Of a stretch of DNA of 64,000 nucleotides, positions 1 to 64,000 are shown one piece after another; position 1 is the stretch's first letter; each line of letters starts with the position of its first letter. The stretch is taken from the NCBI GenBank assembly GCA_963930775.1, contig OZ005689.1, forward strand, positions 26,224,058-26,288,057, read 5' to 3'. The translations under genes and the position numbers were made by a program. The notes below the pieces were generated by a model, which did not search any database, was not told the DNA's origin, and saw only the letters and a program-made list of their open reading frames with translations. The DNA is from Cliona cf. orientalis (lineage: Eukaryota > Porifera > Demospongiae > Clionaida > Clionaidae).

Positions 1-423
1 TGTCCTTTCTTTTTTTGTCAATGATAATTGCATACTGTCCAATTGGTATGTATGTGGGGACGTTTGTATACTCTCACGCGCTTGCGCAGGACTGAATGAC
101 GTCATGTAATAGTTACATGCATTAATAATGTGCGCACGCATGTATGCGCCTGCGCGTTGACTGCAGCTGCTTTCGTGTACGTGTAACATAATTTTAACGT
201 TGCTATGGCAGAATATTAAGACTGATAATAAATATTGTTGTATATAATGCACAAGAGTAATAGTTTAGTGATACAATAAATAAGATGTACGATACGATCA
301 GGGTTATTTAAAGTTAATGGTAACCTTGCAGTTTTTGATCTGGAAATAAGAATAATAATAATAATTTGATATAATATAGGTTGGTGGCATATCTTACTAT
401 TAAGTCCTTTACAAGGTCTCCTG

Positions 424-540
424 TTTTTTTCTTCCTCCACCTCCCCCCTCTTCCTCCTCTACCCCCTCGTCCTCTCCTCCCACCTCGTCCTCCCCTCCCA
501 CCTTGTCCTCCCCTCCCTCCTCCACCAAGTCCTGCCACGG
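424..540. repeat. Polypyrimidine (C/T-rich) low-complexity tract
   Basis: Repeated CCTCC/CCCTC runs on the plus strand. Apparent proline-rich and glycine/arginine-rich reading frames on the two strands are a consequence of the composition. Confidence 0.8.
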
Positions 541-998
541 GCGACCTAGCACGAAGGGGAGGGGGAGGTGGAGACATCGCCGCCGCCGAAGGATGTATTG
601 GCGCTATTGGCGGTGGTGGTGGCGGCGGCGGTGCACCGCCTTCATCTTGATCAACAGGGTCTGCTCAAATAGAATAGCTTAAATAATCATAGTATGTATG
701 CACAGTTTTACCATCCATGTCCATTTCGAGCTCGTCCAGCACCCCCTCCAGCTCATATTCCACTGAAATTATTGATATTAGTGATAACAGTAATAGTGCT
801 ATTTCTAACAAGGCAATGAAAAATTACCTCTAGCTTCTTCAACCATAGTGTGAAATCTGAGCACTGAACAGCTGCGTATCGAGCTTAAATTCCAGCTCTC
901 CTTAGTAACGGTGATTTGCTGCATAACTACGGATTCTAGCTGACCAATCATCTGGCTAATCTGCCACAAATTACATTTATCCCTGTAATACCTAATTA

Positions 999-1037
999 AT
1001 GGGCGGCGCCTTTCGCGCCCCGGCCCGCGCCGCCCAT
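999..1037. other. GC-rich hairpin
   Basis: An 11-bp perfect inverted repeat, ATGGGCGGCGC and GCGCCGCCCAT, around a 17-nt loop, within AT-rich DNA. Helitrons carry GC-rich hairpins just before their 3' end, but the required CTRR terminus is not found at the right distance on the minus strand, so the link is not made. Confidence 0.6.
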
Positions 1038-2357
1038 GCCAATTTAATTTAACCCACTAGCTGGGCGTGCCCACGCACATAGCATTATGATGCACATCGC
1101 ATGCTTGCTAGCTAGGATTATAGTAGTTCATCCACCTGTACAATGATAAAATTTACTTGAATAAAGAATTTTGGAGGTGAACATCAAAGCCATAATGACA
1201 CTAATATCAATAGCAATCAGTTTTATAAACAGTAACAGTTAAACTTGTGATGCGATGACTGACGATAAAACTTGCTTTAGTGGTTGCTAGAGTATTGTGT
1301 GTATGTAAAATTATTAATGTTATATCAATATCAACATAAAATGGTACAGAATCAGTATATTCATGACACACTCCCGTTAGCAACAAAGGTTAAACCAAAA
1401 ATTTCTGTACTATTATTATAAGTATGTTCAATATTGATCAACCTTTGAATCCAGGTTACGGGACGAGGACCCCGGAGTGCATGGTAACCCAAAAATATTG
1501 TGATCAACACACACTAGTGTGCTGACTCCACACGTCTGAGCACCAGGCTAGCATATTATATGCATATACTCACTTTGACGGACATACATGTAAGTGGTAC
1601 CACCACATTTGATTCAGTCTAGGTCAATTAACGTGAGAGCACATCATGATGATTGCTAGCTCAGCAAGTGGTGCCGCTCGCTTTAGAGCAGTGTGGATGG
1701 TACATAGCATTCAGCCATGTACAGTGACATAATACACAAAGTTGTCACTTATCTTTTGGAGTGAAGTATTCTTCACATGTACACACATGTACAGTCTGCA
1801 CAACACTGATCAGCCTCAAGATAGTGCTCTGCATAGATAGACAGAGTGTGCATGAGTACATTGTAACTGCATATCAAGTGTCCAGAAAAGTTCACAGAGG
1901 TCATCAATCAACATGTACACAATAATATCAAGAGTGAGTGATGGGAAAGAGTGTCAAACGCGCTATATAACCTCGTGTAATGTTTTCGGCAAGTAACGTG
2001 ACTGCACACATGACTAGCTCCAAGGCACTAAACACTTGATTTTTCATAAGACTATGAAGAATGGAGGCATTTTTCTTGAGTAGATTGATCATGAATGCTC
2101 GTTTTATGTAGTGATCTGCTAACATTTTGTCGAAATCGTGCTCACATTAGCTTGCACTCGAGGCCATGCCCACAACGTGCTATTTGAATCAAGCATTCTC
2201 ATTGATCAATTTTTGAATTCCTGGTGTGTGACTTTCCGTACACATCTTATGCGGAGCATATAGCACGTTCGATACTCTCTTCCCCTCACTATTTACTCTT
2301 GACAATGTATTACATGTACATGTATGTACCGGTATAATAATGTTAGTAGCAAGTTAG

Positions 2358-3392
2358 CTACGTAATTGTACACACAACATCAAAATGATCTGGTGGGTGT
2401 CGAATGAACATAGACATGTCTGTTATATCGGAACTAAGTGTCCGATCAACATTGTGGGGTCCATACCGATCCCAACTGCGGTATATTGGGTCGTATACAT
2501 ACACACAAGTGTTTAACATATGGGCTAAAGTCAAAATTTCAACATCCGAACCCCACGTTCCAATTCTGTCCATGTCAGTGTTTTCAATATACGCAGTGGC
2601 ACTGAGACCCCGATCACTGAATTGGGGCAATATCCAACGCTCAATAAGGCGTAAGTGGTCGAGAATTGCCCGACGCACTTGCGCGTGCTGTCGTTCAGTT
2701 CCAGTTATAAGATAGGAAAAGGAACGGAACAAACAGTTGCCATCTCCTCTAATGGGTTTGCACCTACGTGGATTAGTGAGAGGGACATTGGGACCGCCTT
2801 CACCTAGGTCACACTTTATCACAAAATTAACCCCAACACGGCGGCATGCAGCACGCTGCCAGGCTTCGTCTATGGGATGGAATCTGAATGGACAGGTTCC
2901 ACTTCCTCCCTGTACATTTACAAGTATAATGTCATGGTCACTAGCACGTGGTACCTTGTTGGGTCTATCACAATCACTGCTCAGTGGCAGGGACCTCTTC
3001 CTCGTCTTGGTAGATGAAGTTTGTACTAACTTAGGCAATGGCTTATTTAGCGTTTTTTTCGCTTTGGCTACTGCAAGCTTCACCCTTTTGGCAGGATTAA
3101 CTTCATTATTACCAGTGAGGTTACGTTTCACACCTGAACTGCTGGGTTGTACCTTGGACGGCATTTGATACAAAGGGAGATCTTTCCTGTATGCTTCTCT
3201 CAACCTATTAGCCTCCTGGAGGCAGCTAGTACTTACTATGATGGACTTTGGATCAAATGCCGACAGATGCAACCCAGCAAGTGATCTCACCCTCGACAAT
3301 GCCACATATGCCATGCCCGCACTAAAGACTTTGTCGGACTGATCGATAATAGCACAGTCTAAGGACAGGCCTTGACATTTGTGTATGGTCAC
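2358..3392 (-). pseudogene. Helitron helicase C-terminus plus OTU domain
   Basis: The first about 60 residues carry the last helicase motifs of PIF1-like proteins ([11 protein letters not shown] and [10 protein letters not shown]). A lysine- and serine-rich linker follows, then an OTU cysteine-protease domain: the catalytic Cys lies in [16 protein letters not shown] and the probable catalytic His in HPPDHFDVV near the C-terminus. OTU domains remove ubiquitin; their role in Helitrons is not established. The piece is joined to the helicase core (3322-4443) only through a frameshift near 3390, so I treat it as a broken gene. The OTU part itself is unbroken and retains its key residues. Confidence 0.88.
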
Positions 3393-4443
3393 CGCATATG
3401 CCAGAATAAGCGGAAACTGCTCTCTGTATACATAAGTTTTTCATGACCATAAATTTAGTCTGTAGTTTGTCCACATCGTAAGGCTCACTCACGTGATCGA
3501 ACTGGACGGTTACGCGTTCACTTGAGATGGACATTACCGTGCCAAGGGCACCGTTTACCAGTCCAGTTTTGGTATCAATGTTACGACGTAGCATGACTCG
3601 TGCACCGACAGCTAGTAATAGCTTAGCTTCCAAACCAGCTGTCCTGCTACAGTCATTGTTGAGCTTTTCCAGCTGCTCAATGGCCTTTTTGTTCCATTTT
3701 TTCGTCGACGAAGTTTGGTCGACTTCGTCTGTACACACTATTTCGTGCACCTCACTGCTCAAGTGATGGAGCATTTCACTGTTAAACTGTTTGCACATTT
3801 CTCTCATCGGGAACAGACACACCGGTGCCTGACCCAACTGCTGCAGCTCATTAAATTTTTCAGCCTCAGCTACCTGAATGACTCTCTGCTGAAGTGTTAA
3901 AATAGTTTCGTCGGTTGGACAACCGCGCCTCACACAGTCCAGCATCGTGGCGAATTCTGCGTCACTCTTCTGGCACTCGTTAATGGTGAGCTCATTGTAA
4001 GCAACCGAGTCTCGCCAAATGTTAACGGACGCAGTGCACCCCAGTTTGTGCAGAAGTGCTTTTTGTGTGATGTTTTGAAATACCGGATTTCCATTTACTG
4101 GTTGTAGTTGAAGTAGATCTCCAACAAACATCATATTCCTACAACCAAACCACTCATCGCCACCGAACAGTTCCTCCAGTCTCAAATGCATGTACGTCAA
4201 TGTGAGACTGGACACCATGGATATTTCATCCACAACTATCAATTTCACACTGCGCAATTTGGTCTTCATGACTTTCTGCGAGACTTCAGATAGCGACCAA
4301 TATTCAGCCGACTTACCCTCATGCTCTATTGGCAGCTGAAAGAGCCTGTGAATGGTCAGACCTCCAACGTTAAAAGCAGCTAAACCAGTGGGTGCAGCGA
4401 CAGCCACCGTCACTTCTTTTGACGGCCAAATCTTTCCTACCAA
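3322..4443 (-). pseudogene. Helitron PIF1-like helicase core
   Basis: About 373 codons. APTGLAAFNVGG near the start is helicase motif Ia, VDEISMV is the Walker B (DE) motif, and FVGDLLQLQPVNG is motif III, all typical of PIF1/RecD-like superfamily 1B helicases. The Walker A part lies just upstream in another frame (4437-4820). The C-terminal part of the fold continues after a frameshift into the 2358-3392 piece. ATP-driven 5'-3' unwinding is expected for the family. Confidence 0.9.
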
Positions 4444-4820
4444 GAGCTTAACTTAATGGCTTCAATTAGGAAAGATTTACCTGTACCACCTACACCACTG
4501 ACAAACACTCGAAGTGGCTTGAAGTCACACTGACACTCACCGGTTTCGTGCTGCTTTTGGTGTTGAAGGTGACTATCCACGCTATCAAATATACACCTCT
4601 GGTCGGCATTTAGCATAGCTATCCTATCCTCAAAGCTCAGCTGGTTGGATGTGGAGTGATTTACAAGCATATCTGCCATGTCATGCATGGCAGTTTTTGC
4701 TTCACCCATCAACTGAGGGTCGTTGTCGTCCTCTTTGTTGACCCTCTTTTCCTCACCATCAGCCTTGCTGGCCTCATTGATCTCTGTCATCTTTGACTGT
4801 GCATCCAAGATCTTTTGCAA
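4437..4820 (-). pseudogene. Helitron helicase N-terminal part with Walker A
   Basis: Encodes a charged linker, then LNADQRCIFD (Q-like motif) and the Walker A nucleotide-binding loop VSGVGGTGKSFLIEAI. It overlaps by a few bases the next helicase piece, whose frame differs, which shows a frameshift just after the P-loop. It joins upstream to the Rep part after another shift near 4825-4915. Confidence 0.88.
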
Positions 4821-4824
4821 CTTG

Positions 4825-6443
4825 TCATCTGTCCTCGTTCATCAGCCTGTGAAAGGCCTCCTCTGCCGTTTCATTCTCGAGAAGCAGACTACTTTCTTCT
4901 CTGAATGGAACAAAGAAGTATGAGAGAGTAGAAGTAGTCCTCTCGTTGATTCTCCTTTTGAGGATCAAACAATTTGTGGTTTGGAAGACATGGCTTTTTG
5001 AGCTTGGTATACTGCCTTTTCCCGTTATCGTCAGTACTTTGCCACGAGTAGTTGGCCACCAAGTCGTAGAGACAGATGTCTTCCAGACTCTCCGGTCTCT
5101 TGGGATAGTGTGTGTCCAATAGACTCTCTTCGTATATATCCTTGTTGTTTGGATCATGCTGGGCCAGCTGTTCCAACTCTCTGTGGTCCTTCAGCCTACG
5201 GCTCCTTTTCTGTGGCATGGACACATCTATCCACTTGACAGTAGTGGATTTTTCAGTGAGATGATCGCCAAGCAACAGATGGCTGGCCTCGTACAGGCCG
5301 CACTCTCTAGAGCGCAAACTCCGTACACCAAAGCTCCAGAGCCGGCTGTAAATGCTCTTGTTGTCACTCACCTCCTGCCAAATCTCTTGCATGCTACTTT
5401 TTTCAGCCTTAGTGACATAACCACTAACATAGTGAGCTAGAGCTAGCGATGACTCTGCTACAAACTGAATGTCAATGTTGGCCTTCCATAGCAATAGCAA
5501 CAGTGGATTATAGTCATTGATTCTAGTCTCTGACTCTGCGCGTGCCAACTGGTATATTTTGCTACGCGACTTGAGACTGTCTGTAACAGGATTCAACTTG
5601 GCGCTCTCACAAGGTATCCGTGGAAAACCAAATTTACACCTGGTGATAAACACGTTACCACACTTTCTTTTGCGCTTGCAATAGCCACTACACTTGTGCA
5701 TCTGATACCTGGTGACTAGGTTGTACAATTCAGGATCGGATTCCTTATTAGGAACGTGACAGGTTATCCTCTCCTGAATCCACCCTAGCACCTCGTCGGG
5801 CTCATCTCGACCTATCACTGGTGCATCTTTGATCCATAAAAGGACATGATAGTGTGGGGCACCACGCGCTTGGTATTCCTTTTTCCAGTAAAAGTGGTCT
5901 ACCGTACCAAGCACCTCTCCTTTCTTCACTACCCTTTGAAAGAAAGAGTGGAATTTTTCACTAAACTTTCGTGATACCAATATCGGGTCCTCTGTGCAAA
6001 GCTTCCCTACATTATAGCTAGGGGGAACATCGTTTACCTTTCTGAGGTAGTTTTCAATGTCAGGGGACTCGTACTCGGCACAGCTAAATGTGAGAAATAG
6101 TGTGGGTGAACCCCACTCGCGTATCATACACCTCAGTTCACTCTTTCTCACAAACCAGTACTGTTTAGTGCCACGTACAGACTGAAGCATGCATTGTGCA
6201 CAGATTCGCTTCGAGTTGCTCGTTGTTAGCCTGTACGTTGCTCAAGAGTGTACCAACAGTCATAGGCTGGCTTCTTCTAGACTGTTTCAACATATTGTAC
6301 ACACCGGCAGAAAGCTCTCTCATTTCTTTTTGCCACAGTAAGTAAAACACGTACTGTGGGTCTTTTCTGAAACGTGAATCTTTATTGAGCAACCTCGATT
6401 TATTGAACTCACTATGGGACATCACGTGGATAGTATTTACCAA
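4825..6443 (-). pseudogene. Helitron Rep (HUH endonuclease) domain
   Basis: Helitron_like_N region: HSEFNKSRLL and WQKEMRELSAGVYNML open the domain (frame 6165-6443), continuing in another frame from 6190. The HUH metal-binding motif is visible as ARGAPHYHVLLWI. The two catalytic tyrosines lie in HYVSGYVTKAE (Y-x3-Y), the arrangement typical of Helitron Rep. A Cys-rich stretch (HKCSGYCKRKRKCG) lies between them. Rep makes the single-strand nick, attaches covalently through a tyrosine and starts rolling-circle transfer. The end of the domain shifts frame near 4915 into the helicase linker. Confidence 0.92.
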
Positions 6444-7983
6444 ATTTTCCAGTGGGATACAACTTGGGAAAGCACATTACATCGAGGTGCTGCTGTCGAT
6501 TGTCAATGGGATCTTCTCTGACACTCAACAGTTTGTACTGTTCAATGTCAGATTCAGTCGACAGCTTGTTGTCAAGATTTCTGATCGTGAAGGCCTGAAA
6601 GCCAGATATATCACGCTCATCCGCTTTGTCTAGCATAGTACTAGAGGCATTGTCGGCAATCTCGATGACTTTTTTTGAAACATCATCAATAGAATCATCT
6701 TTCATTTCACTATACAGCCAGTTGATCTCCCTAAGCTTCTGTACGGCTGTCTTAACATCGTCTACATTGACCAGGCTACGCCACACAACCTTAGAGGTGG
6801 TTGGTTTTCCATTGACTATGATGTACAACTCTGGGTCAGGCAAAGACGATGCCCCATTGCTGTGGCTCTCAACCTGATCCAGAGTTTCAAGCGTCTTATT
6901 CAATGGCAATGGAAGAAAGAACATTGTTCCCTTGCACGCTTTGAGTGAATTGTAGACCGGTACCTTAGCAGTGTATGTACCGAGTCTGATCACAGTCTGG
7001 TAGCATTTAGCACGCTGAATTAGCTGGCTACTCAAAGTGTCTAGCTTCGACAGTTCAGGTGGAATGGGGACTGTTTCTAGCCCATTGAGGACACAACGTG
7101 GAGGCAATTTATTTTTCCTGATGATAGACTTGCAATAGTTGCACATGTACAGTGTCTGGTCATCAGCAGCAGGGTTTACCTCTAGTATGTACTGCTTTAG
7201 TGTAGGCCACATGTCCTCGCTAAGATTATCAGAGAGTTTGACTCGTGTCACACTTTTTCTCTGATAGAGGCACTCACAGCTACAGCACACATGCTCAGGG
7301 TCATCTTCGCTTTCTTTCTCTAGATCAGCTATTAATTGAGCATGCATAGTCAGCAGCTTCATTTCTATACCAGGCTTTACTAGCTCAGAGTCAGCAGAAT
7401 CTGCGCACTGCTCGTACGTGGATTCGACCTTATTGCTAAGCATGGCTTCAAAATCATTCAAGTCGGTGATATCCATAAGGGTATGGTAATCACCAGCAGA
7501 CAAAGCATTATCAATGTTTTGCACACACTTATGACTATTCACAGCACTATACACAAGATGCAGTAGTTTAGTCAACAATGGGTAATGCGTTGCAGCGTCT
7601 CTGAGTATACGTATTTTACTGCGACACCCCCCATCACTGGAACAAACCAGGGGATGACCTTGTCAATCAACACCGATCTCTTTCTCATATACATTGTGAC
7701 ATTCCCCATCATCAGAGCTAACCGAGGGATCACTTTCATGGTCAACAATAACTATATGTGCACGTTTTGTGAAGTGCAGATTGGGACAGTTACCATCACA
7801 AACGTCTAAGGCTTGCCGCACCTCCTGTACGGGCTGGTCGAACGACTCTTTCAATTCAATAATGGCATGCACTTCATCATCATTGAGTTTTTTGCATTCA
7901 ATAGTGCATGCCCACTTCATAGGCTTGGGTTTGCTACTGCGTTTGGTAGTCTTATCATCATCAGTGATTTCACTGGCCAACAC
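6412..7983 (-). pseudogene. Helitron protein, region upstream of Rep
   Basis: Two open pieces (6412-7578 and 7663-7983) in different frames. The larger holds a Cys-rich zinc-finger-like stretch (CCSCECLYQRKS and YMCNYCKSIIRKNKLP) and the segment HLDVMCFPKLYPTGKFG, which is widespread immediately before the Rep domain of PIF1-containing Helitrons. The smaller has scattered cysteines and an acidic tail. No enzymatic domain is recognised; DNA binding is the usual guess for these zinc fingers. Confidence 0.8.
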
Positions 7984-8867
7984 ACTTTCTACATTTGTCT
8001 ATTGGCAAGGCATAGTCTCTCTTTACAGGCTTGTAAGCTGAATCATAAAAGTAGGGTTCTGTCGAAGCTGTGTGACAACCCTCCCCAAAATCTTCAGCTC
8101 CATTGATTTGCATGCTTTGAACCGTTCTGACAATTTTGAGTAATGACCCTGCATGCTCTTTACGTACATGCAAAGCTTTAGTTACCAGCCTCTTAGCTGC
8201 TACACTACAAACAGCTTTGCCAGTCACTCTTTTCACTACAGTCTGTTGTTTCTTAAACGACTCGATCAATTTTGATTTTACTTTAGGATTGCTTAGCAGG
8301 CTGCTTTTCAAGTCCTTGATATAGCCCTCCCTTGTAATAGACTTGGGTTCAGACAGTGCATACTTATCCCTTTGGAATGCACAAATGGAATCTCTTTTAG
8401 AAGAGTAACATGCACGTGTAGAAGAGATTTTTTTCCTTGGTTCAATGCTATAGCGTGCTTTTGAGTAGGCACGTGAGGCTGCCTTTTTTTCAGGCTGACT
8501 GCTATAAATAGCCTTTGAGTAAGCACGTGAGGCACCATTTTTTTTCTGGCCTACTACTATATGTAGCCTTTGAGGCCGCCTTCTTTTTATCTGGTTGACT
8601 GCTATAGCTAGCCTTTGAATAGGCACGTGAGGCCGCCTTCTTTTTCTCTGGCTCACTGCCATAGCTAGCCTTTGAATAGGCACGTGAGGCCGCCTTTTTT
8701 TTCTCTGGCTCACTGCCATAGCTAACCTTTGAATAGGCACGCGAGGCCGCCTTCTTTTTCTCTGGATCAGTGCCATAGCTAGCCTTAGAATAGGCACGTG
8801 AGGATGCCTTCTTATTTTCTGGTTGAAGGGCATAATTAGCCTTTGAGTATGCGCGTGAGGCTGTCAT
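7970..8867 (-). pseudogene. Helitron N-terminus with 19-residue tandem repeats
   Basis: The start (8867) opens with about six tandem repeats of a 19-residue unit, consensus SRAYSKASYGSEPEKKKAA, encoded by 57-bp DNA repeats. A shift near 8560 moves the frame; two further degenerate units and a basic region follow. Similar basic repeats occur at the N-terminus of other invertebrate Helitron proteins. The high charge suggests nucleic acid binding (inference). Confidence 0.75.
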
Positions 8868-10178
8868 TTTTTTTCACGATTTATTTGGTAATCAAGATCA
8901 GCCTTAGCTTTCCCTACTTTTTTATAGTATTTCTTTTTACTCCTGACTTTATCAACATTCTGATGATAATACTCTTTTCTCTTGGCCCTTAACTTTTTGG
9001 CAGAAGGTATAATCTGGGTATGTTACAGTAGTTTCTAATACCAGTGGCTACTGTAACTTAAGAAATACAATAACTTATCTTGCTGATGCACTGTATAACA
9101 GCCAGGTAGTAAATTGAACGGCAGTAGTCAATACTAGTCTGTAGTATCTGAACGGCGATAGTCAATATCTATATTAAATATTCAATATTCAATAATAAAC
9201 TTGTACATTAATATTATTATTACCATAGACTTACCTTTAGCAAACTTCACTAGCTGTAGTCTCTTGGTTTAATATTAATTTTGGTTCAGCGGTGTTTAAT
9301 ATTAAATTATAATGACGGAGGTTTTGACAGCGGTATGAGGGACACTTAGAAAAATATAACAGTAGCACAGTTTATTGAGGGAGAACTAATGGCTGAAAGA
9401 TGGCGAATTCGAAGAGCTCCGTGAGAGAATTCGTAGACAGAGAAAATTATATCGACTGCACAATAGGTCAGTCTGGACACAGAAAGTCAATATCAATTGT
9501 TGCTAAGCAGCACTAGCAGCAGTGTATCGAAGGATTCTGTCACATGACTTCACCATGGCAACACATACATTGTGAGCATGCGCATCATATGACAAAATGG
9601 CTTATCATCAGACACACCCAATCGTTAACATCCTGTACACACCCACCATTATGTAACTATTGAGATAACGCAAAAATAGCGTGTCATAGACCTGCACGCT
9701 ACAGAAGGAATTGGATTTATACTCAAACTAAGATGAGAGGTTAAGGCAGTATTGAGTTAGCGTGATAATGAAAAAGAAAGAAAGAAAGAAAGAAGAAAGA
9801 AAGAATGAGAAATGGGCTATTTTTAAACATCTGGTTCTGATGTGTACAATTGTTTTGATGAATGATCTTGGTCTTGTTAGATGCACAATTGGCTGGAGAT
9901 TCCGATTTTGACACTTAGAAAGTTCACAAAGTTACCTGTATTGAGATATTTTGGTATTTATAATGTATTATGTATATGGCATATCTGGGTCATCCCTACT
10001 TAGGCCCCAATTCGTTGATTGCTAGTTTCTCATCATCCGCCCGCATTCTTTTTCTAACTTAGAATTTATTACCATTATTACATACTAAGTGGGCGTGGCG
10101 ATCACGTGATCGACCATGTGCCACATATCTGAGTACACAAGTATATGCAGCTGCCTCGTGTCTGGGACCTAAGGCACC
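8868..10178. other. Non-coding stretch 5' of Helitron
   Basis: No gene seen. Contains the probable 5' region of the Helitron, a short GAAA microsatellite and, near 9540-9590, a segment that resembles 33057-33105 (CATGGCAACACAT core), showing a dispersed repeat. Confidence 0.5.
9771..9805. repeat. GAAA microsatellite
   Basis: Simple run of GAAA/AAAG units with one interruption. Confidence 0.9.
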
Positions 10179-10751
10179 ATGGCTCTTGTTAACGTGTCCG
10201 TGTACTGCCAAATCTTGAAAAGGATGATACTACCATGGCGAATTATGTCAGATGACTCTCCGGAGAACTCTTTTTCGCGAAAAGTAAAGCCAAGCATCAC
10301 CCACGAATGTGAGTTGGAGAGAGTGTATGTTGGTAGGGACAAAGTGTGCCTTGATGAAACTGATATGAGCCTGAATGTAGCTCAGGTGACCAGTACGTTT
10401 GGATCATTCGTAAAATATACAGTCAGAACTGTACAAAGTTCTACCTCTCCAACAATTCAGGTCCCCAGACTAAACGCGTTTGAACTCAGGTTTCAAAGCC
10501 AACGAAGATTGGCAATGCAGACACTACCGTCTCGTATAGACAATCCAAAAAATCGAAAACAAAAGCTCAGGAATGATGTCCTTGACCTATTTGATCAGAA
10601 TAGTATGGTATTTAAGCACTCGGAGGTTGCTAGTGTTGGAGAACAGGTTGTGCAAGCCCTCACAAATACACTGTGGTATGTGGATGGGCATCATGAAGTT
10701 TTAAAGAGCCGAGCTTGTGAGATTCCTACTGTTTTTACAATTGATAATTAA
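10179..10751 (+). CDS. Hypothetical protein, 190 residues
   Basis: An open frame of 190 codons beginning ATGGCTCTTGTT in a good context (ccATGG). I do not recognise the family. The product is soluble-looking, with no signal peptide or membrane segment. It ends in ACEIPTVFTIDN exactly where the 3' tail of the LINE fragment begins, so the true C-terminus may have been cut off by that insertion. A CACGTG-containing GC-rich segment about 75 bp upstream could be a promoter. It may be an exon of a host gene or of an unrecognised transposon. Confidence 0.4.
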   Translation: MALVNVSVYCQILKRMILPWRIMSDDSPENSFSRKVKPSITHECELERVYVGRDKVCLDETDMSLNVAQVTSTFGSFVKYTVRTVQSSTSPTIQVPRLNAFELRFQSQRRLAMQTLPSRIDNPKNRKQKLRNDVLDLFDQNSMVFKHSEVASVGEQVVQALTNTLWYVDGHHEVLKSRACEIPTVFTIDN

Positions 10752-11769
10752 TAATTACCATTAATAATGAACATAGTGTACAGGTGTGTGTCAACAAATT
10801 GTAATAGAAGTGAACTGAGTAAATGCTTGAAGGTGGCTTGTGTACTGACAGAGATGAATTCTGACGGCAGTTTATTCCACAGTTTGATGACGCTTGGGAA
10901 ATAGGAGTAAAGATGGGCTGAAGTCTTCGCCCTCTGGCCCTGCAGTGCCATACAGTGATGAAGTCTGGGGGTGATGGGAGAAACTGAGGCTGGTATGATG
11001 GATCCACCTAGGAGGATGCGCCTGCACAGCAGCAGCTTTTGCTTTTTCCTGCGCATGGCAAGTGGTGGCCAGTTTAGCTGGTTGATCGCGTCCTGGCCTG
11101 ACGCCCATAGGCCGGTGGCTAGCTTGGCGGTGAATTTTTGTATTGTTTCAAGTTCGTTGCTGAGAGTGGCTTGGTAAGGGTCCCAGACACCGGCACAGTA
11201 GTCAAGCAGGGGGAGTACAGTAGATGTATAGTATCTAGAAAGCGTCTCCCTGCCGGCAGGGTGGAAATGTCGGTAGAGCAAGCCCAGTTGTTTCCTGGCT
11301 CCGCCACACGTGTTGTCGATATGCGTCGACCATGACAGGTTGGAAGATAGTCACACCTAGGTATTTCAAGGAAGTGACTTGCATTACTGAAGAGCCGGCC
11401 ACAACAATGTGAGGCTGAGATGGGTGGGGTTTTCTTGACAAAACCATAAGTCTTGTTTTGGTAGGATTTAGTTTTAGTCCAGTTGAGTTAATCCAGTTGA
11501 CGATGATGTTGACGTCATTCTGCAAAGCATCCCCATCGAGATGACCCTTCATTGGTTTGTAGACCAGAATATCATCTGCATAGAGAATCATACGGGTGCT
11601 GGACGATAAACAGAGGTCTGTCAGAGGGTTCATTGCAAGAATGAAAAGGAGTGGCCCAAGGATCAATCCTTGAGGGACACCGGAAGGAATGGCAGTTGCC
11701 AGGGAGGTGTAACCGTCTAGGACAACTCGCTGAGACCTGTTTGTGAGATAGCTTTCGAACCACACACAC
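10748..11769 (-). pseudogene. CR1/L2-like LINE reverse transcriptase, 5'-truncated
   Basis: Minus-strand reverse transcriptase fragment. IPSGVPQGLILGPLLF (RT motif with the GVPQG turn) and LYADDILVYK (catalytic YADD box) are visible, followed after a frameshift near 11260 by the C-terminal domain typical of CR1/L2/jockey-like LINEs (YYTSTVLPLLDYCAGVWDP and VIKLWNKLPSEFI). The 3' end is followed by AT-rich ATTA-type sequence. The upstream part of the protein is missing: the frame stops against a hAT-like repeat end at about 11771. Confidence 0.88.
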
Positions 11770-11770
11770 C

Positions 11771-11830
11771 AGTGGCGGATCCAGGGGGGTAAGGGGGGTG
11801 CAAGTGTACCCCCCTTTGGGCTGCATCTAA
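11771..11830. repeat. hAT-like terminal sequence
   Basis: Begins CAGTGGCGGATCCAGGGG followed by a G-rich and GTGCAAG segment. Very similar starts occur near 49216 and 52826. CAGNGGCGKANNNAGG is a common hAT-superfamily terminus. It abuts the interrupted LINE. I found no matching opposite end nearby. Confidence 0.45.
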
Positions 11831-12637
11831 AACTAAGAAGTATTGATGATGAACTAAATGGAACCCACCTTTTCTGGCTATAGAACTAATAAAACTCCTA
11901 CTTTGGCTCACCTTAGAATGCTTCAGAAGAAAATTCGTTGGAAAACAGATCGATGGCTGGTAGTTTGTAACAAAAACGATAAAAAATGGGCGTGGCTTCT
12001 AAATTTCTCAATTATCATGCACCTATAACTTGTTCATTAAGTGCTCTTGACTTGCGTGTGGACTGGTTTTGCACCCCTCAAAAAGGAAGTGTAGGGATGT
12101 ATAGTGGATGTGATTATCCATACAAATCTTGTATATGTACTTTGACCCTGCCATCTTTACTTCATCCTTCAATTTTATTTAATTGTTTTTATACTTGTTT
12201 CTGTTCTTTTTTTATTGCTCTCAGTATAATTTGTTACATGTATAGTTTGCCGTCATGATATTCCGGGCCATGGATCCAGTGTAGAAGATGGGAGGTGCCG
12301 AATATCGCATATCTGCGCAATTCCTAGCCACGCCCCTTATTCCTATGTCTATGTGATGAATCAGGCTGACAAAGAAAGCAGCTTTATGCGGTTGAAGTAG
12401 CTGTAAGACTCCTCCGTTTGGGAGAAAACCAAGTTCTAAGGTTTACTATTAGCCGCAGCAGATTTGTACGTTACCTCCCCCTCGAGCCTTGCGCTCAGTT
12501 GCATATCCGATTGTGCGCCAAGACGCAATGCGCGTGCGACCACGCGAAGCCGAATTAATTGAACGGTAACGCCCTCAAGTGGGACCGCGTGACTAAACCC
12601 AGATATAGCTGCCCATCGGTGAGAGTTCGCTAGAGGC
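11831..12637. other. Non-coding; contains a dispersed repeat
   Basis: No gene recognised. The segment 12107-12205 (GTGATTATCC, then TACTTCATCCTTCAATTTTA and TTTTATACTTGTT) is repeated with few differences at about 45471-45540, so part of this stretch is a dispersed repeat, possibly the inside of the element that starts at 11771. Confidence 0.5.
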
Positions 12638-12738
12638 ATGTTGTTACCAGGACGAAGAGCAATGCAAGAGCTATACAAAGAGGCAAAGATTGCGATCGCA
12701 CAACCTGGGTTGAAGATACACCGGCAACCATTTGAACG
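12638..12738 (+). CDS. Candidate first exon, unknown gene
   Basis: An ATG opens a 33-codon frame (MLLPGRRAMQELYKEAK...) that runs into a strong splice donor, ACG|GTAAGT, at 12739. No partner exon was identified downstream, so this is weak; it may be a leftover exon. Confidence 0.2.
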
Positions 12739-13353
12739 GTAAGTACTAAAAACAATAAGGCCAAATGAACTTAATTACTAGTTTCTCAGGCTTTCAACTT
12801 TCAAAACCCATGCGGGAGGTGGCTTTCTATTTTATTTTTAATGAAAAATGGGCGTGGTGATAGTGGCCACGTCCATTTTCGCTGATGCTACACGTGGTTG
12901 ATACACAAGGTAGTGCTGAAATACAAGTATTGAAGTCCAACCGGAGAGAATACCTAGCCTAATAATCAAGTTTAGCTATCTATTTAATACAGAAAAGTTT
13001 CATTAGTCGTACTAACCTTGTAGGATGACAAGTTTTAGTCTGCACAAGGTGACATTTTTTAAAGAAAATGGCTAGCTAGCTGTTGGCTAAATACCACTTT
13101 CATGGAGACTTTAGTTGTGAGATGTCAACCAAACAGTCTCGGGATGCCAGAAAACAGTTAGTTTCATGAATTCTTTACTGTATTATTGTAAATCTGGATA
13201 TTTTCGTTGTAAAAATATTTTCGTAGTCGATGGCTGCTACGAAAATTAATCTTATGAAAATTAGAATGCACTATTAACGCTAATGCGGTAAGGGGTCATT
13301 CCTACGAAAATTTATCATACGAAAGTTTCTTTACACAAAACTTTCCAGATCTA

Positions 13354-14029
13354 CAGTGCTCCACGAAAAGAGAGTAGATTTTGAAATTTTTTCATTTTGG
13401 ACTATATCTTTCTTCTGCAATGGTTTTGGGTGCTCAAACGTGATACATATACTGTTCTATATATCTCCTATCTACCTCTGCAGTCGAACGCCATTAACCA
13501 CAAGGATTGTGATTTTATTGTTTCTCAAAGACCACTCATAAGAAAAATATTTTAAAACACTCTTTCTAGTTAAGGGCTAAGATGTTGCATACACATAGAC
13601 CAACTAACAAAAAAACTTGATGCCTAATGCGGGGTCTTAATTATTGACGATTGAGGTTTTAATTACATATTTGTACATTTTGAAGGACCAAAATAGGATC
13701 CAAACTTCCATGATTTCTGTAGTTAAGGGCTAATTTCCTAGAAGATGCTAGCCATGTCCCTAAAGTTTCATATTCTCAAATGTAGGACCTTAATGTTATA
13801 CAGAACAGAATTGGTGAGCTATAATATCCAAAAAATTTCTGATTATGGGATTTTAGGACAGTAATTAAAGGGTGTGTCCCGGCCAAGGGTGTTGTTTGTG
13901 GGACTAATTAGTACCACCACAGTGACTCTTTTCAAATGAATACCTTGATGTGCAGTGTACTTAGTTGGATTACAAAATCAATATTCTGGGCCTATTTTCA
14001 AAATCTACTCTCTTTTGCGTGGAGTACTG
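13354..14029. mobile_element. MITE with TA target duplication
   Basis: About 35-bp terminal inverted repeats: the left end starts CAGTGCTCCACGAAAAGAGA and the right end, reversed, starts CAGTACTCCACGCAAAAGAG. Each end is flanked by TA (13352-13353 and 14030-14031). The 676-bp interior has no coding capacity but contains two copies of GTTAAGGGCTAA. TA duplication and non-coding size point to a non-autonomous Tc1/mariner-type element. Confidence 0.8.
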
Positions 14030-14474
14030 TACGGTATTCCTTTTTTTGTCTGCTAATTAAATTCATTAGCATGTGACTGCTCACGTGAAAAATAAAGTCC
14101 TGCTTTCTCAAAATTTGATGCGGGCGGGCCTGAGAAACTATTAATTAACTTTGCTTGGCCTAAGTTAGCGTTTGTGACAAAGCGATGGGTTTCACTCTGA
14201 ATTCAGGCTGTACTAAGATAGATATTCTGTATATTATAACCATCGCCTGATAGATTTAGACAAGCTTAGCGCCGAGAGTTAGCGAAGTATAAAGTTTGAG
14301 CCGGTAAATGAATATTGTTTCTTACCTGAGTTACAACGTACATGCATGTAGTTGAGTAAGTTCTATTAATTTTGATGAGCACCTGGTATGTTGTCCACAA
14401 GCCTGACAGCTGAATGTAGTGTATTAGTAAGTAGCATGGTACTCATGCATGTGTATGATGGCTGAGTATTGTTA
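14030..14474. other. Intergenic, nothing recognised
   Basis: AT-rich spacer between the MITE and the EnSpm-like element; no features seen. Confidence 0.5.
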
Positions 14475-15108
14475 TATATCCAAGCAATAAGATCTTACTC
14501 AGATCCAACTTAAAGATTCTTAGTTAGATCTTGGTAAGAATCTTACCAAGATCTGACTAAGACGTAAGATTATGAAATCCAGGATCTTACTACTTCTTGG
14601 TAATTCTTACATCCTTTCTTACTCTTTCTTAGAACATTAATTCTTGAAATAAAAATTATGGTGAATAGTACAATGCATAATATTATGAAGAACTGTAAAA
14701 AGGATTAAGAAAAACGGAATCTGAAATGAAGATTGCATGAATCGACTGGGTGTGGACCATCAGTTGTACAATGCATAATAATAATAGAGATGTATATAAA
14801 AACTGAAGGGGTGAAGATTGCATGAATCAACAAGGTGGGCTAAAATTAATGTACCTGTATATACATGAAATCAGTGCTAGCTTGTCCGAACATACACCAC
14901 CATCACAAGCCAAACTCTGCAAATAAATTCTCTTTTCCCTCCCGAAACTTCTTGTCCGCATCCCGACACTTCTGATTGCATTACACAATTATGGTCTGAA
15001 AATGCTTTTTTGTTTCTTCTCTTCCAAAGCGCTCTGTGACACATGCTATCATACAGAATAAGCAGCGTAAAATGTGCAAACCATAAAAATATTATGTTTT
15101 CGAATTAC

Positions 15109-15398
15109 TTACATAGAATTTTCTTCACTTTGTCTTGCGGTAGTTGTACTTTTAGACCTGTGGCTTTTGATAAAGAGACGACCTTTCATTTCTTTGTCAG
15201 TGAAGAGAGCATCCAGTAGATTAGTGCATATTTTCCTGGTTCTGCTCCAGGGAGACACTCTAAATTATCGCTAGTGGATGGTCCTGCAGCGGAACTTGTA
15301 TCACTCGGCTGTGATACCTCTGGCAATGGCTGCTTTGGTTCGAGTGTGTGCTTTGATTTGCATGATGGTTTAGCCTGAAAGGACATCTTGGGTTGCAA
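15109..15398 (-). pseudogene. C-terminal part of EnSpm accessory gene, BEN-like
   Basis: Minus-strand coding remnant. A Ser/Pro-rich segment (15260-15398) leads, after a frame change near 15245, into KICTNLLDALFTDKEMKGR ending at a TAA at 15109-15111. The LLxxLFT-x-xEM pattern resembles the last helices of BEN domains, which bind DNA and occur in accessory proteins of some transposons. It lies downstream of the accessory exon at 16306-16676, separated by the MITE. Joining these exons is inference. Confidence 0.4.
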
Positions 15399-15418
15399 AG
15401 GAGTATGGTCCTGTATAA

Positions 15419-16067
15419 TATGTGACCGGATCTGGGAAAACCCGGCATATTGCGCGCTTTTAGTACCTCAGCTCAAAAAATGTCAAGGTCGAGTTTTTGT
15501 CATATTCATATCAAAGAACCTTTCTACTAACCTTTGCCACCACCTACGGAGGGTAAACGTAAGATACCAAGGCGAAATAAGCCTTCATTTTGACCTACCT
15601 AGACTGTACGGCAGCCGTACACGGAGCCCGTTGCTATGGGCGGTAATTAGAATTCTCTACCTAGATACAGCTAGATTCATCAAACTACTGTATGTTCGCT
15701 CACCTTTTTAGCTTCTTGGGCATCTAAGAACAATCGTCTGTCGTTGTCAACAACGAAATTCAACTCTTGCTCGATCTTTACGTTCATTTCGAACGGCTCC
15801 GCCCAGGTCCATTTAATTGATTTCCGGGTCACGCGTAGTATGTGGAAACGCCATACGCGTGCATAGCAACGCCTTTAGACCGTAATTTCTCGATTATTGG
15901 GGGTGTGGCGCGATCGCAAACAAAGCGCTGTATCTCCACAACGAAGCGCACAGTCACTCTGAAACTTGAACGCGGGTTAGCCCTATGGTAGAGCTTATCA
16001 AATATGTAGCTAACTAAAAAATCATAAAATTCGCTATATGCCGGGTTTTCCCAGATACGGTCACATA
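15419..16067. mobile_element. 0.65-kb MITE, copy 1 of 3
   Basis: Inverted ends TATGTGACCGGATCTGGGAA (left) and, reversed, TATGTGACCGTATCTGGGAA (right), continuing AACCCGGCATAT. The other copies are at 31804-32466 (opposite orientation) and 53229-53844. Flanks suggest a TA or TAA target. On its minus strand an ATG opens MNVKIEQELNFVVDNDRRLF ending at a splice-donor-like AAG|GTGAGC; that segment is conserved in copy 2 and largely in copy 3. Confidence 0.85.
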
Positions 16068-16305
16068 TAATAAAGAAATATCTATAATTTCATAGGTGGT
16101 ACATACACGGGAAGTAGAGGGTGGATACATGCACCTCCCTTTCAGAGTGGCATTTAAAGATACATTATGATACAGCAAAAACCTATAATTTTATTATACA
16201 TACAGGTTGTGATATCAGTCACTTCCTCCTCTCCACTTTACCTTTATAAGTCTAACTATAAGGCTATTTAGCAGCTGAGAGAAGATATTCTTTATAAATA
16301 AATTA

Positions 16306-17335
16306 TTATACCTTTTTATCTGATTTCTTCAGAGAGCACTTGATTCGTTCTAATCTTTTTTCGATTCTGACTAGCAAATCACGGTCTGCAGATGTAAATA
16401 AGGAACCAACAGGTCGGGATTTCTTATTCAGTGGTTCGTCTTCATCAGAAGATTCAGAAAAGAGACTTTGTTTTTTGCCAGGACCTTTAGGAGTACTCAT
16501 TCTAGGTGTCTTTGTTGCCTCGTCGTCTGATTCAGAAGATACCTCGTCGTCATCTGCACTCTCCCTTTTTCTGGTCTGGTTAATCGACACATCCATATTA
16601 TCATCACCACCATCTTCACTATCTCTTGACTTGTCATTGCCAGGATTTGGCTTCAGAGCTTTCTCATCAGTATTTCCTAGAGGAAAAGAAAGGACCTTCA
16701 ACTATTGTTCTTGCACTGTTGAGATGGTAGCCATTTGTGCAAGAATTTTTGAAACTCTTATATAGCATGCTGCATGCACTAAGATCCATTTAATGAGCAA
16801 TGAGCTGCCCAAATGTGGCAGTTGATTTCTATTCAGTTTTAAGTGGCCACTTTCAAATACAGAGTGATCCCTCAGTGTTATGACCCTAATATAAAGGTAA
16901 CTATATGTACAAATGTAATTTACCTTTGTCAGTGTGGATGCCTAGGTTTAATACATGAGTGTATGACTACAAGTGAGTGTGGTGTATCACCTATCACTCA
17001 TAATTTTAGTATAGTGGCACAATGCCTTATTTTAAATTACTCTCACATTCAATCATGCATGCAGGTGTTAAAATTAAATTTTAACCAGGTTTCCATTTAA
17101 TAAAAGCTTACATATATAAACCAGATATTATCTAGGTTGTGAATATTATGTCTGGGATCAATATCCTACCACGAAAGAATAGTATACACTATGATCTTGA
17201 TCGCTACGTCTTTCACACCTGACACAAGAGGTGTGAAGAGCACATACCTTTGGAGTTTCGCTTTGTATCCTCGACAGATACGAAGTCCAGGAATCTTGCT
17301 GGTTGCCTAGCGTTTCTCGATCGTTTTCTTGACAT
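16306..17335 (-). CDS. EnSpm accessory protein, acidic, two exons visible
   Basis: Exon 1 runs from ATG at 17335 to 17248 (begins MSRKRSRNARQPARFLDF) and ends in a donor AAAG|GTATGTG. Exon 2 starts at 16676 after a pyrimidine-rich CTCTAG acceptor and keeps the frame (NTDEKALKPNPGND...). The product is basic at the start, then strongly acidic and Ser-rich, then a coiled segment RDLLVRIEKRLERIKCSLKK. Exon 2 ends at AAG|GTATAA near 16308, so further exons are expected; the BEN-like piece at 15109-15398 is the candidate. It diverges from the transposase start at 17554, about 220 bp away, suggesting a shared promoter. A DNA-binding helper role is inference. Confidence 0.6.
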
Positions 17336-17553
17336 TTTTGGGGGATATTAAACAAATAGCTTACTCGTTCAACCAACAGCACTCTCCTTCCACAGTTCTC
17401 GTTGCACGTTTGATGGCAAGTAGGCGGAGTAGCTGCATTCTCGCGTGCACACACGCAATTGCGCAATCGCGTACTTTCTAATTACACGTACTATTGAGTC
17501 ATGCCCATTTGATTAAACGCGCGCATGTGGAGATCAAAGGAAGCTTGCTAAAC

Positions 17554-18611
17554 ATGGAGCGAAGAAAGCTTTATAATCAAACGCTGTGTCCTCTACCACC
17601 TTCAACTAGATGGCGTGAAAGTAAGCGAACGGCAGAGATCAGCGCTTCAGAGATTGGCTCCGTTGAAAGTAGCGAGTTTGCCGAAGACCTTTTGTCGTCG
17701 CATGGAGCTCGATCCAGACTTGAACCCAAGGACTACTTACCTGAAGAAACTCCCCAGACACCAGGTAGGTACTACAGTATGTTGGTAGAATGCATCATAC
17801 TCCAGTGTTTTCTAGACAAGGCACACACAATTAATAACCTTGTATACCTACAGAACATTCACCCACAATGGATTTTGTGGATAGCTTGATACATTCATTT
17901 GAAAATGGTGGTGAATCTGGTTCGGAAGATGGTGATGGAGACCCCTCTTCGGGTGATGATACAGCGGCAGACTTCATTGAGAACTTGATGTGCTTAGCTG
18001 AGTCACTCGACAGTGATTCAGAGTCAGATACAGATTTCATCCAACAGCTTGTACTCTCCTATGAATCTGGAAGTGATACAAGTGATATTGATCCTATTGA
18101 TCATGCACTTAACTTTACGCCATAAACGGATCAGGACTCGGCTTCAGAGGAAGAGATGGAGTTCCCTCAGCCACTCTATGATAACGCTCCCCTATCGGAC
18201 TCAGCTAGTCGGCAATCGATCATGCATTTTGCACTTGCAAATCATCTTTCCTATGCCGCAGTTGATCAATTGCTAGCATTATTGAAGATCCATCTTCCAT
18301 CGTCAGCAGGAATACCAAGAAACTCTAGCAGTTTAAGGCGCCGATTTGTTGATGGCATACCGCTTCAGCAGTACTATTGTTGGCATTGCTTCACAAAGCT
18401 GGACAACAGAACAACAGATTGCAGAAACAGAGAATGCCAGGAGGTGGGGGGTGGTACTTGCTACTTCGTTCCTGTTTCTATTGCTCCTCATTTGAAACAA
18501 ATTTTCAGTGGTAAGTGTCGTTTACTGCATGCTGTGTGGTTATGATGTGATGTACGTGTGGAGTGTGTACGTGTGTGCGTGTTTGTGTGCATGTACACGT
18601 ATGTGTGTGCA

Positions 18612-18648
<37 letters not shown>

Positions 18649-20418
18649 ATGTGCATGCATGTGAGTGTATGTGTACATGCATGTGTGTATAATAATATCA
18701 CCTCCCACTTCATAGATTCCTGGTCATTGCTTCAGTACCCTTTTACAAGGAAAGAAGATGATCACATTCATGACATCCAGGATGGGGAGGAGTATAAGAA
18801 TGATCCCTTCTTTTCAGTTCCAGAACACACTGGGCTTATAATGAACACAGATGGAATCCCAGTCTTTAAGTCGTCAAAAAGCTCCTTGTGGCCAGTTCTT
18901 CTTTCCGTTACTAGCCTACCACCTGCTCTTTGCATGAACAAGGATTACATTCAGCTAGCTGGTGTCTGGTTTGGTCCAGCAAAACCTCCACCAGCCATTA
19001 TACTGCCAGCTGTCTTAGATGAACTACGACATTTACACTCCGTCGGGATCGATGCCTCTACACCAGATGGCAAAAAAAGTACGTGCTAAATTGCTTCTTA
19101 CTGTTTGTGATCTCCCAGCAAAAGCATTGATCCTCAACCAAAAGCAGTATAATGGTTACTTTAGCTGTGCCTACTGTCTTGACGAAGGTGTATACAGTAA
19201 CCGAAGAATGTCGTACTTACCTAGTGAGCCGCACAGACCACGAACACACCCGGAAGTTCAACGATTGGCTGACGAGGCTGAATCTACTGGTGAGTGCAGA
19301 GTATTCAGATATAGTCAAAGGTATTCCGATCGACTACATGCATGCCGTATTAGGTGTCACAAAGAATTTGATGGTGCTTTGGTTCGAATCAAAATATTCG
19401 AGATCTTTTAGCTTAGCACGTAAGCTAAAGCTCATAGACAGAAAGCTGCTTTTGGTTAAGCCACCACACGAATTTCGCCGATCTCCACGTTCTATAGCTG
19501 ACTCTGTTAAATATTGGAAAGCCTCTGAGTTCCGTGCATGGCTACTTTTCTATTCTCTTCCTATTGTGGCACCGTATCTTCCAGCTGAATATGCACAACA
19601 TTACTCGCTGCTTGTGTATGCTATGCACATCTTACTTGGGTCAGATATTTCATCAGATCAGTTAGACATTGCAGACCAACTACTACAGTGTTTTTATCAG
19701 CATATGCCCGACCTTTATGGTGAAGAATCATGACATTGTAAAATAAATATTCATTACCTCATGCATGCACCTATCTAGCTTTGTAAGGATGTGGGGACCT
19801 CTGTGGGTATACTCTTGTTTTGGCTTCGAGAATATGAATGGCCATTTAAAAAAGATGTTTCATGGGACGAGGCAGATCCTTGGCCAGCTGGTCTTTACTG
19901 TCAAAACTCAACAATCTCTAGCACTCAAGTACAAACTTCTTCATAGTGAAAACCGAATGGTAATGAATTTTCTAGGTCGGTACATCCGGCAGCAGAAGCA
20001 ACATGCAGAGTGTGTCTTTGTTGGAAGAAGGAAAAGAAAGTGTATTCCTCTATCAATGTACACAGCTATCAAGGAGTACACAGGACTTAACATGCCCAAT
20101 ACCTTCGAAACTGCAGAAAGCTTAAGGAAAGATGGTGTGCTTTTCCGTACTGAGAAAGAGGGCTTCGCTAGATGTAGTAGTTTTTGCACATATGTGGATA
20201 GTACACATGCCTATGAGAATATCGGTAGTATCCAGGCGTTCATCGTCACTCCACCACTGGCAATACTACACCCATATCGCCAGCAAAGGTTTATAGTAGC
20301 CAGTCGACCTTCACGAAGGATATCCATACGAAACTGCACGAACCTTATTCATTCAATATCATACAGTGTTGACAAACTTGAATCTGTGTGTTGTGTCTAT
20401 AGACTGCCTAAAGGCTAA
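17554..20418 (+). pseudogene. EnSpm/CACTA-type transposase, spliced and broken
   Basis: Exon 1 is 17554-17764 (MERRKLYNQTLCPLPPSTRW...), donor CCAG|GTAGGT; exon 2 starts 17854 and is in frame. An acidic region follows, with an in-frame TAA at 18123. Exon 2 ends at 18510 (GTAAGT donor); exon 3 starts at 18716 after CATAG. The intron is a GT microsatellite. Transposase_21 hallmarks follow: LIMNTDGIPVFKSSKSSLWP (first acidic residue), FSCAYCLDEG (zinc ligands), IPIDYMHAVLGV, then the DUF4218-like MWGPLWVYSCFGFENMNGHL. Frames break in an A7 run near 19075, near 19290 and near 19730-19790. Some 800 residues in total; cut-and-paste transposition is the family function, here inactive. Confidence 0.85.
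18540..18690. repeat. GT/TG microsatellite within transposase intron
   Basis: Imperfect TGTG/TGCATG array filling the intron between exons ending 18510 and starting 18716. Confidence 0.9.
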
Positions 20419-20545
20419 GTGTATCTATTCATCTGGTGTTCTTCGTCTTCCTAATTTTTTTGAACATCATTAATACATTCTGTTTTTATAAAGTTTAAAT
20501 CCTTGTATAAAAGTGAAGTTATTACTGTTATGTGCATGTATACTT

Positions 20546-20668
20546 CCATATAAGGCATATCAGAATGGTATCGGGGATATGATAGTGTACTTCCATTATT
20601 ATAAGGCATGATATGTATACTTCCATATAAGGCATGTCAGAATGGTATTGGGGATATGATAGTGTACT
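20546..20668. repeat. Direct duplication in element 3' region
   Basis: A segment of about 53 bp (TATACTTCCATATAAGGCAT ... GATATGATAGTGTACT) is present twice, starting near 20547 and 20617, with only three differences. Confidence 0.8.
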
Positions 20669-20861
20669 CACTGTAGATTGAGCTAGCATTCCTTCAGTGA
20701 ACAGAATACTTACTAAGATCTTGGGGACTTACTAAGATCTTGCTAAGACCAAGTCGGTTATAAGTAAGAGAGGACTATCTTAGCTAATCTTAAGTAACTT
20801 GGCTGATCTTACTGTATCTTAGTAAGATCTGAGTAAGATTTGGTTGCTGGATATACACCCA

Positions 20862-21185
20862 TGCTCACACATAAACAATGATACACACCACACACACACG
20901 TACACGCACGCACACACATACATACATACATACATACACACACATATATACACGCACGCACGCACATACATACACATACACATACACATACATGCACGCG
21001 CACACACACACGCACATACACACACACACACATATACATACATACACATACACGCACACATACATACATACATACATACATACATGCATACATACGTACA
21101 CGTACACGTACACACACACACACACACACACATACATACACATACACATACATACATACACATACACATCTACATCTACATCTAC
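20862..21185. repeat. CA/TACA microsatellite
   Basis: Long imperfect array of ACAC, ATAC and GCAC units just outside the EnSpm-like right end. Long His/Thr- or Cys/Val-rich frames across it on both strands are artefacts. Confidence 0.95.
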
Positions 21186-21429
21186 CCTACCTTACCTACA
21201 TGCATACAGACATAGCCATACAGCCATGTAGCCACTGTAAATAAAGCCCACTGCAATTGTAGCGTTATCTGATAGAAGACCTCCACTATGGTAAGTAGTA
21301 ATCTGCAATGTATAATGGTCCATGAGCAGAGGGATTCATAAACATAACAGGGTTGTATACAGGATAGTAGAGAGAGCGAGGAGAGGGTGAGAGAGATATC
21401 AGCAAGTAAACATGGGACTAAATAAAGCC

Positions 21430-23115
21430 TGTCTTCGTGCCAACGGAAAAAATAGTCATGTGTGTCACTAGTATGACAAAGGAAAACTCCACACTCCCAG
21501 CAAAACAATGACGTTAGTGTGCATTTGTTTCGCTGAAAACTGTACACAACGTCGTCTTTTCCTTTCAGATTGACTCGGATCTTTCTCAATCTTGAAGGGA
21601 AAGTGTTGGAGAGCTAGATGACGGATCGCACCACCACCTGGACCAGCTAGACGATGTGTACAGTAGTCTCCGATGAGCTCACGTGCCAACTGCAAGTGGA
21701 ACTTTTTGATCGTATTCAAGGTGGGTGAAGAGCAGTAATTTTTGTAGAGAATGAAAGCATTCGTGATGCTAATATCAAAAAGAAAATAGAATATGTATTT
21801 GTAAAATTTTTTGCTTTTCACTCGGCAGTTGTAGTAGCTGCACAGTTGGTCTCCCCTGTCAACCCCACCCATATACCGATTATAATCGATGATTGACTCA
21901 GGGAAGGGGACAGGGATGCGAGAGCCGTCTCTTTGTTGCCTTAGTACTGTCCCTGTCGCTGATGGCTGAGTGTTAGTGGACATCACTGTGACAACCTTGT
22001 TGTCCTTCCATGCACTTGCTGTCACCTTTCCTCTTTGCATGGTCTTAGATTCACCACTGTAAATGTGTACTATAATAATTTAGTATTATTTAAATTTTGT
22101 ACCGTGTTTTCAATCCAGATGTCTTTAGTACTACTGGAAACTCCTTCCGGTTACTTCTTGCCATGCCACACCCATAGATGCCGTCCTTGTCTAGGTCTTC
22201 AAGCAACTGGAAGCTTGTGAAATAGTTATCAAAGTACACATGGTGGTACTTGTGTTTGAGATCACTGGTAAGTGACTTGATTACATGTGCACCAAGACCT
22301 TCCTCACGCTGTTCTTTCCTCCCAGTATACACATCAAAGTAGCTGAAGTACCCGTTGGAACTATCTCCCAGTACCCACACTTTGATCCCATGCTTGATCG
22401 GCTTCATCAGCATGTACTGCTTCAAGGACGAGCGTCTTTGAAATTTGATCATGGCTTCATCGATGGCGACATTCTTGGAGGGCTCGTACAGTGTCGCAAA
22501 CTTAACTCAAGTGATCGATGAGTGGTCGTACCTTACCTAGCAGATTGTGCGTGGGGTCATCACGGGGAACAAGATCTTCATTGTTAACAAAGTGCAGGTA
22601 CTGGAAGATTTCACGGAATTGCCACCGGGGAATCCTGTCAGCGATTGGAGCACAATGACGCAGTGGGTCCTTGGTCCAATAGTCATCCACAGATGGTAAG
22701 TGATTGATCCATTAGAATTGAAAATCCATAAAATGCTTTCAGCTCCTCCACTGTGATCTTCATCCAATCTGCGTATTTTTTCATCCCCCATTACTTGCGT
22801 CGCATATCTGTTGCTTTCATCAGCAATCATTTTCTGCAGGTCTTCAGAGTAAAAAAGCTCGAATGTTTCCATGGGAGATTCTGGAATGTCTACTGCTGGA
22901 CCTACTCGTGATGCGAAGTCTGATATTGTTACTGGCTTCAAGTCTTCTGACCAAGAGGCAGGGGGTTCTCCACAGAGTGACCAAAAAGATAAGCCATTGG
23001 ATTATCATTATTTGATATTTGTACCTGGTGGACTTGCATCACCAATTGAAGGAGAGCCCAAGGTTGAAGGAGAGGGAGGGGCTGGAGAGCTTCTTGTAGA
23101 AGTAGTCAAGCTGGG
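21430..23115 (-). pseudogene. piggyBac transposase, main part
   Basis: Fragments in several frames. VTISDFASRVGPAVDIP and YSEDLQKMIADESNRYA open the conserved N-terminal region. DAMI-type first aspartate: AIDEAMIKFQRRSS region near 22440; second: YFDNYFTSFQLLEDL; third: RYMGGVDRGDQLCSYY. These are the three catalytic aspartates of the piggyBac family. The C-terminal Cys-rich zinc finger is present after a shift (CWECGVFLCHTSDTHDYFF, about 21420-21510). Stops and shifts near 22500, 22700, 22090 and 21520 inactivate it. The segment 22980-23115 encodes a Ser/Pro-rich linker and ends at the BEL insertion. Confidence 0.88.
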
Positions 23116-23269
23116 TGGGCGAGCCAGCTCTAGGATTATAGTAGATTTAAACGCTCTTACTAACTCATGCACTAACTTCAAAATTGCACTTTTTATGTTC
23201 TAATTACAAGAAAATTTTACAAATTACAAAAAGGCGAGATGACGACCATTACCAGGTAGAGTCATAACA
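23116..23269 (-). repeat. BEL/Pao 3' LTR
   Basis: Near-identical to 31590-31743; starts TGGGCGAGCCAGCTC and ends GAGTCATAACA on the plus strand. Confidence 0.85.
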
Positions 23270-23421
23270 TAACCGCCGGCCAAGACCGGAACGGTCTTAC
23301 AATAACCAATAAATCGTGATACAATAACCAAAACTGTGATGATCTAGCCATATTCGTTACACAAATCAAGTAATAATAAGATACACTTACAGTTGCATAG
23401 TTCTCAGTTTAGAGTCCAAGT

Positions 23422-24513
23422 TCAATTGTTAGGCAAAAGGACGGCAACTTTGCTCACTGGTCGTTTGTAACATCCTTGAGATGTCTTAACCGTTACAACA
23501 CATACGAGGTCGTCCTTGCCAGGGTGCGTCTCAGTCACCTGTCCAAGAGGCCACTTAGTGGGAACCAGATTACTTTCCTGTAACAGAACTATATCACCAA
23601 CCGTGACGTTCCTAGTTGGATTACGCCATTTGTTGTGCTTGTTGATAGCTGACAGGTATTCCTTGCACCATCGTTGCCAAAAGTGGCGAGTAAATTCTGA
23701 CAAAGATGCCAGCGACGTAGTAAGGAGACGGACCTGTACGAATAGGAGGGGTCAGGAAGAGCAGCAAGTGGTTTGCCGATTAAGAAGTGGCCGGGTGTGA
23801 GGGTTTCGATCCCGTCGTCATCAGCAGTGCTCACAGGAATTAAGGGATGGCACACTTCGACTTGAGTCAGGATGGTACTGAGTTCTTCAAAAGTGAGTTT
23901 GACACTGCCAACAACACGTGAAAGGTGAAGCTTAGCGCTCTTCACGGCAGATTCCCATATTCCGCCAAAGTGAGGTGCCTTCTCAGGAATAAATTTCCAT
24001 TCAATATTCTTGCCGTTGCAGAACTCTGAAATAGTCCCTTGAGCTTGTTGACTGCACAGAAACTTGCTGAGTTCCTTCAGCTCTCGGTTGGCACCCACAA
24101 AGTTTGTGCCATGGTCACTCCATATAAGTGAGGGATAACCACGTCTGGAAATGAATCGACGTAGAGCAGCAATAAAGGCCTCTGTGGTCAGATCTGACAC
24201 AAGCTCGAGATGAACGGCCTTCACAAATAAACAGGCAAATGTATGCTTTGACAATAGTGGGTTTCCTCACGTGTCCGTACTTGATAAGGAAGGGTCCAGC
24301 GTAATCCACTCCGACCTTCTCAAACACAGAGGTGGGTGTTACTCGCTCAAGCGGCAATTGTCCAAGCAGCTGGTTGTGAGGTTTCAGTGATTGACATTTG
24401 CAAGTCACACATTGTCGAGTAATGGACCTGACACTCTTGCGGGGACCAATTATGTGAAATCGTTGACTTAGGGAGGAGATCAAGAGGGTAGGTCCAGCAT
24501 GTAGAAGACACAA
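23422..24513 (-). pseudogene. BEL/Pao integrase
   Basis: Pieces in three frames. The H2C2 zinc-binding region lies near 24400-24480 (CVTCKCQS is part of it). The core follows, with VGVDYAGPF holding the first aspartate, LIWSDHGTNFVGAN the second, and EKAPHFGGIWESAVK the glutamate region. The C-terminal domain 23422-23703 has VGDIVLLQESN and PLGQVTETHPGKDD, as in other Pao integrases. Integrase inserts the cDNA copy into host DNA. Frameshifts near 24250 and 23700 break it. Confidence 0.88.
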
Positions 24514-24522
24514 GTGCTCAGA

Positions 24523-25074
24523 TCAGATGATCAGCTTCGTAACAGGGTGACTTCCGTGTAGAATCATGGGATGCAACTTCGAATAGGAGAACTTAGAATT
24601 GCTCATTCTTCCACCAACACGCAATAGATTGCATTTGTCCAAGAAGGGACGAAATGGAAGGAGGCTGCTTCCTCGGTGAATGACTTGATCAGATTTTAGT
24701 AGCTCAATCTCATCCAGAAAGTGATCATACTGAGCAATGGATATCCAGTAGTTTTCTGCAGCAACCAACTCTGAGACTGTCAGATGAGGATGAACAGTGG
24801 CTCCTCTCAGCTCACAAGTAGAAAGGCGAGCATTGTTGATGAAACGGAAAATCCAAGCAGTAACTCTCTTGAGACGTGTGAAACTAGAGAAGCGATCAAA
24901 TGCGATAATCGGTCGTTTAGGTTGAATGGTGGTCAAGTGGCACAACTCTCTCTCTTCTTCGTTAACAGTTCTGACCGGTAGATTCGTTTGTTTTGGCCAA
25001 GTAGACGGTTGAAACAGTAGCCAATGTGGCCCTTTCCACCACAGCTCGTGCTCCTTCAATTGTGCAGGAAACAA
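24523..25074 (-). pseudogene. BEL/Pao pol, RNase H to integrase connection
   Basis: A 183-codon piece with the Trp-containing segment LWWKGPHWL and the region before the integrase zinc finger (LPFRPFLDKCNLLRVGGRMS, then HPMILHGSHPVTKLII). This segment is conserved between RNase H and integrase in Pao elements. It is separated from the preceding RNase H frame by a shift near 25080. Confidence 0.85.
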
Positions 25075-25090
25075 ACCTCGAGAGGCACAA

Positions 25091-27817
25091 TCAGCTGGGT
25101 TTTATGTAGGAGATTCTGTTTCCAACGTAAGTCTTGAACCTTCTGGGATTGCCAGACAACCAACTCAACACAATAGTGCTGTCAGTCCAGGCATAGATAC
25201 GATCCATAGGAACTTGAAATATCTCCTTGGCATGGCAAAGCAGCTTGGTGAGCACATGAGCACCACACAATTCCAGTCTGGGTATAGATAGTCGCTTTAT
25301 CGGGGACACTTTCGTTTTTGAGAAAACAAGTGAGGTGTGTACATGGCCAATCGAATCCACCATGCGCAGGTAAACAACTCCAGCGTAGGCTTCCTCGGAA
25401 GCATCACTAAAACCGTGTAGCTGTATCGATACAATAGTAGCTCCAGCTGGTGAATAACAGCGAGGGATATGCATGGTTGCTAAGGTGGGGAGTTCACTTT
25501 TCCACTGTTGCCAGACTTCATGAATATCATCGGGTACTGGATCGTCCCAGTCGACTTTACTTTCCCATATACGTTGAAGGAGGATTTTCATTTTGATGAT
25601 GACTGGTGAGAACCACCCCAAGGCATCGAATACCTTGGCGATATCTGACACGACGATTCTTTTCATAATGCTGTCAGTGGGTGGTAGATCGGAAATCGTG
25701 ATGCGGAATTGATCCGTACATACATTCCATTCGAGACCAATAGTCTTGGTGTACTCATTAGATTCGGAGATGGTTTGAACGATAGAAGAATCCCTGAGCT
25801 CTTCTGGGATACTCTGCAAGACTGAAGGATCATTAGAATTCCACTTTCTGAGTAAGAAGTCGCCACGAGAGAACAAGTCGCTGAGTTGCTGTCGTAGCGT
25901 TATGGCTAACTCTTTATTAGCTGCACCTGACAAGCAGTCGTCAACATAGAAAGACTTCTCGACTACCTCTGCTGCTAGAGGGTATTCATGAGCATGGTCG
26001 GTGGCATTTTGTTTAATAGCCATATTGGCAGCGAATGAAGACGCAGATACTCCGAAGGTAACTCGGGTCATGTGGTAATCCTGCAGAGGTTCCATGGAGC
26101 TCGATCTCCATACAAAGCGGTGTAGGTCTCGATCAGTCATGGCTAACTCAACAGCGCGGTACATTTTGCTGACATCGGCAGTCAGAGCGATGGGATACAA
26201 TCGAAAACGTAAGAGGACATCGATCAATGGAGGATGGACGGTTGGTCCGACAAGAAGTGTGTCGTTGAGAGATACTCCAGTGGAAGACTTGGCCGAAGCG
26301 TCGAATACTGCTCGGACCTTTGTGGTGGTACTTGAGGCCTTGTAGACCGCATGCATTGGAAGATAAAACACACTATCAGGTGGCTTTTCTCCGTCTGCAA
26401 TTGGAACTACCTCGGCATGTCCTAGGTCCAGGTACTCTTGCATGACTCCATTGAATTCCTTGAAACAACCTCTTGAGTTCAATGAGCGCTCCAGAGATAA
26501 GAATCTTCGTACAGCTTGTGATCTCGATTCGCCGATTGGTTTAGTACTCGTGTCTTTGGGGAGTGGCACTACAAATCTGCCCTTCTCGGTACGCAAGTGA
26601 TTCGATTCAAAATGACGGACGACTGTACGTTCTTCCATGGAGAGAGATGACGGTTGTGCAGGTGATTCTTCAATTTCCCAGAATTTCCGGAGAATATCGT
26701 CTCCAGATGTTACTGAAGTAATGTGGAGGTTAGCTTGGGCAGAAGATGTAGCAGATCCAGTGCTACCACAGAGTACCCAACCGAGCTCTGTTTCGAAGGC
26801 TGTGGGTGTTCCAGGATGACCAGTCCGCCGGCCATGGCGTAGTACGTCGACAAATATGTCAGCTCCAAGAAGCATGTCAATGCGACCAGGCTGTGCAAAT
26901 CCAGGGTCCGCTAAGGGTAAGTCGGAAATGTGCTTCCATTGCAAATCGAAGGGGACTGGACAAAGAGGCAAACCGCACGTCACCTTTGGAACTACGACAG
27001 CTGTGACCTCGATGCGCTTCCTACCATGTCGGACTGGTGATATCCGAAAGTTGGTGATGGACTGAATCGGAGCTTTGTGCGATAGCCCACCAATTCCTGA
27101 AACTCGGATCTGTTGACTGACACGAGGGAGAGAGAGACTTTGAACGAGTCGTTCGGAGATGAATGATGCCGAAGAAGCGTTGTCAAGTAACGCTCTGGCT
27201 TCTACTGAAGAGCCATCAGGGGCAGTGATTAGCACTCGGCAGGTCATTAGCAAAGTATTGGACTGCAACTTCCTCGCAGCGTTTGACGACACTGGAGTAG
27301 TGGTTTGGGATCCTTGTTGAGCATTCGTCCTAGGAGTTGGACTGTTTTGCGTCTTGATGTGGAGGGAATGGTGTGGTCGCTGACAGATCTTACACTTGTG
27401 GCTCGATTTACATTGCTGTTTAAAGTGTCCACCACCAAGACAATTCATGCAGATGCCGTTGCTCCTCAAGATGGAGATTTTCTCTTCATGGGGTAGCGAC
27501 TTGAACTTTGCACACACATACAACGGATGCCTTTCAGCTTTGCAGACAACACAATTGTTGTCAGTGGTGCTAGAGGTAGTAGCGAGGGATGTGACGGTTC
27601 TCCCCTGTGATTTTCTGATGTGTTGATCATTTCGGGGTGCTTTCCTTGTCTGCGCCGTGCAAGATGTTTCAGAAGCTTGAGCACGAAGGTCGATGAAATC
27701 TAGCAGATCTTGATAGTGTGGGACATCCGTATTTGCTTGGCTGTGCTTTTGCCACTCGAAAAGGGTATCAACATCCAGTTTCAACTCGATCATTGAGGTG
27801 ATGAATTTGCCAGGCAA
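25091..27817 (-). CDS. BEL/Pao gag-pol: zinc knuckles, protease, RT, RNase H
   Basis: An unbroken 908-codon frame. In order: zinc knuckles around residues 90-150 (CVVCKAERHPLYVC and CMNCLGGGHFKQQC), aspartic protease at about 205-225 (ARALLDNASSASFI, where the usual DSGS/DTGS box reads DNAS), reverse transcriptase around 480-680 with VRAVFDASAKSS, LTADVSKMYRAVEL and the catalytic YVDDCLSGA, and RNase H from about 800 (LHGFSDASEEAYAGVVY). This is the best-preserved part of the element. The protease aspartate is kept. The frame is open at its start only because the upstream gag is in another frame. Confidence 0.92.
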   Translation of the reverse strand: MPGKFITSMIELKLDVDTLFEWQKHSQANTDVPHYQDLLDFIDLRAQASETSCTAQTRKAPRNDQHIRKSQGRTVTSLATTSSTTDNNCVVCKAERHPLYVCAKFKSLPHEEKISILRSNGICMNCLGGGHFKQQCKSSHKCKICQRPHHSLHIKTQNSPTPRTNAQQGSQTTTPVSSNAARKLQSNTLLMTCRVLITAPDGSSVEARALLDNASSASFISERLVQSLSLPRVSQQIRVSGIGGLSHKAPIQSITNFRISPVRHGRKRIEVTAVVVPKVTCGLPLCPVPFDLQWKHISDLPLADPGFAQPGRIDMLLGADIFVDVLRHGRRTGHPGTPTAFETELGWVLCGSTGSATSSAQANLHITSVTSGDDILRKFWEIEESPAQPSSLSMEERTVVRHFESNHLRTEKGRFVVPLPKDTSTKPIGESRSQAVRRFLSLERSLNSRGCFKEFNGVMQEYLDLGHAEVVPIADGEKPPDSVFYLPMHAVYKASSTTTKVRAVFDASAKSSTGVSLNDTLLVGPTVHPPLIDVLLRFRLYPIALTADVSKMYRAVELAMTDRDLHRFVWRSSSMEPLQDYHMTRVTFGVSASSFAANMAIKQNATDHAHEYPLAAEVVEKSFYVDDCLSGAANKELAITLRQQLSDLFSRGDFLLRKWNSNDPSVLQSIPEELRDSSIVQTISESNEYTKTIGLEWNVCTDQFRITISDLPPTDSIMKRIVVSDIAKVFDALGWFSPVIIKMKILLQRIWESKVDWDDPVPDDIHEVWQQWKSELPTLATMHIPRCYSPAGATIVSIQLHGFSDASEEAYAGVVYLRMVDSIGHVHTSLVFSKTKVSPIKRLSIPRLELCGAHVLTKLLCHAKEIFQVPMDRIYAWTDSTIVLSWLSGNPRRFKTYVGNRISYIKPS

Positions 27818-27839
27818 CTCACATCCCAGGGTTTGAGAG

Positions 27840-28538
27840 CACGTACATGTTGCTGCATAGTGTCATGCAGTCGCCTCAGCTCCCTACAGTACCTTCCTTT
27901 AGCGATTGGGCGTCAACGATCATCTGTACGTGTGTGCGATGAATGAGGCATGGCTGGTCGTACCGGGCTTTCAAGCATTCGATAGCCTCGTTATAATTTT
28001 CGCCAGAGTGGGACAGGCCCTCGATCGCATTCCTCGCGGATCCATCTTTGATTGCATGCTGCAAATAAACAATTTTTTCTGCATTCGACAAATTCAATCT
28101 GTTGTGTACTGATACCGTGAATTGCTCCCAAAATTGCTTCCAATGGATAATGTTACTGTCAAAAGTTGGAACGTCGGAGTTTTGGGAGTTTGACTCCAGT
28201 ACTGTCAGTGGCAGATGAACTGGACTCAACGGAGGTTGTCGAGAGTGATTTTTTCGTCTTATGGGAAATATCAAATAGTAGCTTATCCAATTTGGAGTGT
28301 AAAACGAGTAATTCGTCTTCATCGGTCACATCTATAGCTAGAAGATCATCATACAGGGTGGAAAGATTCTTTCGATAATCAGAGAGCTGTTCTTGGCATT
28401 GCTTGAGTAAGGAAGGCTCAATGTGGCTGTCAGGAGGGGTTGATATCATGCCATCGATCCTACTCAAACCTGACTCCAGGTGAGCTAGTTTACGAGAGAG
28501 CAGTTTACGACGGTCGGCAGCTGGTGCGACAGGAGTCT
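27840..28538 (-). pseudogene. BEL/Pao gag, downstream part
   Basis: Two overlapping frames (28159-28538 and 27876-28322). The first is a helical, charged N-terminal gag region (SRKLAHLESGLSRIDGMIST...). The second holds a DUF1759-like core (WKQFWEQFTVSVHNRLNLS, NAEKIVYLQHAIKDGSARN). It is cut at 28540 by the two-gene DNA transposon; the 5' part of gag resumes at 31131. Confidence 0.8.
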
Positions 28539-28772
28539 TACCGTGCTTTTCAGGTTGGTTGTCCACCCCGCGACAACCGATTTTGAATTCGACCAATCAG
28601 CAATTCGTGTGACATCACTGGCACGCGCTAACGTAACGCGCGCATGCACAGTACAGCCGGCCCGCGCGCCCGGCCAGGCGTACCGCGTAGCGTGCGCGAG
28701 GGCGGGCACCGCGACATTGGCGGGAACATGTACATGCATGCATGTGCATGTCGTTAAGTCAGAGCTGGAGCC

Positions 28773-29912
28773 ATGAACGCTGACGCAGCTAGGTTGCTAG
28801 CTCAGCTTTGTCAGCAGTGTGGAATTCGTCCTCAGCTAGTCATACCAAATGTAAACGCCACCTCCGTTACGACACAGGTGTCGCTGCCAACTCAAGCCTC
28901 TGCTCAACATCCTACCACGGCGAGCTCAATGCCTACTAGAATTGTCCCAGCACCGTCGGGCCAAGGATCAAGACTAAGCAGCGGCTCACAAGTGAGTCAT
29001 GTGACCAATTCCAAGGTTGATTTGCCTATCAAGGTCGTCAATCCAAAATGCAAGCGAGAAGCCAAAACTTACATTTTGCGCTCAATTTCTGTCAATGACA
29101 TCACAACACTGAAGCGGCTCAAGGAGATGATTCTTGAACAGCTTGGCAAAAATGTTGTAAGCTTCCGACTTGGCTTTGATGTTGGATATGTGGTGAGTGG
29201 CTCTAACAGGATCTGCTTCAGCCAGAGTGATGATGTGAAATCAGAGCTGGGAAAGATAGTGAAGAAAGGGTATTCTCTGTGGTGTGAGGGATTGGATCCG
29301 GGAGCACAGAAACGGCCATGTGAAGCTGATGGTGTGGTTCTGCTTGATGATTCCGATGACGACTGCAGTGCTGGCAAGCCACCGGCAAAGAAGGATAAAA
29401 AATCTGCGTTTGAAGAACGGAAGGATGCTGTTAAAAGAATGGCTGACAAATTACACGACAAACATGGCCACACTTTTAATATGGTGCAGTACAAATTATG
29501 GGCTGAAGCATTGTACAGCAAGCAACATACCAGCTGGGATGAGCCACCAAAAGGATTGCCATGGGGTGATGGCAAAAAAACTAAATTTAATAAGTGCAAG
29601 GATGGAGGAAGCACAGGAGCTGCTGATGCTATGATGCATTCGTTTGCGACTATGGCTAGTTCAATTGCTGGTGCTATAGCAAAACCTTCAAGCACATCCC
29701 AGCCTTCAACCCCCGCATCACCTGAACCAACTCCACCGGCTCATTCGAGTGTTGGAATATCTCCTGGCCGTAAAATCGACCTTCAGGAGAAACTTCTTAA
29801 ACAAGTTGACTTGCTGCATCAAATGTTTGAACGTGGTGCAATCACAGCAGATCAATTTGAGCTACGAAGGGAATCAATCATGAAGCAACTACAAAGCCTC
29901 GACTGTGACTAG
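28773..29912 (+). CDS. Accessory protein of two-gene IS630-like element, 379 residues
   Basis: Intact frame. Residues 1-75 are Ser/Thr/Pro-rich. Residues 80-175 form a compact domain (TYILRSISVNDITTLKRLKE, then GYVVSGSNRICFS and LWCEGLDPG) whose alternating strands and one helix suggest a beta-grasp fold such as PB1 or ubiquitin-like; that is inference. An acidic/Lys-rich linker follows, then a helical segment (RMADKLHDKHGHTFNMVQYK) and a low-complexity Ser/Pro linker. The C-terminus, residues about 335-379 (LLHQMFERGAITADQFELRR), fits the SHOCT pattern, a short two-helix domain. The same three regions recur in the decayed copies at 38562-39649 and 46286-48366, always beside a related transposase, so it belongs to the element. 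Function unknown; DNA binding or oligomerisation is possible. Confidence 0.85.
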   Translation: MNADAARLLAQLCQQCGIRPQLVIPNVNATSVTTQVSLPTQASAQHPTTASSMPTRIVPAPSGQGSRLSSGSQVSHVTNSKVDLPIKVVNPKCKREAKTYILRSISVNDITTLKRLKEMILEQLGKNVVSFRLGFDVGYVVSGSNRICFSQSDDVKSELGKIVKKGYSLWCEGLDPGAQKRPCEADGVVLLDDSDDDCSAGKPPAKKDKKSAFEERKDAVKRMADKLHDKHGHTFNMVQYKLWAEALYSKQHTSWDEPPKGLPWGDGKKTKFNKCKDGGSTGAADAMMHSFATMASSIAGAIAKPSSTSQPSTPASPEPTPPAHSSVGISPGRKIDLQEKLLKQVDLLHQMFERGAITADQFELRRESIMKQLQSLDCD

Positions 29913-30018
29913 GCATGGAGGACTCTGTACTTTTTTCTGCAGTGAAATTCATTTCCTAAATTTGATATTGGTATAATAATTATAAATATTATTATGCATG
30001 CATGTACATGAAAGAAAG

Positions 30019-30987
30019 TTAAATACAATATCCAGCATGGCGGATATATCCTAAGCAGTCATCACTAGTAACAGATGCAAAGGCCATTGTTAGAAATAGA
30101 GATGGATTATCTGTTGAAGTATACAGTACTTCACTTCTCTTAAGAAAATACTTCACTTGACTAAATACTTCTTCCAATGGCATGAAGTCAGGGCTATAGG
30201 CTGGCATGAATCGAATCATCACCCCTTTCCTGTTGACAAGCTTTATCACTTCGTCCACATGATGAATACTGGCATTATCCAAGATAAGGATGGATCTAGG
30301 ATTGACTCCATTGAAAGGTTGCATAATTGGTAAAATACTATGTTCTAGAAATTTAGTGAAAGCTTCCCCATTAGTGGTACCATCAATTATATCGATATCC
30401 TCAACTCCTCTGGAGGACATAGCTGTTATAACTGATAGACGTTTACCACTGATTCCAAGCTTGAAACTAACAGGTGTTAGTCCACGAAGGGCATATCCAA
30501 ACTTCCTGATTCCTTCACGTCGGCTATCCGAACCAGTTTCATCCACCCAGACTATCATATTCGGATCAATATATGACATCTCTTCTGCAAATTCTGCTCT
30601 TTCAGTCTCTGATCGCCTCAGTACAACATGCTGCAACTTCTTCCTTGTAAATCCCAGCCTTTGGAGTGTACGGCAGATGGTTGACAAGCTAACTGTAATA
30701 CCAGTACTTGAGTACAAATCTGACTGTAGCTCATCAAGGTAGATATTTGGCTTATTCATCACAGACTGTACCAAGCTCCTCTCTGCAAAGGCATCCAAGG
30801 TACGTTCAGGTCCATGTCTTTGATCAGTAGGATCCACAGTACCATTCTCATCGTATCGTGCTAAAATTCACTTGACTGTCTTTGTGCAAATAACAAGCAG
30901 ATCAGCAATCTCATTGATGCTGTATTGCCTATAGTGATACAACCACACGATCCTCCAACGAAGATCTATCGATAATGCTACTGGCAT
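30019..30987 (-). pseudogene. IS630-like DD34E transposase, one internal stop
   Basis: From ATG at 30987 the frame runs 322 residues, interrupted by a single TGA at codon 40 (30868-30870). The N-terminus is a helix-turn-helix (LRWRIVWLYHYRQYSINEIA). Catalytic residues are visible: VWVDETGSDSR (first D), LILDNASIHHVDE (second D) and FMPLEEVFSQVKYF (E), with 34 residues between the second D and the E by my count, the DD34E spacing of IS630/Tc1 transposases. Because only one stop separates it from a full frame, the insertion is recent relative to other copies in the window. An alternative shorter start is at 30837. Confidence 0.9.
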
Positions 30988-31130
30988 TGTGGCCGAGGAT
31001 TTAGCTACGCGCGGTTTTTCATTTGAAATTGGCCGGCCATGGGCGCGCGCACACCCTATAAGTCACGTGCACCTGATGGGCGTGCCCGCACGAAATTGCC
31101 GGAAATGGATAACCAACCTGAAAAGCACGG

Positions 31131-31434
31131 TAGAGGGGGCTAGCAGGGTTTGCAAACGAACGGAGAGTGAGGTGATATCATCATCATGCTTGTCAATAAT
31201 ACTTTGCTCCCTTTCAAGGTCTTAAATCGCCATCGATTATGTCGATCAGTTCAAAATGGTGTTTCTTGAAGTCTTCATCAAGAGATTGTAGCTTAGTCAG
31301 CAATTGTCGAGCATGGTCGGGAGTTCGAGGTTGATCCGAGGTCTCCTCGAGTTCCTTCAAGCGAGTGCCGAGCCTTGTGATTGATGCCCGCACAACTCCT
31401 CTTCTCTTGCGTAACTAGCGGCCGAAGTAGCCAT
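31131..31434 (-). pseudogene. BEL/Pao gag, 5' part
   Basis: ATG at 31434 opens a frame that shifts near 31405; the continuing frame encodes a basic then helical region (RASITRLGTRLKELEETSDQ, DEDFKKHHFELIDIID). This resembles the N-terminal coiled region of Pao gag proteins. It ends at the TA target of the inserted two-gene transposon. Confidence 0.75.
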
Positions 31435-31569
31435 GTCGACAGGCGACGTTTCAAAGAGGTTGATGGGCGTTAATTAGAAACCACACGTGCATACAACAAC
31501 TACCTAGTAGACTGTAAATATCACTTTCCTAGAGGCTGACTAACAAAAGATGCCGGTTTTTAGGCATAT

Positions 31570-31588
31570 CCGGCTCGAAGGACCAATA
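31570..31588 (-). other. Putative primer-binding site of BEL/Pao element
   Basis: Directly inside the 5' LTR, on the minus strand, the sequence reads TGGTCCTTCGAGCCGGAT. It begins with TGG as sites complementary to a tRNA 3' CCA end do, and similar sequences follow the 5' LTR of many BEL elements. The tRNA was not identified. Confidence 0.6.
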
Positions 31589-31589
31589 A

Positions 31590-31743
31590 TGGGCGAGCCA
31601 GCTCTAGGATTATAGTAGATTTAAACGCTCTTACTAACTCATGCACTCACTTCAAAATTGCACTTTTTATGTTCTAATTACAAGAAAAATTTACAAATTA
31701 CAAAAAGATGAGATGACGACCATTACCAGGTTGAGTCATAACA
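31590..31743 (-). repeat. BEL/Pao 5' LTR
   Basis: Direct repeat of 23116-23269 with a few substitutions (for example ACTCACTTC against ACTAACTTC). Confidence 0.85.
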
Positions 31744-31803
31744 CTGGTGAAGTGTGAATGTGAGCTGCTGCTGGGGTTGAGGGGTTGTCAGTGTCCATTT
31801 CCA

Positions 31804-32466
31804 TATGTGACCGTCTATGGGAAAACCCACCATATGGAATTTTTTGTGAAAGTCTAGTTTGATGCATCTATGATAAGCTCTACCATAGAGCTACCTCGCG
31901 TTCAAGTTCTAGACCGATCATGTTCTTCATTGTGGAAATACAGTGCTTTGTTTGCAATCGCGCCACACCCTCAATAATCGAGAAATTACGGTCCAAAGGC
32001 GTTGCTATGCACGCGTATGGCGTTTCCACATACTACGCGTGACCCGGAAATCAATTAAATGGACCTGGGCGGAGCCGTTTGAAATGAACGTAGAAATCAT
32101 GCAAGAGTTAAATTTCGTTGTTGACAACGACAGCCGATTGTTCTTAGATGCCCAAGAAGCTAGAGGTGAGCGAATGTACAGTAGTTCAATGAATCTAGCT
32201 GTATCTAGGTAGAGAATTCTAATTAGCGCCCATAGCAACGGGCTCCGGGTACGGCAGCTGGGCCGACTAGGTGGGTCAAAATGAAGGCTTATTTCACCTT
32301 TGTATAGATCGACTGGCCTCCGTAGACGGCAACAGTTAGAAGGGTTGTTCGACATGTATATGACAAAATCTGGACTTTGACAAATTTCGACCTGAGCTAC
32401 TAAAAACGTACATTGTGCGAATAGCACACGGATCCCATATGCCGGGTTTTCCCGTAGACGGTCACA
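31804..32466. mobile_element. 0.66-kb MITE, copy 2 of 3 (inverted)
   Basis: Ends TATGTGACCGTCTATGGGAA and, reversed, TGTGACCGTCTACGGGAAAA. It lies in reverse orientation to copies 1 and 3 and splits the 5' part of the piggyBac gene. On the plus strand an open frame from 31943 contains the conserved segment MNVEIMQELNFVVDNDSRLF followed by a GAG|GTGAGC donor-like site at 32165. Confidence 0.85.
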
Positions 32467-32469
32467 GAT

Positions 32470-32600
32470 CATCACCATCTTAGGTCTGAGAATTCATCAT
32501 CGCTGCCCTCCATCATTGGTTCGTCGGGGTCATCATAGTCAGACAGCACATCATCATCATCCAGGACTTCATCCAGCATCAGGCGTTGCCTCTTAGTCAT
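32470..32600 (-). pseudogene. piggyBac transposase N-terminus
   Basis: ATG at 32600 opens MTKRQRLMLDEVLDDDDVLS and continues with Asp/Glu-rich sequence (SDYDDPDEPMMEGSDDEFSD). Acidic N-termini of this kind are usual in piggyBac transposases. The frame runs into the MITE at 32466; beyond it, 31749-31803 keeps a Thr/Pro-rich stretch before the BEL element. Confidence 0.65.
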
Positions 32601-32611
32601 AGTGGCTGCTT

Positions 32612-33199
32612 TTATAGCTAGCTATAGGTTTTATTTATAATAGGTATATAATTATCATCACAATAGCATAGTGTTAGGTGTCAAAATTTAGCCATAGCAG
32701 CTTGAGTCCCCAGTGCTAAGTACAATAACTAGCATTATTGTATACTGGTCTTTGTTATGGTTATGATACTGTTGTTGAGTACTACTAAACTTCAATGCAT
32801 GGTTATGGACTTATGTTGTATAGTGGATAGTACTGAATTGTTAGTGTATACTTACCTACGGGAGAGATCAATAAGTGTGGTGAAGGTCCGTCCCACCGTT
32901 GGCCTATGTTGGTAAGTGCATTGCAGCTGGCTCGAAATCGTGCCTACGGCGGTTCGCGCGCGCGGCCCAAAATCAGATATCCATCATCTATCCAGCAGAG
33001 CACTAGCATTGCACGCGCTAGCTAGTAGTTCGCCTATGCCTAGGGAATAACGGTGCTGTCACGTGACTTCATCATGGCAACACATTCTGAGCATGTGCAT
33101 TATACTTCAGAAGGCTCGGTCTCACATATCAACGTGTTTAGCCTAGCTTCCCAGCTCATTTCCGATTCCTGACAGCTAGTTTGTAGTAATTATTAATAA
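32612..33199. other. Non-coding spacer
   Basis: Probable 5' region of the piggyBac element, then a segment resembling 9540-9590. No gene recognised. Confidence 0.45.
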
Positions 33200-33373
33200 T
33201 TGCATCCTAATGGCATGCAGCGCCCGCTCAGCGCCTTTAAACATGACGTCATTCGAAGTGGTATAAATGTCCGTTTCAACACCTTCCTCAGTCTTCTTTC
33301 GAGCTCGCCAAAAATTTCCGAAGTTTATCAAGCTCACCAAAGTTTAGTCACTGATGTTCTCAAGTATTCAACG

Positions 33374-34540
33374 ATGGCCACAGCTCCCGAAGCTACTGGA
33401 TGGGAGTTACCAATAACCGAGCAACCCGGATCGCTCGATGCTATCCTGCAGAGCCTAGGGCTCGACCAACTCAACCCTCCAACCCCCACTGGAGGTAGCG
33501 CAGAAAACGTGGAGCTCAGGGGGCTCACACCATCTATCGAAGCGTTGGCCCAAGATGTGGCAAACAAGTTTGGGACTCTTGATGAGAGGTTGAATGCCTT
33601 GAGAATTGTCCACTGGCACCACAGGTGCAAAATAGCCACAGGGCAATCTCATTTAGCACCTCCACACCCGCGCCAGAGGCGCGAAGACCCAGCTTCTTGC
33701 AGAAGCCTGGTGAGCCATCGAGCTGCCAAACCAATGACCCGGAGCGGCTACCATGGTCAGAGAGACCCTTGGACGAGGTACCAGATTACGAACAAATGCT
33801 CACCTGGCATGACGAGGATGATGATGCCTCATCAGCTAACTCAAAGCTGTTTGCTGATCAGAAGCAACAGACAAGCTTCTGCAGGACTCCTTCAAAAAGG
33901 CAGTCCCCAACACCACTAGAAAGCAGTGGAGGGAGCGCTACGGTGATCCTAAGTGCCCTAAGACATGAGTGCCTAAGCTGGATAAGATTGTGAAAGATAG
34001 ACTTCACCAAGAGACAGCTAATCTGGATTGAGTCCTGGCCAGGATCCAGGCTTTGACTCTGGATGCCGTTGGCCCGTTGACCACTATCGTTGAACAAGCT
34101 GAAGCTAACATGCTCACGATGGAGGGAGCACTTGCCGCGGCCAGGATAGCCATGAAGTTCATTGGCAATGCTTCAGTGCAAATCTCCCAGGAAAGGAGGA
34201 AGAAGGCTATCATGGACATGAATCCTAAGCTAGTCGATATGGCTGAGTCAGATACCATATTTGAAGATGCAGCCCCTAACCTGTTTGACGATAAATTTGC
34301 CAAAGAGGCCAAGGACCGTGAAGACCAGCTCCGGTGCTTGGATCGAGCCTCGGGTCGAGGCAGAAACAACCAACATTTTCGATATGGCCGCCCTCTGGCC
34401 ACCTGCTGAGGGGGGCGGCAACTTTGCCTCCCGCAGGGGAGGCTTCAGAGGAAGGGGACACTTCCAACCATACAACCAATTCCAAAAACCCAAAGGAAAA
34501 GAAAACTACCACCAGAAAAGGTCCGGAGGAGCCCAGTGAA
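33374..34540 (+). pseudogene. DIRS-like gag remnant
   Basis: Starts MATAPEATGWELPITEQPGS and continues with frame changes near 33620, 33990 and 34400. The central part (LTTIVEQAEANMLTMEGALA, ARIAMKFIGNASVQISQERR, AESDTIFEDAAPNLFDDKFA) follows the pattern of the capsid-like protein of DIRS-type tyrosine-recombinase retrotransposons, and an RG/FRGRG-rich tail follows near 34420-34480. No reverse transcriptase or recombinase is found next to it, so only a fragment remains. Class assignment is by pattern memory and moderately sure. Confidence 0.6.
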
Positions 34541-35138
34541 GAAGCAGAAACTACAAGAGGATCTAGATCAGACAGCTGAACAAACTAAACTGTCAGTGAC
34601 TGACCACATTTTTGTGTCCATTAGTATATCCCATATTAAATAATATCACTTCATATACTGTTCGGCATTTAACACAGCTCGGAGTAGCTAATATAGCTGT
34701 ACAGACAGCAGATAAATCTAGTCAGTTTGCTAGTAGGCTTACCCTGTTCACAGAAAATTGGAAAAAATATGCACAGACTGGTGGGTCCTAGATGCAATTC
34801 AAGGCTAGATGCAATTCAAGGGTACCAGATAGAGTGGTCGGAGCAACCACATCAGCATTATGTCCCAACCATCTAGAAACTGCTTTTCACCTCGATCTTC
34901 TGTAGTTATAATTATGTGAAATGGGCGTAATTTCTAGCACAGAGGTGACTCACTATCACCTTTCAATGGCACCACTCAGCTGAAATCTGATTGGTTCTTC
35001 CAGTGGATCACTTCAGGCTAACACCAAGGATCACTTTTGAGTAACACCTTGGGTTATGGCGGGACCAATCTGCTTCCTGCTTCTCCATAAATGCTGGCTA
35101 ATTTCAAGTTTGTGAAAGGAAGATTCTGGATCAAGACG
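34541..35138. other. Spacer before pogo gene
   Basis: No gene recognised. A short tandem duplication of AGATGCAATTCAAGG occurs near 34791-34820. The pogo element's left end should be here but was not identified. Confidence 0.45.
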
Positions 35139-36016
35139 ATGGAGCAGTTATCAATCAAGCAGTTTACCCAGTCAGCACAGCCATTTGCCCCATTTAAGGG
35201 CCCTCTAAGGACTCTACAGCCTATGGATCGAGTACCAAAAGTAAAAAGGTCTGCAGGTAGACCATGAAAGCGACCTCGTGAGGATCCCGAGACTCAAGTT
35301 CCATCACCCCAGACTGAAAGTGACGAAGCTTCCCTTCCAGGCACCAGCAAGAATTCAAAGCCTACTAAAAGAGTCAGAGCTGCCTATACCGTTGCAAGTG
35401 GTGAAGTATGCCGAGGAGCACAGTGTTTATCAGGCAAGCAAACATTTCAACATCAGTCTAGGAACAATAGGCCCTTGGATGAAGATAGACTTTTCCAAAG
35501 AGAACACTGTAGGTAGGGTAGTATTCAGAGTTGCTGGAAGTGGAAGAAAGCTGAGTTATCCAATGGAGGAGGAAGAGTTGGTAGCATGGGTCCTAGAACA
35601 ACGAGATCTACATCTAGCAGTCTCTATACAGCACGTCATCGACCAAGCCAGGCTGACCATTCAGCCTTCTACTCCATCTTTTCAAGGAACCAGAGGCTGG
35701 GTTCAGAAAGTTATGAGACGAAACAACCTCTTTGCGAGCTAAGACATCCATCGCACAGAAGCTACCTGCTGCCCTCGAGAAGATGGCAACTTTCATCCGG
35801 TCTGTTCGAGATATCCGGAAAGAATTAAAGTATCCAGACAGCGTGATAGTCAACATGGATGAAACCCCCATGTACTTTGACATGACTACCAACAAGACAA
35901 TCAACCAGAAAGGTCCAAAAACTGTCTCTATTAGATCCACTGGTACTGAGAAGCGACGGCTAACAGTTATCCTGGCTGCAACTGGAAATGGACAAATGCT
36001 GTCTCCAATGATCATT
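35139..36016 (+). pseudogene. pogo-type transposase, N-terminal half
   Basis: Begins MEQLSIKQFTQSAQPFAPFK; an in-frame TGA near 35264 and shifts near 35380 and 35740 follow. A CENP-B-like helix-turn-helix is visible (VKYAEEHSVYQASKHFNISL). The DDE_1 core starts with VIVNMDETPMYFDM, holding the first catalytic Asp, and continues to TVILAATGNGQMLSPMII, where the TTAA-target element interrupts it. The family carries out cut-and-paste transposition at TA sites. Confidence 0.85.
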
Positions 36017-36714
36017 TTAAACTGATTATACGTGGAATGTTGAAGATGTCATTACCCGTAACCGCTAAATTAAATTATGTAAAAATAGTGTACTAGCTAT
36101 TATTAGTCTTTGTACAGCGTCTTAGAACGGTTGTCATAGCTATGGACGCTTTATTCACACGAAGGAGTCATTGTACAACCTTCGTAGTTAGTTACTTTAG
36201 CTTCGTATGTACATATAGTACGCTATTTCTGAACAAAAAAGCTTAAAAACTTACTTACCTCCAAACGGTCGCCGTCTCAAGTCCATCCGTGGTTAGTAGA
36301 ACTCTTCATCTCACTTCGTCTACACAGTAAGGTAGATATAGACCTAGTCTAACTATGCTTAGCGATATGTCTGTACTGCACGTACTGTTGCAGAAAACAA
36401 ACCTACTTCAACGCTTAGGTCGATCGTGGCCATGTCGATCTTGATAAGTACCCTCGTTAGTACTTCCTTTCTGAAAGTCAACGAGTGACATTGAAGCCAC
36501 ACTGGAGTAAGGTATTTCCTGTACTAACCTCAGGATGCCAAGCCCAAACTAATCTACTATGGAATGATGGGCGCGGCTATAGCACAGCAATAATGGCGCT
36601 TGCACCTTACAGGAAATTTGGGGAATCTTGCAACTTGCGTTAACCCGTACGGGTGACGATCTTGCGCATGCGCATTCCAAACTGGCCGGAGCGAGTTTCA
36701 AACTTGACTTTGCT

Positions 36715-38509
36715 ATGTCGATCAATCCAAGGAGAACGAGCGCTTACAGCGAAGATCTTTGATGGCGGATGGTTTGGAAAAGGAGGGACTGGGGTTATCC
36801 AACAATGATATCGCCAGTATTTTGGGAGTGGACCCTTCCACCGTCAGTCGAGTGGTTTCGTTGTTTAAAGCATAGATATTATAGACTACGTAAACGGGAT
36901 TGGAAACTGCTCACGTGAGCTATAGAACGTGTACGCGCACTCCGTGTTATGGTTTGCATTCTTGGATAGACCCGTTGCTATGACAATTTGAGCAAAAAAT
37001 GGCCGAAAATGGCGACCGCAGTGCACTTATCGACTAATAGCAGCGAAATGACAGTAGTTTTGAACTTCAACAAAGCTTATCCCAGTGAAGGAGTCCCTAC
37101 TCTAAACGTGGCCAGCAAGTTCGAGTTTCCGAAGTCTCTCTGGTCTACGCTACAGTCCTACAAAGTCCAAGAACCAATGAACCAATAATGGCTGATCAAG
37201 AACTGTTGAAAACCGTTTATTTCAGTGTATCGGTGCAGTGGCTTTGCCCTTTCCACCATCTTGGGATGCGCTGTCTTACTTGTGACCGTTTTGACACTTG
37301 ATGCGCTGTCTTCTGTGAGTGAGCAGGCCGTGAAAAGGCCCAAAAATCGGCCATTTTTGCTTCTTGGACTTTGTAGGACTGTAGCGTAGACCAGAGAGAC
37401 TTCGGAAACTCGAACTTGCTGGCCACGTTTAGAGTAGGGACTCCTTCACTGGGATAAGCTTTGTTGAAGTTCAAAACTACTGTCATTTCGCTGCTATTAG
37501 TCGATAAGTGCACTGCGGTCGCCATTTTCGGCCATTTTTTGCTCAAATTGTCATAGCAACGGGTCTATCCAAGAATGCAAACCATAACACGGAGTGCGCG
37601 TACACGTTCTATAGCTCACGTGAGCAGTTTCCAATCCCGTTTACGTAGTCTATAATATCTATGTTTAAAGCAACTGGAAGTGTGCAGAAAAGGCCTTATC
37701 CTAAAGATGCCAGACCAGGCAAAAAGCTCACCAAAACAGTAGAGCTTACAATTCTTCATACTGTACTTCGACGCCTTGGTATCTGTTTGCGTGAGCTTCG
37801 GATGCAAGTGTTTATACTTACTGGAGTAGGTGTCAGTGTTTCCAGCCTCTGCACTTTCCTTCATGGTTCAAATTTTACCCACCAAAGGATGCAACTTATA
37901 CCTCAACAGCGTGAAAAACAGCTGCGTGACATGTTCACAATTGATGTATCCTTGTACAAGTCTTACCAGTTAATCTTTGTAGATGAGACTGGAACCGACT
38001 GTCGAGATGCCATAAGAAAGTACGGCTATGATTTGCGGGAAAGGCCCCCTAGATCATACAAATTCCTGATACGAGGAGAGAGAATCAATGCAGTCACCAC
38101 CATGAACCAAGAAGGAATTTTAGCATTGAGGACAGTCCGAGGGAGTGTGAATGGTGATGACTTTCTCGAATTTATTCAAAGAGATTTACTCCCGACACTA
38201 ATGCCGTTTGATGGTCAAAACCCCAACAGCATAGTGATATTGGACAATTGTTCAATTCATCATGTGTCACATGTTGCATCTATGATTACCCAGGTTGGTG
38301 CACTAGTCCATTTTCTACCGCCTTATTCATCCAACTTGAACCCTATTGAGGAATGCTTTTCAAAGGTCAAGTCACTACTTAAGAACATGGAAACAACCCT
38401 TCATGATGATCTAGAGTCCCACATTCTGGCTGCATTCTCATGCATCACACCAGACGATTGCAAAGGATGGATTTCAGACAGTACAATATACAATATTAAC
38501 AATAATTAA
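36715..38509 (+). pseudogene. IS630-like DD34E transposase split by foldback element
   Basis: ATG at 36715 begins MSINPRRTSAYSEDL; a TGA and a frameshift follow within 60 bp. The helix-turn-helix (NNDIASILGVDPSTVSRVVS) is cut at 36870 and resumes at 37671. From 37661 an unbroken 282-codon frame runs to the stop at 38507. Catalytic residues: IFVDETGTDCRD, IVILDNCSIHHVS and SNLNPIEECFSKVK, with 34 residues between the second Asp and the Glu. It is related to the transposases at 30019-30987 and 48456-49205. Confidence 0.9.
36871..37663. mobile_element. Foldback element with about 300-bp inverted arms
   Basis: Left arm 36871 to about 37171 and right arm about 37374 to 37663 are near-perfect reverse copies, ending CATAGATATTATAGACTACG. 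The flanks carry TTTAAAG on both sides (36864-36870 and 37664-37670), a 7-bp duplication that becomes 8-9 bp if the terminal bases are assigned differently. Both arms encode the same peptide start, MSKKWPKMATAVHLSTNSSE, on opposite strands. Long inverted arms and a 7-9 bp target suggest a MULE-like non-autonomous element, not proved. Confidence 0.88.
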
Positions 38510-38561
38510 ATGTATACTGTTCATCACATCACAAATTATTATTGACTTGTTGAGCATAGTT

Positions 38562-39649
38562 TCAGTTCAATTTACGCGGAGAGTCCAAAATATTCCTTAT
38601 TTGCTCGAGAAATTCTGTTTCAGAGAGAATATTATCCTCAAAGAGTTGCTGAAGGAAACGCAATTGTTGGAAGTTCTTCATTCGTAACTCAATACTTTTC
38701 CCTGGGGACATGACAACTGATGGTGGATTGAGATTGAGTGGTGCTTGTTGACTTTGCTCAGGTTGCTGAGCAGTTGAAGTAAGGGGGCTAAAAGCCTAGG
38801 TAATAGCAACAGCAGCACTTGTAATTGATTTCTGCTAGACAGTCTCTCTTTGGCCGTTTAGGTGGAGGTCCAAACATGGGCAATGGAGGTGGGGTTTCAA
38901 AACTCATGAGTACCACGCCACAGTGAAGTATTCGTGCCCATAACCTTCGCTGAGGGACACTGTGTCACCCATGCTTATTCGTGTTTTATAGTGTTTATCC
39001 TCATCTTTTTCGTCAAGTTTCGACGATGTACCATCATCTCTCTTCTTATGCCTACCATGGCCATCAGATGTCTTGTCATCATGTGTATGTATGTATGTAC
39101 TTCAGCATAACACCACAGCGAGATTTTGTCCGTCTTCAATCCCGAATACATCTGCCCCAAATCCTCAGCTGTTACTAGCCAGCATTTACTGGTGCGCTTT
39201 TCATAATAACAGACATCAAACTGGGTACATCATCTTTAAATTCCTCCATCAAATGAACTTTTATGTCGGTCACAGATCGAAACTCTCCGTCAAAATGAAG
39301 TTGTCTTGTTATTGCCTTTTTGCCTCTCTTGGGGCTGTTTAGAATTGTGACTTTGTACCTGTACGTCCTCGGCCTCGGCACGGTATTGGCCCCCGAGAGA
39401 GAGAGAGATGGGAGGTGACGGCAAATTTACAGCAAGCAACTCGGTCTGACACTATTTCTAATAAGTGCTCATCATAGCCGCTGAGCAACATGCAACTCAA
39501 CTTGATTCCTCTTCTTGTATAGCAGGAACATGGACGGTCGTAACAAGTGTTTGAAGAGATGAGTTGGCTTGCTTATTTCCTCCATTGTTAATCACAGTAG
39601 CAAAGACACCACGCGGGACCATGCCATCCGCCATTTGGCCAATATTCAT
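38562..39649 (-). pseudogene. Accessory gene of two-gene element, copy 2
   Basis: ATG at 39649 starts MNIGQMADGMVPRGVFATVI; stops and frameshifts interrupt it. The domain with TYRYKVTILNSPKRGKKA (39175-39381) matches the place of the beta-grasp-like domain of the 28773-29912 protein. The C-terminus near 38562-38720 reads SPGKSIELRMKNFQQLRFLQ then QLFEDNILSETEFLEQI, equivalent to SPGRKIDLQEKLLKQ and MFERGAITADQFELRR in copy 1. This is the SHOCT-like part. It faces the copy 2 transposase, with 52 bp between their stop codons. Confidence 0.75.
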
Positions 39650-39766
39650 TCGCATGCGTAAATGTGAGTGGCAGCTGAGTTTGCAAGATTCCCCATATTT
39701 CCTGTAAGGCGTCTCTCGCGCTTAATGACATGCACGCGCATGCGCCTCTTGCGTATAATCGGTTAA

Positions 39767-40447
39767 GGGCAAAAGGGCTCTTAAAAACATCTCTGTGCCT
39801 AGGTAAGTCTAACTAAAGTGCATTTAGTACTCATTCATCTATGTGGCATCATATTTACTTACAGTGGATGGATTGCCTGTGTTCAGCAAAAGGGGTGGAT
39901 GGATGGCACCCTCATGATGCGATGGATCAACGAAATCTATCTAAAGTACACTGGAAGCAAGAAATCACTGTTGGTGATGGACACTTTCAGTGCACATTGC
40001 TCCGATGAGATCATCAGCTTGCCTTAAAAGCATCACTCAAGAGTCGCCCTCATCCCTGGAGGTTGTACATCCAAGCTACAGCCTCTAGATGTCTCACTAA
40101 ACAAGCCTTTTATGCAGGTGTGCAGGCAGGAGTTTGAGACTTACTGCCGTTCCCAAATTGCTATGTCTAGCTCAGCTTATCGTCTCAAGACTGCCTCCAA
40201 GCAAGAGATCTGCCAGTGGGTGGTAAAAGCCCAGAAATACCTCTCAGCTCACCCTGAAATGATCACAATGTCATTCAAAGTCACTGGGATTTCCTTAGCT
40301 CTGGATGGATCTGAAGATCACCTGTTCAGAAGTAAGGATATCCTTCAGCAAGCAGACCAACCAGAGGATGAAGAGGAAGATGAAGATGAAGATGATCCTT
40401 TTAGCTCAGAGTGTGACAGTGAAGGCAACAGCGAGGACGAGGACTGA
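39767..40447 (+). pseudogene. pogo-type transposase, C-terminal half
   Basis: Picks up immediately after the TTAA element with a segment typical of pogo proteins, then a possible intron (CTAG|GTAAGT near 39801 to TTACAG near 39862). WIACVQQKGWMDGTLMMRWI, LLVMDTFSAHCSDEI (second catalytic Asp) and SKLQPLDVSLNKPFM (third Asp, making DDD) follow; a TAA breaks it at 40024. The tail is highly acidic (DEEEDEDEDDPFSSECDSE), usual for the family. Confidence 0.85.
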
Positions 40448-40975
40448 CTTGGTGCTAAGCCCCGTTTACACATACTAATCTGGATTAGTTTGATCTAGAT
40501 TGGAATCCGGATTAAAGCTGTCCACACGCATACCTCTAGCGCAACCACGAAACCACATTGTGTATAAATACGTAAGTGGATTACAAAATGGATTAACCCT
40601 TGACCTATACCACGCTATGGTGCTCTGTATTTGGAATAAGAAGGCAAAGAAGCGAGGAAGACGAAAGCAAAGAGCTCCCTTGAAGCAAGACAAGGTCTAA
40701 AGGTAAGATCGGGGTATAAAACTGTAACTGTAGGTTGTGAGCATGCGCACTGGTGTGCAGATTGCCTAGTAACCACTTGAAATTTGTATAAACGAGTTGG
40801 TATGATGGATAAGGTTGCCGTTGTTGCTGCTGTGAGGGCCTGTTTGTAGCGAGGAGGCAGCGAGAGGTTGAGCGAATGAGGTGGAGGAGACAGCGTATGA
40901 GACGATACCGAGCTTTTGCTAAGTGGCAGGCTCGGCAGCACTTAGTGTTTATGATGATGTTGGCAGGGATTTCAT

Positions 40976-41929
40976 TTGGTCTGCATGGACATGGAGCAAC
41001 TGTGGTGTAAAGAAAGGACCTCACATTGGTGGGAGCATATAGTGAGCTGTTTTACTCCCCAAGACGGGCTGCAAAACTTTCGTATGTCAAAAGATACCTT
41101 TGCGTATCTCTGTGACCAACTGCGTTCATCGATTACCAAGAGTGATACTATTATGAGGAAGGCAATTTCAACAGAACGGCGAGTGGCCATAACTTTGTGG
41201 TTTTTATCCACTGGTTCTGACTATAGAACGATTGGGCATCTCTTCGGTGTGTCCAAGTCGGCTCTCTGTATAGTGACAAAGGAAGTGTGTACTGCTATTG
41301 TTGAGTGTCTTCTACCAAAGTACATCAAGATACCTGTAGGTGCGGCTCTACAAGAGAATGTTGAAGCTTTTAAAATGGAACTCCGTTTTCCCCAGTGTGT
41401 TGGAGCTGTGGATGGGACTCATATTCCAATAATTTCTCCCCAAGAATGCCCTGCAGATTATTATAACAGAAAGGGGTGGCGTTCCATCATCCTTCAAGGG
41501 ACTGTTGATCATGCCAGTCAATTTATTGACATATATGTTGGGTGGCCGGGTCGAGTGCACGACGCATGTGTATTTTCAAATTCTAGTCTGTACCACAGAG
41601 GGCAGAGTAGCATTCTATTTCCTGATCTGAAGGAATCAATCTCTGGTAGAGATATTCCATTGGTCCTCATTGGTGATCCAGCGTATCCACTACTAAAATG
41701 GCTAATGAAAGCTTTCCCTGATAATGGACGACTATCTTGTGAACAAAAAGTATTTAATTATCGTCTAAGTAGGGCTCGAGTAGTGGTGGAGCAGTTACGG
41801 TCGACTGAAGGGAAGGTGGAGATGCTTGCTGAAAATTTAGATCTTGATGTGAGGGATGTGTCTGAACTGGTGGCTGCATGTTGTGTATTGCATAACATAT
41901 GTAACATATGTGAAGTACATGGTATGTGA
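40976..41929 (+). CDS. Harbinger transposase (HARBI1-like nuclease)
   Basis: An intact 317-codon frame. DDE_4 nuclease: CVGAVDGTHIPIISP holds the first Asp, PLVLIGDPAYPLLKWLMKAF the second, and the SRARVVVEQLRS segment the Glu, at the expected positions. A helix-turn-helix lies near residues 70-110 (ERRVAITLWFLSTGSDYRTI, then FGVSKSALC). The C-terminal VSELVAACCVLHNICN is the usual ending. Length is close to that of HARBI1-type proteins (about 350), so the start may lie slightly upstream or in a small exon. The Glu context lacks the usual FGRLK sequence. Confidence 0.92.
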   Translation: MVCMDMEQLWCKERTSHWWEHIVSCFTPQDGLQNFRMSKDTFAYLCDQLRSSITKSDTIMRKAISTERRVAITLWFLSTGSDYRTIGHLFGVSKSALCIVTKEVCTAIVECLLPKYIKIPVGAALQENVEAFKMELRFPQCVGAVDGTHIPIISPQECPADYYNRKGWRSIILQGTVDHASQFIDIYVGWPGRVHDACVFSNSSLYHRGQSSILFPDLKESISGRDIPLVLIGDPAYPLLKWLMKAFPDNGRLSCEQKVFNYRLSRARVVVEQLRSTEGKVEMLAENLDLDVRDVSELVAACCVLHNICNICEVHGM

Positions 41930-42187
41930 AGTACATGGTGATGCAGTTGATGACGATTGGTTGAATGGAGTGGACAGCCAGGAGTTTGAGAGCACTTCAA
42001 GTTGCAATAGCACCAGTGATCCCGTACAAAGTGCAACAGATACTCGAAACGCCTTTATGGCCCACTTTAGCCAGTAGACTACACTGTAGCTACATGTATG
42101 CTATAATATCAGCAGCTGCTGCTATAATAATGTTATACATACATGTGCTTGGTTAATACATTATAAATGTTTATGGGGTTCTTTCTG

Positions 42188-43176
42188 TTAGTATCGAGGA
42201 TTATACGTGTCATCAAACTCGTATGATCTACCATAGGTCTGATTGCCTCGGTGGAACATGTGTCCCAATAGCTCCATCATTCTGAGCTCATGCTCCTGGT
42301 TTTCGAGCCTTCGTTTCTCCTCAAATTCCATCTCCTGCCACCTTTCTTCCTCCTGCTTTGTATGCCGCTCCTCTGCTTCCATTTGATACTTTAAAAATGT
42401 ATCCATGGCTCTCTCCAGTCCCTTTTCAGCTCTGGTCTTCTCAATTTTTGCCTTCTTGCTAGGCACGCTTACAGCTGAAATTGATATGTGTACATTGAGA
42501 GAGGGTGGGAGTAAAGAGAGAGTAGTATGTATTATTTTGTGTGTGTGTGTGTGGGGGGGGGGGGGGGTGGGGGGATATAAAAATTAATCAATATTTAAAA
42601 TTTCCACTATAACATACATGCTTGTTCCCCAGGTCGCTTTTGCTGGGTGGTCCTTCAGACTCTGGAATCAAAGTACTATCTATAGGTGACTCGGTTTGAA
42701 CATCATCTCCCTCTGTGGGTAATCTCAGTAAGTGAGACATTAAAACTAAAATATACTTTACTTACCAGTTATTTGTGTTTCCTCAGTGCTGTCTTCCACT
42801 GTGCTACTACCAGTTCCCTTGTTGAGAAGTGCTGCTGGAACAGAAGCTGGTCTATGGCCTAGGATACTATCTAATTAGCTCTTTAAAGAATTTGCATGTC
42901 TTTCTGCCTCTCCCTGTCTCTCCATTGTGGTCTTTCACTTGTCTATTCCTTTTTTAAATTGTGTATTTTTGTTTTACACTGCTCCCACTCTCGATTGTAC
43001 CCTTGCTCTTGCAATTTCCTGGAGATGTCTTGGTAAACTACTTTATTTCTAACAGCACCATCCAGCTCTTCCTGCACATTTGCCTCTCCCCAGATAGCTA
43101 TCAGGGCTCTCATTTCCTCATCAGACCACAGGGAGCCACGGGAGCTTGTTGAGGTTGACACAGTGGTTAAACTCAT
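42188..43176 (-). pseudogene. Harbinger Myb/SANT-like DNA-binding protein
   Basis: Exon 1 (43176 to about 42943) encodes a trihelix Myb/SANT domain: LWSDEEMRALIAIWGEANVQ, then GAVRNKVVYQDISRKLQ and QCKTKIHNLKKE. A one- or two-base loss introduces a TAG near 42945, and a further indel follows near 42880, so the copy is damaged. A later exon (42188-42466) codes for a long charged coiled coil (RHTKQEEERWQEMEFEEKRR) ending YNPRY. Harbinger Myb proteins bind the element ends and bring the nuclease into the nucleus. Confidence 0.82.
42538..42574. repeat. TG and poly-G simple repeat
   Basis: GTGTGTGTGT followed by a run of G with one T interruption, in the intron of the Myb gene. Confidence 0.9.
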
Positions 43177-43639
43177 GGTAGTAGCACTATCACAACTATC
43201 TTAATCCACTTACGATCCGAGTCAGCTGTTTACACACACGCGCTTGGCGCCTAATCTGGATTCAATCCAGGTTCAACCCACATCCTGATGTGGGTTACGT
43301 AATCTGGATTCCAGTCTGAGTTAAGCGCGTCCACACGTATACAGATTAGATTAATCCAGATCCCAATCCAAGTTAAACGCTGTGTGTAAACGGGGCTCTA
43401 GTTAGCTGTGTACTGTACTGTGTATTCCTATTCTGCAGTCATGCACTTGTTATAAATTTACCCAAGAACCCACCTTTGTTTTGATAAAACACTCTCTGGT
43501 TTGGCCACCTGTCTGCCCAAACTACAAGCTGGTTTAGACAAGCACGCTTCCTGGTAGTGTGACATATTCCGTTAGATTGGATTCACCAGAAAATAATTTC
43601 AAGTCCCGCCTTACATTAGATTAGATTAGATTCATAAAA

Positions 43640-44147
43640 ATTCCAATAACTGAATTTCTTACGTTAAATTGGATCATGCGTTGTATTCGATTAACTACGG
43701 TAGCACCTATCCAAAACAGAGGAATATTGGTCAGGGGAAGTTGCATGCAAAGCAGTAACACCGGCAACATGAAGTTGATGGACCTGAAAAGCCACAATGG
43801 TTGATATATAAATTGATATATTTTCATTGAAATTCTAACCTGCTGCCCAATCAAGCCGATCAATGGGCTTATGATAATGCCCACTGCAGAGCTACCAGAT
43901 GCTAAGGGTACCAGGTACATACAGAGACTCTTCCCTGAACCAGTTGCCATCCTAACAAGAACATCCTTCTTGTGGAGTTCTGGTAGTACAGCATCAAGCT
44001 GACCAGGTCGAAATGATGCATACTTAAAATACTTTTCCAGAGCAAACTGACTTTCTCCTGAGCACCACACTGCACACAAATCTGATCAGAGCTTGTACCC
44101 CATGGGCACTCTTCAATGTTGCAAACAAACTCCAGCTGATTGCTCAT
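43640..44147 (-). pseudogene. RecQ-like helicase N-terminal fragment, two exons
   Basis: Exon 1 (to 43840) encodes YFKYASFRPGQLDAVLPELH (RecQ Q-motif region), VRMATGSGKSLCMYLVP (Walker A) and GIIISPLIGLIGQQ (motif Ia). It ends CAGCAG|GTTAGA; a 56-bp intron follows to TTTTCAG, and exon 2 (43783-43707) continues in frame with VHQLHVAGVTALHATSPDQY, ending GATAG|GTGCTA. A frameshift or a further small intron occurs within exon 1 near 44050 (between the Cys-rich start and the helicase). The remaining helicase motifs are missing, so only a fragment is present. RecQ-like genes occur as cargo in several transposons; which element brought this one is unknown. Confidence 0.75.
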
Positions 44148-44450
44148 TTTGAATTCAAAACGTTGGCAGGCCCGTCAAAAAAAGTCAACCATGTGATGAA
44201 ACAAGGACTCAGAAATTTTAGCTCGTGTGGCAGCCTTATTTATTTTTATCATACATATAAAACTACTCCATTACAGTGTATGCTATTCATAACAGGACAC
44301 CATTCTTTTTTACCCTTCATATCTTACACAACAAACAGTACACTCACTAGATATGCTAGACTCACAAGAGGCAGGCCGTCGAGATTGACGCGAGTCAACT
44401 CTCTCTACCTCAGTCATTTTACATTATCCTCTTCTTGCGCTTCCTTTTAG

Positions 44451-44524
44451 ACACTGGTGAAGATCTTGATCTTCAAAAGGCAAGAGAACTCGTGTTTGCG
44501 GCAAGTCCGCGGCAAGCTCTGCAG
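44451..44524 (+). CDS. Candidate orphan internal exon
   Basis: A 74-bp open segment (TGEDLDLQKARELVFAASPR) lies between a strong pyrimidine-rich acceptor (CTTCCTTTTAG) and a donor (GCAG|GTACGC). I do not recognise the protein and no neighbouring exon is assigned. Confidence 0.25.
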
Positions 44525-44776
44525 GTACGCATGCATGCGTGGGCGAATCACGCAACGAAGCAATTCCGTGACCGGATACACCTACGCTCATTATTTATGA
44601 CATTTATCACGCCACTTCTGATACCAGGCCATCCCCCTTTTCTGCGTGCAACATTGAAAACATGGGAGTGGCCTGGGGACGAGGCTAGGTGGCAACATGT
44701 ATGGATCCTTTTAGATGGTTCTATGTAGCCTGGTGAAATACGGAATACGGAATGTGGAGGGGGCTGGTGGCCGTGG

Positions 44777-44847
44777 ATGGTCGTAGCTCAGTGGATAGAG
44801 CACTGGCGGCTCAAGCCAGCGACCTGGGTTCAATTCCCGGCGGCTTA
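44777..44847 (+). repeat. tRNA-derived sequence (SINE head or tRNA pseudogene)
   Basis: Box A-like TAGCTCAGTGG and box B-like GGTTCAATTCC are spaced as in tRNA genes. D-arm, anticodon stem (CTGGC/GCCAG) and T stem (CTGGG/CCCGG) can pair, but the acceptor stem has two mismatches and position 33 is G, not U, so it is not a functional tRNA by these signs. Confidence 0.65.
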
Positions 44848-44904
44848 CCGGTTCTTTTGCACATTCCCTTTTAAGCCTGTGTTAGTATCAACACCTCACT
44901 GTAT

Positions 44905-45230
44905 GGATCCTGGAACAATCCCAGGATCTCTATGGTGTCTACAGAAGTCCAAAGATATTCTGACAGAGGGTGGCATGGTGTGTGTTGATCCCAGGATCTC
45001 CATGGTGTCTGATGGGTCCAAAGATACTACTCTGACAGAGGGTGGCATGGCGTGTGTGGATCCCAGGATCTCCATAGTGTCCGATAGGTCCGAAGATACT
45101 CTGACAGAGAGTGGCATGGCGTATGTGGATCCCAGGATCTCCACAGTATCTGATGGGTCAAAAGCTACTCTGACAGAGGGTGGCATGGTGTATGTGGATC
45201 TCTGGACATTCCAAGGATATCCATAGTGTG
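44905..45230. repeat. Minisatellite, about 75-bp unit, 4-5 copies
   Basis: Repeats of GGATCCCAGGATCTCCA ... GATACTCTGACAGAG ... GTGGCATGGCGTGTGTG, diverging by about 10%. It follows the tRNA-derived segment, perhaps as part of the same composite repeat. The long frame across it is a repeat artefact. Confidence 0.85.
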
Positions 45231-46128
45231 TATAATCTATGAATGGAAGGTTGTTTATGGACACTTTTGATTTTCTGACATGTCATGGTGTCATTGGACA
45301 TGAGTGTGGTTTTTGAGTATCTATATGCATGGGACACAAAAGTAATGCGAAGTTATCCTGTGCCATAGGTGATGTTTTCTCATTCAAAAACACTCACTAA
45401 AGGATAACACGGATAAGTTGAGATCAATAAGCGCATGATAATTAAGAAAGCAAGCGTAAGGAATTACAGTGAATGTGATTATCCCTGCCATCCCTACTTC
45501 ATCCTTCAATTTTATTCAATTGGTTTTTATACTTGTTAGTATATTATAGTTAGTTATAGTATCAATGTTTAATTTTGCGTCAAGCTTCTCTTTATGGTGG
45601 ACCCTTCTAATTTACTCAGTGGACACACTTTACAGTGGACATTTAGCACCCTCTCTGGGACACACTACCAACATACCCACTAGTAGCCAGTACATGTAAC
45701 TGCATGATGAGAGGAGATTTTAGGAATTGGCTTCACAGTGACTGCGAAGCGTATCCAATGAGAGTTAATATCCATCGTAAACAATTAATGGTTGTTAGGA
45801 AGGGATTCAGCAATCATCACTGTGAATGTCTCCACTGAGAGGCATCCCATAGCTAAGCTTATCATTTTAAACATGCTCCAAAAGGAAGCGTGTCGGCTCA
45901 AGAACGTTATGGCAAGGATATCAAAGTGAATTCCACAGGGTTTAGGAGGAAAGGGATGTCAAGGGATTCATACCTAGCTCCCCAAGGAAGGCCTCCATAA
46001 TAGAAACAGTCTAAATTTCATTCACAACAGGAGAGTAAGAAGGCCAAACGACCACACTGCCTCAGTGAAAATATTCAACTTAATTGTAGAAATTGATCAC
46101 GTATTATATTATTTTATCACCATCATCA
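45231..46128. other. Intergenic; dispersed repeat near 45470
   Basis: No gene. The piece 45471-45540 matches 12107-12205. Confidence 0.5.
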
Positions 46129-46285
46129 TACCATAATTTTTAGGTTCGTTGTCCAATACTTAAAATTCAAACTTACCGCATGCGCGTAAGGGTGCATTAT
46201 CCTGCGCCTGCGCACATGCGCTGTGTGGTTTCGTACATGTACGTACATCCGTGTGTCCCGTAGCTCGGAGTTACACTTTCGAGGT

Positions 46286-48366
46286 ATGTCTCAGTCAAGG
46301 CTCAGGACCCAGCCACCACCTTACACGCCTGCTCTTCAAGGCGCTTGTAAAGTCTCGACTGCAATCGTCGGTGTTAACAAAGGAAGGGTAACCGTGAACA
46401 ATTAAATTAACCAGATTCTAGGATTCCAGCACATGTGACTGTGGCACCGGTGTGGCCTGGTGTTGGAACGCAGCAACCTGTTACAATCACTCCGATTTCT
46501 CCCTTTGTACCACCTGCTACCCCCAAACCACCTATTATTATCCAAAAGGTGCTCCAAAGGGCCGTTTCCAAAGTAGGTAAACAGGTATTAAAGATGTTTA
46601 CCCTACGCAATATTGATGTCAATAAAATTGTGTCACGTGACAATTTGATGGGGGGTCAGCTTCGTGGTGATATTGTGTCAAGTGACTGATGTGGGGTACG
46701 TTTGTGGAAATAGTGTCATTAGCATTAGCAATCTGGATGATTTACCTGAAATTTGGTCGGATATAACTGAGAGGAAACACAAGGTTGTACTATGGTGTGA
46801 TGGCTTGAAAATGAAGGATAGTTCTGGTGATGCAACATCAAGTAGATGAAGGCAAGCCACAGGTTCTGAAAGTGATGAGGAAGAGGAGATTCAAGCAAAG
46901 TCTCAATACAAAAAAAAAGAAAACTTCGGCTCAAGAGAATCGAGAAGAAAAGGTGCAAACTACCATTGAACAACTGAAAGAGAAGCATGGTACTGTGTAT
47001 ACTTCAATGCAACTCTGAATATGGAATGAATCAATTGTAGGTGGCATTCATTCTAGTTTAAAAGCACTAACCTCCTCAATGTTCGCAAAAGCTGGTAAAG
47101 GTCCAACCAAGAAAAAAAGAAGCACTAACCCAGGCTGCTCTTGCTATTTCCACTGCCTTTTCACCCCGTGCACCACTCCCCTCAAGCTCTTCTAACCAGC
47201 CCCTTGAGACTAGTCCGGCAAAGGAGATCGAGTCCCGCTCAAAGTGCTATATAAATAATTGAATGAGCTGAACCAGCTGAGATCATCTGGTATTATTACA
47301 ACGAAAATATTTTTCAGAGCGATAATTTTCTTATATAGTCCGTATCATTACATGAGGGCATGGTTACACGTCTTGGAAGCACCCGGTTGCTATGAACGTG
47401 CGGCGCGGGCGGAGAGGAAGTCCGCACTACAAGGCTCAGGATTGGTCTGAACTGTAGGGTCATGTGCACAAAGAAGAGTGGCCTTAATGCCTCGGGCCAT
47501 AGCTACAGCTAGAGACGTACTTTGTCGATCCAACGATTGGCACGAAAGCGCCGCGCGTTTCGAGAGGCTGGCTTGCTAAGCAGGCGCTGGCGCTAGCCAC
47601 AGAGCCTCGAGCAAAGCAAGAGGCAAGGTCTGTTCTTTGTCATACCTGTCAGTAGTCCGGTAACGACGTTCGAGCAGAGCAAGAACGTCGCCATTGCACA
47701 CTTAGTTGGAGGGGTGTGGCCTCTGCAACCGCTTCCATCTGCGCATGCGCACAGTACTAATGTGTGAGCATGTACTGTTGTTAAATACATAATCATGCAT
47801 GCTAGCCACATTATCCCATGATTGTGACATTAAACATAACATACTTGTGATTTGTAAAAATATCACTGGACAAGATATCCTGGCTTGTCGGCATTTGTTC
47901 TACCGTGAAAGCTATGTTGGGACGTTGCATTGTAGTGGATAGACACTGTTTCATGCTGTTTCCGTGTACATGTAGTTTTGGCAAGTGCTGCGCGTGCCAC
48001 GTAAGTAAGTGTGCACGAGAGAGTGATCACACTTGGAGCATGCAAGAGAGAGCAGCTGATCTCTGTACTATTGTACTGTTAGTGTGTGGATGCATGCAAA
48101 CATGAAATTACCTCACAATAATTCGGCCCAAATGCATGCTTGATGACCCCTGCCTCTATTAGTCATGCTAATATGAATATGAATGTTGCACATGCATGAG
48201 TGATACACACACGCACGTCACGGGCAGTCTGACCTACATGTAGCCACTGAGAGTGTGTGTGAGTGTGCTAAAACACTGATCTTCACACAAAATACTTCTT
48301 GTTACAGAGGATGAATATTTTGAGGAGAAAGAATCGGTCATGTGTGTTGCGAAAGTTGAAAGGTAA
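46286..48366 (+). pseudogene. Accessory gene of two-gene element, copy 3
   Basis: Starts MSQSRLRTQPPPYTPALQGA, then changes frame repeatedly. The beta-grasp-like domain is recognisable: MFTLRNIDVNKIVSRDNLM, GYVCGNSVISISNLDDL and KHKVVLWCDGLKMKD parallel ILRSISVNDITTLKRLKE, GYVVSGSNRICFS and YSLWCEGLDPG in the 28773 protein. The helical segment reads QLKEKHGTVYTSMQL (against KLHDKHGHTFNMVQY). The SHOCT-like tail is LNELNQLRSSGIITT up to 47300; after a 1-kb insertion it resumes at 48307 with EDEYFEEKESVM and stops at 48366. Confidence 0.75.
47301..48301. mobile_element. Unclassified 1-kb insertion with TTACA duplication
   Basis: The SHOCT-like coding sequence of the copy 3 accessory gene is cut after TTACA (47296-47300) and resumes right after another TTACA (48302-48306). 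The insert is non-coding. Weak similarity of its ends (GAAAATATTTT and GAAGTATTTT reversed) may be terminal repeats. Its class is unknown. Confidence 0.6.
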
Positions 48367-48455
48367 CAGATACAGAGACAAATAATGGAAGCAACTCAAT
48401 GCACAAACACATAAAATTAATATTGCATCTTGACATTATGTATAAAAAAAATATT

Positions 48456-49205
48456 TTAGTAAACGTATCCGCTGTGGCGTATGCAGTCTTCAGATGTCAC
48501 CATGCCAAATGCCATTGCTAGCAGTGCCCTTGGAGCTGTGCACACTTGAAAAATCTTATCGTTAGCCCTTATAATGCTCTTCACTTGGTTGAAAATTTCC
48601 TCCAATGGCATTAGAACAGGTGAGTGTGGGGGCAAAAAATTACTTTTGCTTGTGCAACGGTTTCAATTAGATGTATTACTGGATCCACATGTTGGACAGA
48701 ACAATTGTCCATTATCACAACTGATCGAGGGTTAGTACCATCAAATGGATTTAGAATTGGCATTAAGGTTTCTAAAAAATATTCCTTGAATTTATCTCCA
48801 TTTACTAATCCTTCAACCAATTGAACATCATGTACGACTTCCATGGACATCACTTATTCCTGAATACCTTACTCCACGAATTAAGAGCCTGTGATCACGA
48901 CGTAGTATATTTCAGACACCATATCCATATCTTCTCTGGCTGTTTCGTCGATCATACCCAGTTTCATTGATCCAAACAAATATTGTGGGATCGTACATGG
49001 ATATTTCTGCCATGTATCTAGCTCTGCACTCTTCAGATCGCTGTAGAGCGACATACTGTATCTTTTGTCGATGCATCCCATTATTGTTAGTGTCCTACAT
49101 ATTATAGGAGCACTTCCACTCCGATGATGTCAAACAACTTGGTTTGGATTTCGGAAGGTAAATACCAGGATGCTCTAGAATCAAACGCAGCAAAATTAGC
49201 TGCTC
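48456..49205 (-). pseudogene. IS630-like transposase, copy 3, frameshifted
   Basis: Broken relative of the 30019-30987 protein. Recognisable pieces: LLRLILEHPGIYL (start, about 49200), PTIFVWINETGYDRR (first acidic site reads N-E where others read D-E), SVVIMDNCSVQHVDPVIHLI (second Asp), then after a shift near 48640 MPLEEIFNQVKSIIRAND (Glu) and SEDCIRHSGYVY at the stop (48456-48458). At least four frame changes. The loss of the first Asp fits long-term decay. Confidence 0.8.
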
Positions 49206-49215
49206 ATATGAGCCC

Positions 49216-51280
49216 AACAGGGGCGTAGCCAGGTAAGGGGGTGCTGGAGTGCAAAATTTTAAGCCACGCCCACTTATTAACCGTCAAGGTCCAAGTTCAA
49301 ATTGTCAAAGAGAACGTGTAGCTAGCGAGCTAGCTCAAGGTTTTCGGCCAGATCTTGGGATAAGATAAGTTTCTGTCTTCTAAGCTTGTTTTTTTGTAGT
49401 AGATGATAGTTTAAAGTAGCCTAGGGAGTGCTGGATGAGGCTATTCTATGGGCTATGTACTCCATATGCCGCACTATTTGTGATATTAGAGTTGCGCATG
49501 TGTGCAGATGTAAGACGATTTTCATTACATCAGAATTTTAAGCTGAAACAATTTAGCTATCAATGGCCTATTTGAAATGCATGTTCAAATATTTACCTTA
49601 AGTTAATTAGGACTATAATTAAGCCACACCCAATCGGAAGCAATAAAACGCACACGCACACACTGCACACAGTGCCTGGAACACGCCTGCACGCTAAATT
49701 AGGTCTAATTAGTTTATTCGTTGCGGTTAAGGAAGAATGCTTTGATCTTGCTTTGATGTGGGTAATTACCATTTTCTTCAGGGGCCACTTCCGGCTGCTA
49801 ATTACAAGCGCATAATTATCCCTGGCTCTTTCTGGACACGCCCACCTTTGACCAAAAACACTTGTATGGCCTCCTCGCCACACCCCCTTACGATTCACTA
49901 ATTGAATTATCCAATCCTCGACACGCACACGCTCGCGCACTTTAATGCTACTAAGTCTTTAATTTTAGCGAATTTCCATAGGCTCCAACAGATACCGGGA
50001 CAGTCCCGGATATTTAGCAATTGTCCTAGCTCCTGGAAGGCTCTATATACTATAGTTGTATTGTTGGTCCCGGATAAGGTCCAGACACTAGCGTAAACAC
50101 TGGTATAGTACTACAACTAATCAACTATTGGTGATTGAACAAGCAGGTTGTGGTAGTGTTTTATAAACTTTGGTTTTGCAGTAGCTAACAACACTATAAG
50201 AGGTCTACTCCGCTTGCAAATTTATGCTTTAGAAATTTATTTTAGGCATTGATAATCATCAAAATTTGATGATATTGGGTGTGGTATGGGTGGAATTTTT
50301 TTATTTAATGTTAGGCGGGTCTAGTGGGTGTGATCTATGTCCCTGGAATTGTTCAGGAAAAGTTGGAGTCTATGAATTTCACTTTTAATAATTTTAGCGG
50401 ATTATAGTCTCAAGTTTTGACACCTAGCTATCAGACAGCTTTCAATGATAAAAATTTAGACATCTCAGATAGTACATTTCTAATTATAAATCTAGACTGA
50501 CTTAGCTACTAGGTAGCCTGGCATGTGTGTGCTCTCAAAGTTAAAAATTTTCTTTTCTAATTAGCTATGCAAAAAGTCTTTCCTCCAACTATAATTTTCA
50601 CATAACACTATTATTTATGATTTTTTGTAATTGTGTATACATGGGTAAGTTCACCCCAGTCGTCCTAAACACACAGATCCAGGAAGCGTAGCTATCTGAT
50701 TCTGGTGCCACATTCCAATTTTTTGCCGTGTTTTCAGGTCATTCTTTGGACTCCAAATAAGACATAGTAACTCTTCTACTTTCTACTTGTTGAAGTCCAA
50801 TTTCTCAGAGACATTTATGAGGTCCATGGTAAGCACTTTTGTGCATGCTACTCGCAAGCACTCACAAAACGTGCCTCATGCAAAAAGTGGCACAATTTAG
50901 TTCCCTTGGATGGATTCCCATTATTCAAACACCATTCAATAGCTCTTGTGCTGCTCTACAGTATGAGACTGGAATGATGTCTTTCCATCGAGCAGTTTCA
51001 GAGATGGCTACATGACATTGAAAATCACAAAATTCCAATATAATCGCGTGGTGTTTTCATTCAATAACAACTCACCCAAGCTGATGCTGTTCATGTGAGA
51101 ATCCGAGCCCGTGTGGGTGTGACTTATCCACTACATCAGGTTGGGTGACTCTTATATATAGCCATACCCTACATGTATGCACGGTATGGATGGGAGGGGC
51201 TGCCTGTGGTTAGCAGGGTTGGTCTCTAGGGTTTTGTCTATGAAAGGTAACGATTGCCATCAGTGACAATATATATACAA
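49216..51280. other. Non-coding; hAT-like end at left
   Basis: Begins AGGGGCGTAGCCAGGTAAGG, like the ends at 11771 and 52826. No gene recognised; AT-rich sequence with no clear repeat partner for the right end. Confidence 0.45.
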
Positions 51281-51281
51281 C

Positions 51282-51347
51282 GGTGGTCTAGTGGTTGGAG
51301 CCCTTGTGTGTGGAGCAGTATGTAACGGGTTCAAATCTCGTTTTACA
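51282..51347 (+). repeat. tRNA-derived sequence
   Basis: TGGTCTAGTGGTTGGAGC (box A-like) and GGGTTCAAATCTCG (box B-like) are spaced as in tRNA genes, but the stems are poor. Probably a SINE head. Confidence 0.5.
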
Positions 51348-51699
51348 TTTGGAGCGACTTCTTTTTTTCTCCTCGAAAGTTTTAAGTGCTAGCTACTTCC
51401 GGCATCAGCTTGGATGAACTTATTAAATTTTAGCCATATCCTTTTGTAATTCGCTAAATTTAGTAGCTACCTGTAAATAAAATTGTCCTTGATTAGGTAA
51501 ATGATGGCGTAAACTCTGCTTTTAATAATTCATTGCCTGATTAGGTTTTCATGTCAAGTATTTGGAGTTTCAAATTGTGTCGCTACAGAACTTAGTGTTC
51601 TAATTAAGGCGCTTCTCTAATGAACATGCCACCTGCGCCAGAGTCCTAATTTTCATGCTCTAATTATGTGCCAATGCCATCCTAGCTATTTATTTTTTT

Positions 51700-52410
51700 C
51701 CAGTATTTGGTCGTAAGGAATTTTCCATTTGTAGCTAAGTATTTTCCAAAGAGACAGGGGAGGGATATTTGGTTGTAAGGAAATTTTCCATTTGTAAGGG
51801 TTTTCCAGAGAGACAGGGGAGGGATACGTGGAGAGGTATGTTGCATGCACTATGTTGTAAGGAGATTTTCCATTTGTATGGATTTTCCAGAGAGACAGGG
51901 GAGGGATACGTGGAGAGGTATGTTGCATGCACTATGTTGTAAGGAAATTTTCCATTTGTAAGGATTTTCCAGAGAGACTGGGGAGGGATACGTGGAGAGG
52001 TATGATGCATGCACTATGTTGTAAGGAAATTTTCCATTTGTAAGGATTTTCCAGAGAGACAGGGAATGGATACGTGGAGAGGTATGTTGCGTGCACTAGC
52101 TATGTTGTAAGGAAATTTTCCATTTGTATGGATTTTCCAGAGAGACAGGGGAGGGGTATGTGGAGAGGTATGTTGCGTGCACTAGCTATGTTGTAAGGAA
52201 ATTTTCAATTTGTAAGGATTTTCCAGAGAGACAGGGGATGGATACATGGAGAGGTATGGTACATGCATTATATTGTAAGGAAATTTTCCATTTGTAAGGA
52301 TTTTCCAGAGAGACAGGGGATGGATACGTGGAGAGGTATGTTGCATGCACTGTGCCTGTTTGGTTGGTAGCTAGCTACAGTAAGGAAAATTTCAATAATT
52401 TGTAAGGATT
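51700..52410. repeat. Minisatellite, about 85-bp unit, 8 copies
   Basis: Each unit holds GTAAGGAAATTTTCCATTTG, AGGATTTTCCAGAGAGACAG, GGATACGTGGAGAGGTATG and TTGCATGCACTATGT. The first two units are shorter. Identity between neighbours is above 90%. GGAAATTTTCC is palindromic. Confidence 0.95.
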
Positions 52411-52825
52411 TCCAGAAGAGATATAATTATATAGCTAGCTGCATGGAGACAAGAGTAATGTTGAAAGTATAAGCACACACTGATCATGCAGTGAGGAGTG
52501 GTTAATTGCTACCACATGCAGAGTAATCAAATCAGTCACTGTATAGTGTATACCTCAGTGGAAAGCACGCGGGTCACACAGTTGTGTCATCGTATCTTTG
52601 TATGTTATTGCATATGGTGTCAAACTTATATAAATAATTGCCATACAGTTAGTCTTACAGCAATACATAAAAGGGAATTGCAGGTCGCAAATCATGCACT
52701 ATATCATGTACTCACCTTGCAAATTTCACCAGAACAGGCTGGTAGACTAATGTGTCTTCTCGGACTGTAGCAAGGTATATTGATTTATTACAAGACCGGT
52801 GATGTTATTCCAAGACAGCAGAGCA
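52411..52825. other. Spacer, nothing recognised
   Basis: AT-rich spacer between the minisatellite and a hAT-like end. Confidence 0.4.
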
Positions 52826-52900
52826 GTGGCGTAGGCAGGGGGGTGCTCAGGGGGCTCGAGCACCCCACTGCCCACACGATGTGCCAACGAAGATCTGTTG
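52826..52900. repeat. hAT-like terminal sequence with hairpin
   Basis: CAGTGGCGTAGGCAGGGGGG followed by GGTGCTC and GAGCACC as an inverted repeat. Same family as 11771 and 49216. Confidence 0.45.
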
Positions 52901-53228
52901 AGTATGGAGGAGCCATCTACGGTAGCATTGTGTGAGCAACAATTCAAATTTCTGTATGTGCAAAAACAGTATCAAGTGTCGACCAATACCGTGTAAAAAC
53001 AGCGCATGCATGCGTGGAATTTGAATCACCGCCGTATCGACAATGAACCTGAAAATTACGGTACTTTCACTGTTGTGGTAGCTTCTCAGTCCTAGCTATT
53101 GGGGTACCAACCCCATGTGCGCACGCACACCTGTGTACTTTCAAAGAAATCTTGTGACTTTAGCGAAGGCTCGCCCCGCGCAGATGATTTTCATCACCAC
53201 TAGTTTATATACTGAGGCTGTCAGATTA

Positions 53229-53844
53229 TATATGACCGGATTTGGGAAACCCTCCGTATGGGATCTGCGCGCGATTCGCGAATGCGCGTTTTTAGTAGCT
53301 CAGGTCCAAATTTGTCAAAGTCCAGATTTTGTCATATACATGTCGAACAACCCTTCTTCTAACTGTTGCCATCTTTTACGGAGGCTAGTCGTGCTATACA
53401 AAGGCGAAAATAAGCCTTCATTTTGACCCACCTAGTCGGCACAGCCACCGTACACGGAGCCCGTTGCTATGGGCGCTAATTAGAATTCTCTTCCTAGATA
53501 CAGCTAGATTCATCAATCTACTGTACGTTCGCTCACCTTTTTAGCTTCTTGGGCATCTAAGAACAATCGGCTGTCGTTGTCAACAACGAAATTCAACTCT
53601 TGCTTGATCTGGGTCACACATAATATGCGTAAACGCCATACGCGTGCATAGCAACGCCTTTAGACCGTAATGTCTCGATTATTGGGGGTGTGGTGCGATC
53701 ACAAACAAAGCGTTGTATCTCCATAACAAAGCGTGCGATCGGCCTAAGACTTAAACGCGGGTTAGCTCTATGCTTCAACCACGCATCAAACTTAATTTTC
53801 TGAAAAAATCCCATACGGAGGGTTTTCCAAATCCGGTCACATAT
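53229..53844. mobile_element. 0.62-kb MITE, copy 3 of 3
   Basis: Same element as 15419-16067. Ends TATGACCGGATTTGGGAAAC and, reversed, TATGTGACCGGATTTGGAAA. It lacks about 50 bp of the others (the segment around the start of the conserved peptide), which removes the ATG. Confidence 0.82.
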
Positions 53845-54982
53845 AGTGACAGTAACCAGGTGCCATTCCCTAACTTCACCTTGATAACAGATTTGCAGAG
53901 TGTAACAACCTTCATTTGGTATAACATCTAAGACCATTCTCCAGTAGGGTTAGGGGAAGCTTCTCCCACCCCCCAAAGATACCCAAAAGGAAGAAGGAAA
54001 AAAGAAAAGGAGAAAGACAGAGAGACATGTTGGAAGGGAAGTACAAATGATCAGTAACTCAGTTATTTAAGAGCACTGCGTAGTACATCAGTGACATCTA
54101 AATAATAGTTAGAGGTTGTACGTGATTTAGAAGACAGAAGGGCTCTGTGTAGAATCCTGAGCGAAGCGAGGGCTTTACTGAGCCCTGAGGTCCTCTAAAT
54201 CACGTAGAAACTGTATCTAACTAGTTTAGATCCTAGCAACAATGCCCAAAAGCGTTGTATATAAACAGTTGCCTAGCAACAAACTAGCCATAGGCAAACA
54301 AAATATACCAGGTTTTTTTATGGGGCTTAAAAGGTATTTTATGAAGGATAGACTCTACAGATTAACCAACCAGATCACTGTATTTGTTACAAGTCAGATC
54401 TAAAAACATATATCAATGGACAATTGAGTGCAAGGACACAGAGCATGAAACTGCCACGCCCACTTCTCCCCCAATTTTTTTTCTGTATAAAATCCTGACA
54501 GCCCTGTAAGGTGAAAAAGACTATGAATGGCAAGGCTAAGGGAGCTTGTTAACGCTCGGCGCATGCGCATGAGCGTTATGGTAGTCTGTCTGTCTGTGTG
54601 TTACCAGTCTACTGACTGCGTATAAAGTTTATGCTAGAAAATGAACATACCAGCCAACTTCACGCTGATCTCCAAAGGTTCTCAACTTTGGGGTTTCTCT
54701 ATAAAGCATTCGTTGAAGAGTTATGGCTCTATTCATTCTTTTTAGCGTGCGAGTCGGCCGTTTTTTTGTGATATAAATATTACCATGAGCTATCTATTAA
54801 TAGCATGTACTATCTATTTATACCACTTACTATTAATAGGTACCCTCATGGTACATCGCGCATGCGCTACATAAAGTTTATCTCCTTTTTGCACGTGGCA
54901 GAAAGAAGCTTCTCTCATATCTGAGGTGAGTTTGTTTCATTCTCTATTTCAAGATTTGTTAACCCCCTGAGCATAATAGATT
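53845..54982. other. Non-coding; contains a hairpin at 54100-54235
   Basis: No gene seen. AATAGTTAGAGG/CTAACTA and ACGTGATTTAGA/TCTAAATCACGT form an imperfect long hairpin at 54100-54235, perhaps a MITE. A second inverted repeat (CTATTAATAG, CCATGAG/CTCATGG) lies near 54785-54860. Confidence 0.5.
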
Positions 54983-55129
54983 ATGCCTAAGTTAACAAAA
55001 GTGTGTCCTGAGTGTTCTGTTAGTGTGAATGTGAAGAAATCTGTATGCGATTGTGGTCATGCTTTTGTACTAAAGCGTAAAGTCTCCATTGATGCAACTA
55101 GAAAAAGCAAGAGTAGCTATGAGATGTAA
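54983..55129 (+). CDS. Small zinc-ribbon protein fragment, 48 residues
   Basis: MPKLTKVCPECSVSVNVKKS then VCDCGHAF: CPxC and CxCG pairs spaced as in the short UPF0547-type zinc ribbon. After the TAA, a second frame (55089-55200) continues with Arg/Ser-rich helical repeats (SKSMSRREINRASMSKN). In some invertebrate transposon proteins a zinc ribbon is followed by such repeats, so this may be the severed N-terminus of one. Nothing further follows; the sequence degenerates into repeats. Confidence 0.45.
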   Translation: MPKLTKVCPECSVSVNVKKSVCDCGHAFVLKRKVSIDATRKSKSSYEM

Positions 55130-55224
55130 GAGAGCATCAGAAAGCCCGAGTAAAAGCATGTCAAGAAGAGAAATAAATCGAGCAAGCATGTCTAAAAATG
55201 GGCTATTCCATTTTATAAGCATAC

Positions 55225-55575
55225 ACCCCCCCATTGAGGAGTGTCTAGTGAAATGTGCCCCTCAGGATGTTATCAACACATATTACCCCCTCAGGAATGG
55301 GGGGGAAATGCCCCTCAGGATTAATTATGTCGACTGTTTATGTCCATCCCTTGCACACAACTCCTATTGAAGAGAAACTGTCGGAATTTACCCCTCAAGA
55401 AAGTAGTAATCAGGCCAGTACCCCTCTGGAAATTAAATCACAAAATATTACCCCCTCGGAATAATTTAGCCATGAATTACTACCCCTCAGGAAACACAAA
55501 TTATTACCCCCCTGGAAATTGTTAGTTATCAATTTTACCCCTCTAGAAATATTGGAGCCTGACTTATTCCCCCCC
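55225..55575. repeat. Degenerate tandem repeat, ACCCCTCAGGAA type
   Basis: About 12 scattered copies of a CCCCTCAGGAA(A/T) motif, spaced 20-40 bp, ending in a C-run. Confidence 0.7.
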
Positions 55576-55830
55576 CCCCCCCAGACGCAATTTAGTTATG
55601 ACCCTCACCGAACATGTTTAAAAATTATTGGGATTGACCATATCATGCTTAATTAAATATAATTATCACATGTATTATCTTTTATTTTTATAATATATAC
55701 TCTAGTATGATACATTGTCAACAATCATCATGCAATGTAGCTTGATGTGTATATATACATTTTAGTTATGATCTTTTGCCACATTTATCAGGTCTACCAT
55801 TGCATTTATTTCTTTGAGAGAAGCTTCACT

Positions 55831-56190
55831 TCAGTGACCCTGTCTGAGCATAAACACTCGTAAAACAAGCTCATCTTTGCTTCCTAAGTAAGGCAATTTG
55901 TGAGCTCTAAGTATGGCCTTCAACTTTGCCACTGTCAAACGATTTATGCCGGATATAGTATGAGGAACGGATAGTATGTTACCAGAGTATAGTATAGTAC
56001 GAGAGAGTGGGGGTTCTTCTTTATTTTGTTTTTGATATAATATTATGAGTGAACAAAGCTGGTGCTTCAGCAAAGCAGGTGTTACAGGAATTCCAAGCTG
56101 GCGACCCCTCACGTCCAGCTGAGGTTTTGTATTTTCCTTGTATAAAGCCTCTTCCCTCCATCTCTCCTTTTCCAATTCAGAATTCAGCTA
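55831..56190 (-). pseudogene. SAP-domain C-terminus of OTU/DDE-like gene
   Basis: Continues in the same frame as 56188-57018 after an in-frame TAG at 56188-56190. It ends in ISGINRLTVAKLKAILRAHK then LPYLGSKDELVLRVFML, a SAP motif (two amphipathic helices with LxxxGxKxELxxR). SAP domains bind DNA, often at AT-rich sites. Stop at 55831. Confidence 0.75.
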
Positions 56191-58652
56191 GCTGACTTTG
56201 TAACTGCTCATCAATTTTCTTTTGGTACTCTCTGACTTCATGGGTGGAATCCAAGCAAGTAATGCAACTTGTTTAATGATATCCTCCGATGGATCATGTA
56301 CAATATTAAAAAAGAGATCAAGTATCTTTGTGGGGAGAAAAGCACCGGGTATATCCGTCCATGATCGACCATGCGCTAAGTTTACTGTTTCTTCTAGTGG
56401 TAGATAGTGCAGCTCCCCGGTCTTAATCCATCTGATGTAATCAGGAAGCGGTTGAAGTTCATACCGATTGCATGCGACTTCTACTTCGGGGGAGTAGAGT
56501 ACTGTCGAGTACTTATCTCTCCAACACGTTACTTTGTCTTTCAGCAGTCCATTATCGATGAGCAGATGGTCTTTTAGGTACGTACCAGTAAATTCTAGTG
56601 GTGTTTCCCATGTATAGTGAAGGTCTTGGAGCAACCGATTCTGCTGAACCTTATAGCTTGGTGTGTACTCTTGCTTGGCGTCCTCACTAAGACTCAAAAA
56701 CGTAGTCATATTCCTATCATCATTAAAGAGGTAATCTTCCATTTTTATACCTCTATAGCAAAGCAGTTGCTCCTTTCCAAATGACCCTGAACAGATGCAC
56801 CCTTGAATTTCTTCTGCCATGTCTTCCATATTTTCTCTATGCTCTTTCGAGCCAACTGTAGCACGAGGATGCACTGCATTGCTTGAAAATGGACCGTGTT
56901 TGGACAAAACTTCATTTTCTGCTGCATGAACTCTTTCCACAAAGTTTCTTTTGCTATGGTACTCTGCAAAAGCAATTTGGGTTATCTTTTCAAGATTCAG
57001 GAACAATAGCAACCTCACAAGACAAATTGTACTGTTGCAGCACTTGGCTGTTCTGCTGGACCATTGTCGACGATGAAAGTAAATTGTTTTTTTAACTTCT
57101 TGGTGGATCTATCACGAAAAAAGGGATCTAATGCTGGGATGGAGAGAAGAAATATTTCATTAAAGCACTTAAAGGTGTCATCTGGCTCAAAAAATGAAAG
57201 ATTGAGGAGAGTCACTCCTTGCCCACTACGGGTAACTTGAAGTGTGGTAGTTTGAGATACTGGGATATCAAGTGATTCGACCTGATCACATGTTAGTGTA
57301 GATATCACTGGTTTCAAAAACAAAAAGGTCATTGGTGTTACAGCATTGGTGCGTGACTGATCCCATGTGTGGTCCGGATGAAGTTGCTTCTTGCTCCAGG
57401 AATGTCCAGGACGCTGGACAGGAGATGAATCAGCTAAAATGATAGCCTTGGCATCCTTGGATACAACAACACAGGGTGCAAGGTCGACTGTACTCTCTAC
57501 CTTTAAATTAACATTCGATGTGGACCAATGCAAGTTGACTACCAGCTGTGGTACCCCTACCCTTGGTGGTTTCTTTAAGGAAAGATTAGCGTTCACTCCT
57601 TTTCCAGCGTGGTGCCGAACAGCTTGTAAACTCCCTCTGCGATAATTATTTGTATAATTGTAACACGAGCTCAAGCAGATGTTAAAGCCTTGAGGTGCTA
57701 GTGAAAGAAGTATCTCTCTTGCTCGCTTCATACTGGTAACGTTGTCGATTGCTCTGTATAAGGTACCTGTTATTAGCCTGGGATGTGATTCCAGCCCTCC
57801 ACCACCACCTTCACTAACATCCAACTCCCCAAATGCATATTCTAGTGCCATGGACAGCTCAGGAAACTGCTCAGTCTTCAGCTTTCTTCCTCTACCTTTT
57901 GCAATTGTCTTCATTTCCTTGACCTTCCTTGCAGAAACTATTCTTTTATAGAGTTGATGCTGCTGTTCACGTGTCAGATCGTTTCTGACTATCTGTGATG
58001 TTTTCTTGATTTGATCAAAAATAGGAAGGGCTGCTTCAACACTTCGTTTGGCATTGGCAGTTCCTGCCCGACTAGAGATACCCTGAAGCTTGGCCGCAAA
58101 CTGTGTGCTTGTGAGTGTAGCCATCACTGCCTTTAGTACCTGCCTATCCCTGTGAGTGTCCATATATTCCAATGCTTTCCCATACGTCACGTTCAAGTGT
58201 TCTTGGACTCTTGTGTTCACAACTATGTCTTCTGGCAGATTTAAACACTTTAAGGTATCTAGCAAACGCAGGACATTTGAACCTGGTGGGCAGTAGGTCA
58301 AGTAAGCAACATTGTACACATAGACTTGCACAAGATTGAGATGCTTGCTATATACATTGTACAATTCAGCAGACGGTATACTTTTCCTTGTGCTGTCTCC
58401 ATAGACACATGCAGTGTCTTGCGTCTTAACAAACAGTCCCTTTGAAAGGATGAACTCCCCAACTTTCAGTAAAGAAGATAAGTGTGCCTTAGTATGATTA
58501 TCCTTTGCGAGGGCCATTTTCTGCTTCAATTCCTTGATGTTATCGAGTGTACCATCCACTCTGCTTCGATCGATATACTGAATAACACCATCTTCATCAT
58601 AATATGGATGTTGATCTTCTTGCCATGAAGCATTTTTGGTGAATAATGCATT
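56188..58652 (-). pseudogene. DDE-like integrase/transposase core of OTU/DDE-like gene
   Basis: Two long frames, 58652-57015 and 57018-56188, separated by a one-base frameshift at about 57020. The block AKAIILADSSPVQRPGH (possible first Asp), FTFIVDNGPAEQPSAATVQF (second: DNG as in retroviral-type DDE folds) and AEYHSKRNFVERVHAAENEV (candidate Glu in a helix) has the order of an RNase H-fold nuclease. Upstream are helical segments and a Lys/Arg-rich patch. Sequences with the VDNGP and HSKRNFVERVH blocks are widespread in invertebrates. The nuclease assignment is inference; the similarity is seen, not computed. Confidence 0.6.
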
Positions 58653-59909
58653 CTAGCGTTTGTACCACTCAACTGAAACATCAGGGAGTGGAAGTAGATG
58701 AGCTTGTTCATCAATAGGGGGTGCTACCATGTCCATATGGTCGTCATCACTCAATGCATTCTGAGTACTGGTTATCATAATATCCTCATATTGATCATGT
58801 AAGTTATCCTGATAGAGAGGATGATCCAACTCATTAAGGAGGGAATAGTCAGATGACAACATACTCGAGTCCTGGATGAGAGGAGAATCCAAAGGTGAAT
58901 TGGATTGGTCACCTTCAGAGAGAGGTTGGTCCAGCTCCTTAACAAGAGGAGAGTCAGTTGACAAAGTGCTCTGCTCCTGAATTTGAGAAGAGTGAGTTTG
59001 GGATATAAGCTCAGAAGCTTCCTTGATAACAGAAGAATCAGCTGACATGATGCTCTGTTCATTGACAAGTGGAGAGTGAGCGGTAGATTCAGAGATAGAC
59101 TGGTCAACCAGAGAGAAAGGATTGTCGAGCTCCTGAGTAAGATGTAAGTCAATCTGTGATGGAGCTTGCTCCTGGACAGTGGGTGGTGAGATAGGTTTAT
59201 GCTGGACCAGAGGAGAGTAATTCTTGAAATATGATTTCAAAGTTCTATCTGACGACCCATGCTGCACAAGTTTAGTGTTACTATAGCTACCTCTGGAAAA
59301 TGACAGGTGCACGTCAAGTATCTTACAAGTAGTACTTGGAGGGAATTGTTGAGCCTGAGTAAGAGAAGAGCATGTTTGTGGGCCTATCTTAAGGGAAGAA
59401 TCAACCGAGGTAGTGCTCTGCTCATGGATTAGAGTGTGTGAAGTGTGCTGGTCAGCCTGAGAGAGAGCTTGATCCAGCTCCTGGATGAAAGGAGAGTCAG
59501 CTAACAGATTGCTCTCCTCCTGGATGAGAAGAGAGTGAGTGTGTGAGGTGGGCTGGTCAACCCGAGGGAAACCTTGATCCAGCTCCTGTACGAGAGGAGA
59601 GTCTGCTTGTACAAGCATACAGAATTTGTCTCGGATACATTGTTGTGAGTGCGAGTGCTGTGTGGAGCCTGTCTGCAACGTCGAAGGGAATTGGCAACAT
59701 TTGTGCTTGACTCCAGGTGTACTGATGATGGACTCACTGACTGTACGAGATACAGCTACATTATCCTTTGATACTTTTGCCGTGTCCATACTGGAAGCAG
59801 GAATTTGGTTTACCGGTATACTTGAATCTCTCAGACAGGGCACAAAGTGATTTGGCTGCCAGAACTTATTCAGTGGTGTTGGTAGTGCTCTAGTCCACAT
59901 AATGATCAA
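58653..59909 (-). pseudogene. Disordered linker of OTU/DDE-like gene
   Basis: A 418-codon frame with about ten imperfect repeats of a Ser/Leu/Gln-rich unit (such as DSPLVQELDQ, then QSISESTAHS), low in hydrophobic core. It begins PTPLNKFWQPNHFVPCLRDS, which resembles the end of a vertnin-type OTU region. It ends in an in-frame TAG at 58653-58655; the same frame continues directly into the DDE-like core, so a single base change separates the two. Confidence 0.7.
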
Positions 59910-59966
59910 TGGTACTTGCTGACTGGCTTGTCTAGGTTGTATAACTTCGTGGTAGAAGGGTCTATT

Positions 59967-61650
59967 TCACTCACCAACTTCTGACTGTATTGGCTGCTTT
60001 AAAACCGATGCAAGGCCATGCATATGCCATAAGTTGGAGTACGTACCGTTCTTGGTTGTTTCACAACAATCGAGTCGGAAGCATACTCTTACATGCTCCA
60101 TTGATGATTCAGTTAAGCAGATATCAGAAGCTCGATGAAAGTTGGCAGATGTTACAAACAATACATTTTTAGTGATAACACCTGTGTCTGAGCAAAACGA
60201 AGTGATAGAAGGCTGTAGATAGTACTCCTCATTCATAGTTAACTTGCACACTGTGCGCACCCGAAATTCAGTGAACATTGACTGATTTCCACACAGAAGT
60301 AATGATGCAGCCCTATAATCATAATAAGAAACTTCACATAATATTATAAGCAAAAGTACATAGTACATACATACAGATGAGTACAAGCTGAGTGCTACTG
60401 GTGTAGTTCACAGTGTGTTATGTAAACATGCCAACTGCACCACTTGTCTCACTGATTATTTCTGCATACATGTATAATATACATGAATAGGCCTGTTCAA
60501 ATACTTATTCTTCACTTATCCTACCCAATTATTCAAGATAAAGTTACCCATTTTTCTTAAAAAAAGCTGACAAAATGCAAATGAAACATGAATATGACCA
60601 GAATGTACATGTACATTTTTGGCCAACAAGTGCTGGATTACATGCAAATTCTCTCCTTATAAGTTGAGGCTAAAGGAGGTTTTAGCACTCCCAAAAATGA
60701 TCGACGACTAGTTATCTGAGCTGTTTGCTCAAGTGCTTCCATTTGGTCACAGACTCATGTCACATGGCACAAAGTTTTCCATTTTAAGCACACATTGTGC
60801 TAGTATATGCGCACTACTTCCTTGAGCAGTTGAAAAGCCCATCATTCAACTTCTTTAAGAAGCTGCCTATTATTCAAAATATTATTCATGAATATTTGGC
60901 CCAGACCTATATACATGAATACTGCTCAGGCTGTTTTGTCCACGTCTACTCTTGAATCCTGGCTACCACAGTAAGTTACATGTTAGCTTAACTGCATACC
61001 TATAAAGACAGTTACCATCTCCATAGCATGTGATGGGGCACACATAATTCCATTCATCTGGGAGTATAGACTTGGAATATTTATCTAAGGATGTAGTCTG
61101 TAGATCAGGCTGCTGTTGGCTGATATCTAGAGCAGGAATTGATGGGTACAATTGATTAATCAATTCTTGAGTGTGCTTGCAAGCTTCAAGTAGACCATTG
61201 TAACCATCTTTCTGATTGGCATGAGCAAGTGCTGAAAGCTGTCCTTTGAAAAAAGACACGGTTACAACCTGGAACACAAGGTAAGCAGCATAATAATACT
61301 TGGTGGCTGCTAGTGTATGCAGTATTCACTACAGTCAAAGGGAAGACAAAAAAGCGCTAGGATATACATTTCACCCACACAGTGGACCTTGCCACACCAC
61401 AAACGCATACTTGCGTAACCTTGTGGTGAAGTTATTACTCTATCCTCCAGCTCATGCAGCTGGCTTCAAGCATGCACTTTTGCAAAACTATTAGAAAGGG
61501 CCTTGAGCTCAGTACAGTATTAATTTTTACTAACTTCTCACCTTTAGAATGGTCCATGAGGCAGCTTGGCAGGACTGAATGACTTGACCCTTGGTGTCTT
61601 CTATAGTGCTGTATATATGCTGTACCAACTGATGAGCAAGTGTACTGTGA
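59967..61650 (-). pseudogene. Vertnin-like OTU domain, N-terminal exons
   Basis: At least three exons. The first visible, about 61650-61542 (HQLVQHIYSTIEDTKGQVIQ), ends AAAG|GTGAGA. The second, to about 61002, holds FFKGQLSALAHANQKDGYNG and CYGDGNCLYR, the catalytic Cys box of OTU domains, ending at GTATGC. The third, from 60316, reads AASLLLCGNQSMFTEFRVRT, completing the OTU-like motif. This arrangement is that of vertnin OTU-like domains. Whether it is an active deubiquitinase cannot be told. The exon joins preserve frame by my reading but are not confirmed. The gene is truncated or damaged only further downstream. Confidence 0.65.
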
Positions 61651-61654
61651 CTAC

Positions 61655-61819
61655 ATATGCATAGTCATGTGGCTATTATCACCTCCACAGAGACTCTTCT
61701 AGAAAGAATTAACACTATTATATTAATATAACCAGTCACACAGGCTTTCCACTCAGCATGAGCTAGCTTGCTAGAAATTGGTGAGGTCAGAGTGTAAACT
61801 GAGTGTGCATGTGGTAACC
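61655..61819. promoter_or_regulatory. Putative bidirectional promoter
   Basis: The OTU gene (minus) and the PIP-box gene (plus) start within about 170 bp of one another. A shared promoter is inferred from this spacing; no TATA box or CpG island was identified. Confidence 0.35.
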
Positions 61820-62629
61820 ATGTCCAAAAGAAAGCCTTCTTCCACTCAGAAACTTGACTCAGGACCTGCAGCCAAGCGTAAGAGTACTGGTCATGTGCAG
61901 ACAACATTGACAACATATTTTCAAGCGTCAGGACCAAGTGGATCCAAGCCAGTGGAAAGTGGAGCAAGTGGATCCAAGCCAGTGGGAAGTGGAGCATGTG
62001 GATCCAAGCCAGTGATAACTGCAATTCCCCAGGATTTTGGTATCCATATATATACCACCCAAGAAATAGAAGGACGAGTAGGGCTAGCAAAGGAGTACAG
62101 AAGGTATTGGAATGAAAAGGCAAGAGAATACAGTCGTGATAAAAGATTGATGTCGAAGATGGATGGTACAGCTGTTAAAGGAGCCATAAATACCAGTTGG
62201 ACACTACATAAATCGAAGCTGCTCTTGCATCAAGCTGATGAACTTGTAGAGAAGGCAACTGCTGTGTGGCCGAACAAAGCAGCGAGAGATCACATTCTCA
62301 AAGGAATCTTGCACAACACTAAGCGTGTAAAAGTGGCTGATAGTCATCTAAACCTGCTCTACGATGAATTACAATTAAGTGAAGAGAAGATATCAAAGGA
62401 AAAGGAGATGGATAGTGCAATAACAGAGCTGAGAAGGGCCCAGGATGCTTTACACAAAGCAATAGAAAACAAGCGAGCTGATGTAAATAAAGCTGAACAG
62501 CCGCATGATAATGAAGTAATTGCAGTGGCTGATGTTCCAGACTTAACTGGTGAGGAACTGGTTGAAGCTGTTAAGACCGACCAGCTTTCACAGGCGTACG
62601 AAAGTGATCATGAATCAGAAGGTGACTGA
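61820..62629 (+). CDS. Small protein with N-terminal PIP-box motif, 269 residues
   Basis: Start chosen at 61820 (accATGt); an earlier in-frame ATG exists at 61778. The N-terminus is basic with a nuclear-localisation-like KRKSTG and then QTTLTTYFQ, which fits the PCNA-interaction consensus Q-x-x-[ILM]-x-x-[FY]-[FY]. Three Gly/Ser/Lys/Pro repeats (SGASGSKPVG) follow, then a helical, conserved-looking region (LAKEYRRYWNEKAREYSRDK) and a long Glu/Lys-rich coiled coil with an acidic end (YESDHESEGD). The frame is intact while its divergent partner is damaged. I do not recognise the family. Recruitment to replicating DNA by PCNA is inference from the motif. Confidence 0.6.
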   Translation: MSKRKPSSTQKLDSGPAAKRKSTGHVQTTLTTYFQASGPSGSKPVESGASGSKPVGSGACGSKPVITAIPQDFGIHIYTTQEIEGRVGLAKEYRRYWNEKAREYSRDKRLMSKMDGTAVKGAINTSWTLHKSKLLLHQADELVEKATAVWPNKAARDHILKGILHNTKRVKVADSHLNLLYDELQLSEEKISKEKEMDSAITELRRAQDALHKAIENKRADVNKAEQPHDNEVIAVADVPDLTGEELVEAVKTDQLSQAYESDHESEGD

Positions 62630-63102
62630 AACTTGATATTCATACATTTAAATCATTTCCTGATGCTGAGCTGACTGCTGAATCTATAGCTATTTATTCT
62701 AATTTGTCCCTGATTATTGTATCAAACTAATGATTTATTCATTCAAGATTATACGTATAAATAACGGTATAGCACAAATTACAAACTACATAACTCACAG
62801 TGTTATACATACAGGTATTCAGCACTGAGACCGACAGTTACACATATTGTTAGATGTTACCTAGGTAATTAGTGACAGAATAATATTCTCCAATACAGAG
62901 GAATATCAATATTATAATGTTAAACAGGGAACCTCATGTTGGTGTACACAGTGATGCTGTGGGTAATAATATTATGCTCAATGCAAAAGAATAGGTACTA
63001 ATTAAATTCCTATGTCAACATCTAACAAGTCCGTTATAATAATATGGTAGCCACTGTCTCGTATTGGCCCTTCCTGCAGAGATATCTGCCATATATGTCA
63101 TA

Positions 63103-63169
63103 GTTACATGACCTTAATTGGGGTGCATGAGATGCATGGTTGAATGCACCCCAATTAAGGTCTTGTAAC
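63103..63169. other. Hairpin, 18-bp perfect stem
   Basis: ACCTTAATTGGGGTGCAT and ATGCACCCCAATTAAGGT enclose a 15-nt loop; with one mismatch the stem extends to GTTACA/TGTAAC. Confidence 0.85.
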
Positions 63170-63510
63170 TGTCTTATTGGCCCATGACCCCCTCTCATCA
63201 CTGGCCTACCCTATGATCACCCACACCCCTATGGTGGCCGGCAATTTGCCTAATAAAAACTTTGGTTGCTAGGTGATGGCCAATAAATAATTATGTAACA
63301 TAATATATTGATCACAATGCCCTATGGAGCCACATGCAACCATCTGTACACAGTGCCTTGGTTGTGGTTGTGCTATCCATCAACATTGCAGTGTTGTGGT
63401 TACTACACTTATGCCTACATCACTGGTTGTACTCGCTGCTCATAATTATTATATGAGAATAAAGAGCATACTTTCTCCACTATAGATAACTCAGCAAGGG
63501 CGGAGAAATG

Positions 63511-63569
63511 GGGGGGGGGGGGGGGGGGGGGCAGGGGGGCTTCAATCCCCCCCCCCCCCCCCCCCCCCC
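63511..63569. repeat. Poly-G then poly-C runs in inverted arrangement
   Basis: About 22 G followed, after CAGGGGGGCTTCAAT, by about 24 C. Assembly of such runs is unreliable. Confidence 0.9.
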
Positions 63570-64000
63570 ATTTTATCACGTGCCAATACTATAAAATTAT
63601 AGCAACATACGTAGTTCTGGGTGTTTGCAAAAGAATCAAATAGCTAGCTACTAAATCAGTCCAAAAACCGCCACCAGAATGCATCAGAAACGAAATTTCC
63701 AAACTTCCTGGGGAGTATGCCCCCAGACCCCCCCCACCCACTTTTGCTACCTGTTTTCCGCCCTTGGTCGATATACCCAATTTAACTGCATATAATATTA
63801 TAGACATCTCGAAAACCCATGTACATTATTATATACAATTAAGGTAGTCATTATGCATACATGCATGATATCATATCAACTCTATCTACAGTCTGTTAGT
63901 GACCGACACTTAATTTACTGTTAATCCAGCAAGAGTAGCTAGCTAACTATGCCCCCTTTTTTCTTAATTTTAGCAAGGAATTGATTCTTTTTGAAAGAAT

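Follow-up and report, generated by a model that had tools for sequence, protein, structure and literature searches.

A conserved convergent partner gene in IS630-type DD34E transposons of the sponge Cliona cf. orientalis

Single-protein cut-and-paste transposition has its model in Tc1/mariner-type elements, on which gene-delivery tools are based and which typically carry one gene, the transposase. A stretch of the Cliona cf. orientalis genome (contig OZ005689.1, positions 26,224,058 to 26,288,057; hereafter the window, 64,000 nucleotides) raises the question whether some animal elements of this type depend on a second gene, and what its product may do. A sequence-only reading of the window had described three IS630-like transposons, each pairing a DD34E transposase with a convergent second gene, which we call the partner.

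Copy 1 is a complete element of 2590 bp (28541..31130; the elements as such are given no strand) with TA at 28539-28540 and 31131-31132. Its 25-bp terminal inverted repeats (TIRs) lie at 28541..28565 (+ strand) and 31106..31130 (− strand), and the right one is identical to the left at 24 of 25 positions. The partner gene (28773..29912, + strand) is an intact ORF of 379 amino acids, and across an intergenic gap of 106 bp the IS630-type DD34E transposase (30019..30987, − strand) carries a single in-frame TGA at 30868-30870. Identity between copy 1 and the genome copy in locus L002 is bounded exactly by TA and TIR on both sides. Copy 2, likewise a complete element (36610..39704, 3095 bp), is flanked by TA on both sides and has TIRs of 24 bp each (36610-36633 and 39681-39704). 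The main open part of its transposase spans 37661..38509 (+ strand); the 5′ part, which starts near 36715, contains a frameshift and a stop, and the gene is split by an inserted foldback element that has an 11-bp duplication. The copy 2 partner gene (− strand, with approximate ends at 38568..39408) has decayed into pieces in several frames. Copy 3 (46131..49223) retains a left TA (46129-46130) and a left TIR from 46131; its right end is truncated, and a right TIR was sought there and not found. Decayed pieces make up both its partner gene (46286 to about 48366, + strand), which contains an insertion of about 1 kb at approximately 47313-48298, and its transposase (48459..49223, − strand). Outside the insertion, copy 3 and the genome copy L030 share 89-91% DNA identity. 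Both TIRs with TA are thus present in copies 1 and 2 and not in copy 3, and the partner gene is intact in one copy of three; the convergent pairing itself is seen in all three copies, though the genes of copies 2 and 3 are damaged. A tblastn search of the window with the 379-residue protein (E ≤ 1) returned the query gene, copy 3 (best E 9e-7) and copy 2 (E 1e-4), which shows that the reported sequence blocks shared between the partners are real; an additional stretch at E 0.09 is at chance level. The same window also contains a DDE_Tnp_4 ORF at 40976-41929, which we take to encode a transposase of the Harbinger type.

To quantify the linkage of the two genes, we surveyed the host genome (216.8 Mb, 149 contigs). 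Five queries with partners of different subfamilies yielded 108, 126, 149, 141 and 143 matches, which merge into at least 256 places, and three transposase queries yielded 142, 138 and 124 matches, which merge into at least 169 places (47 and 8 rows from the second and third queries were added by eye and overlaps merged); both counts are lower bounds with only the best candidates scored. With all five partner queries combined, a convergent partner match lies within 3 kb of 137 of 142 transposase matches. The distance is at most 500 bp in 133 of the 142, with a median of 106 bp. Shifting the positions by 20, 50, 100 and −50 kb left 0, 0, 1 and 0 of the 142 paired. After the extra transposase queries, 160 of 169 transposase places have a convergent partner; one of the remaining nine is window copy 2, which yet has a decayed partner gene. 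Transposases of this group without a partner match are rare (5/142 matches, 9/169 places), and the outcome that the sequence-only reading had named as contrary, transposases mostly lacking the partner, was not seen.

The other contrary outcome, partner matches occurring mostly as stand-alone host genes, was not seen in the loci covered either. The first partner query alone found a transposase match within 3 kb for 77 of its 108 matches, 76 of them convergent, and none for 31. Twenty of these 31 loci were fetched; in all 20, pieces of a convergent transposase, mostly broken by stops, frameshifts or insertions, lie within 3 kb of the partner. From the 67 transposase matches that this query initially left without a partner match, three were picked by hand, and each has a strongly diverged partner. 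Among the 256 partner places, 164 are paired with a transposase and 13 of the other 92 fall in loci already examined; the test for stand-alone genes covers all but 79 of the 256, and 49 of those 79 are matches shorter than 700 bp. We can rule out a stand-alone host gene in the 20 fetched loci by the convergent transposase pieces in all of them. Together, these data suggest that the second gene is a nearly constant component of related transposons in this genome, and that the elements move with the help of the partner protein.

Such constancy also bears on the idea that the partner restrains transposition as a copy-number regulator. Being separate and convergent, the gene could have its own expression, independent of the transposase, and the convergent layout could provide antisense control. 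A pure repressor, however, would be expected to be lost in some successful lineages, whereas a partner match is absent at just 9 of 169 places, and we consider a restraining role very improbable.

Do the two genes also move as one? Seven pairs of copies have both ends inside the loci, and in four of these (L001/L002, L022/L023, L022/L024 and L023/L024) the matching block runs exactly from TA+TIR to TA+TIR, with no further similarity at E ≤ 1e-10. In L011/L015 the block overruns the left TA by 1 base, in L020/L029 by 4 and in L011/L012 by 14; the terminal repeats of L011 and L015 are longer, at about 125-132 bp. Matches that do not span both ends were found for L001/L003 and L028/L030. Four further pairs begin at TA+TIR on the left and do not reach the right end, either because the match stops internally (L006/L013) or because the locus itself ends (L006/L007, L008/L009 and L008/L010). 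We also searched 50 loci automatically for TA next to inverted ends of 20 bp. Ends with 2 or fewer mismatches were found in 19 of them and in 1 of 150 swapped-flank controls; some matches may be other repeats, and in L011 and L015 the search picked an inner pair. The 50 loci include three duplicates (L031/L005, L032/L018 and L033/L026), and many are cut short. In 17 of the 50, nothing was found at 6 or fewer mismatches. Several element ends show, by eye, a common pattern like CAGnnnTTTGCAnGTTGGTT. The two-gene unit thus moves as one, with the ends of copies from different places lying at or close to TA+TIR.

If the partner contributes to the element, its coding sequence should be maintained. 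In nine of 12 close pairs of partner genes (dS < 0.13, at least 4 changes) dN/dS is 0.10-0.22. The other three pairs reach at least 0.6 (L011/L015, 0.88 with 4 changes; L020/L029, 0.61; L038/L049, 0.61), so that the dN/dS check proposed by the sequence-only reading supports constraint in most pairs and not in all. The 12 pairs come from 7 clusters and are therefore not independent, the changes per pair are few, and loci were counted only where an ORF of 200 amino acids remains. For the transposase, dN/dS is 0.04-0.37 in 8 close pairs. Partner and transposase distances are correlated (Mantel r 0.77, p 0.0001; 21 convergent loci, 11 representatives, 9,999 permutations). Locus L010 was left out of this run because its transposase ORF belongs to a neighbouring element; with L010 included, r is 0.55 and p is 0.0009 (22 loci, 12 representatives). 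Mean identity across subfamilies is 29% for the partner and 50% for the transposase. Both proteins are under purifying selection in most close pairs, and partner and transposase diverge together. Linkage, dN/dS and the Mantel correlation agree with the earlier claim that the second gene is conserved across this group of transposons.

TIR elements do capture genes, and the partner could in principle be a hitch-hiking host gene with no role in the element, a notion that would fit the three close pairs with dN/dS of at least 0.6. The 0.10-0.22 of the other nine, the presence of the partner in subfamilies that average 29% identity and the 137/142 linkage speak against this idea; it is already disfavoured by the present results, and we give it next to no weight. 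Joint maintenance of the two proteins indicates that the partner is most likely of benefit to the element.

We then asked what kind of transposase this partner accompanies. DDE_3 (Pfam) scores above the cut-off in both window transposases and in 6 of 6 genome copies, and all 8 transposases given to NCBIfam NF033545 (IS630) pass its cut-off. In window copies 1 and 2, the two in which the spacing was counted, 34 residues separate D187 from E222, which upholds the DD34E assignment. By their DDE_3/IS630-type catalytic domain, TA duplication, short TIRs and DD34E spacing, the elements belong to the IS630-Tc1-mariner group. Copies 1 and 2 share 37% identity in their transposases, and the sole match of the transposase to the PDB at E ≤ 0.1 is Sleeping Beauty (E 0.041). 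Helix-turn-helix (HTH) matches at E ≤ 0.001 occur in 5 of 6 long transposase ORFs, 4 of them above the Pfam cut-off; those of the window transposases are below it, and the sixth ORF, from L044, has a damaged 5′ end. Because the transposases keep HTH matches, DNA recognition need not be outsourced to the partner.

This finding weakens the possibility that the partner supplies the DNA binding in a two-part transposase, like the Myb-like ORF1 protein of PIF/Harbinger. Two convergent genes and nuclear-signal-type basic clusters in the partner would suit such a role, as would the two-gene logic that the available text of PMC2836001 describes for Harbinger. The basic clusters are present in 21 of 22 partner representatives, where shuffling gives a mean of 4.1, and in 3 of 13 transposases, where it gives 0.8; the representatives were chosen by hand in both cases. 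Against a DNA-binding subunit stand the HTH matches of the transposases and the partner scans, in which no DNA-binding family scores above the cut-off and, in Pfam, no Myb/SANT match appears. We judge this possibility to be distinctly improbable.

The partner is one family, with a PB1/ubiquitin-like fold, a linker that is first acidic and then basic, a conserved helical block and a hairpin resembling SHOCT. In copy 1, all on the + strand, the PB1/ubiquitin-like (beta-grasp) domain covers 29010..29297 (residues ~80-175), the conserved helical middle block (the KHG..Q..WAE region) 29406..29516 (residues ~212-248) and the C-terminal SHOCT-like helical hairpin 29763..29903 (residues ~331-377). Among the folds reported by VIA or Foldseek, the predicted partner structure corresponds to the beta-grasp fold of PB1 type. 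The C-terminal half folded alone has no Foldseek match at E ≤ 0.001, the best being ESCRT-I hairpins at E 1, and no sequence relative of the partner is found in the PDB at E ≤ 10. PB1 (PF00564) exceeds its cut-off in one of 20 partners scanned (L017, 25.2 vs 23.6) and stays below it in L021 (20.5); it is unlisted at E ≤ 0.1 for all 34 members of partner set A1. SHOCT (PF09851) likewise exceeds its cut-off in one of the 20 (L020, 27.1 vs 27) and matches 24 of the 34 members of set A1 at E ≤ 0.1, with 9.6e-5 as best value. The beta-grasp and SHOCT assignments of the sequence-only reading hence fit the predicted fold, with Pfam matches that are weak to borderline.

PB1/ubiquitin-like domains bind other proteins, and PB1 domains with the basic lysine but without an OPCA-like cluster bind a different partner. 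In the alignment, inspected by eye, 19 of the 20 representatives that cover the position of the PB1 basic lysine have K or R there, and no acidic OPCA-like cluster was seen in the PB1-like region. These features would also be consistent with a partner that targets the host, by countering silencing or by tethering the element to a PB1/ubiquitin-like pathway of the host. The faster drop in partner identity (29% vs 50%) resembles that of proteins facing a changing host. Partner distances nevertheless still track transposase distances, and the near-complete retention of the partner exceeds what an arms-race gene needs. Such anti-repression is in our estimate unlikely.

With these alternatives weighed, we favor the following model, to which we assign a probability of roughly 60%: the elements form a large and diverse IS630-type DD34E clade in which two convergent genes constitute an autonomous unit, and the partner imports, assembles or tethers the transposase in trans. 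The partner would enter the nucleus through its basic linker and work in trans with the transposase. Its helical block or hairpin may bind the transposase or form partner oligomers, while the PB1-like domain may dock on another molecule of the partner or on a PB1 protein of the host. In this way the partner could help to import, assemble or tether the transposase complex, and the transposase itself would recognize the element ends via its HTH domains. We infer from the sequences that import, assembly or tethering is more likely than end-binding on behalf of the transposase, because most scanned transposases keep their HTH domains.

How far does this arrangement extend beyond Cliona? One protein search returned 33 partner homologues and another 53 rows, 30 of them shared; the family as a whole is unnamed in the Pfam and NCBIfam scans. 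It may sit unnamed in sponge gene sets, as is already the case for a UniRef homologue, an 'Uncharacterized protein' of Amphimedon queenslandica. A search by conserved peptide patterns found no relative in viral_contigs or genome_contigs, and within this limited test a bacterial or viral origin was rejected. Among 55 partner and 120 transposase rows from other species, equal source-sequence size identifies two same-source pairs (P0010/P0072, 2360; P0046/P0158, 3790), compared to 0.43 expected from shifted sizes below 6 kb; 8 of 120 shifts reach at least two pairs, and linkage in other species is only suggestive. A large clade that almost always keeps a second protein indicates that single-protein simplicity is not general. 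A bolder proposition is that an IS630-derived superfamily in sponges, and perhaps in other animals, is obligately two-protein and requires the PB1-SHOCT partner in trans for import or assembly of the transposase complex; we offer it tentatively and with some doubt. If true, Tc1/mariner-type movement in animals would no longer obey a one-protein rule, and Harbinger logic would have a second, independent case. The elements are a naturally occurring two-component system, distinct in protein architecture, and offer an entry to the host-interaction biology of early animals.

Among known systems, Sailor (DD82E) is reportedly an IS630-Tc1-mariner element of eukaryotes and prokaryotes; it is like the present elements in this affiliation and unlike them in spacing (DD82E vs DD34E). 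Tc1/mariner, DD34E/Gambol and bacterial IS630 resemble the present elements in DDE_3, DD34E, TA target and HTH matches. Elements of the Tc1/mariner group typically have one gene, in contrast to two here, where 137 of 142 transposase matches have a convergent second-gene match within 3 kb. Gambol combines DD34E with TA and is ranked, like pogo and Zator, as a separate superfamily in the available part of PMC7386202. A PB1 domain tied to a transposase-type protein also occurs in plant MUSTANG-B (MUG7, MUG8), where, according to the accessible text of PMC8616336, it is fused to a domesticated MULE transposase and was probably acquired by transduplication. The present PB1-like domain is unlike this case in that it belongs to a separate gene and an IS630-type element.

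PIF/Harbinger elements are similar to ours in encoding two proteins, both of which are required for transposition according to the portion of PMC2836001 available. In zebrafish Harbinger, according to the same source, the ORF1 protein binds the TIRs, and the transposase, which itself has no obvious DNA-binding domain, depends on it for nuclear localization. The parallel with the Myb partner of Harbinger, drawn by the sequence-only reading, is thus only a loose one, because 5 of 6 transposases here have HTH matches; the partner moreover has no Myb/SANT match. The present elements also differ in having DDE_3 and TA, instead of a Harbinger transposase of another DDE family, a 3-bp target duplication and a Myb-like partner.

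Organizational precedents are Tc1/mariner elements of ciliates with extra ORFs, described in the accessible parts of PMC4724952 and PMC3464196: TBE (Oxytricha), Sardine, Thon, Anchois and Tennessee (Paramecium) and Tec (Euplotes). Like the sponge elements, they combine an IS630/Tc1-type DDE transposase with further genes between TIRs, and in TBE a 22-kD ORF is reversed relative to the other two, with an overall dN/dS of 0.1-0.3 and purifying selection on all three ORFs (PMC4724952, PMC3464196). They differ in their ciliate hosts and in at least one extra ORF that is a zinc finger/kinase, a tyrosine recombinase or hypothetical; none is described as PB1 or SHOCT in these texts. Among the matches listed in our literature search, which covered titles and abstract openings and for the most part lay outside subscription journals, we saw no Tc1/mariner-type element from an animal in which a second gene is conserved, and the available text of PMC4007536 names none.

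Two of the two-gene IS630-type DD34E transposons in the window are themselves interrupted by other sequences. The transposase gene of copy 2 is split by a foldback element (36873-37661), the inverted arms of which are 318 bp long and 99% identical, and an 11-bp duplication, TGTTTAAAGCA, lies on both sides of this element (at 36862 and 37662). The partner gene of copy 3, which is convergent to the transposase gene, contains an insertion of approximately 1 kb (47313-48298), and the related element at locus L030 elsewhere in the host genome is without this insertion.

Short relics at 52699-52916 and 13184-13246 match transposases of the subfamily represented by loci L030 and L037, with E values between 6e-7 and 1e-5. 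Two such pieces are present at 52.7-52.9 kb, and they face in opposite directions. Outside the window, we observed that the copy at locus L003 is closely adjoined by a second two-gene element of a different subfamily (G000:C7:4789206-4790963).

The remaining features of the window include a predicted tRNA-Glu (CTC) on the plus strand (44777-44849) and a 514-residue minus-strand ORF (57015-58559) for which a Pfam scan at E ≤ 0.001 gave no match; more long ORFs, all on the minus strand, flank it on both sides. The region 2358-6190 holds two minus-strand ORFs, one with a Helitron-like N-terminal domain (4889-6190) and, downstream of it, one with an OTU-like protease domain (2358-3392). Pfam matches also identified a Pao-type retrotransposon ORF of 908 residues with a Peptidase_A17 domain (25091-27817, minus strand), a 317-residue transposase ORF with DDE_Tnp_4 between copies 2 and 3 (40976-41929, plus strand), and a transposase piece with DDE_Tnp_1_7 (21468-22040, minus strand). 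DDE_Tnp_4 is a transposase domain of the Harbinger type, and DDE_Tnp_1_7 is that of the piggyBac type.
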